Shown in pieces: positions 1-37,613 of a stretch of DNA of 37,613 bases. Below the pieces are notes generated by a model. The model saw only the letters and a program-made list of their open reading frames with translations, was not told where the DNA came from and did not search any database. Both the position numbers and the translations under genes were made by a program. Position 1 is the first letter of the stretch, and the number at the start of each line of letters is the position of its first letter. The stretch comes from a virus, in the IMG/VR virus record IMGVR_UViG_3300010151_000046, positions 1 through 37,613 of that record; one strand, written 5' to 3'.

Positions 1-927
1 AATGGCTAATACTTTCTCCAATAAATAGTCATCAGTTTCCAAAACAGACGCGTCTTTCTTTCTCTTCTTAAACTCTGCTTTCGACATCTCGCCAACATCG
101 TCGTAACCTGAGACATCTATTTGGTAGACATCGATGCCGAACCTCTTAAATAGGTTTGTTATTCTGTCTGTCTTCTTCTTCGCATCAGGATCGAGAGCTA
201 AATAAATTTCTTTTTTCATCGCGACGATCTTTTGGAAGAGCTTCGTGTTCTTGCGGAGGGTTGAACCGAGAAGAGGAATAGCATTTCCTGCCTTAATAGC
301 ATCAAAAACTCCCTCCACGAGAATAACATCTTCCTCCCAATCCACATAAAGGTCATTAAAGACGATATTACGGCTCGTAGGGGGGTTCTTATACTTGGGC
401 CATGCTCTACCATAGGAACGAGCTATAAAGTAGCTTACGAACCCGTCAGGGGCAAAGGACGGGATGATTACTCTACCCTCGTATTCGCCTGCTGAAGCAT
501 AACCTATCTTCCATTTGAGGATGTCTGGCTTGCCGATGCCCCTTTCTCGCAGGTATTGTCGGGCATTTAGTGCCGCAGTGTCCCGTTTTTTGCTTGTGAG
601 GGAGCAAAATGACTTGGGAAGATCAACTTTTGGGGCAATTTCTTCCTCTTTTTCGGCGAAAAGTGAGTCAAAATCACTCGTTTCAACCCGATTTTCGTAC
701 TTTGACCAAGCTAATTTGTCGTCTTGAGAGCCGAATCTGCGCACCAGAAAGCCTATATTGCGTCCACTTTTGTCGCAAATCCAGCATTTCCAGTAGTTTT
801 TGTCGATGTTGACGCTTAACTTGAGCTTGTCGTGGCTACAGAACGGGCAATGGAATAAGTACTCGTTTCCTGACTTGTAGCTGCGCCCAAGAGCATTACG
901 AACTATCTTTAGCTTCTCGCTCTTCAT
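1..927 (-). CDS. DNA primase, zinc-finger plus Toprim type (3' end outside window)
   Basis: Translating from the ATG at 927 gives an open frame of 309 codons with no stop to the left edge, so the protein is truncated by the window. It starts with a zinc-binding motif, C27-P-F-C30 and C48-W-I-C51, typical of DnaG/gp61-type primases. A Toprim fold follows: the glutamate motif ILVEGVFDA (E205) and the acidic motif LALDPDA (D246, D248), which bind the metal for RNA primer synthesis. The domain order zinc ribbon, linker, Toprim is that of phage replication primases that make primers for the lagging strand. The start is supported by AGGGGG five to six bases upstream and by a strong sigma70-type promoter at 946-974. 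It follows the resolvase by 38 bases. A helicase domain could lie in the missing part; that cannot be seen. Identification as a primase is firm; the exact subfamily is not. Confidence 0.9.
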   Translation of the reverse strand, partial: MKSEKLKIVRNALGRSYKSGNEYLFHCPFCSHDKLKLSVNIDKNYWKCWICDKSGRNIGFLVRRFGSQDDKLAWSKYENRVETSDFDSLFAEKEEEIAPKVDLPKSFCSLTSKKRDTAALNARQYLRERGIGKPDILKWKIGYASAGEYEGRVIIPSFAPDGFVSYFIARSYGRAWPKYKNPPTSRNIVFNDLYVDWEEDVILVEGVFDAIKAGNAIPLLGSTLRKNTKLFQKIVAMKKEIYLALDPDAKKKTDRITNLFKRFGIDVYQIDVSGYDDVGEMSKAEFKKRKKDASVLETDDYLLEKVLAI

Positions 928-945
928 TTTACCCCCTGTCTATGT

Positions 946-974
946 ATTATAACACGGCAGGAGGGTTATGTCAA
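946..974 (-). promoter_or_regulatory. Sigma70-type promoter for the primase gene
   Basis: On the minus strand TTGACA (974-969) is followed by exactly 17 bases and then TATAAT (951-946), a full consensus match in both hexamers. TGT directly precedes the -10, giving an extended -10 (TGnTATAAT). The -35 covers the last two codons of the resolvase gene (TTG ACA, then TAA). Transcription would start about 12 bases before the primase ATG, leaving a short leader with the AGGGGG ribosome binding site. Confidence 0.85.
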
Positions 975-1490
975 GAGAGAGTTGTATCCTGCCTTGGCTA
1001 TGACGAGAGAATCTGCTCTGTCGAACTCGTGTGGCTTTGGATTGCCGTGCTTTGTGTATTCTATTGAGAAGTCTGCTTCGTTTGCGACGAGATATTCTAT
1101 CACGACTTTCTTGGCTTTCATTCCTTTGGGAACTTTGATGCCACAAGACTTTCTTGCGGAAGTTGCTGAAAGGTATTCGGGCTGAATGCTCCAGATCCCC
1201 CAACAGATCCAACTCACTATTCCGTTAAAGGATGCGAGAGTTGAGAGTGTCTTTGCTGATGAGAAGCCAGAGCGGAATGTCTGCAAGCTCTTCTCGATAT
1301 AGATGTGCTTGATGTCATACTTATACTCGATGTCGAGGAGATAGTCTTCTATTTTACTGGCTTTATTGAATAGAGTTGGGAAATGGTTTTTATTTCTCGT
1401 ATCTATTGCTTCACAGTGAAGGATCTCGCCGTCATTGCTGATTACTGTAACACCAGTTATACTTGTAGATATATCTAAACCGAGGATCAT
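966..1490 (-). CDS. ruvC: RuvC-like Holliday junction resolvase
   Basis: A 174-residue protein of the RuvC family (RNase H fold), close to the bacterial RuvC length. The four catalytic acids of the family can be placed: D6 in the first strand (ILGLDIS), E66 (IYIEKS) and the C-terminal pair D157 and D160 in the motif DRADSLVIAKAG. RuvC enzymes cut four-way DNA junctions; in phages this debranches recombination-dependent replication intermediates before packaging, the job of endonuclease VII (gp49) in T4. The start at 1490 is fixed by the catalytic D6, since the next Met lies far inside the fold. No Shine-Dalgarno sequence precedes it, and the -10 of a strong promoter lies only five bases upstream, so the mRNA may be leaderless. 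It sits between the virion genes and the primase, marking the switch to DNA metabolism. Confidence 0.9.
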   Translation of the reverse strand: MILGLDISTSITGVTVISNDGEILHCEAIDTRNKNHFPTLFNKASKIEDYLLDIEYKYDIKHIYIEKSLQTFRSGFSSAKTLSTLASFNGIVSWICWGIWSIQPEYLSATSARKSCGIKVPKGMKAKKVVIEYLVANEADFSIEYTKHGNPKPHEFDRADSLVIAKAGYNSLLT

Positions 1491-1495
1491 ACTAT

Positions 1496-1524
1496 ACTAT
1501 AACACGATTAAGTTTAGATGTCAA
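1496..1524 (-). promoter_or_regulatory. Sigma70-type promoter for the resolvase gene
   Basis: Minus-strand TTGACA (1524-1519), a 17-base spacer, then TATAGT (1501-1496), preceded by TGT as an extended -10. It shares CTTGACAT and CGTGTTATARTA with the primase promoter. The -35 overlaps the last codons of the preceding virion gene, whose stop is TAA at 1516-1514. The expected start point falls at or within a base or two of the resolvase ATG at 1490. Confidence 0.82.
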
Positions 1525-2710
1525 GTTTAAGCTTGAATGTATAGTCTATTTCTTCTTCTTTCTTAACTGGCGTGGCTACTGTGGCTACGCCGATTAGATT
1601 TCTGTACTCATCATAAATGCCAATTTTGCTGATATAAGTAATCTTTTTAAAACTAGCTGTTGGCTCAGTATAAGAAGCGCTCACAATATTTTTAATTGTT
1701 CGATCTCTTTCTAAATAAACATATGTACCTGTAAGCGGCAAGAAAGAAGCGCTGCTCTCATAATCAATATAAGTTGGGTTGTTAGAGTGATTAAGTTTTC
1801 CTTTCTGAGCGTGCGCCATCATTGTCAGAACAGGAACATAGTGAGTGCCAGAAAATGCCATAGAAAAACTAGCTGAGGCTCTTGTTTGTGTAGAGGCGGT
1901 TTCTCCAGACGAGCCAGTAATACCATCATTGGCGCCGACACCAAAATATAGCCACCTTCCGGAATCAACAGAATCTCCACCTGTATACTTTAATTGACGA
2001 TCATTTATTTCCCATGCACCAGTTAAGCACAAGAAGCCTTCATTATACAGCACCGTGCCGGCGACGGAGCCAGAGTTAGTGCTTCCATATGGAGCAACCT
2101 GTATAAGTTCTCCATTTCTATTTTCATCTTTAAGTTGGCCAACCAGTGTACCGGTAACATAATATCTCAGATCAACTGAGCCTTTTTTAATTGAAGAGCC
2201 ATAAAAAATAGAAGGAACTGATATTAGATTTAGCGCCTGTGAAGATTTTTCCCCCAAAGAAGAGGAGAATTTATAATGCTTGCTCATTGGCAAATAATAA
2301 TCAAAAACATTCTTTAGTGCATCAACATGTTTTCTTGTGGCACTAGCAGCGAAATATTCTCGATCAATAGATGCAGTCAGAGGATAAGTGCCAGTTACTT
2401 TCGTGCCATAATCGAACTGAGTATGAAAATGTGAAATTGATACTGTTTTAAATGATTCGACATTTGAGGTTTTTGTCAGATAAGGATATATTAATCCAGT
2501 ATCACCAGAAAGTCTATCGACATTTAGCTCGTAAAGATTAACAAATCCCGGCTTAACATTGGGAACGCTTGGAGTAAAAGATCCAGATTGAAGCGAGCGA
2601 TTCTTATAATAGACTACAGAATCATAAATGTAAAACTCGCACTCTGGATGGGTTTTTATTCTGTTATGAAATACATCATCGGTCTCAAATTTGTACAGGC
2701 AATTGGGCAT
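1514..2710 (-). CDS. Virion structural protein, shared C-terminal domain with upstream neighbour
   Basis: A 398-residue protein of unknown function, rich in Ser, Thr, Tyr and Gly, with the alternating pattern of a beta-rich virion protein. There is no signal peptide or membrane segment. Its C-terminal part is homologous to that of the preceding gene: both have NHSNNPTY or NYSSNPTY, then a strand rich in I and V, YISKIGIYDEYRNLIGVA against YITTVGLYSADKELLAVA, a KK before the end, and a final KLDI or RLDY. The similarity seems to reach about 200 residues upstream (a GLLYY/GTVLYN segment). A strong AGGGGG lies five bases before the ATG. It is the last virion gene before the DNA metabolism genes. 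It may be a tail or decoration protein; no specific role can be assigned. Confidence 0.8.
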   Translation of the reverse strand: MPNCLYKFETDDVFHNRIKTHPECEFYIYDSVVYYKNRSLQSGSFTPSVPNVKPGFVNLYELNVDRLSGDTGLIYPYLTKTSNVESFKTVSISHFHTQFDYGTKVTGTYPLTASIDREYFAASATRKHVDALKNVFDYYLPMSKHYKFSSSLGEKSSQALNLISVPSIFYGSSIKKGSVDLRYYVTGTLVGQLKDENRNGELIQVAPYGSTNSGSVAGTVLYNEGFLCLTGAWEINDRQLKYTGGDSVDSGRWLYFGVGANDGITGSSGETASTQTRASASFSMAFSGTHYVPVLTMMAHAQKGKLNHSNNPTYIDYESSASFLPLTGTYVYLERDRTIKNIVSASYTEPTASFKKITYISKIGIYDEYRNLIGVATVATPVKKEEEIDYTFKLKLDI

Positions 2711-2719
2711 GCCGGCCCC

Positions 2720-3802
2720 CTAATAATCTAAACGAACTCTTAAAGTCAGTTCATTTTGAGGAGTCTTTTTAAGAGGCTCTGAGACTTTTGCAACAGCAAG
2801 CAACTCTTTGTCTGCTGAATATAGTCCAACGGTAGTAATATATGCCAAAGGCTGATCTTTACTTACTTCCTTAACTCTTATTTTACTTCCCGTTAAATAT
2901 GTTGGGTTCGAACTATAGTTGAATTCATTATGGTTTGCACGGCAGAAATAAATTGTAGAATTTAGCTCCGTGGTGTTGTTGAATTCGACATTAATAAGGC
3001 GGGTTCGGAAGCCGTCGGCAGATGCAGAAATTGCAGTACCAGATAAAACTGTATTAATATTTCTAGTATCCGCCGAAGTCGCAGAAGATCCAAAACTAGA
3101 CCCAAAATCATTTGCAGCGGACGAGGTGAACACGGATGCTGTCAGCACTGCAACGCCTGCTTGATAATATAAAAGTCCAACACCGGATTCTTCGTTCGGC
3201 GTGACAGAGCTAGTATATAAGATACCATACTCGCCGGCGGGGGAGTTAACCTTATAGGAGCTATCTGCTCCATAATCACCAACTGTCATGGAGTTCAAGA
3301 AGCGTGAGTTACCGGCGGTGCCCCCTGTGGCGAATGACATTCTAAATGTATTCTTCTGGATCTCGTCTTTAACCAATAGGCGAGCAAATGTAATGAAAAA
3401 AGCTTCTTTAATTTTATTGCCACCCGTCAAGTCCCCGTCTTTATCAAACGGACGAATTGCGCCGGTATGATCGAAGCCAACAAGCAGTTGAGACATTTGA
3501 TTATAAATATTAATCTTTTTTGGCTGCATCTGCTGCGCTAGCGGAGAAGAGTTCGACATAGCAGAATCAGCAGGATATCCTACCGTTATATCCATAATAT
3601 GATTTGCCGACGAACTTAAATATGGATAGTCATAAATACTCTGAAACATTCCATGAGAATAGTTCTTAATATTTGTTTCATTTGTGGTGCCTTCGACATA
3701 AGTTCCGGAAACAATCGATCCAGTAATAGGTATTACTTCATGAAGTAAAGTCCTAGTCACTGCCAGATCGGCATTATTAAAAGTCTTATATGTAATTGCC
3801 AT
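2720..3802 (-). CDS. Virion structural protein, shared C-terminal domain with downstream neighbour
   Basis: A 360-residue beta-rich protein, starting MAITYKTFNN, with the ribosome binding site AGGAAAG. The last 65 residues or so carry the ending found in its downstream neighbour: NYSSNPTY, YITTVGLYSADKELLAVA, PLKKTPQNELTLRVRLDY. This ending resembles terminal domains I associate with uncharacterised structural proteins of T4-like environmental phages. The middle contains many Ser, Ala and Thr residues and no enzyme motif. Its 15-base gap to the gene before and 9-base gap to the gene after indicate one transcript. The pair probably arose by tandem duplication and may form related parts of one virion substructure. 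The function is unknown. Confidence 0.8.
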   Translation of the reverse strand: MAITYKTFNNADLAVTRTLLHEVIPITGSIVSGTYVEGTTNETNIKNYSHGMFQSIYDYPYLSSSANHIMDITVGYPADSAMSNSSPLAQQMQPKKINIYNQMSQLLVGFDHTGAIRPFDKDGDLTGGNKIKEAFFITFARLLVKDEIQKNTFRMSFATGGTAGNSRFLNSMTVGDYGADSSYKVNSPAGEYGILYTSSVTPNEESGVGLLYYQAGVAVLTASVFTSSAANDFGSSFGSSATSADTRNINTVLSGTAISASADGFRTRLINVEFNNTTELNSTIYFCRANHNEFNYSSNPTYLTGSKIRVKEVSKDQPLAYITTVGLYSADKELLAVAKVSEPLKKTPQNELTLRVRLDY

Positions 3803-3817
3803 TTTTTCTTTCCTATA

Positions 3818-4717
3818 TTATACTTTCTTTAAAAATCTTACAGGAATATCAACACTATATCCTGTTCTCTGACCAGTTACTCTAATAAAAGTGTCAATAT
3901 AACGGCACGCTACAGTTTCTGTTGTAACGGTGCCACCAAGCCTGGTAAACCAATAAGTACTTGTTTGCAAATTTGTAGACGCCTTAATCTTAAACTCACA
4001 TGTGGTTCCCCTAGAGCCTTGAATCACCTGTAGGGCGGTTACAACATCTGCATTCGTGTTCGAAGATACATAGCTTGGATTACTGGATAAAGTTACATAA
4101 TAGCTTGCTACATTGTCGTCATCAATAAAAGAAACAGATGCAGCAGAAGTTCCATCCGGAGCATAAAGACTAGCTAGCCTATTGTCCATCTGAATAATAT
4201 ATTGTGTTTCTGTCAAATCTCCGTCGATTGGAATTGTAGGAGAGATTGCACTGTTGTCAATTCCCTGATCAAGTCTAAAGGACTTTGCGTCATCGAGATT
4301 CCATCCGTTAAATATGCCAGTTACATTATTAAGGCTAGCATCTGTCACTGCTGTGTCTTCATCTACTGCGACGATAAAAACATTATCGGCAGAATATCTT
4401 TTATGATTATTTGAGTACGACTCATTCAATTTTACCACAGGCAAATACAAATGAGTAGTGTCCGCCAAAGTCATCAGCCTAGACTTCATTGAGGAAGCGT
4501 TGTTGGTAAACGCCTCCAAGACGGGCGTTTGCAGAATTTCTAAATCTTCGTATCCACTAGAGGTTACTGCGGTGTAATTGGCATAGTTAATCTCTTCGTC
4601 TCCGAAGGCGAAATGTACAATCCGAAAGGATCCGTCACCTTTTGCCATCCTCATGCGGCCTGTGTCCGTTAGAACCGCGTCTAGAATAATGTCTCCACTA
4701 TTATCTAAAAAAGCCAT
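3818..4717 (-). CDS. Virion protein with LTxxGR N-terminal domain
   Basis: A 299-residue protein. The N-terminus (about residues 9-47) reads DIILDAVLTDTGRMRMAKG, then FRIVHFAFGDEEINY. The pattern L-T-x-x-G-R, a small linker, F-x-F-x-D is shared with the 361-residue protein at 12083-13168, so the two have a common N-terminal domain. I associate this domain with uncharacterised structural proteins of large environmental myophages; no biochemical role is known to me. The rest looks beta-rich and lacks catalytic motifs. The ATG has a clear GGAG six to nine bases upstream. The 64-base gap before it is one of the largest in the window and carries two ACTATTTA motifs, so a promoter may start transcription of this gene and the two after it. 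Confidence 0.8.
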   Translation of the reverse strand: MAFLDNSGDIILDAVLTDTGRMRMAKGDGSFRIVHFAFGDEEINYANYTAVTSSGYEDLEILQTPVLEAFTNNASSMKSRLMTLADTTHLYLPVVKLNESYSNNHKRYSADNVFIVAVDEDTAVTDASLNNVTGIFNGWNLDDAKSFRLDQGIDNSAISPTIPIDGDLTETQYIIQMDNRLASLYAPDGTSAASVSFIDDDNVASYYVTLSSNPSYVSSNTNADVVTALQVIQGSRGTTCEFKIKASTNLQTSTYWFTRLGGTVTTETVACRYIDTFIRVTGQRTGYSVDIPVRFLKKV

Positions 4718-4733
4718 GTTATTCTCCTACATG

Positions 4734-4761
4734 TAAATAGTTCTTCTAATATCTAAATAGT
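4734..4761 (-). promoter_or_regulatory. Two ACTATTTA motifs, candidate late promoter or RNA signal
   Basis: Minus-strand ACTATTTA occurs at 4761-4754 and again at 4741-4734, exactly 20 bases apart, and the following bases are also similar (ATATTAGAAG and ATGTAGGAGA). The second copy ends 16 bases before the ATG at 4717. The same octamer precedes the genes at 12006 and 26513 at 18 and 21 bases, which suggests a regulatory element and not chance in AT-rich DNA. Confidence 0.5.
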
Positions 4762-4772
4762 CATCTTAAATT

Positions 4773-4780
4773 AATTTATA
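4773..4780 (-). promoter_or_regulatory. T4-late-like box TATAAATT
   Basis: The minus strand has TATAAATT just after the stop codon of the 1276-residue protein, one base from the T4 late consensus TATAAATA read by gp55. It lies 55 bases before the next start. AT-rich gaps produce such matches easily, so this is a weak call. Confidence 0.25.
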
Positions 4781-4781
4781 G

Positions 4782-7700
4782 TTAATATATGCTCTTTTTG
4801 CCACCAGTTGGGCTAGGGGCAACAGAGCCTTCTCTCTTTTCTGGCGTTCCAGGGCTAGTTGATTTGGGACGCCTTCCAGCACCAGGTACCTTAACAATTG
4901 GCCCTTCATGAACCCGCCTGATGTCTTCACAGAGATCTGGAAGAAATGGAGTTAAATCCGGTATTGATAGCCCCGGGGGAACTGAAGGTATGAGCTTCCT
5001 TTCTTCTACACAAACCTCTTGTTCAACAAACTTCGTCTTGAATCCCAAATTTAAATCAATAGCCCTTCTGGTTTTACACGAAGTTATTCTTAGCTTGAAA
5101 TTATTATTCCAAATCTTCTTATTTCGGACTCCCAGTTTAATATTTTTATGTGATTCGTATGCACTGGATGCATCCTCAAGCCCAGATTGCACCTCATTTA
5201 TCACTGATTGCAAGAAAGCCGGCTTAACCTGCACCAGTCTTTGTGCTTTTTTATCCAAATCCAGATCTAAATTTGGAGACACCTCATAAATGCTCACCAA
5301 TGGATATATGGCGCCATCGTTGTCTGCTATCTCTATCTCGTATATCGGCGACGGATTCGAAACATTGCCATGGACATCAATAGCTCTAAAAATATAATAA
5401 TATTTTTGATTAGGTTCAACATCTTCTATGAACGATACCGCATCTAGCCTCGTATCTTGATATTCTGATAGCCTAGTTGTATATACGCGTCTGGTTCCCT
5501 TAGAAAAATCTTCATATCTAAATGGCGCGCTGGTTAAACGATACACCTCAAAAAAAGAAATCGGATCGTCGAAACCAAAATTAACCAAACCGGTTTTCAT
5601 ATTTTGGGCGCCGAGGACAGACTTAAAGTAATTTTTGTCACGCTGATTAATGATAATAGGTGGAGCAGTATAGTCGCCAATACCAGCGCCAAGCAAGAAA
5701 AGAAGCTTGTTGTTGACAGCGCGATAAGGAACCACTTCAACATCTGGATAGACAGGCGGCTTATCTTTAACCCTTCCCGTCCAAGTAAAATATGGAACTT
5801 CATGGATCTTCAACGAAGGAATCGATGTTACCAAAAACAATTCCGAGCAGGGCTCGGGAGGAGGGCATTCGCATGTCGCCTCCCATTCCTTCACTACCGT
5901 ATAGTCAACAGCAACAGAAGCAGGATTAGGATCTTCCTTTGTAATTTCACCTGGAAGCCACCCTGTATATGTCGTGGACTTTGAGCCGCCGGCGGAGCCG
6001 GCGTCGGTACCGTATTTATATACATCCGGACATTCCTCTGCCGTATAGTAGGTTTCAGTTATTTCAGGCTCCAAGTAGTCGCCGGCGCCTAGCGTAAGAA
6101 GATCACTCTCACTTAATTCAGGATCATATTTAAGGTATTCAGACATTTTTGTATATATTTCACAAGCAGCTTCTTGCTCTTCTTTTGTTGCGCCCGTGTC
6201 AGCGGCAGGGGGCGAATATTCTCCAAGAATCTTAAGCCCAGGAATTCCAATGTTTTCTATTTCATAATCAAAACAATAACAGAAAATATATAATTTGTGG
6301 CCTGTTGAAACATATTCTGTATAATACGCGCCGCCGAATTCGCCCTCAAGCTTGTGCACTATTTCTTCAAATGTTTCTAGTGCGGCAATTACTACTGTAC
6401 CTTCACAATCGAATACTGTTGGAACGGCTCCTAGTAAATTTCTTATAACTTCTTCGTTGACGAAATTAATTATCGTATTATAATAATCTGTAGAAGTCGA
6501 CATATTATTAAGTAAAAGCAATGCCTGCTCATCAGACAGGGGCCCATATATATCTGATGTTATTCCAGACTTGCCCTGACAGGGGGTGGGCTCTGTCGTG
6601 ATTGGCTGTTTCGAATAAAAATATTCCGTTCCAACCGCCAACTGATAAGCATAAACAACATATGTATATCTTTTGTCATATAGAAGCTGGGTGTCAATAT
6701 ATTCTATAATATCAACATTAGATGAATTAGATATCCATATATTCTGAATTGGCTGAACTGAGACTCCATCGGCAGCGCCAGCTAAAATGGCATCGGTTAT
6801 ACCCTCCTCTAGGGCAGAAAAGCCATCAGCGCTGATTGCCGAAGTAGAGTCACTATCGGAAAGTGACTCGATTTGGATGCCTTCTTCACTGAGTGCAGCC
6901 TGTACAAGAGCGTCATTGGCCGCAACAGCCGCCGTGTCGAATTTGGCTATCCTATAAGCAATAGTCTCAGAATGTGGAGTTTTGCCCAGCATCATCTGCT
7001 CGTATGAGCGAAGATATGTGTTTGTAAGCTCATTAACTCTTCCCGAGAGAACTAAGAAATTTGCCATATATTCTAAACTGTTCTTATATTTCCCTTCTGC
7101 CAGCGACATAGCTATGCTCGGGTTATTGGGCCCGATGAAGATATGATCTCCGCCTTCTTTCGAATTAATGTTGGGCGGGCCGGGGAATGGAACTATATTT
7201 TGTGGTATTTCTGGCCAGTTCTGCGCATACAGCCACTCATATAAATCGATGGTTTTAATATCTTTTTTGCCAAAAATTGGTTTTACAGATGTGCCTGCCT
7301 TGGTTGATGTATAATATCTCTTTGCAAAGAAAAACTTTGAAATTTCTTCCAGTGGAGGGCTGTCTCCATTGTTCGTAGAATCTGTGTATGGAGCGCCGAG
7401 GATTAATCCGCCCTCGCGTTTTGCGGCGCCTTCGGAAAGTCTTCGGAGCACAACGGCATCCATTTTAGAATCTTCTATGGAATTGGCATATGCCGTTAGA
7501 TTATCTGTACCGAAAGATATTTCTGCCTCTAGAGGCAAAGATTCAGAATATATGTCTAGACTTTTAACCCAAGAAATATTCTTGATTGGGATAAGAAGAT
7601 CTTTATATCCGATATATGTTATAAGCTTGGCAAACTCACGATACCTGCACTTGCTCTGGTTCCTAAGATATAATATGAACGGAACAGATCCGTCAGGAGC

Positions 7701-8612
7701 AATATTAAGATATAAGTTTGGAACTTTAGCTTCTGGGATTTTTTCTTTTGCCAGCATATCCTCATATCCTTTGGCATAGAAATTATAATCAAATTCAACA
7801 TTCGAATGCAGGGCGGAGGTTTCTCCCTCAAAAAAATCAACTTCTTGTCCAGAAAAAGGAGTATTGATATCAAACCATGAATCCCTATATACCCTAATTT
7901 GCCCTATGTCTTCTTGTTGCGGCACTTCTGGTGCCCGAATCGGTGGTGGATCGGATGGGCCGATATCGGGCAGTGATACGGTACCAGGTGCCCGAATCGG
8001 TGGTGGATCGGATGGGCCGATATCGGGCGGTGATATGGAGAAGGAAAGGGGCTTGACAGCCGCAGGCAACTCAGGCGGCTCAGGCGGTGACAATTTTGGC
8101 TGGACATACCCTTCGCACCCATCAGCGCCAAAGATAGGATCTTCATACGAAGCAGTAGCTGCGCCGGCACTTAAAGCGTGAAGGCGCGTGTTGATGATTT
8201 TTCTTAATATTTGAGATGGATTTCCATTTGTAAAATGATTGTCGAAATCAATTTTTTTAAGATAATCTTCCCAACCACAACACTCTTCTTCCTCTGATGG
8301 TACCGGATTACCATGGATATCCAGCTGAACCGGTTCAGACGAGATCCATGAGGTTGGAAAAAGATCTGGATTTGCGACAATGCGAACAAGCTGTGTTTTT
8401 GCTGGGAGGGTTGTGGCGCCCCAATAGCGCCTTGACCAAGAAGTTATTGGGCCAAAAACCATCTTATATGGCTTAAGATCAACAGGAAACCCATATTGCA
8501 TGCCAGTATTCTTACTCTGGATCCAAAACCTTCCCATAACATTACGAATATTATCCAGTGTTAACGAAAAGCTGCAATGATGGACATAAATATATTTTTT
8601 TGTTAGACTCAT
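4782..8612 (-). CDS. Large virion protein with FN3-like segment and Pro-rich repeats
   Basis: A 1276-residue protein. Residues about 193-228 hold two copies of a 19-residue proline-rich unit (DIGPSDPPPIRAPG), a likely stiff linker. Residues about 1017-1107 look like a fibronectin type III fold: a segment ending FEVYRLT, then FIEDVEPNQKYYYIFRAID followed by HGNVSNPSPIYEIEI. Such domains are common in surface-exposed phage tail and baseplate proteins. Near the C-terminus KIWNNNFKLRITSCKTRRAI is followed by a long Pro/Lys-rich tail. Cysteine clusters occur (EEEECCGWEDY, CECPPPEPC). No transmembrane helix or catalytic motif is evident. The start at 8612 has only a weak binding site, ATGGG, but lies 10 bases after the previous stop, which suggests coupled translation. 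It is probably a tail-fibre-network or baseplate-peripheral component; the exact role is unknown. Confidence 0.8.
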   Translation of the reverse strand: MSLTKKYIYVHHCSFSLTLDNIRNVMGRFWIQSKNTGMQYGFPVDLKPYKMVFGPITSWSRRYWGATTLPAKTQLVRIVANPDLFPTSWISSEPVQLDIHGNPVPSEEEECCGWEDYLKKIDFDNHFTNGNPSQILRKIINTRLHALSAGAATASYEDPIFGADGCEGYVQPKLSPPEPPELPAAVKPLSFSISPPDIGPSDPPPIRAPGTVSLPDIGPSDPPPIRAPEVPQQEDIGQIRVYRDSWFDINTPFSGQEVDFFEGETSALHSNVEFDYNFYAKGYEDMLAKEKIPEAKVPNLYLNIAPDGSVPFILYLRNQSKCRYREFAKLITYIGYKDLLIPIKNISWVKSLDIYSESLPLEAEISFGTDNLTAYANSIEDSKMDAVVLRRLSEGAAKREGGLILGAPYTDSTNNGDSPPLEEISKFFFAKRYYTSTKAGTSVKPIFGKKDIKTIDLYEWLYAQNWPEIPQNIVPFPGPPNINSKEGGDHIFIGPNNPSIAMSLAEGKYKNSLEYMANFLVLSGRVNELTNTYLRSYEQMMLGKTPHSETIAYRIAKFDTAAVAANDALVQAALSEEGIQIESLSDSDSTSAISADGFSALEEGITDAILAGAADGVSVQPIQNIWISNSSNVDIIEYIDTQLLYDKRYTYVVYAYQLAVGTEYFYSKQPITTEPTPCQGKSGITSDIYGPLSDEQALLLLNNMSTSTDYYNTIINFVNEEVIRNLLGAVPTVFDCEGTVVIAALETFEEIVHKLEGEFGGAYYTEYVSTGHKLYIFCYCFDYEIENIGIPGLKILGEYSPPAADTGATKEEQEAACEIYTKMSEYLKYDPELSESDLLTLGAGDYLEPEITETYYTAEECPDVYKYGTDAGSAGGSKSTTYTGWLPGEITKEDPNPASVAVDYTVVKEWEATCECPPPEPCSELFLVTSIPSLKIHEVPYFTWTGRVKDKPPVYPDVEVVPYRAVNNKLLFLLGAGIGDYTAPPIIINQRDKNYFKSVLGAQNMKTGLVNFGFDDPISFFEVYRLTSAPFRYEDFSKGTRRVYTTRLSEYQDTRLDAVSFIEDVEPNQKYYYIFRAIDVHGNVSNPSPIYEIEIADNDGAIYPLVSIYEVSPNLDLDLDKKAQRLVQVKPAFLQSVINEVQSGLEDASSAYESHKNIKLGVRNKKIWNNNFKLRITSCKTRRAIDLNLGFKTKFVEQEVCVEERKLIPSVPPGLSIPDLTPFLPDLCEDIRRVHEGPIVKVPGAGRRPKSTSPGTPEKREGSVAPSPTGGKKSIY
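7930..8035. repeat. 57-base tandem repeat inside a virion gene
   Basis: Two adjacent units start at 7930 and 7987 and are almost identical over about 50 bases: the first 43 match exactly, then there are scattered changes. The period of 57 keeps the frame and encodes PDIGPSDPPPIRAPG twice in the 1276-residue protein. The near identity points to a recent duplication or ongoing length change. Confidence 0.9.
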
Positions 8613-8622
8613 ATTAAACCCA

Positions 8623-11600
8623 TTACTTCATCAAAACCGAATGAATAGCAGTAGCATTTTGCAGGCTAGCCAATCTATTGACTTGTTCTATCATATAATT
8701 AGTTAATTCTCTTCTTCTATTAGAAACATTTGTTGAAAAAGAATATCTTGGAGTTCCCGTAGAAGTTATCAAAAAGTGCTCCGAGAATACTTCCAACTCA
8801 ATGCCTCTGTCTATTCCAACGCCGATCTGTGGATTAAAAACCTTCTTTAGTCTACAGAGGAGCGGAGCATTCTTTGGTATCGATTTTAGAACTGTAGGAG
8901 TTAAAGGATTAAAGATTGGAGCCTTGAGTTGGTGTCCAAAGCTGGTGGACTCATATCCTGCAAAATATTCAACCTCAACCACATTAGAATAGTTAAATTT
9001 AAAAATATTTTTAAGTTCCGGATCAGTCAAAAGATCTTTTTGGTTATCCAGCCAATTCCTAGAAGATTGACTTCTTCCGAAAAACAAAGATCTTATACCC
9101 TGTGGCATATCTCGCAGATGACGGACACTTAACTCATTCGCCAAGTTATCAGCATTTCTAAGGTCAAATTTATTAATTGACAAGCGCAAAGCAATATCAG
9201 ACTCTCTATCTGTCCTCTTCCGCGGGGCGCCTGTCCACTTTACTGCATAATTACCGCCGGCGGACAATTCTCCAGTCTCAGCAAGCTTGCTATTAATGAT
9301 ATTGGCAATCTCTCTAGTGGCTTCTGCAATAAATCTATCATCTAATGTATCATCATCGCTTTCCAGTGTTTTGTCTATGTTCCTTGAATCGAAGTTGTTT
9401 GCTCCAAATAGAGTCGAAGTATCAGTCAAATACGATTCTTCGTCTTCGCAGCCCGAATCAGATTGAACTGCTATTCCCACCTGCGACAAGACATCCTCTG
9501 CTATTTCATTTTCTGAATTTAGGGGGTATAAAGATTTCTGTGAAGAATTATAGTTCACGATTCTTCCAACAATATCCTTGTATTTATCCAGATTATCAAT
9601 TTCGGAATTTTCACCGACAAGCTCCATCGAAGACTCGCCCATATAAACTTTAGAAACAGTGAATTGATTTGTCGTATTTTCACCAAGCCTCGTAATAGCC
9701 TCTTCTTTCTGCTTCGAAGAAAGCGATGAGTCTAGCTTTGAAGGACTAATTCTTTGAGGGGCGCCTTTGCGTGGCCAATATTTCTCTTTCTCTTGCAGTT
9801 GGCGTGTAACATAATCTGTTCTGTTGACATACGAAAATCCGGCATGCTTGGGTGTGGAAGTTTGTATAAACTCATATCCGACATCTTTATCTCCATTTTT
9901 CATTAAGACATCATCAAATTCTTTTCTTACTTTTATTGCTCCATAATCATTAAGATTCTTCTGTGTGGTTTTTATTTTCTCAACTTTTCCGGTGAGCCCA
10001 ACACTATATCTATTGTCTCCCAAAAGATCAATGATTTTTCCTTCTAAATTATTTAAGATTTCAACTATCGTCCCAATTCCACCTGGGGAGCCTGTCATGT
10101 CTGAAGCTATTGATAGGAAATAAGATATTATCTTTTTATCCATTTTTGTATCAGCAAGGCATTGCAATGTCGAAACAACAATCATTGTTATAGCGGTTAG
10201 AGTTTTCATGTGACTTTTCTGGTGTTTTTTATAGTTTCGCGTAAAGCTCCTATGAAGAGAGTTATAATTATTCTGAACTGATGCCTCGGCAAAAAGTTTC
10301 TCTGCGGCAAATCTAGCTGCTTGCATCATTTTAAGCTTGCCGTTCAAATATCTAATCGTAGGATCTTGAATTTCAACATTTACCACATATTGATAAGCGC
10401 CATCCGACATGTCGGCTATTTCATGATCAACAACAAGAAATGTGCGCAAATCAGAAGAATTTGCAACATTAATTTCTTTGATTGAGCCAATCAATTTTTG
10501 ATCTAAATTTTGTATACGATTGCTAGCAAGAGAATGTTTTTTTGTCTTGTAGTCACTCGCGGTCAGTTGCCCTTTATTAACATATTCTGGGGCGGGTGCG
10601 ATGTCCGAAGAAACAGAAATTAAATCTTCCTTCTCTGGCAAATTACACAAGCGCCCACCGGATATTTTTGGCACACCAACTTTGGAAAAACTTCCATGGC
10701 GCATCTCTGGGTCTGCTGCCCTGCGGCGAAGTACTTCGATGTTCCTAATCGCGGAGCCATTAAAAGCAGCCTTGCTATATATTCCCGGAAATCTTGATTG
10801 CATTTTTAAAATGCCGGCGAGATCAATATGAAAAATGAATCTTGCCTTTCCGTCTATTGATTTTTGTTTGTATGGCTCTGAAATGAAACTTCTGGTGATT
10901 TTATCCATTTCCGCGCCAAAGCCTGTCTTTATACTTTCAAGCATTTTAGACTGTTTGCTTTTCATAATATTACTAATGTCTAGATTCATTATCTCATTTT
11001 TTACCATGTGATTCTTGACAGTGAGATTAATAACTTTTTGCGGGTACAAAACAGGATGCGCGTTGGTGGTATGTCTTTCTCCACCCATGAATCCCTTTGC
11101 TCGATGATAATGATATGCGCCAGTCCAAGTCTTGCCAGAAGGCAACACCAATATAACGCCAGTATCAACTATATTTCCCTTCTCTATAATTTTGTTCATT
11201 GAAACCTTAAAATTAAACAAATCTTTTGATGAGTTATTTATAAAATTAGATGCCATATCGAATCCAAAATCTTGTTGCATTCTTTCAATGTCCAAAGACA
11301 TATATGAAAAAACAGCCAGATCTTTTATGTTTTTATTAGATACCTCAAAGGAGCTATCATATGAAAATTGCTGTTTAGAGCCTCCATTGATCTTTTTAAC
11401 TTTTCTTGTTTTATCTTCTGTGCCGGCTCGATGGTTTTTGATAGATATTGTATTTATCTGTGCTTTCCCATCTCTCTCTGCCGCTGAAAAAAATCTGTCA
11501 AGAAGAACTGTGTCTCCTCTGCCTGAAAGGGCTTTAGCAGCGCTGATGATATTAATATCCATTGCCAAAACAACTTTAACAGCTACAAACTCACTTATCT

Positions 11601-12006
11601 TGGTAGTTGGATGGCAATGCCCGTCACCCTCTTCGGTAAATATGGATTTCGTAGACGGGAGGGGAACGCTAGGGTAGACTGTTGCGCCGGCGCCGTCGAT
11701 ATCTGCGCGGGTATGGGGGCAACAATCTTCCCATGGCATCTCTTCCTCCACCGTCGTTTCGATGCCTATCCACCAGCCCGGACCGTCAGTCTCGACTACA
11801 ATTTCAGTTGGCCTAGGGTTGCCGTCTGCCGGTTCTTCGGGAATAAAGGGCCCTGGATCAATAGGAGTTCCTTGATCTGGCCAGTCCGTGATCACGGGTG
11901 GGCTAGGATTCCAAGTTCCCCAGTCCCAGATCTCGGCGGCGTCAAATATTGGATCGAATATGTTGCGATCATCTTGATCGATTTCCGGAACTCCCCTGCC
12001 TGTCAT
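8623..12006 (-). CDS. Large virion structural protein, acidic Pro/Trp-rich N-terminus
   Basis: A 1127-residue protein of unknown function. The first 140 residues are acidic and rich in Pro, Trp and Gly (GPGWWIGIET, MPWEDCCPHTRAD), unlike the rest. Residues about 288-325 contain a His-rich motif, TGAYHYHRAKGFMGGERHT then AHPVLYP, which could bind metal or knot a beta structure as in some tail fibres. Residues from about 330 to 1000 are Lys/Asn/Ser-rich and probably mixed helical, with several basic stretches (SFTRNYKKHQKSHMK). There is no signal peptide. The ATG has GGGAGA upstream. It overlaps by one base a 24-codon reading frame that I do not count as a gene. Position between other virion genes and its size argue for a structural role in tail or baseplate; no T4 counterpart is recognised. 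Confidence 0.78.
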   Translation of the reverse strand: MTGRGVPEIDQDDRNIFDPIFDAAEIWDWGTWNPSPPVITDWPDQGTPIDPGPFIPEEPADGNPRPTEIVVETDGPGWWIGIETTVEEEMPWEDCCPHTRADIDGAGATVYPSVPLPSTKSIFTEEGDGHCHPTTKISEFVAVKVVLAMDINIISAAKALSGRGDTVLLDRFFSAAERDGKAQINTISIKNHRAGTEDKTRKVKKINGGSKQQFSYDSSFEVSNKNIKDLAVFSYMSLDIERMQQDFGFDMASNFINNSSKDLFNFKVSMNKIIEKGNIVDTGVILVLPSGKTWTGAYHYHRAKGFMGGERHTTNAHPVLYPQKVINLTVKNHMVKNEIMNLDISNIMKSKQSKMLESIKTGFGAEMDKITRSFISEPYKQKSIDGKARFIFHIDLAGILKMQSRFPGIYSKAAFNGSAIRNIEVLRRRAADPEMRHGSFSKVGVPKISGGRLCNLPEKEDLISVSSDIAPAPEYVNKGQLTASDYKTKKHSLASNRIQNLDQKLIGSIKEINVANSSDLRTFLVVDHEIADMSDGAYQYVVNVEIQDPTIRYLNGKLKMMQAARFAAEKLFAEASVQNNYNSLHRSFTRNYKKHQKSHMKTLTAITMIVVSTLQCLADTKMDKKIISYFLSIASDMTGSPGGIGTIVEILNNLEGKIIDLLGDNRYSVGLTGKVEKIKTTQKNLNDYGAIKVRKEFDDVLMKNGDKDVGYEFIQTSTPKHAGFSYVNRTDYVTRQLQEKEKYWPRKGAPQRISPSKLDSSLSSKQKEEAITRLGENTTNQFTVSKVYMGESSMELVGENSEIDNLDKYKDIVGRIVNYNSSQKSLYPLNSENEIAEDVLSQVGIAVQSDSGCEDEESYLTDTSTLFGANNFDSRNIDKTLESDDDTLDDRFIAEATREIANIINSKLAETGELSAGGNYAVKWTGAPRKRTDRESDIALRLSINKFDLRNADNLANELSVRHLRDMPQGIRSLFFGRSQSSRNWLDNQKDLLTDPELKNIFKFNYSNVVEVEYFAGYESTSFGHQLKAPIFNPLTPTVLKSIPKNAPLLCRLKKVFNPQIGVGIDRGIELEVFSEHFLITSTGTPRYSFSTNVSNRRRELTNYMIEQVNRLASLQNATAIHSVLMK

Positions 12007-12024
12007 TATACTTGTCTCCCAATA

Positions 12025-12032
12025 TAAATAGT
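12025..12032 (-). promoter_or_regulatory. ACTATTTA motif before a virion gene
   Basis: Minus-strand ACTATTTA in the 76-base gap between the 361- and 1127-residue proteins, 18 bases before the ATG at 12006. The context ATGACTATTTA is identical to the upstream copy at 4754-4761. No hairpin terminator is visible in this gap. Confidence 0.5.
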
Positions 12033-12082
12033 CATTTCCACTTTTAAATTAACCGATGTGTTCATTTGCTTTTTCATAAATA

Positions 12083-13168
12083 TCAATAAGGTGTTTCTTC
12101 TTCGGTTGTTGTTGATGCGGCATCATCAGAACATACCGTCGTTTCAGTATCATAAATATCAATAAGATTGGTATCGCCATCATCAGGACACTCCAGTCGC
12201 CAATCAACATAAAGATTTTTAGATTCCAAAGTAGAGATTGAATTGCATATATCTAAGTCATCAATTTCACGATCCACATTAACATCAAAATAATATTTAA
12301 CAAAATTTTTATTTATCGGAATTCTCGCAGAGGGCGAAACATCATCCTCATCTAACAAGATATTGTTTTGAATTAAAGAAACTGGTTTTTCAAAAGCTAA
12401 CGCACTTAATTCTTTAATTTTTGTCGATGTTGAGCCGGATAGTCCCGCTCCTTGACCAGCTCGGGACTCATCTTTTATCACGAACACTTCAATTTCAAAA
12501 TTATCTACCTCGTATTCGGTATTCTCTTCAACAATATCCAACAACAGATGATCTGGATCTATCGATACATAAGTCCCGTCCAAGAAAAGTTTAGAATTCA
12601 ACACTGGATCTGACTCGAATTCTATGGTGGATTCAGAGCCAGTATTAAATATTGCTATTTCATATTCAATATCAATGTCGATTTGAGGAATTTCTAATGT
12701 TTGATAACTGGATGTCAGATATGGCGCAGATCCTGTTATTTCTCCATTCAAGACTTTGACAGACCACTTAACTGCTTCATCTCCAGATATTTTACTAGTT
12801 CCCAACGGATGAGTCAACAAATAATGCTTTTCTTCCCTTTCTTGCTCCACCATAGCCAATGTTTTTATGCGCGTTGCTTGGGCTAAATTAAAAATTTGCA
12901 AAGGAGTTTCATATAGGCTCTTAACGCTCGCCTCTCTGGAGCTTCGCAACGGAAGCGTGCGAAGCTGTGGGGTATTATCTTGAATTCTTTTTTCCACATC
13001 TTTTTCTTCTTCGGATGTCACGCCCGAAGCATATCTTGCATCATAAAGAATATTGGAGTCATGAAAGGAATAATATACTGGTTTTAGTTTTCCAATCGCC
13101 AGAAGATATCTTCCGTGCGGCGTCAATTGAATATCTAAAACTTCCTCTTTTTTATTTGCAAAAAGCAT
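12083..13168 (-). CDS. Virion protein with LTxxGR N-terminal domain
   Basis: A 361-residue acidic protein. Residues about 8-45 (EVLDIQLTPHGRYLLAIGKL, then VYYSFHDSNILYD) align with the start of the 299-residue protein at 3818-4717, defining a shared N-terminal domain. The central part, rich in Glu, Asp, Ile and Val, looks like beta strands, for example LEIPQIDIDIEYEIAIFN and DNFEIEVFVI. The C-terminus is a short acidic Thr/Glu tail, STTTEEETPY. There is no enzyme motif. AGAGGAAA precedes the ATG, only three bases after the stop of the 3160-residue protein, so the two are co-transcribed and possibly translationally coupled. It is a structural protein by context; its place in the virion is unknown. 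Confidence 0.8.
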   Translation of the reverse strand: MLFANKKEEVLDIQLTPHGRYLLAIGKLKPVYYSFHDSNILYDARYASGVTSEEEKDVEKRIQDNTPQLRTLPLRSSREASVKSLYETPLQIFNLAQATRIKTLAMVEQEREEKHYLLTHPLGTSKISGDEAVKWSVKVLNGEITGSAPYLTSSYQTLEIPQIDIDIEYEIAIFNTGSESTIEFESDPVLNSKLFLDGTYVSIDPDHLLLDIVEENTEYEVDNFEIEVFVIKDESRAGQGAGLSGSTSTKIKELSALAFEKPVSLIQNNILLDEDDVSPSARIPINKNFVKYYFDVNVDREIDDLDICNSISTLESKNLYVDWRLECPDDGDTNLIDIYDTETTVCSDDAASTTTEEETPY

Positions 13169-13171
13169 ATT

Positions 13172-16100
13172 TTATTTCCTCTCCGGTAGGGCATTGTTAA
13201 ATGATTTCGAGGCGTCGGCTACTGGCTGGCTTTGAGTAACCTTAGTAGTGGTGGTAGTGGTGGTGGTTGTGGTTGTCGGCTGAGAAGTGGTACCAACTGC
13301 CGTCGTGCCTGCCGTGGCAGACGGGGGTACTGGCGATGGCGTATCGGGGCGAGGAGGACGATCAGTGTCATGAGGAGTGATACCCTTTTCTATTTTACCT
13401 CTGTCTGTATCGTATTTAAGCTCTTCTGGCGTGGAATCATCATATGGGCCGAAACACAGTTCAGCATCTATTTTAGCTAGCTCGATTAATGAGAAGAAAT
13501 CATATGGCCAGTTATAACTATACTCTGCTATTTTCTGATCGCCAGTCATAGCCCTTCCTACTTTGATGCCAAACTTAAATCTAGGATCGGTTTGTTGATC
13601 ATAGCCTGCAACTTTCGAGAAATAGTCCGCATTTGCTCTCTGTTTAACTTTAAACACCATCCACCTAAGCCTATCCTCCAAGGGGCTGCCTGCACATTCA
13701 CCCATCTCTCCAAACATCTCATTTATAAGCAACTTTTGTGTTACTTTAACTTCTGATTTTTTTACTATCTTTCCGCTAGGTGGCTGCAAATTCTGCCACA
13801 TGTGTGATAAATCGTCTTGACTAAATTCATATTCAAAATCAAATATGTGCATAACTATCGGCTGGACTTCTTCTGTAAAGGTAACAAAATCCAGTACTGG
13901 CGGCATAACATATTTTTTCATGGACTCAATCTGCTGCCTTACAGAGTCGCCAGGTACCATTTTTGATACATTCGGCATGCCAAGGATTCCCTTTACCATT
14001 TCCTTGTCAAGATTGAAGAACTTCCTCTTGCCCTTGTTTATCATAAATGGTATTGCAACGACACCTTCGCGGACAATTTTCTTTTTGGCAGTCTGTCCTA
14101 ATTTAACCGATCTTTTAGGGAAGTTAACTTTATCAAGCAATGATTCAATTGAGCCGCCAGAATTATAAATTGAAGCATATTCGCTGTTATCCCAACTACC
14201 TTGGTTTACATCAATAGAGTGTGCGGATCCGTGAGAACCAGAATTAAACATCGGTACGCGTTTTGTTTGCCACGATTGGGGGATGTCTGAAACTTCAAGG
14301 AATATACCTTTTTGTGGATCTGTTGGTGTTACGCCGAACTGATGCCACATACCTTTTGCTACTGATTCTGAACAATTAGTTGGTATTGTCAAAGTTTTGT
14401 GTCCATCGCTAATTGGGTGTACACCAGAATCGCTAAAGTTATACATTGGTGTTTCAAACTTTGGCTGCATCACCCATGTCGTAGTATTTCCAGTTTCATC
14501 ATCTTGTACCGACATTGGATTGCCAAGAATATCATATTGTATAATCTTTCCACTTGCCTTCTGGAACAAATTGAATGATGAACTCAGTTGCATCGAAAAT
14601 CTATTAATATTTAAATCACCATAAGGGTGGGTATTGTTTGCCGGTGCAGGAAGGCGCCTGTTATCAAATCTCCAATATATCTTTTGGGAGTCTGCCAATA
14701 TATCATCAAGACTTACATAACTGCTGCTTGGCCTGACGATTATGTCACACCACGCTTCGCCGTGATAATAGGGAGGCGTGAAAGAGGGATTAATTCCTTG
14801 CAGGCTATCAGCTATCTTTAAGTGATCATATTGTTTGCTAGAATGTGCATGACCGATACCATTTCTGCCCGAAACAGGTGGACCAAATGCAGATGGACGA
14901 CTATACATGGTAAATGACTCTTGTAGTCGGCTTCTGTCACGAATAGTATCTTGCGGGACAAAATAGCCAATAGTGCCCAGCGCTTCAGGTTGCCGCTCCT
15001 GATGGTATGATTTTCTTATCTTTATTCTCATTCCATACACTGATCCGGTATCAAATGGAAGGATTTGACTTTCTGGAACAGATGTCAAAGTAGAGAACTC
15101 ACCCTTTGGCAAGAAAAACTCTGGAACTTCTGCTAAAAAGTTTTGTGACATCATTTTATAAAGTTGATCGCCGGAGCCACCCCAAGAACATGTGACATTA
15201 ATAGCCGCACTTGGGTGGGGCTCCATATCAACAAAGGTAATGTTTTTAATATACTTTTCTGGCTCTGCTAGCGCTTCGAAAGGCACACGATAGTCCCAAC
15301 CAGCCAACTTGCCCTTTGAATCCAAGGTTGGATCACTAGCTGTTGCTATTAGAAAATAATCCGTTTTCTTAGAATTGTCTCCGTTCCAGGGGTTGTGCAC
15401 CTTGTAGGAGCCCGTATATATTGGCCAGTCGCATGCAACACCAGCTTTAATGGTGTTAAACATTATTCCCGGAGAGAAAAATGGAGCAAGTATTGGGCGA
15501 AGGCGCATACTAGTTCCAACGCTAGCGTCCGCGCCTTGGTAGCTTATATGATTCGCATATGATTTCGAAAATTGAGTGGCAATTTGTGCTGTTCTCTCAG
15601 AAGGATAAAAGCCATCATAAGGCAAAAACTTCATCGCCGCTTTACATGTCAGAGTAAGCTCAGTGGGGTTCATCAATTCTTTGTGGTCCCTCTTGATTGA
15701 GGCAAAGTATTTCATAAAATCAGAATTTGTAAATATCTTGTAGAACTTATCTTGGGAGCTATTTTGTGGCAACGAAGCAGAAGATGCCCCAAATATAGAA
15801 AGAAATTTTGGATTATCTACCAAGAAATTTCCGTTCCTCTTGTTCATATAAAATTCCATATGATCACTAATTCTGAACTCTGGTACCACTGAATATTCCT
15901 GCGCTATGGATCTCAAATCGTCAGAATACTCTTCATATGAATCATATGCCGGAGTTGTTGATCTACTGACAAATGTACCTAAGTCATTAATTTTGCCAGC
16001 TTGTTCTCCAGCCTCCCACCTCGTTAGCCCTCCAAATAGCTGGATTCTTCCAAGGGGTGCTCCAGATTTTGCCAAACTAGTAGAGCCTGTTTCTTTTACT

Positions 16101-19100
16101 TCCGGCCCTGTCCAGCTTCGAAGGGATGCCGTAGCGGAAAGCATATGTGGGCGAGCATAACATACTGATGCAGTTAGCCCAGCTTTTAATCCCGAATGAA
16201 CATATGCGGAATAATCCTGAAGCATCCCAGAATCACTTCCAGTAATCGAACCTGAAACGCCGCCATCTCCCAAGAATGCCGCATCCGCAATTGCATCTAA
16301 ATTCCAAGAGCTTCTCTTTTGTCCTGATCCGAAAGTGGTATTTGCCGCCTTAATTTCGTTGAACGAAAGTTTAGATTTACCCAAAACAGCCCTATCTTTT
16401 TGGGAGAGGCGCCAGAAATTATTTGCATATCCATCTCTTTGTCTAACTTTGCGCAAATATGTATTAACTTCTTTTGGATATATTGTTTCCTTATAACATA
16501 GATTTATAAAGCTATTGACTGGGCTCGAAGGATCTTCTAGCCCTCCGTCTAAATATAGTCCCGTAATTGTTTCATAGGAAAGAGGTGGCGGCTTTATGAA
16601 CCCTCGGGCTCTGTTTAAGCTCGGATCTGAAAATCCTGAACGGTAATTTCCATAAGTGCTTTTCATTCTTATCGGCCTTGAGATGGCGGTAGTTGCCGTC
16701 GTGATACCCAAAACAAACTTAAGCGGGAAATAGTCCGAAACAACGGGGGGCTCTTTGTGAACCCTTGTGGCTCCAAACCTATCTATCATGTCAATTCGGC
16801 TGCCTTTTGTTTCTTTTACGCGATGCAAGCCTGGAGAGGGAGTGTATGTTATATAATTGTTGTCCCCCAAATATCTACCAATACGAGTTTCTCCTACCCG
16901 AATTTGTTTCCAAGTAGGATATCCGTATGGGCCATTTCTGTTCAAACTCAAAGAATTCAAAACTGCTGCCGATTGTCCCTCGTAGGCTCCTCCGCCAACA
17001 GGGCTGGATATGAATTCTCCTGTATCAGAGCCATTCACAGTATTGACATATTGAAATATCACTTTGTTTGTTTGGCCAGATTGAGCATTGCCGCTTAAAG
17101 TCAAAGTATCCGTATCAAATATCTGCACGATATTTCCATTTAAACCAATAAAGTCTGTAGTATAGAGCCCTTTGCTATAAGTTGCATCATTGGCTCTTTT
17201 GTCAAAAGTTTCTGGGGATCCCCAGTATCTTACATTGTTTGTTCTTGCCTTGGTAACATAATCGCTAGCGCTGACAAAGTTATAAGCCGGAATATATCCT
17301 GGACCAACCGTGACACCATCGCGATATGTTAGCGAAACTGAACTAGAGTAGGTGCCATCCGGATGGGGATGTCCCAATACAACCGTTCTATGCTCTGGGA
17401 AGTTATTGGCTAAGGCGCCCGTGATCCACCAATATTGTGTATCTGATTGTGGTATTTCATGCGTTACATAATAATTGTCATGTACAGGTGCTCGTGTTGT
17501 TGTCTCGGAGGTTGTTCTAGAGCCAGACAGTTCATGTCTTAAAGCTGAGTTCCTGTTCGTTTTATGAAACGCTGGGATGCCGCTGTAATCGTGTTTGCTA
17601 ACTGTCGAGGTTCTGGTGCCGGCAAAGGAGTCGAAAGCAAAACCAAACTGATTTGCGTGATTTGCTAGTAATGTTCTCAGAGGAAGCCTGACAGACAAGT
17701 TTCTATAGTTTAGGTTGTTATAAGGCGAATATTGTCCCGAATAAGCGTCAATGCCATGCCCGCCGTTGGCATCTGCCGCGGTTTCTGGACCTCCGGGTGC
17801 AGAAAATCTCTCCACGATAACATGCTTTGTTGCTCCGAGGGGACTTTTTGCAATGCTAAAATCCGCCTTTTTATAGTCCATAATATCAGTGATCAGGCTA
17901 GCATCGGTGTTGCTAGGCAGCATGCCGCCAAACCCTTCATTTTTAACAAAGGCTCTGTTGTTAATGCTTCTATCTGATGTTTGCACAAGTTCATAGTGAT
18001 TGGCAAAGTTACCAATTTTATTAAGCTTGGCAGTTCCTGTTAGCGCCTGTATGTTACGAATATTTACAGGCCTTTTTGCTTTAACATTGCGATAATAATC
18101 ACCGCGAGGCTTGTCCGAATCTTGATGAAGAATTTTAACACCGGTGCTGGATATTGTGAACTTCCAGCCCTCCGGACGCGATGAGAGAGAATCTAAGCTT
18201 CCTGCCTTTGATGTATTCAAGTCGACATGCCTGTGAGGCAATCCACCAACATACTTCTCCGCGAAAGGGCCCTGCATTGAAACTTCGCCAGTCTCGACAA
18301 CATCCTGATGTAAGTTGTTAAGCTCTATGCCTCCTGCGGCAGAGGTTCCGTCTCTCTTTGAGACAGTAATACCTGACAAAACAGATTTATAGCCAGTAGA
18401 TACGCTATTTTTATATAAGCTAAATGGCGTCACCATGCTAGACTTAAAGGTGTTTCCCTTGCCATCCACTGCTTCCGCGATGATAATTGGACCCTTTTCC
18501 CTAACTGGAAAGACTCCATCCGGAGGGTGTACAGGATGCGGATTCTTGTCACATGCGCCTATCTCTTTTAAATTTGTAATTTCAATAAAAGTAGTCGTCT
18601 CTGTAAAAGATGTGGCATGCCTCCAATATGTATACTTGCTGCTTGGGCCGATAACAGGATTAGAGCCAGGGCCTAATGAAGAATTCCATGCACCCAATAT
18701 TGCTTTGCTATTAAATCCTGTCGCCACAAAAAGACGATACGGTCTAGAGAATCTATTATTTGGATAATACGATCCTGCATATATGGGAATATTATTTATT
18801 CCGAATTTCGAAATGCCGGGGGTACCTTGAAGCGCTGTAAACTCCGGAACAGAGGCAGACACAAACGAAAACCCAACTCTTTTAAAATTATTTCTTTGCT
18901 CATCGATGACTGCAACTAGAGAAGATGCATGGTCAATTGACGCCTTGTCAGATGTTGCAGACGCGCCGTGTCTCTCTGCTCTATGAAGCCACCAAAGACA
19001 ATTCTTTCCTTGTGGCTGTGGATGTACTGTCTTGGTATCCGAAGAATACATTGGGGCATGCCCCTTTCGCCAATTGTATGTAAGCTCATAAATTCCCTTA

Positions 19101-22100
19101 ATCTGGCCTTCTATTTCGGTTTGACGGCGGGACTCTATGTTGGGGAATTTATGCCTATACTTGCTTCTTGTCAAGATGGTATCTTCTACCATGTTTCTAA
19201 TATTCTTAGAGAAGGCAGAAGATCCTGGTACCAATTGCTGAAGCATTACTCCCAAAGCCGTATCTAGCCATTTATAATAAGAAATATACTTATCTAAATT
19301 GGGAGTGTTTTCTATCCTTTCATAGAAAAGCTGGCGGAGCTTTGCCATGTCCTTGTACTCGCCGCGATATTTGTTGACTCCTTCTCCAATTAAATTATTA
19401 AACTCTACAATGCCGGCAAACATATTCAACATTTCTTCTGAAATTGTTTGATACATGCTCTTCTCAAATGCAAAGAAATGTTTAACTGGACGAGTCTCTC
19501 TGGTAAACACCAAATCATCTTGGTTTCGAATCTCTACCATGTCATGGCTATTCAAAACTTCAGGCAATTGATATCTTGCAGATGCTATATAATTTGTATC
19601 AACCGCGGCGGTGGTGCTTGTTTTAAAGAAATAGCCGCGGGCATTATATTGATTGCCAACAATAGAGGACATATCTGTGTCCCTGAATCTTCTCAGTGAC
19701 AATGAACCTGAAGAAAAGTCTTTAACTAAAAACTCGCCAGATGGATCAGAGCCTGTAACATTTGAAAAATCCCAATTCAGAGCCAGTGTCTCATATTCTG
19801 GCATCCACACTCCAGTCAATGGAGTCTCAAGCAAATATGCACTCTTATAGGGGTTTCGAACTCCGTAATTTTCTGTATCTCTCGCATGAGCTTGTATTGT
19901 ATTGTTTTTTAAATAACTTTCCCAGTGCCTCAAATATCCAACCTTGGCGCTTGAGTATTCGTTAATTGTACCACCGGTTACATTAGTTCTTCGCGCTCCA
20001 ACATAATATCTTCTCGGAACTGTAATGTCGGAATGAATTGCGTTACCACTTAAAGAGAACTCTTCTTGTATTCTATCATACGCCGTGTGTACGCCGTAAA
20101 GGCTGACTTCAACATGGGTGTTTGCGCCGTCATCACCCGGTCCGCCAGTCAAGTATGTGCCTATGCCGTGTGATGTAGCAGGATCAGTCGGTGTTATAGA
20201 GGAAGTCATAACATTTCTTGTTCTTAAGGCGAATGTCCAGCGCTGGTTATCATAAACGCCTTTATACAGGCTTGATGTTGCAATTGTTACATCATTAGAG
20301 CGATCAATCAAGTGGAAGCGTGCATCCTTCGATGATCTTTCGGGACGAACAGCCAAGACTTGATATCCAGAGCCATTTGTTGGCTTAATGTAATCATCCG
20401 GATCCGGATCTGCCTGATCCCATCCGAACAACGAAGAGTCAGTAAAAGTTATTTCATAATAATTTGGCTCCCCAACTTCCTTAATCCTCGGAAATATAAC
20501 CTCTGCCTCTGCTGTGCTGGCAAAATCTTTATGAGAAGCTGATATATAAGTAACCCCTACAGCATCTGGGTTGTCTGCCGAAGTTGCGCCGGGGGAGGAA
20601 ATCCAATGTGTAACAACAGCATCATGATTGTCTGCATGGAAAAAGTTGACATAATTTTTCTTTACAGATCTGGGCTTAAAATTATCTCTCAGCAGATGGG
20701 TGACATTGTCTCCGTAAAGATTAATTTTTATTAACTCATCATCAACACCGAAGCACCTGATTAAGTTTCTAAATGATTTCTCAGTCCCCTTAGTTTTGTA
20801 GATATACACCAAGTTATTATAGACATTTTGATAAATCAGATTTTTGATATCATAAATATCTTGGCTAAATTCTCTATCTTCGTCGCGATTCATAATTGAC
20901 TCTAGAACCGTTGCGTTGGAGAATATCTCTGGCGCTGTTAGTCCGTAGGACTCCAACAAGTGATTAGCAAACGGCAGAGGTTTGCCGCTTGAAGTCTGAT
21001 AATTGACGGCTTTCAAGTCTGTAAGCGCCTCTATTTGAAGATATATAGTATCAAGATAGCTGCCCATTATCTGGGTCAGATTCATAAGTTGATCATTTTC
21101 TTCTCTATCTTCGTCTATCATCCAAGATGGCATAGAATAATATAGGGAACTATTATTTCTTGTATCATGATAACTGGCAGATACTTTAAGATTTGATTTT
21201 AGAGACTGTACATCCGGATGAATCTCATAAATTATTGGATCTTTAAACTCATAAAGATTTGAACCGCTGGATTCAACAATTGCGGATCCTGTGCTTCTAG
21301 CGCCGGAAGCGTAACCTACCCAGATACCATTCGAAATTCTTCCAGAGTAATCGAGAATTGCTGAATCAATGGAGCTATCACCCACGACTCCTTCGTTAAA
21401 CTTATAATAAACGCCCAGTTCAGCATTTGCAACATCAGTATTCGTACCGCCTTTAACTTGATGAAGCCAATTTTTCTTTATCTGTTTGTGATTTCTTCTT
21501 GCCTTCCAATATCTAAATTCATCAATTGAGCCAGAAAGTTTCCCCCAGCCAACCATGCTATCGGCAGGCTTCGCAGAACGAGAAGGCGCTGTTTGCAGGG
21601 CTCCGATGAAGCCCATGAGAGATCCGGTAACTTCTCCAGCAACAGATCCCGTAGCGGTTGTGCTAACAAGCTCGCCGTCTCGATAAAATCTGACTATAGT
21701 TTTATTAGCAACAGCGCGCTCGTTAACAACTGAAAATGCGTAGTGGTGCCACTTATTATCGGCGACAGAAGCAGTCGTGACAGTCGTCCCACCAAGAGGC
21801 ATTGCTTCGAAGCCAGAGCCGTCAGGTGTGTCTTGTACGACACCACCAGACAAGAAAGTAAATCTGAATGGGTTAGCGCCATCTTCGGCATATCCGGATG
21901 CTGTTAATTCTAGACGGAGACGGCCATACTGTGGACTAGAGGAAGTTACTTGATTCCATAAGTCAAAAATAACCTCTTTTTGTGTCTTACTGGCGATAAA
22001 TGATTCTTTCTTTAGCCAGAATTCAACGGTAATTCCGTCATCCAAATTCATTCTTAGATTGGATTCACGGGTACCATCAACACCAAGAGAGGAAGATCTT

Positions 22101-22654
22101 GATGTTGTATATATATTCGTATCATAATAATTAGAGCCAGTGAAAGACTGCGCCAGTGAGCCCGATGGCATGCCGGCAGAAGCACTGTGCGGGCCACCTC
22201 TGACTTCAATATATTCTTTGCCCGTAGGCTCGCCATAGTACAGGTTGGCAGCTATGGGAGAGGTATCACCCGCACCCCAGCCTCCATTGTGATCAGAAGA
22301 ATCATGAGGAGAAAATGTAATATATCCTGTAGTTCTTGGATACAGATTACTTAAAACATATTTATCAATATAAGTTGATTTATTATAGAAATCATTTATA
22401 TCTGCTTCTGTTCCATCGTATGGAAATTGCCTATAAATCCTTTCGATTGAATCATTATAATATTTCTCGGCAGAACCAAATCTTGCAAAATTCTCAGGAT
22501 TAGAATAATCTACCTGTGGTATAAATCTTTCTACATCCGAAAACCTTTCGTCGATGTTCCTATCAGACTCAGCATCTTCTCTGATATCATGGATATTAGT
22601 TGAAGCTAAGATTTTAAGGGATTCATTTTTTTCAAAAAGATCTCTAATGCTCAT
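13172..22654 (-). CDS. Giant 3160-residue virion protein with LamG-like domain
   Basis: A 9.5-kb uninterrupted gene. Residues about 185-400 form a LamG/concanavalin-type beta sandwich: DGITVEFWLKK, then GRLRLELTASG, then KWHHYAFSVVNE, FYRDGELVSTTATG and GSIDEFRYWKARRNHKQIKK. These sites are the classic order of that fold, which commonly binds sugars. A long beta-rich middle follows with no motif I recognise. A distinct, better-ordered region around residues 2880-3085 includes PVLDFVTFTEEVQPIVMHI and YSYNWPYDFFSLIELAKID. The end is a disordered Pro/Thr tail with eleven consecutive Thr. It lies two genes after the gp6-like protein, the slot occupied by wedge and fibre-anchoring proteins gp7-gp10 in T4, so a baseplate-peripheral, host-contacting role is a fair inference. 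It is far longer than any T4 baseplate protein. The start has GGAG and TAGG upstream. Confidence 0.82.
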   Translation of the reverse strand: MSIRDLFEKNESLKILASTNIHDIREDAESDRNIDERFSDVERFIPQVDYSNPENFARFGSAEKYYNDSIERIYRQFPYDGTEADINDFYNKSTYIDKYVLSNLYPRTTGYITFSPHDSSDHNGGWGAGDTSPIAANLYYGEPTGKEYIEVRGGPHSASAGMPSGSLAQSFTGSNYYDTNIYTTSRSSSLGVDGTRESNLRMNLDDGITVEFWLKKESFIASKTQKEVIFDLWNQVTSSSPQYGRLRLELTASGYAEDGANPFRFTFLSGGVVQDTPDGSGFEAMPLGGTTVTTASVADNKWHHYAFSVVNERAVANKTIVRFYRDGELVSTTATGSVAGEVTGSLMGFIGALQTAPSRSAKPADSMVGWGKLSGSIDEFRYWKARRNHKQIKKNWLHQVKGGTNTDVANAELGVYYKFNEGVVGDSSIDSAILDYSGRISNGIWVGYASGARSTGSAIVESSGSNLYEFKDPIIYEIHPDVQSLKSNLKVSASYHDTRNNSSLYYSMPSWMIDEDREENDQLMNLTQIMGSYLDTIYLQIEALTDLKAVNYQTSSGKPLPFANHLLESYGLTAPEIFSNATVLESIMNRDEDREFSQDIYDIKNLIYQNVYNNLVYIYKTKGTEKSFRNLIRCFGVDDELIKINLYGDNVTHLLRDNFKPRSVKKNYVNFFHADNHDAVVTHWISSPGATSADNPDAVGVTYISASHKDFASTAEAEVIFPRIKEVGEPNYYEITFTDSSLFGWDQADPDPDDYIKPTNGSGYQVLAVRPERSSKDARFHLIDRSNDVTIATSSLYKGVYDNQRWTFALRTRNVMTSSITPTDPATSHGIGTYLTGGPGDDGANTHVEVSLYGVHTAYDRIQEEFSLSGNAIHSDITVPRRYYVGARRTNVTGGTINEYSSAKVGYLRHWESYLKNNTIQAHARDTENYGVRNPYKSAYLLETPLTGVWMPEYETLALNWDFSNVTGSDPSGEFLVKDFSSGSLSLRRFRDTDMSSIVGNQYNARGYFFKTSTTAAVDTNYIASARYQLPEVLNSHDMVEIRNQDDLVFTRETRPVKHFFAFEKSMYQTISEEMLNMFAGIVEFNNLIGEGVNKYRGEYKDMAKLRQLFYERIENTPNLDKYISYYKWLDTALGVMLQQLVPGSSAFSKNIRNMVEDTILTRSKYRHKFPNIESRRQTEIEGQIKGIYELTYNWRKGHAPMYSSDTKTVHPQPQGKNCLWWLHRAERHGASATSDKASIDHASSLVAVIDEQRNNFKRVGFSFVSASVPEFTALQGTPGISKFGINNIPIYAGSYYPNNRFSRPYRLFVATGFNSKAILGAWNSSLGPGSNPVIGPSSKYTYWRHATSFTETTTFIEITNLKEIGACDKNPHPVHPPDGVFPVREKGPIIIAEAVDGKGNTFKSSMVTPFSLYKNSVSTGYKSVLSGITVSKRDGTSAAGGIELNNLHQDVVETGEVSMQGPFAEKYVGGLPHRHVDLNTSKAGSLDSLSSRPEGWKFTISSTGVKILHQDSDKPRGDYYRNVKAKRPVNIRNIQALTGTAKLNKIGNFANHYELVQTSDRSINNRAFVKNEGFGGMLPSNTDASLITDIMDYKKADFSIAKSPLGATKHVIVERFSAPGGPETAADANGGHGIDAYSGQYSPYNNLNYRNLSVRLPLRTLLANHANQFGFAFDSFAGTRTSTVSKHDYSGIPAFHKTNRNSALRHELSGSRTTSETTTRAPVHDNYYVTHEIPQSDTQYWWITGALANNFPEHRTVVLGHPHPDGTYSSSVSLTYRDGVTVGPGYIPAYNFVSASDYVTKARTNNVRYWGSPETFDKRANDATYSKGLYTTDFIGLNGNIVQIFDTDTLTLSGNAQSGQTNKVIFQYVNTVNGSDTGEFISSPVGGGAYEGQSAAVLNSLSLNRNGPYGYPTWKQIRVGETRIGRYLGDNNYITYTPSPGLHRVKETKGSRIDMIDRFGATRVHKEPPVVSDYFPLKFVLGITTATTAISRPIRMKSTYGNYRSGFSDPSLNRARGFIKPPPLSYETITGLYLDGGLEDPSSPVNSFINLCYKETIYPKEVNTYLRKVRQRDGYANNFWRLSQKDRAVLGKSKLSFNEIKAANTTFGSGQKRSSWNLDAIADAAFLGDGGVSGSITGSDSGMLQDYSAYVHSGLKAGLTASVCYARPHMLSATASLRSWTGPEVKETGSTSLAKSGAPLGRIQLFGGLTRWEAGEQAGKINDLGTFVSRSTTPAYDSYEEYSDDLRSIAQEYSVVPEFRISDHMEFYMNKRNGNFLVDNPKFLSIFGASSASLPQNSSQDKFYKIFTNSDFMKYFASIKRDHKELMNPTELTLTCKAAMKFLPYDGFYPSERTAQIATQFSKSYANHISYQGADASVGTSMRLRPILAPFFSPGIMFNTIKAGVACDWPIYTGSYKVHNPWNGDNSKKTDYFLIATASDPTLDSKGKLAGWDYRVPFEALAEPEKYIKNITFVDMEPHPSAAINVTCSWGGSGDQLYKMMSQNFLAEVPEFFLPKGEFSTLTSVPESQILPFDTGSVYGMRIKIRKSYHQERQPEALGTIGYFVPQDTIRDRSRLQESFTMYSRPSAFGPPVSGRNGIGHAHSSKQYDHLKIADSLQGINPSFTPPYYHGEAWCDIIVRPSSSYVSLDDILADSQKIYWRFDNRRLPAPANNTHPYGDLNINRFSMQLSSSFNLFQKASGKIIQYDILGNPMSVQDDETGNTTTWVMQPKFETPMYNFSDSGVHPISDGHKTLTIPTNCSESVAKGMWHQFGVTPTDPQKGIFLEVSDIPQSWQTKRVPMFNSGSHGSAHSIDVNQGSWDNSEYASIYNSGGSIESLLDKVNFPKRSVKLGQTAKKKIVREGVVAIPFMINKGKRKFFNLDKEMVKGILGMPNVSKMVPGDSVRQQIESMKKYVMPPVLDFVTFTEEVQPIVMHIFDFEYEFSQDDLSHMWQNLQPPSGKIVKKSEVKVTQKLLINEMFGEMGECAGSPLEDRLRWMVFKVKQRANADYFSKVAGYDQQTDPRFKFGIKVGRAMTGDQKIAEYSYNWPYDFFSLIELAKIDAELCFGPYDDSTPEELKYDTDRGKIEKGITPHDTDRPPRPDTPSPVPPSATAGTTAVGTTSQPTTTTTTTTTTTKVTQSQPVADASKSFNNALPERK
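13241..13280. repeat. Threonine triplet tract
   Basis: A near-perfect run of ACN triplets on the minus strand encodes eleven consecutive Thr followed by KVT near the end of the 3160-residue protein. Units are mostly ACC with ACA and ACT variants. Being triplet-based, slippage would alter linker length without breaking the frame. Confidence 0.8.
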
Positions 22655-22662
22655 AAGTTAAC

Positions 22663-24717
22663 CTACTCCACTCTAAATTTGAAAGTTTCTGGCTGCTCTA
22701 CCCAAGATCCTATGGATCCATTATAGTAAGCCAATTTGATTGCATATGCGTATCCTGGTTCGAAAATACCCATATCTAAATCAAAATAATTACCAGAGAC
22801 ATCGTATGACATTTGTGTGTGGAGCAAACTTCCTGTCCCATACGGTATCACATCTAGCTCATCAATTATTCTATATACACTATAGGAACCACTATCAATA
22901 ATTAAAGTTTTTGTCTCCGTTGACGCCTTTGTATAAATAGTTGGATTCCAATCTTTTTGTCTGGTGTAAATCCTAAATCTTGCCTGCTCATTCTTAGAAT
23001 ATATAGATTTTAAATTAGTAATGTTGGGTGCATACGAAGTAGCGGGGTTTAGAGCAGGTGTGTCGAATTTTTTGGGATAGAAGGAAGATGTCAGAAATTC
23101 TATTCTTCCTGTCTGGCTGTGCCCTCCGCAATTTGCCCACACTGCATATACTTTTGTTAAATTCGAAGAAAAAAGACGACTAGGCGGATTATAATCACTA
23201 GTTGAGGATGTGATTGCAAAAGAAGCAGAATATATGCCCGTTGAGACATAGCCTCCAGTAATAACTGTATTTCCGGCGGCTACTACACCTCCTCCCTGTG
23301 GGAGCAACACCGAAGATGTTGATGGAGAATTGTTCCCTATTGAGCCCGAATAAAGCTCTACCCAAATAGGGCCAGTACCGATATCGGGAATGTTTCTTAG
23401 TTGCCCTCTGACATAGTTATACATGTATATCGTATTTAAATTCTCTGCCTGTGGGGCTAGCGAACTGCTAAACCATGCGTTTCCCGTATCATCCTTCGTC
23501 GCGTCGTTCCAGCGCGCCTCAAGGCAGGGGCGTTTATAGAAGAATTCTGTGCCTCGGGCAAAGAATTTCTTTGTGTAATATGAAGTTGTTGATCCAGTAA
23601 CATTGTTAATCATTCCATTGTGATCTGTTCCCGCTCTTGATCCACCTGACTCAAACTTAGCTTCTTGTGATCCCGTAAGACGAACAATGAACCCGTGATT
23701 CTTTTTGCCGTAAGCCGTGTCATAATCATACCATTCGTACACCAAATCCGTAACATTAATTTGTAAATCTGCTGTTGGGCCGCTGCCGGTGACACCAGAT
23801 GTGCCAGCGCCAAAAGATGCGGTATATACTGGAGACTCTATGAAGCGGCCGCCTGCTCTTTCCCAAGCAACCCTAGAGCCCTCATCGCCGTCCTGTCTAT
23901 AAACCCAATTAGAGCCACCGGCGCCGTTTGTCAGATCCGTATACCCTTCCATGTCCAATCCGTTACCCTCGAACCATGTACCTGTTACTGCCTGTGTTAC
24001 CAAGATAGCGTCTTTTGGAAGGGTTTGTCCATGTTCAGCGTTGAATAACCTTAGATAAAAGTTGGCGCCGTTTGTGCCGTTAGTAAACGCCGATGTGGTT
24101 ACGGAAGATCCATCACCCTCGGTACCGTTCGCGGTAATATTGTCTGGTATTGTTACAGTGGTGTTTCCTGCCGAGCCTCTTTTCTTTTGTGTTAGCTCAA
24201 TCGAAGTCTCGTCGGTATATGACGACGGCGAGAGAGTCATCTTTAGAGTGCCGGCTGCGATTGCAGCAGTAAATGCCACATGCATAGCTTGTGCTGCTTT
24301 TGCCGTTGTATCTGCCCCGCTCGTGCCGATTAAGGTTGCGGTAGATGCGCTGATCGACTTTGAGCTATCAGTGGTGAATGTAACCGATGTTCCATCTGCG
24401 TTCCTAATAATTAATTCTGAATCGTCATCGTCCTCTAAATCAGTTGTGCCGGCAAAAGTACAAGAAGCTTTGCCCGACAGTTTCAACTTTCCTGCGGTGG
24501 CATCCGAATTAATCGTATTTGCGGCGCCGCTCAAATCAAATTTAATCAACGCTCTCGAAAGCTCTTGTGAGCCCGATGATTCCTGCCCATAGATAGAATA
24601 CACTTCTAGTATATCAGAAAGCCCCATATTCGCACCGGTGCCTCGGGTTTTTAGATCGCCTTGAAATGCATTAGTTATTGTATTGTCTGCACTTGCATAA
24701 TATCTTTTAATAGCCAT
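22663..24717 (-). CDS. DNRLRE-like virion protein with an inserted domain
   Basis: A 684-residue protein. The N-terminus (RYYASADNTITNAF, then QELSRALIKFDLSG at 51-64) and the later segment LVTQAVTGTWFEGNG (about 239-253) resemble the split halves of a DNRLRE-type beta sandwich, a fold of surface proteins. Between them residues about 80-218 look like an extra Thr/Ser/Ala-rich domain: RNADGTSVTFTTDSSK, AMHVAFTAAIAAGTLKM, then ELTQKKRGSAGNTTVTI. The remaining 430 residues are beta-rich without an enzyme motif. The ATG overlaps the gp6 stop (TAATG), so translation is coupled. Directly after gp6, this is the position of gp7/gp8 in T4, but no sequence likeness to those is seen. It is most likely a baseplate-associated structural protein. 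Confidence 0.8.
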   Translation of the reverse strand: MAIKRYYASADNTITNAFQGDLKTRGTGANMGLSDILEVYSIYGQESSGSQELSRALIKFDLSGAANTINSDATAGKLKLSGKASCTFAGTTDLEDDDDSELIIRNADGTSVTFTTDSSKSISASTATLIGTSGADTTAKAAQAMHVAFTAAIAAGTLKMTLSPSSYTDETSIELTQKKRGSAGNTTVTIPDNITANGTEGDGSSVTTSAFTNGTNGANFYLRLFNAEHGQTLPKDAILVTQAVTGTWFEGNGLDMEGYTDLTNGAGGSNWVYRQDGDEGSRVAWERAGGRFIESPVYTASFGAGTSGVTGSGPTADLQINVTDLVYEWYDYDTAYGKKNHGFIVRLTGSQEAKFESGGSRAGTDHNGMINNVTGSTTSYYTKKFFARGTEFFYKRPCLEARWNDATKDDTGNAWFSSSLAPQAENLNTIYMYNYVRGQLRNIPDIGTGPIWVELYSGSIGNNSPSTSSVLLPQGGGVVAAGNTVITGGYVSTGIYSASFAITSSTSDYNPPSRLFSSNLTKVYAVWANCGGHSQTGRIEFLTSSFYPKKFDTPALNPATSYAPNITNLKSIYSKNEQARFRIYTRQKDWNPTIYTKASTETKTLIIDSGSYSVYRIIDELDVIPYGTGSLLHTQMSYDVSGNYFDLDMGIFEPGYAYAIKLAYYNGSIGSWVEQPETFKFRVE
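24064..24480 (-). other. Inserted Thr/Ala-rich domain within the DNRLRE-like protein
   Basis: This stretch encodes residues about 80-218 of the 684-residue protein. It interrupts an otherwise continuous DNRLRE-like pattern and seems richer in G and C than the neighbouring DNA. The opposite strand is open across it (24062-24592), which reflects that composition. Its order (DGTSVTF strand, helix AAQAMHVAFTAAI, strand, GSAGNTTVTI) resembles small modules repeated in environmental phage structural proteins. The boundaries are approximate. Confidence 0.5.
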
Positions 24718-26513
24718 TATTCTATCGTTCCTCTGATATCGGAATTGGCAAATTTTAGCTCCATGGCAACATTTTCAGGAACCATAAGATATCTGCCATC
24801 TGCCGAAAGATTTTCCGCGAAGTCAAAACCGTAATCTGAATATAGTCCCCCTGTTTTCGGAACAATCTCCACATTCTTTACATCAACGATGCCGGGAACT
24901 CGTTTGTTTAAAATATTATATACATCAGTTACATATACCGGCTCTCCCATATATTTTGGGTGCCTAAATTCAACAGCCAAAGCTCTTTGTGCATCTGATA
25001 AAACTTTATATTTATTAACATCTGGGTGTGAAATTGCTGAAAACTTTATCCCAAAATTAACGACCTTGCCATCTAATATGTCTATTGTGTCGTGTATCAT
25101 TTTATATTTGTTAAGCCACATTTTTAAATTTTCTTTAAGGGTGCTGCTAGGAATCGTCAAAAGGCTGAAATCATTTTCAGCTAGAACATACATATTTAGA
25201 TTTCTCTTAAACGAATCCGGATCTCTCAACACCCTTACTCTCTTGACTGCGCCCAGACTTGACGGCATGCCATAAGCAATGGCTTCAAAATCCTGTAATG
25301 TTACTGCCCTATTTTGAGTCGCGAAATGATCAATCGCCCTCATTCTATATTCTTCTTTTGAAATGCCAGTAACACTACCAACGATAGCCTCTTCATTGGA
25401 TGCCTCAAAAGATGATTTAATTTGATTCCTTACTTTACTCGACACCAATGTCGGATCAGCAAAATCTAACACTGCCGAAGAGACTCTGTTGAGGGCACCA
25501 ATAGCAGCATTAGTGTTCTCTCTTGAGTTGGCTCTATAAGATACTGTCAAAGTAGTGTTTGCCGGGGCTACTCCAAATTTATCTGTATCCAAAAGCTTTG
25601 CTGGATCGAATGTGCTATCTGTTATGTAATTCCTAGAATGCATCTTCAGTACCAATTCGCTGGGCTCTGCTATCGAAGAAGTGTTTAGCTCAGAGTCAGA
25701 ACCATAGCCAAACTGCAAATAAAACTTGCCATCTATTTTCTCAAGAGTAAACCTTCTAGGAACAACGAATGGTTTTAGTATTGTCGGAACAGTAGTGTTA
25801 TCATCGCCATAATTTGTGACAGACTTATATACAACATTTTGAGTGAGATGATCAACTTGAAAATATTCGTGTCCCTCTGAATCAAAAACTGATATGATTT
25901 CAGAAATTCTTGTTGATGCTAATTTAACTTTTCGGAATTTCTGAAATTGTCCCAGAATTATATTCTCTCTACTGAACTCGCCGGAAACCACTTTTCCATA
26001 ATTCTTTACAGCATAGGAAGTTGGAACTCCCGTCGAATTATTAACTCTCGCCACAACAGTGTCGCTGTTTGGGTTGTCGAATCTAACATCTTCATCTAAA
26101 ACATATGTATTTCCATTTTTAGATGTTAATGTTGATCCTCGCTTCAATATCGGAAGATAATTCATGTTTGGGCCCAATCCAGTGTCATTTGCTGGGATTA
26201 TAACATAAAGCGTAGCCACTCCAGTTGATACGGAATTTTCAGCATGTTTGTACCCCAATTGCCGACCGACTCTGACAATATTATCGTATTCAACAGCAGT
26301 ATCTAGGAAAGATTCATTCGTCTGATAGTCCAAGTAGAAAGATAATACATCTCCTGCATATGCAACAGTATCCAGCATCAAAGAGCCGAAAGAAGCCTGA
26401 TTGAAGTCCTTATAAGTTTCTGGATAATAGCGTCTTGCATACTCTACTAAGTCGCTCTTAATCTCATTGAAATCTTTGCTCGTATACCTAATAGGGATTT
26501 TCTTGTTTGCCAT
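24717..26513 (-). CDS. 6: Baseplate wedge protein, gp6 / baseplate J-like
   Basis: A 598-residue protein, close to T4 gp6 (660 residues). The N-terminus has the hallmark of the family: PIRYTSKDFNEIKSDLVEYA, then DFNQASFGSLMLDTVAYAGD and LSFYLDYQTNESFLDTAV. The central motif RAVTLQDFEAIAYGMPSSLG (near residue 401-420) followed by VKRVRVLRD is the typical J-like core. In T4, gp6 dimers form the continuous inner ring of the baseplate that joins the wedges and drives the hexagon-to-star change. It follows gp25 by 32 bases and overlaps the next gene, fitting the gp25-gp6 wedge partnership known in contractile injection systems. The ribosome binding site is AGAAGGAA. The gap upstream contains an ACTATTTA motif. 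Confidence 0.9.
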   Translation of the reverse strand: MANKKIPIRYTSKDFNEIKSDLVEYARRYYPETYKDFNQASFGSLMLDTVAYAGDVLSFYLDYQTNESFLDTAVEYDNIVRVGRQLGYKHAENSVSTGVATLYVIIPANDTGLGPNMNYLPILKRGSTLTSKNGNTYVLDEDVRFDNPNSDTVVARVNNSTGVPTSYAVKNYGKVVSGEFSRENIILGQFQKFRKVKLASTRISEIISVFDSEGHEYFQVDHLTQNVVYKSVTNYGDDNTTVPTILKPFVVPRRFTLEKIDGKFYLQFGYGSDSELNTSSIAEPSELVLKMHSRNYITDSTFDPAKLLDTDKFGVAPANTTLTVSYRANSRENTNAAIGALNRVSSAVLDFADPTLVSSKVRNQIKSSFEASNEEAIVGSVTGISKEEYRMRAIDHFATQNRAVTLQDFEAIAYGMPSSLGAVKRVRVLRDPDSFKRNLNMYVLAENDFSLLTIPSSTLKENLKMWLNKYKMIHDTIDILDGKVVNFGIKFSAISHPDVNKYKVLSDAQRALAVEFRHPKYMGEPVYVTDVYNILNKRVPGIVDVKNVEIVPKTGGLYSDYGFDFAENLSADGRYLMVPENVAMELKFANSDIRGTIE

Positions 26514-26534
26514 GTATAATGTTCCTTCTCACAG

Positions 26535-26542
26535 TAAATAGT
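26535..26542 (-). promoter_or_regulatory. ACTATTTA motif before the gp6-like gene
   Basis: Minus-strand ACTATTTA begins four bases after the gp25 stop codon and ends 21 bases before the gp6 ATG. It is one of four copies found only in gaps of the virion gene block. Confidence 0.45.
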
Positions 26543-26545
26543 TAA

Positions 26546-26935
26546 TTAAGCCGAAATTGATAGCGACAAAACATTGGAAGAGCCAAAAGGCTGTATAATA
26601 TACTCTATTCTCAGTCCTAAAAAGTTATCTGGTATCTCCGGATTTGTTAGTGGCGTGTTCAAATAAATTTTTCGGATTGATACATATGGGATATATTTAG
26701 ACACCTGCTCAAATATTTCCGTTTCTAAGGTGGCATAGACTCTCTCGTGATTTTGAAGAAATAGATATGTCCTAATTCCCACGCCAAAGTCAGGATCCAT
26801 GACTCTTTCGCCAGGATTTGTAAAAATTAGCATCTTTAAATTCTGCGCAGCAACCTGTTTAATTGTCTTAAGCAGACCATAGGGCCCATCTTCATATGAA
26901 ATCTCCAAGGGGAGTGCTGCACCAATACCTGACAT
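26546..26935 (-). CDS. 25: Baseplate wedge protein, gp25 / GPW family
   Basis: A 129-residue protein matching the length of T4 gp25 (132 residues). The family core is evident: AAQNLKMLIFTNPGERVMDP, then DFGVGIRTYLFLQN. The conserved NPGER-x-x-x-P-x-x-G-x-G signature is what defines the GPW/gp25 domain. This protein sits at the sheath-baseplate junction, where it and gp6 hold the inner baseplate and prime the sheath for contraction. AAAAGGAG lies about nine bases upstream of the ATG, the strongest binding site in this part. It lies 24 bases after the 2425-residue protein and directly before gp6, the arrangement seen in many contractile systems. Identification is secure. Confidence 0.95.
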   Translation of the reverse strand: MSGIGAALPLEISYEDGPYGLLKTIKQVAAQNLKMLIFTNPGERVMDPDFGVGIRTYLFLQNHERVYATLETEIFEQVSKYIPYVSIRKIYLNTPLTNPEIPDNFLGLRIEYIIQPFGSSNVLSLSISA

Positions 26936-26959
26936 TTTTACTTTCTCCTTTTAATCACG

Positions 26960-29900
26960 CTATTCATCTTCTGGGTTGTAACAGAGATCTCCATTCATAT
27001 CATACGGGCGCCCAACTTCTTTTTGCCACAATCTCCAACTAAACTTAGGCCATCGAACATTAAATTCTCCCTTGTCTTCGTTTGCCTTTCTTTCCTTATC
27101 TTTATCATCGTCTCCCATATAAGTAGGGTCAGCTGATTCATATAGCTCCCCAAACATCTCTGAAGCTAATTCTTTTGTCCTGTCGAATATTTTCCCCTGA
27201 TTCCAGTCTGCATAGTCAATGGCGAACCAAGACATTTCACTCCCGCCGCCGTAATAATCACTGAGCCAGGTGAACGCGTTCATGATCTCTTTTTTTGCCT
27301 CCCACCCATCATTTGCAGGGCTAGGGGAGCCCTCCTCTGATGCGCCAATGGAAGGCAAGAATGCCCTACTAGTGTATATTGCCATGATGGATGCCATTCT
27401 CGGCAAATTAAAACAATACTCAAATATCATTCTATAAGATGGACTACAAACTAAATCTTGTACTAACGCGGTGAAGCCTCCATCATAATCATAACTTACA
27501 GCCCAAGAAGTGTCATGCGCTGTCCATGTCATATCAATATCCAGCAGCCCTCTGGCTAGAGGGACATTAAATGTATTAAGTTCCAAATCAGAATCACTTC
27601 CGATAGAAAATGCCTTATTATCCTGCTTGACTACACCAGTTATATTCTTTGCAACTTCACTGAAATTCTCTCTAAGATTTGGCAGAGCACCGGTATAATT
27701 TTTATTTGGGACAAAGATAACTCGCAAGCCGTAGGACCACTTTCTCCACAAATCTCCTCTTGTTAGGGTGCCAAATGCAGCCGAGCTGGCTGACAGATAA
27801 TTACTAAATTCCTCCATATTCACAACATCATACAAATTCGAATTTCTGTTTTTAACAATGTTATACCAAACTTCTGGCACTTTAACGCCAGACACGCTTA
27901 TTAGTGTACCATATTTACTAGCTAGCTCTGCCTCATCTTCGTCGGCAAAGTCACTAACTTCATAATCTGTAACTGATATGAACTTTTCTAATGCAAACGG
28001 CCAGTAGTCATGAGCGCCCCCTTGTACCCACGCGTTGGAGACGGGCAGCTCATGAGTAGCTCCTAGAGGATCTGTTACGCTTGTAGCCGGTGGGGCATCC
28101 AGCATGCCGCCCGAAGGAGTGACTGCCACATGTGGTACAACATTAAATGGATTTGTATCTGCCGTCATGACGGGCTCGTCTTCTGGATCTGCTGACTCAC
28201 CGAATTCAAGGTTTCCCTGTATCCAATACGGATCCCCTAACAATGCTTGAGACATAGTTCTATATTTTGGAGGAAGTCTTGAAGAAAATTCCTTAGATAT
28301 AAACTCAATCTCTCTTATTACAGATCGACTTAAAAGGGTTATCGCATATGGCTCTATCTCTTGCATGAATAGATCCCAAGCTTTTTCTTTAATTTTTTTA
28401 GCTTCCGATTCTTTAAGGGTGTCTTCCTCGGAAAGCGCGAGAGAAGGGTGGGGGTCGGCGCCGAGGAAAGCGACAGCCTTCATCATAAGCGAGGGCGGCT
28501 GACTTTTTGTCAGTATTGCTCCTGTGCCGGCATACTCCTTCCCGCTGGGAGGATCTGTATCTTTAAGCCATATTTTCTGCAAAGAATTAATCATATCCAT
28601 TGCTTCTATCTCATCTATCGTTGGCTCTATTCTGCCGCCATCTACATTGGCGCCAAAAAGCTGTACAGCCATCTCCAGGAAACGATACCAATATTCATTA
28701 TTTCTTGCTTTTCCCCACCCTTTCTTCGAATATTGATAAAATCCATCCTTAAATTCTTTGGTAATGAACCTAGACAAAGCATCACTATACACTTCTGGGA
28801 AGTCCCCATTAAATGTTAGAAATGTGGCTGCTGATTTGAGATAAACTTCTGTGGTATAAATTCTTATAGTTGCGAGTATATAGCCGCTAATCATCGCTAG
28901 TGTTGCTCGCGGAATTAATTTGGAACAGGGAGGCTCTGTCCTACAAAAAGGATCCTGATCAAACCTAGGATCATCTGGCAACTCGTTTTTCAGAGTCTCA
29001 ATATGATCGGTTATATCATCGAACCTTATAATGTGCTTTCTACGAGGTTCGCATTTATCCCACTCTGGTATCATTTTGCCTGCAATGCCATGCCATCCAG
29101 GGCGATTTTGGTTGGGCTGCATATAGAAGGCAGGAAGGTACTCGTTTCCGCCAAAAGCCAACGGTTCTAAAGGTATGGGTTCCCCGGTAACTGGGTGTGT
29201 ATGATGCTCATCTAAGTCTATCTTTGTTGGGGCAAACTGAGTGGGAGTATTTCCAGAAAATGTTCCAGCGCCATAGTAAAAGGCATGATTAGTCGGGTCT
29301 CTCAAGGTTTTCGCAAACTTCTTGAAAAATTCATTATTAATATATTCAAACATATCAGTTTGACATATCTCAGTTATTGCGTCGATATCAGCTTCAGGGC
29401 CAGATGCATCGGCTCTGTTTCTTAATATCCACTCTATATATCTCCCAAATACCGCTGCTTGAGGGGAGATTCTATCAGGCGCGGTGATGTCCAACTCTAT
29501 ATCCAGCCCCAGAGTATCTTCTATATATTCCACAATCTCTGCTGGGATTTCATCCTCGCCTTTTATCACATATGATGTATCCTGAACGGTTTGCGTACCG
29601 GTAGCAGCATCAGATGATGTTTCAACATTATAATTGAAAATCTCCGATATTCCTATCTGATATCTATTGTTTAGCGTATAAGCTTCTGCGTCTTCTCTGT
29701 GATCCGAATGTTGATAGCCTAATTCAAAACTGTAGTATTTGTAGTGATCCTTGGGATAATAATTAGCATAACCAAGCGTCAAGTCGTATGCATCCGGATC
29801 GCTAGTGTTGTCAGTAAAGGAATTTTGCAAGAAACTTTGGGTGCCAGACGGATCGTGAGTTGAAGTTCCAGGGCCATTGGTGCCATTGCCCCAAACTCCC

Positions 29901-32900
29901 TCTTTTAAATAGTTGCTAACTGTTGTTGGGAAAAGATCCTCATGTGTGGCGCCAGCCACAGTCAGACTCATCACCATTGTCCAAAAGACATGATAATTGT
30001 GCGCAGTCAAGTTCCTTCCGTGTTTGTCGCTCAACACCATCGTAAGAAAGCCGCCGCGGCGCACTAAGTCGTCTGCAAATTCAGACTCCATAACACCAAA
30101 CAAGGAATCGACTATTACTCTCTGAGTAATATTGGTACCACCAGGAACATCTGAGTCCCTAGGCAAAATACCTGGTGGAGTATCGCAATTGGAGGGGTCG
30201 TCCATAATTGTGGGCATGTTTGCAAGAGGGCCGTTCTGAACAATATTTGCCAATGTAGCCAAATCAGAAAGCGCCTGATCTTTCAAGTCGCTAATCTGCT
30301 TTTCGCAAGCTTCTGGCGACAAGCCTTTTTCTGATAACAAATCGCAACGCAATTTGTTTATTTTTTCAAGATTCTCTGGCGTGCCACATAGAGATGGGTA
30401 AATGGGCCGGCCTACTGTGGCTGCCTGTGTTTTAAATTCTGGATCAAGCATTGAACCCAAATTCTTAAAGAACTCCTCAATTGCAGTTTTATTTGGCATA
30501 ATGCATTTAAACTTTGGATTTTGGAATTTGATTACTTGTTTTATAACCCTAATTACTTCATCTGAGGCGTTCGCGTTGAGCAGGTTTACCAACTCCCCCT
30601 GTGTTAAAACAATGCTCATATTTGATATAAAATCAGCTATTTCATCAGAATTAGGTATGTCAGCCGGATCCGTGCACGATCTCCCTATGGAGGCGAAAAG
30701 ATTACCTGCTGCATTATTTATTGTTGCTTCGTCTGCCAGCGCGGTAGATAATAGAGGATCGTCAAGAATAGAATCAAGAGATTTTGCGAACTCATTTTCT
30801 GCCCCAAGCGCCGCGGCGGCGAGATCTCCCAAAAGGCCAAGAATGTCACATAACGCGCCAAGAAGAATGTCTAATATCATTTGTAACAGAGCGATGATGA
30901 TCTTGATTGCCAGCGTCATCAATACTTCAAGCAATGCCTCCATCAACATCTTTAAAAAATCTGGGATTGGCCTGATCTTTCGAAACTTTGGCCATTCGAT
31001 GCCAAATTGGCCGCGGCAGAAGTCCAACTCCATCGTCTTGAAGAATTCATTCAGGGGGGGATTAAATAGAGGAGGCATAGGACAAGCCGGGTTACTAAAT
31101 ATACTAGCAATAAGCTCGGCGCCTGGGAGAGGCGCTAGCGCTTCAAGCAAAGTATCTGTATCAACGAATTCGAGAATTGCCTCTTTATATGCGTTAAGGT
31201 ACGCATCAGTCACATTTGCTGCCGCTGTTCCAATGGTGCCAGCACCACCGAATTGTTTGGAGTTCCCGAACGCTAGCGAGTCGGTTGCCTCAATTCTATA
31301 TTGTGCTGTTTCTTCGGCTATCGTTTCCTCTTCAACCGGGTTGCCATCTTCATCTTCTGAAGGTACATGATAATTATAGCTTCCGGGATTATAGCCAGCC
31401 TCCCATGGTGGCGGTAAGTCTCCAAACTCTTCAGCAAGTTTCCCCTTTATTTCTTCTTTTTTGTCTTCTGGTAATCCCGCAGCGAGGAGGGGCATTACTG
31501 TCTGATCCATAGCCTCTATCGCAGCACGAACAATAACATCATAGGCATCTGTAAGATCTATTCCGTCCATCAGGCATGCCATTGCCGCACTCAAAAGATC
31601 CAGCAGGCCGCAAGCTCCGAGCTTGTCTAAAAGGTTTGAATAAAATTCATGAATATCGCCACTTTCTGCTATAAGGCCGATTACTTCTGGGAGGTTTATG
31701 AAAGTATCATCGCCGAGAGTCATCGTAGTTTCTTGAGCGTGCAACGCTCTTTTTAACTTCTGGCCGAATTCATTTATGTCTGCATCATGTATTGCTTGGC
31801 CCTCCCTGTCTCTACACACCTGTGATGCAAACTTTGCCTCTATTGCATCCGGAAGGCTCATTATCTCGTTGACAATTGCTTGTGCAGCGTCTGCCAATGG
31901 GCCATCTGCCAACACGGGAGTGCCTATTGGCTCTTCGAGGTTGATATCTGAAATTTCAATTTTTGGATAGGTGAATGTGGTAAAAAATTCATGCCACTCT
32001 CCAGGCTCCCTAGCTGCCACGAATGTGTGCATTTCAACTAACTTAGAGACATACGCCATGGTTCGGATGTCATCAATTGGATCCAACTCCTTGAATGCTC
32101 CGAGATCATCGCCATTTTTCTTCCATGTCAAAGGATACTGCATATCTCCGCAGTGAACTTGTGCGAAAGTCACCTCGTATTTTTCATTAAACCTTAATTC
32201 AACTTTATCAGCAGATCCCTTGCCAGTAAGCTTAAAACCATTATAATTCAATAACTTATTTAATGCAACAACAAACATTTGTAGTTTTGTGGATTCTATA
32301 ACAGGATTGAATCCATCTATAAGCTCTCCTGTTTCATGAGACCAGGCTGCATATTTAATTCCGTAATATCGGAACCCTTCCCTGACTCTCCTTACCATGC
32401 GCCGTATTAGCGGAGATTCTAAAATAACCCCAGAAGGCCCAATTGGAATTTCTTCTTCTTCTACATCAGGTATGAAAATCATACCGTCAATCAATTCTAC
32501 AGGCACCGTAACTAAAGCTTTAATTGGCATCAAAGGCCGGACATCAACAAAATAATTTTCAGCATCTGTATCTTCCAGCAAGGTTTCGAAAGTCGAAGGA
32601 TCTACTGGGCTTTTTCCAGCATGATCCAAAATCAGATCAAGGCCACGGGATGCCTGTTCTGTTAAAAAACTTTCTAAGGATGCTGGATCGTTAACTATGG
32701 ACGCGTCCATTTCGCCAGTATTTACGCTAGCATTATAGCGGCATGTTCTCTTATTTAAAAAGACTCCATCATCCAGATATCTCCAATTCGGAATTATACT
32801 ATTAGGATCTTCTGCGCATATCGGCGGGATGCACTCTTCCGGCGCCGGTTCTGCTGGATCTTCGCAAGTTCCGAGAGCGATTCCTTCTTCTAATGCCTCT

Positions 32901-34237
32901 TCGTACTCCTCATCAGATAAGCCGTATACGCCTCCTGCGTCCTCCGCGGTTGCTGCCTTGGCTGCTGCAATATCTTCTTCAGTTAACCCACCCATAAGAG
33001 GGGCTGATGCGGCGTCATCAAAAAAGTTCAGCCACCAGTCTTTTAGCTCTTTCGGTATATCCAAGAACGCACGAACAGAAGTATCTGTATTTGCAATCTG
33101 GGCCCGGGCGGCGGTGATGTCTTCGCTTGACATATTTGTATAATAAGATCTTCCCATGGCATTTTTGCCATAGGTAAAAATAGGGGAGCCATAAACTGGC
33201 TCAATAACATTTCCTGCTGCATCTTTATGTATAAAAGATTGCTCCAAAAGCTCAATAAGGTTGGCTAGCCAGAACAAGAAAGCCTCAAAATCAGCCTGCA
33301 CTGACCACTCCAACCACGCAAAAGGCCGATAATCACTGCCGCCGCCTTTGAAGTTCTCTTTATACTTATCGGTGTGATAATCAATAAACTCTAAACTTCC
33401 ATTGCCAATATTGTGCACACTCGATGGATAATGGTCGTCATGGAGGACAAATCTAGGATCCATATTAGTTTGCGCGGGATTACCTTCGTGATCTAATGCT
33501 GTCGGATCTGTATAAGTAATTGCAATCTCTGTATTTTTCGCGGTGGTACTACTCCTTGTAGCATGGCCAGCGACGGTAGCTCCGTCATACTGTGTCATAC
33601 TGTCTTCTCCCTCGTACCGCTCCCACTCGCCGGTTGCAGTGAGGGGATCCCATCGAGCAACTTCTCCTGGCTCATATAAAAAGTCTTTCCATGTGCCATG
33701 GTTGGGCTGCCAGCTGCAAGGGGAGGTGGGAGGAAAATCGTCTGTTTTCTCGGAGCCACACAGGGGCCGAAGCCAATCTTCTCCTTTCTGGCTCATGAGC
33801 TTGCACTGGTGCACCAGTTGTGCCATAAATTCAATCTGTTGTGCCCAAGTTGCCATTTCGTCACTTCTGGCAGGTGATGGAACAGGCATGCCAGCTTGAT
33901 CGGAGATCTCAACCATCTTGTCATAAATTTTAACAGGATCATAAAATACCCGATCTGTACCGTCGCCGTCTTGAGATCCGACGGTGTGATAGTTTATAAC
34001 ATCAAAAACATGGGGGATATAAGTGCCGGTTTTGCCATAAACATATGTTGGAGCATCCGGACGATTATAATAATTATCGTGTAGAAAATATAAGAATTCA
34101 CCATTTATTCCAGAATCTGGCGTGTTTGGCGTCTGCTCAAAAACATTAATTGGTTCTAATCCGAACCTAAGCTCTCCATAAATAGCCTGTGCTAGTTTAA
34201 TGAATGGTTCGGCATCAAATTGACTGGGGAGCGGCAT
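26960..34237 (-). CDS. Giant 2425-residue virion protein with a hydrophobic segment
   Basis: A 7.3-kb uninterrupted gene between the spike protein and gp25. No domain of known function is recognised. The N-terminal 1000 residues are acidic with many aromatic residues (KDFLYEPGEVARWDP, WLEWSVQADFEAFLFWLANL). Residues about 1088-1146 form a long hydrophobic helical stretch, including IKIIIALLQMILDILLG and CDILGLLGDLAAAALG, which could be a buried coiled coil or a membrane-active part. Cysteines are common in the middle (CIPPICAEDP, CMPPLFNPP). There is no signal peptide. In T4 the neighbourhood of the hub and wedge encodes hub and tape-measure proteins; this protein could be a wedge-hub linker or an oversized hub component, but that is only inference from position. 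CAGGAT precedes the start. It is too complex and uninterrupted to be a false frame. Confidence 0.8.
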   Translation of the reverse strand: MPLPSQFDAEPFIKLAQAIYGELRFGLEPINVFEQTPNTPDSGINGEFLYFLHDNYYNRPDAPTYVYGKTGTYIPHVFDVINYHTVGSQDGDGTDRVFYDPVKIYDKMVEISDQAGMPVPSPARSDEMATWAQQIEFMAQLVHQCKLMSQKGEDWLRPLCGSEKTDDFPPTSPCSWQPNHGTWKDFLYEPGEVARWDPLTATGEWERYEGEDSMTQYDGATVAGHATRSSTTAKNTEIAITYTDPTALDHEGNPAQTNMDPRFVLHDDHYPSSVHNIGNGSLEFIDYHTDKYKENFKGGGSDYRPFAWLEWSVQADFEAFLFWLANLIELLEQSFIHKDAAGNVIEPVYGSPIFTYGKNAMGRSYYTNMSSEDITAARAQIANTDTSVRAFLDIPKELKDWWLNFFDDAASAPLMGGLTEEDIAAAKAATAEDAGGVYGLSDEEYEEALEEGIALGTCEDPAEPAPEECIPPICAEDPNSIIPNWRYLDDGVFLNKRTCRYNASVNTGEMDASIVNDPASLESFLTEQASRGLDLILDHAGKSPVDPSTFETLLEDTDAENYFVDVRPLMPIKALVTVPVELIDGMIFIPDVEEEEIPIGPSGVILESPLIRRMVRRVREGFRYYGIKYAAWSHETGELIDGFNPVIESTKLQMFVVALNKLLNYNGFKLTGKGSADKVELRFNEKYEVTFAQVHCGDMQYPLTWKKNGDDLGAFKELDPIDDIRTMAYVSKLVEMHTFVAAREPGEWHEFFTTFTYPKIEISDINLEEPIGTPVLADGPLADAAQAIVNEIMSLPDAIEAKFASQVCRDREGQAIHDADINEFGQKLKRALHAQETTMTLGDDTFINLPEVIGLIAESGDIHEFYSNLLDKLGACGLLDLLSAAMACLMDGIDLTDAYDVIVRAAIEAMDQTVMPLLAAGLPEDKKEEIKGKLAEEFGDLPPPWEAGYNPGSYNYHVPSEDEDGNPVEEETIAEETAQYRIEATDSLAFGNSKQFGGAGTIGTAAANVTDAYLNAYKEAILEFVDTDTLLEALAPLPGAELIASIFSNPACPMPPLFNPPLNEFFKTMELDFCRGQFGIEWPKFRKIRPIPDFLKMLMEALLEVLMTLAIKIIIALLQMILDILLGALCDILGLLGDLAAAALGAENEFAKSLDSILDDPLLSTALADEATINNAAGNLFASIGRSCTDPADIPNSDEIADFISNMSIVLTQGELVNLLNANASDEVIRVIKQVIKFQNPKFKCIMPNKTAIEEFFKNLGSMLDPEFKTQAATVGRPIYPSLCGTPENLEKINKLRCDLLSEKGLSPEACEKQISDLKDQALSDLATLANIVQNGPLANMPTIMDDPSNCDTPPGILPRDSDVPGGTNITQRVIVDSLFGVMESEFADDLVRRGGFLTMVLSDKHGRNLTAHNYHVFWTMVMSLTVAGATHEDLFPTTVSNYLKEGVWGNGTNGPGTSTHDPSGTQSFLQNSFTDNTSDPDAYDLTLGYANYYPKDHYKYYSFELGYQHSDHREDAEAYTLNNRYQIGISEIFNYNVETSSDAATGTQTVQDTSYVIKGEDEIPAEIVEYIEDTLGLDIELDITAPDRISPQAAVFGRYIEWILRNRADASGPEADIDAITEICQTDMFEYINNEFFKKFAKTLRDPTNHAFYYGAGTFSGNTPTQFAPTKIDLDEHHTHPVTGEPIPLEPLAFGGNEYLPAFYMQPNQNRPGWHGIAGKMIPEWDKCEPRRKHIIRFDDITDHIETLKNELPDDPRFDQDPFCRTEPPCSKLIPRATLAMISGYILATIRIYTTEVYLKSAATFLTFNGDFPEVYSDALSRFITKEFKDGFYQYSKKGWGKARNNEYWYRFLEMAVQLFGANVDGGRIEPTIDEIEAMDMINSLQKIWLKDTDPPSGKEYAGTGAILTKSQPPSLMMKAVAFLGADPHPSLALSEEDTLKESEAKKIKEKAWDLFMQEIEPYAITLLSRSVIREIEFISKEFSSRLPPKYRTMSQALLGDPYWIQGNLEFGESADPEDEPVMTADTNPFNVVPHVAVTPSGGMLDAPPATSVTDPLGATHELPVSNAWVQGGAHDYWPFALEKFISVTDYEVSDFADEDEAELASKYGTLISVSGVKVPEVWYNIVKNRNSNLYDVVNMEEFSNYLSASSAAFGTLTRGDLWRKWSYGLRVIFVPNKNYTGALPNLRENFSEVAKNITGVVKQDNKAFSIGSDSDLELNTFNVPLARGLLDIDMTWTAHDTSWAVSYDYDGGFTALVQDLVCSPSYRMIFEYCFNLPRMASIMAIYTSRAFLPSIGASEEGSPSPANDGWEAKKEIMNAFTWLSDYYGGGSEMSWFAIDYADWNQGKIFDRTKELASEMFGELYESADPTYMGDDDKDKERKANEDKGEFNVRWPKFSWRLWQKEVGRPYDMNGDLCYNPEDE
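30795..30975 (-). other. Hydrophobic helical stretch in the 2425-residue protein
   Basis: Codes for roughly residues 1088-1146, dominated by Leu, Ile, Ala and Met with only a few charges (KMLMEALLEVLMTLA, IKIIIALLQMILDILLG). It is about 50 residues long, enough for two membrane-spanning helices or a buried helical bundle. It is the most hydrophobic part of any protein in this window. Confidence 0.6.
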
Positions 34238-34282
34238 TGATTTATCCTGCTTTAAATTTAAAAGTTTCGGTTGCTGTTATAA

Positions 34283-35296
34283 TTAGTTTGTCCTGTTAAA
34301 TCTGCTGTTTATCCAATTATTGCCTTGTTCTGTCAGATTGTTGATCCTATATAGGGATGTGTTCACTCTGTGCAGATATATTGGCATTTTACAGTTTACC
34401 AATTCTTGTAGAGTTTTTACACAACCGTTTATTATGAATCCTGGAGAAGGAAATGTTTGTATAACCCCAACCCCAACTCCAGTGTGAGTATGCATGGAAG
34501 CTTGAAGATTGAAAATCATCTGATAAGTTACAAAAGTATCAACGATGCCAGATAGATCGTCCAGCAGGCCCACAAGATCGTTGAGCGCTTCTTGTAAGTT
34601 GTAACCTTTAGGTATTGGTTGGATTTTGGGATTATCATCGGGCATGCCGAGGGCTGTTAAAATTCCACCAAGAATAGGATTGTTCTGTGCGCCGTCATCA
34701 TTGCCGGCTATTAAGTCAATGCCGACAGTAGTTTTAATGTCACCACTAGTTGGAGAACGAGAACCCCTTCCTTCGGTTACAAGCTTAATTCCTTTTCTGG
34801 CAATTATTCGAATAGAATCGGCTTTCATTCCAATTGCCGAATCGCCTTCTGAGGCGCCAACATGGCCAGCTGACAGATTAAAGTTCTTATCAATATTTGT
34901 TTTTTGACTGATGTAAATTCTGGCAGCATCACCTGTGAAGTTTGGATCTACAATCTGATCTCTTTTTAAATCGGGCAACATTCCGGCTACAATATCAATA
35001 GCACTACAACCGTCTGCTCCTTGTCCTCCATGTCCGCTAACAACGCTGTTCGGCCGATCGGAACCGAAAACCATATGGCAATTCCCCCTTCCGCTAATAA
35101 TCTTTTCGCCGGTGGCGTGGGCGCGCCTTGCAATATATAGATCTGTCGAGTTTGGCTCACAGTTAATGCCTGCCTTCACCATTCCTGCGGCGAGGGCGCC
35201 GCCCAACTCGTCGATGTTTTCCCTTACATCTTCTGGAAGTTCTGCTCGAAGATATTGGAGCGCTCTGCTTTCTGCAAATATACTTAATATTGACAT
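34283..35296 (-). CDS. Tail spike beta-helix-like protein (gp5 C-terminal-like)
   Basis: A 337-residue protein. Residues about 55-110 contain YIARRAHATGEKIISGRGNC, then FGSDRPNSVVSGHGGQGADG, a Gly-rich pattern I recall from uncharacterised T4-like spike-region proteins. Residues about 125-200 have short repeating strands, such as AARIYISQKTN, ADSIRIIARKGIKLVTEG and IKTTVGIDLIAGN. These resemble the triple-stranded beta-helix that forms the needle of T4 gp5. A helical C-terminal part follows with MHTHTGVGVG, similar to an HxH metal-knot motif in phage fibre tips. It comes directly after the M23 peptidase gene (18-base gap), supporting a shared tail-tip function. AAGGAA precedes the ATG. The spike role is an inference from strand pattern and position, not from a firm family match. 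Confidence 0.65.
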   Translation of the reverse strand: MSILSIFAESRALQYLRAELPEDVRENIDELGGALAAGMVKAGINCEPNSTDLYIARRAHATGEKIISGRGNCHMVFGSDRPNSVVSGHGGQGADGCSAIDIVAGMLPDLKRDQIVDPNFTGDAARIYISQKTNIDKNFNLSAGHVGASEGDSAIGMKADSIRIIARKGIKLVTEGRGSRSPTSGDIKTTVGIDLIAGNDDGAQNNPILGGILTALGMPDDNPKIQPIPKGYNLQEALNDLVGLLDDLSGIVDTFVTYQMIFNLQASMHTHTGVGVGVIQTFPSPGFIINGCVKTLQELVNCKMPIYLHRVNTSLYRINNLTEQGNNWINSRFNRTN

Positions 35297-35314
35297 TTTA
35301 AAATTCCTTATTAA

Positions 35315-36535
35315 TTAACTTTTTTCTCTACAGTTTGTGCCGGCGGTGATGTTAACATTGTTCAGATTGTCCGCGGCAAGTAAGTCCCACCCAAGCAATT
35401 CCTTGATTCCATCATTAGTTGCGCCTGTTCCGGCGATGCTAAACTGCGCGTGGAGATGCGGGCCGGTTGTCCTGCCCGCGCCGGGACTGCCGGGGGAACC
35501 TCCGGATAAGCCAACTACTGCTCCGCGCTTGATTGGGCAAGGGTAGGAATCGGATGGTACAGTAGATAGGTGACAATATTTAACAACTAGTTGTTTGCCA
35601 TTTACTATATACTTTATTGAGACTGAGCCGCCACATGAGCCGGTGCCGCTTGGGTCGTCGATAGCGATGATTTCTCCATCTAATATTGACACTACGGGGG
35701 TGTTTTGAGTGGCGCTGAAGTCAACTGCATAAGGAGAGCTACCGCCTTCTTTTGCATGATTTTCAAACGCTCTGCCGACGGTACCACTGGTAGGGAAAAC
35801 CGGCTGTTCGCCACCAGCTTCTGAGAAGTCGCCGTCATCCGGTAGTTCATCCATGCATGGATCCTGCGCAAGCGATGCTGCATCAACATGGTTGGTGGCT
35901 AGTTCTGCTAGCGTTTTCGTGTCCGGCGCAGGGTACCACTCCGCGATGACGGGAATTCCACTTCGTCCCGTGAAGGCGCCGCGGGCAGATGTACCTTTCG
36001 ATCCAGCCGTAGAATATGGGCCGGGCTCTTGTATCTCTAAATATCTACATTCGTCATCAGGCACACCATCAGCCGGCGGACTCACTCTCACCCAATCGCC
36101 GGTTGCCGGCATCGATACTGGAGCATCTGGATTGCCTTCGAGGGGATCGGAGAAAGACTCTATGCAATAAAAATCTATATTTTGTTTTTCTTCAGTGGAC
36201 AACCCAAAGAGTTCCGCGTCGTCGTGAATCACCTCGACATTCGGCTGCTTTCCTGCCATTCCATTGTGGTCTTGGCGGTATACCATAACCGCCAGTCTAC
36301 TTGTTTCTTCATCTTCAGCCGGCGTTTGTCCGGGAACGACAGTTCTTGCTATTCTGGCTCCAATGCACTTAGTTACTTCCTGCTCTTTCTCTACGCCTTG
36401 TGGTTGCGCCGCCTGTTTGCGCTGCATATTTTTCACAGCGCTGAGGTTGGCGTACTGGTCTGGGTAACCGCCGCGTAAGGCGCCTAAATGGGGGTTACGG
36501 GAAAAAGGCTTTTCTTTCCGAGGATCATCAGACAT
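35315..36535 (-). CDS. Tail-tip M23 metallopeptidase (cell wall lytic)
   Basis: A 406-residue protein. Residues about 245-385 form an M23 (lysostaphin/LytM-type) zinc peptidase, which cleaves peptide cross-links in peptidoglycan. The zinc and catalytic residues can be placed: H260 and D272 in NHAKEGGSSPYAVDF, H322 in KYCHLS, and H360/H362 in GPHLHAQF. The distance from H260 to D272 is longer than the usual HxxxD, so H260 is less certain. Residues about 55-170 (CIGARIARTVVPG, then GDWVRVSPP) might be an OB-like fold of the kind at the start of T4 gp5, a weaker call. No signal peptide is present, which suits a virion-carried rather than secreted enzyme. Such a peptidase at the tail tip would open the wall during injection, replacing the lysozyme domain of gp5. 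The start overlaps the preceding stop (TAATG). Confidence 0.88.
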   Translation of the reverse strand: MSDDPRKEKPFSRNPHLGALRGGYPDQYANLSAVKNMQRKQAAQPQGVEKEQEVTKCIGARIARTVVPGQTPAEDEETSRLAVMVYRQDHNGMAGKQPNVEVIHDDAELFGLSTEEKQNIDFYCIESFSDPLEGNPDAPVSMPATGDWVRVSPPADGVPDDECRYLEIQEPGPYSTAGSKGTSARGAFTGRSGIPVIAEWYPAPDTKTLAELATNHVDAASLAQDPCMDELPDDGDFSEAGGEQPVFPTSGTVGRAFENHAKEGGSSPYAVDFSATQNTPVVSILDGEIIAIDDPSGTGSCGGSVSIKYIVNGKQLVVKYCHLSTVPSDSYPCPIKRGAVVGLSGGSPGSPGAGRTTGPHLHAQFSIAGTGATNDGIKELLGWDLLAADNLNNVNITAGTNCREKS

Positions 36536-36828
36536 TATGTAGCCTCTCCGCTATCTTGTAACATATCGAAAATATCAGCTTTATCGTCTTCCGACAAGCC
36601 CGTTGAAGTCAATTGGTTTTTTTGTATCAAAGAGGATATCTTAACTAATTGCTCGTTAGATCTTTGAAGAGTTTCTACATATTTTGCTGCTGTTTGGCCA
36701 ACATATTTATGGTGCTCTTCATTTTTTCCGATATAGCGAATTACATCATCAAGGAGTTCTTTAGTGATATCCCTGTCTTCTTTGATGTTTTTAATTGCTT
36801 CTTCAAGATAGTGATCAAGATTCTTCAT
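36535..36828 (-). CDS. Small acidic helical protein of unknown function
   Basis: A 97-residue, mostly helical protein rich in Glu, Lys, Asp and Leu (HYLEEAIKNIKEDRDITKEL, then YVETLQRSNEQLVKISSL). It may form a short coiled coil between residues 45 and 75. The C-terminus SEDDKADIFDMLQDSGEAT is acidic with a hydrophobic DIFDML core, which loosely recalls sliding-clamp-binding tails of the T4 late transcription proteins gp33 and gp55. The start overlaps the stop of the gp55-like gene (ATGA) and AAAGGAG lies just upstream, so the two proteins are made together. A gp33-like co-activator is a possibility suggested by context only; I do not recognise sequence homology. It could equally be a small tail chaperone. 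Confidence 0.75.
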   Translation of the reverse strand: MKNLDHYLEEAIKNIKEDRDITKELLDDVIRYIGKNEEHHKYVGQTAAKYVETLQRSNEQLVKISSLIQKNQLTSTGLSEDDKADIFDMLQDSGEAT

Positions 36829-37556
36829 AAGTCTCCTTTATCCCATTTAACTTTAAATACCTTATACTTTGTGCGCATTTTATTAAGATTGTTAACAATC
36901 TGTTTTGTGTTAAGCCCAGTTATTTCTCTCAGGTATAAATAAATAGCTTTCTTATTGAAAATTTCTATATCATCACAGCTTTCCATTAAAATTTTAACTG
37001 CTTCCAAGACTTTTCTTTCGTTGTCCTTCATTTTCTCATAATCCCAAGAGTCTACCTCCGTCGACAGCATCTGCCAGAACTCCTTTTGAACCCTGTCTTT
37101 ATAATATGGGTTTTTTACAGAAATATGCTTTAATTCAAGCTCCCTTGAAATCTCACTTAGGTGTACCTCCTGCTTGAGCCTTTTGCTCTTTCTTTTAACT
37201 TTGTGAATAAACCAATTTTTTGTTATGACACTGAAATAAGAAAATGCCTTTGAGCCCTTATTGGGATCATACTTGTCAAGAATTGTAACCAGCCATACCT
37301 TACATTCATCTCTCAAAGATTCAATGTTTGGTAAGCTTGTAAATTTATAAGTAAAAACAATCTTATCAACCATTTCATTAAATGCCGGTCCGATAAAATC
37401 TCTATACAATACAGTTCTTTCTCTAGCGCTTTCGGTTTTTACATAAGCAACTATTGCATCTTCATGGACTTGCGTAAAATACAGTCTCTTAGTTTTTGCC
37501 TTTTTTCTACGCGGTTTCGGACTCTTCGGCCTCGTCGTGTTCGTCTCTTTCGCCAT
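36825..37556 (-). CDS. 55: gp55-like RNA polymerase sigma factor for late transcription
   Basis: A 243-residue protein from the ATG at 37556, longer than T4 gp55 (185 residues) because of a Lys/Arg/Pro-rich N-terminal tail (about residues 1-25). The sigma region 2 core is clear: KYDPNKGSKAFSYFSVITKN then WFIHKVKRKSKRLKQE, matching the FDPxKxxxxFSYF signature of T4-like gp55. Gp55 binds host RNA polymerase core and, with gp33 and the sliding clamp gp45, directs it to late promoters of virion genes. GAGGAGG ends nine bases before this ATG, preferred over the in-frame TTG at 37565, which would overlap the binding site. It overlaps the upstream acidic reading frame by about 50 bases and the next gene by four. 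It heads the virion gene block it would activate. Confidence 0.87.
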   Translation of the reverse strand: MAKETNTTRPKSPKPRRKKAKTKRLYFTQVHEDAIVAYVKTESARERTVLYRDFIGPAFNEMVDKIVFTYKFTSLPNIESLRDECKVWLVTILDKYDPNKGSKAFSYFSVITKNWFIHKVKRKSKRLKQEVHLSEISRELELKHISVKNPYYKDRVQKEFWQMLSTEVDSWDYEKMKDNERKVLEAVKILMESCDDIEIFNKKAIYLYLREITGLNTKQIVNNLNKMRTKYKVFKVKWDKGDL

Positions 37557-37611
37557 CAATGCCAACCTCCTCTTCTTCTTCTGTTAAATAAATAATTTCA
37601 TCGAATTTCTC
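37507..37611 (-). CDS. C-terminal end of an upstream gene, acidic tail (partial)
   Basis: Entering at the right edge, one minus-strand frame stays open for 34 codons to TAG at 37509-37507; the other two frames close within 35 bases. The encoded tail is strongly acidic: EKFDEIIYLTEEEEEVG followed by ERDEHDEAEESETA. An acidic end like this is plausible for a phage protein but too short to identify. It overlaps the gp55-like gene by 50 bases, where the two frames encode opposite charge. The start lies outside the window. Confidence 0.55.
   Translation of the reverse strand, partial: EKFDEIIYLTEEEEEVGIDGERDEHDEAEESETA
37566..37572 (-). promoter_or_regulatory. Ribosome binding site that decides the gp55-like start
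   Basis: Minus-strand GAGGAGG at 37572-37566 lies nine bases before the ATG at 37556. The alternative TTG at 37565 directly abuts it, leaving no spacing, so the ATG is the better start. The site also encodes Glu codons of the overlapping acidic frame. Confidence 0.7.
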
Positions 37612-37613
37612 CA

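Follow-up and report, generated by a model that had tools for sequence, protein, structure and literature searches.

The window, the whole 37.6-kb stretch of DNA analysed here, is a fragment of an uncultured T4-like myophage in which all genes lie on the minus strand. It encodes a gp55-like sigma factor, gp25, a gp6-like baseplate wedge protein, an M23 peptidase protein, a RuvC-like resolvase, a DnaG-type primase and, in the virion block, several giant proteins (Table 1). The M23 peptidase-domain protein (35315-36535), also in the virion block, is unmatched among annotated phage records. One contig, G001, is identical to the window, and the close relatives are G002 (IMGVR_UViG_3300030329_005813; 172 kb; gp6 62% identical), G003, G007, G008 and G009. 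More distantly related are G004 (IMGVR_UViG_3300031344_000002; 218 kb, 25%), Flavobacterium phage immuto and Microcystis phage Mel-JY01, and 529 relatives of the sigma factor are present in IMG/VR. The 1127-aa protein, when used as query in the relative scan, gave none. Gene starts were taken from a simple gene caller.

The window contains seven copies of the octamer ACTATTTA, all of them on the minus strand, against 1.9 copies expected on both strands, and seven was not attained in any of 100 shuffles. Four of the copies fall within the 362 bases that make up the 12 window gaps of at least 8 bases, where 0.07 are expected, and none of 4000 dinucleotide shuffles gave three or more. These four had been listed in the first-pass annotation, and their coordinates, coding-strand orientation, placement in gaps and distances of 21, 18, 16 and 36 nt to the following starts are all correct. 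The octamer had been described as always lying in a gap, whereas three further copies are located inside genes. Also, the longer ATGACTATTTA, thought to be common to two copies, has a third occurrence at 22-29, and the supposed 20-base direct repeat before 4717 is really an 8-base repeat with a 20-base period, in which 12-14 of 20 positions match. The box of the gp6-like gene recurs at the equivalent position in G002 (21 nt) and G007 (19 nt) and is found as the variant ACTACTTA in G003, the box of the 1127-aa gene is also present before its G007 orthologue, and the tandem pair with its 20-base spacing is retained in the 62%-identical relative G002.

Table 1. Putative promoter elements and the sigma factor gene in the window
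Feature	Position	Strand	Context
Putative late promoter box ACTATTTA	26535..26542	-	21 nt before ATG of gp6-like baseplate wedge gene (24717-26513)
Putative late promoter box ACTATTTA	12025..12032	-	18 nt before ATG of 1127-aa gene (8623-12006)
Proximal box of tandem pair (putative)	4734..4741	-	16 nt before ATG of 299-aa gene (3818-4717)
Distal box of tandem pair (putative)	4754..4761	-	36 nt before ATG of 299-aa gene
In-gene ACTATTTA	22..29	-	3' end of primase gene; also present there in G002 and G007, 35-36 nt upstream of next start
In-gene ACTATTTA	22934..22941	-	inside 684-aa gene, 279 nt before 3160-aa gene
In-gene ACTATTTA	29906..29913	-	deep in 2425-aa gene; found elsewhere only in the identical contig G001
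Probable variant box ACTAATTA	34280..34287	-	42 nt before 2425-aa gene (26960-34237); PWM score 14.8
Sigma70-type promoter TTGACA-N17-TATAAT	946..974	-	before primase gene; kept in G007 and G009
Sigma70-type promoter TTGACA-N17-TATAGT	1496..1524	-	before RuvC-like gene
gp55-like late sigma factor, 246 aa, presumed box reader	36825..37565	-	PHROG late sigma factor, 4e-6

The copies inside genes appear to be of more than one kind. The copy in the primase gene probably serves as late promoter for the following gene, located beyond the window, and the variant ACTAATTA, which overlaps the stop codon of the preceding gene and has a similar site in G002, is a probable late box of the 2425-aa gene. 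It is uncertain whether 22934-22941 is a promoter box, as the copy is kept in G002, G003 and G007 but the conserved peptide PTIY explains this too, and the copy at 29906-29913 is probably due to chance or codon usage. Taken over the genomes, 69 in-gene copies are found on the coding strand against 37.8 +/- 5.8 expected from codon shuffling, and 21 of the 69 lie within 60 nt of a gene 3' end, suggesting that part of them are probably promoters of the next gene, as at 22-29, and part reflect codon usage, as is probable at 29906.

Genome-wide counts of the octamer by strand and upstream of virion genes, which had been proposed as a check, were carried out in the relatives and are positive. In G002, 33 copies of ACTATTTA are on the coding strand and 1 on the other, and it is the top-ranked of all 8-mers in the interval 60 to 8 bases upstream of starts (20/33 copies, P ~1e-16). 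It is likewise first in G007 and G009 combined (13/20, 6e-14), followed closely by the sigma70 hexamer strings GTTATAAT and CTTGACAT. Of four more distant genomes, three (G017, G021 and G013) again have it on top, and G018 has ACTAATTA on top with the octamer in second place; in G003 and G008 combined it does not lead the upstream k-mer ranking. De novo motif discovery by EM in 149 gaps recovered aACTATTTATaa at approximately 53 sites, and in 18 records reached via the sigma factor ACTATTTAY occurs 183 times on the strand of the sigma gene and 11 times on the opposite one, a bias that is absent for the reversed pattern in the same records. When applied to characterized phages, the same k-mer pipeline places TATAAATA first in T4 and CATAAATA first in Ochrobactrum phage OC. 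EM on T4 gaps preferred tgTGgTAttATa over the late box, and hence the T4 control rests on the k-mer ranking. The T4 late box TATAAATA itself is unenriched in the two genomes in which it was ranked (ranks 1056 and 7189). The idea that the box is the T4 element read on the opposite strand, TATTTATA being the reverse complement of TATAAATA, was rejected, as box orientation goes with the genes.

Placed in the T4 late-box register (-13 to -6), the box reads ACTA[T/A/C]TTA. The two bases after it are mostly T or C at the first position and A or T at the second. In a single-substitution scan, changes are tolerated only at position -9, and a substitution elsewhere removes most of the enrichment before starts; the ratio of coding to antisense copies is 145:9 for ACTATTTA, 62:10 with A at -9 and 35:3 with C at -9. 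The median distance from box to start is 23 nt, compared with 26 in T4. A weak upstream preference, for T at -28/-27, where G is nearly absent, and for G at -32, was found in a first set of 54 sites and replicated at 74 independent ones (p 1e-6 and 3e-7 for the two T positions and 5e-6 for G); it is absent from the 22 T4 late sites examined. All four copies listed in the first-pass annotation have TT or TTT within -29 to -25, and in the tandem pair this is provided by the distal box, whose TTT covers -29 to -27 of the proximal one, the expected place of the upstream T element. That ACTATTTA is merely a product of composition or codon usage in AT-rich gaps is hardly tenable: the gaps are indeed AT-rich and codon usage explains part of the in-gene copies (37.8 expected of 69), but shuffled gaps do not reproduce the four gap copies, the strand ratio of 145 to 9 is lost together with upstream enrichment in most single-base variants, and the octamer heads the 8-mer ranking in independent genomes. 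Equal frequencies on the two strands and for the reversed pattern, which would support it, were looked for and not seen, which brings this explanation close to refutation.

The box and host-type promoters divide the genes between them. In G002, a late box alone precedes 32 genes and a sigma70 site alone precedes 20, and 3 genes have both. Across 27 annotated gene families mapped over nine genomes, the promoter directly before virion genes is a late box in 21 cases and a sigma70 site in 3, and before replication and metabolism genes it is a late box in 0 cases and a sigma70 site in 26 (Fisher 3e-11, an optimistic value because orthologues of related genomes are not fully independent). One gene seed in this set, first labelled 'ssb-like', is rather a pyrimidine dimer glycosylase and remains in the DNA-metabolism class. 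The sheath and head-tail adaptor genes are preceded by a late box in 5/5 large genomes, and orthologues of the gp6 and 299-aa genes of the window are box-led as well. Exceptions are HNH and PhoH genes, which are box-led yet not clearly late, and three virion genes located directly behind sigma70-like sites; many box-led genes are without an assigned function. In G002, a row of genes at 4.3-16.9 kb follows TTGACx promoters with a GTGTATAAT-like -10 and is probably an early-gene region. The possibility that the box is itself a host sigma70 promoter was rejected in view of the separate TTGACA-N17-TATAAT promoters at early and replication genes.

The same data bear on two further explanations. An RNA processing site, with ACUAUUUA or its immediate surroundings as the place where an endonuclease would cleave polycistronic late mRNA a short way upstream of ribosome-binding sites, had been offered as the second option and is unlikely. 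The motif is AU-rich, strand-specific and positioned directly before Shine-Dalgarno sites, like some phage mRNA cleavage sites; however, it marks virion genes and complements sigma70 promoters instead of co-occurring with them, and its spacing and upstream position agree with the T4 promoter. In divergent gene pairs its orientation follows the gene, so that it precedes the first genes of units for which no upstream transcript is expected (few cases). Preferred bases at a fixed distance (-28/-27 and -32) also speak against cleavage, as does the RNA at three window leaders, where no hairpin or other structure was found. An operator bound by a RegA-like repressor or a MotA-like activator, rather than the recognition element of a sigma factor, is about equally unlikely. 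T4 has regulators of both kinds, and the box does sit between the promoter region and the start, but no other -10 element consistently accompanies it (3/35 box-led G002 genes pass the sigma70 threshold) and it occupies the T4 late-box position, with T(-11), A(-10), T(-7) and A(-6) in common. A diverged late promoter for a gp55-like factor, as first suggested, is the reading best supported by the strand-biased enrichment of the box before virion genes in relatives.

The presumed reader of this promoter is the gp55-like protein, for which a match to phrog_234 is found in the window, G002, G007, G009 and G004. An AlphaFold model built with 47 homologues has a pLDDT of 80.6 (64 with only 5 sequences), and its best match is T4 gp55 in the open complex 7d7c (7d7c_F; Z 11.2, 3.1 A over 117 residues, model residues 28-153). 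Residues 181-243 form a near-invariant helix-turn-helix that is also present in immuto and Mel-JY01 and lacking in phage OC, whose gp55 is T4-type. Bacterial sigma B, S and 32 factors align on the sigma-2 and C-terminal domains of the model, the overall rmsd being large owing to the uncertain placement of the domains. When the PDB was searched with a sequence profile of the C-terminal domain, no sigma-4 was found, and a profile of the whole protein gave chance matches only; the C-terminal helix-turn-helix is tentatively regarded as sigma-4-like. The type of late box varies together with the type of sigma factor: T4-type gp55 proteins (T4, OC) go with ATAAATA boxes, and those with the C-terminal domain go with the TTT-core boxes ACTATTTA (window clade), TATATTTAG (immuto) and ATATTTAT (Mel-JY01), a pairing that is correlative only. 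The box predicted in G004, whose sigma factor was examined in part, is AGTATTTAT.

The T4 late promoter is TATAAATA and is used together with gp55, gp33 and gp45 (PMC2988020, PMC1524935). Similar to this system, the window clade has an 8-bp main box located approximately 14-30 nt before late-gene starts, an AT-rich stretch directly downstream and a gp55-type sigma factor. In contrast to T4 or (T/A/C)ATAAATA, the box reads ACTA[TAC]TTA, with A/C at -13/-12 and T/T at -9/-8, and the weak element at -32 and -28/-27 is a feature that T4 is without. The nearest published box is that of Aeromonas phage Aeh1, (a/g)CTAAATA (PMC1524935, PMC2988020), which has ACTA at -13 to -10 and TA at -7/-6 in common with it; ACTAATTA is one base off, at -8, a nearly invariant T in the window clade and A in Aeh1. 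In cyanophage S-PM2 the late box NATAAATA (PMC2984593) precedes virion genes of a marine T4-like phage, as here, but has a T4-type AAA instead of a TTT core. Searches of the open-licence literature turned up neither ACTATTTA nor CTATTTAT described as a late promoter of a phage. The boxes predicted for G004, immuto and Mel-JY01 share the TATTTA core of ACTATTTA and differ from it in the -12 base. The immuto motif also resembles the -10 of its host, TAnnTTTG, and may therefore be a host promoter. In the AT-rich G004, AGTATTTAT is a very strong upstream motif (GTATTTAT 32/67 copies, log10P -28), and Mel-JY01 (L205-L214) has a second upstream-enriched string around AACAACCTAACAGG.

The window sigma factor also differs from T4 gp55, which consists of sigma-2 only plus a clamp-binding tail, by its extra C-terminal helix-turn-helix. 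The clamp models PF02916 and PF00712 are unmatched in G002, G013, G017, G021 and immuto, a result in which a divergent clamp could be missed; the gp45 model PF02916 matched T4, the positive control. G002 encodes a 395-aa fragment of a family A DNA polymerase with a Pol A motif near the C-terminus only, and the gene is possibly split; the DNA polymerase of T4 belongs to family B. In G002, T4-like virion genes at 27-60 kb (loci L021-L022) are accompanied by this fragment and by UvsX, a DnaB helicase, GroEL and glutamine synthetase. Taken together, the family A polymerase and the lack of a detected gp45-type or beta clamp suggest that the clamp-activated mechanism of T4 may not apply, and clamp-activated late transcription in the window clade is doubtful.

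Judged from sequence, we put a probability of roughly 0.85 on ACTATTTA being a -10-type late promoter box recognised by the gp55-like sigma factor. The box would be functionally T4-like and departs from the T4 consensus, with two architectural differences, the upstream element and the sigma C-terminal domain. We infer that it acts at the DNA level, with the sigma factor as its reader and transcription initiating approximately 7 nt downstream. The gp55-like protein would bind the host RNA polymerase core and its sigma-2 domain would recognise the box, while the C-terminal helix-turn-helix may contact the upstream element or the beta flap. Subsequently, the holoenzyme would melt the AT-rich bases right downstream of the box and start a short leader bearing the Shine-Dalgarno site. 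Virion genes would thus be turned on late in infection, and early and replication genes would be driven by ordinary host sigma70 promoters. As a more tentative proposal, which we hold as somewhat less than even, a two-domain late sigma factor, in which gp55-like sigma-2 and a sigma-4-like helix-turn-helix replace T4 gp55 and gp33, could use a two-part promoter composed of G(-32)/TT(-28,-27) and ACTA[T/A/C]TTA and operate with no sliding clamp.

ACTATTTA is very probably the late-gene switch of a large group of uncultured marine phages and a diverged counterpart of the T4 late promoter. Such a late-promoter rule would make late genes of unknown function in this clade recognisable from sequence. 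It also suggests that T4-like late boxes include a second class, which has a TTT core and goes with a different sigma architecture, a combination that makes the evolution of the late sigma factor, gp33 and the coupling to the clamp directly testable.
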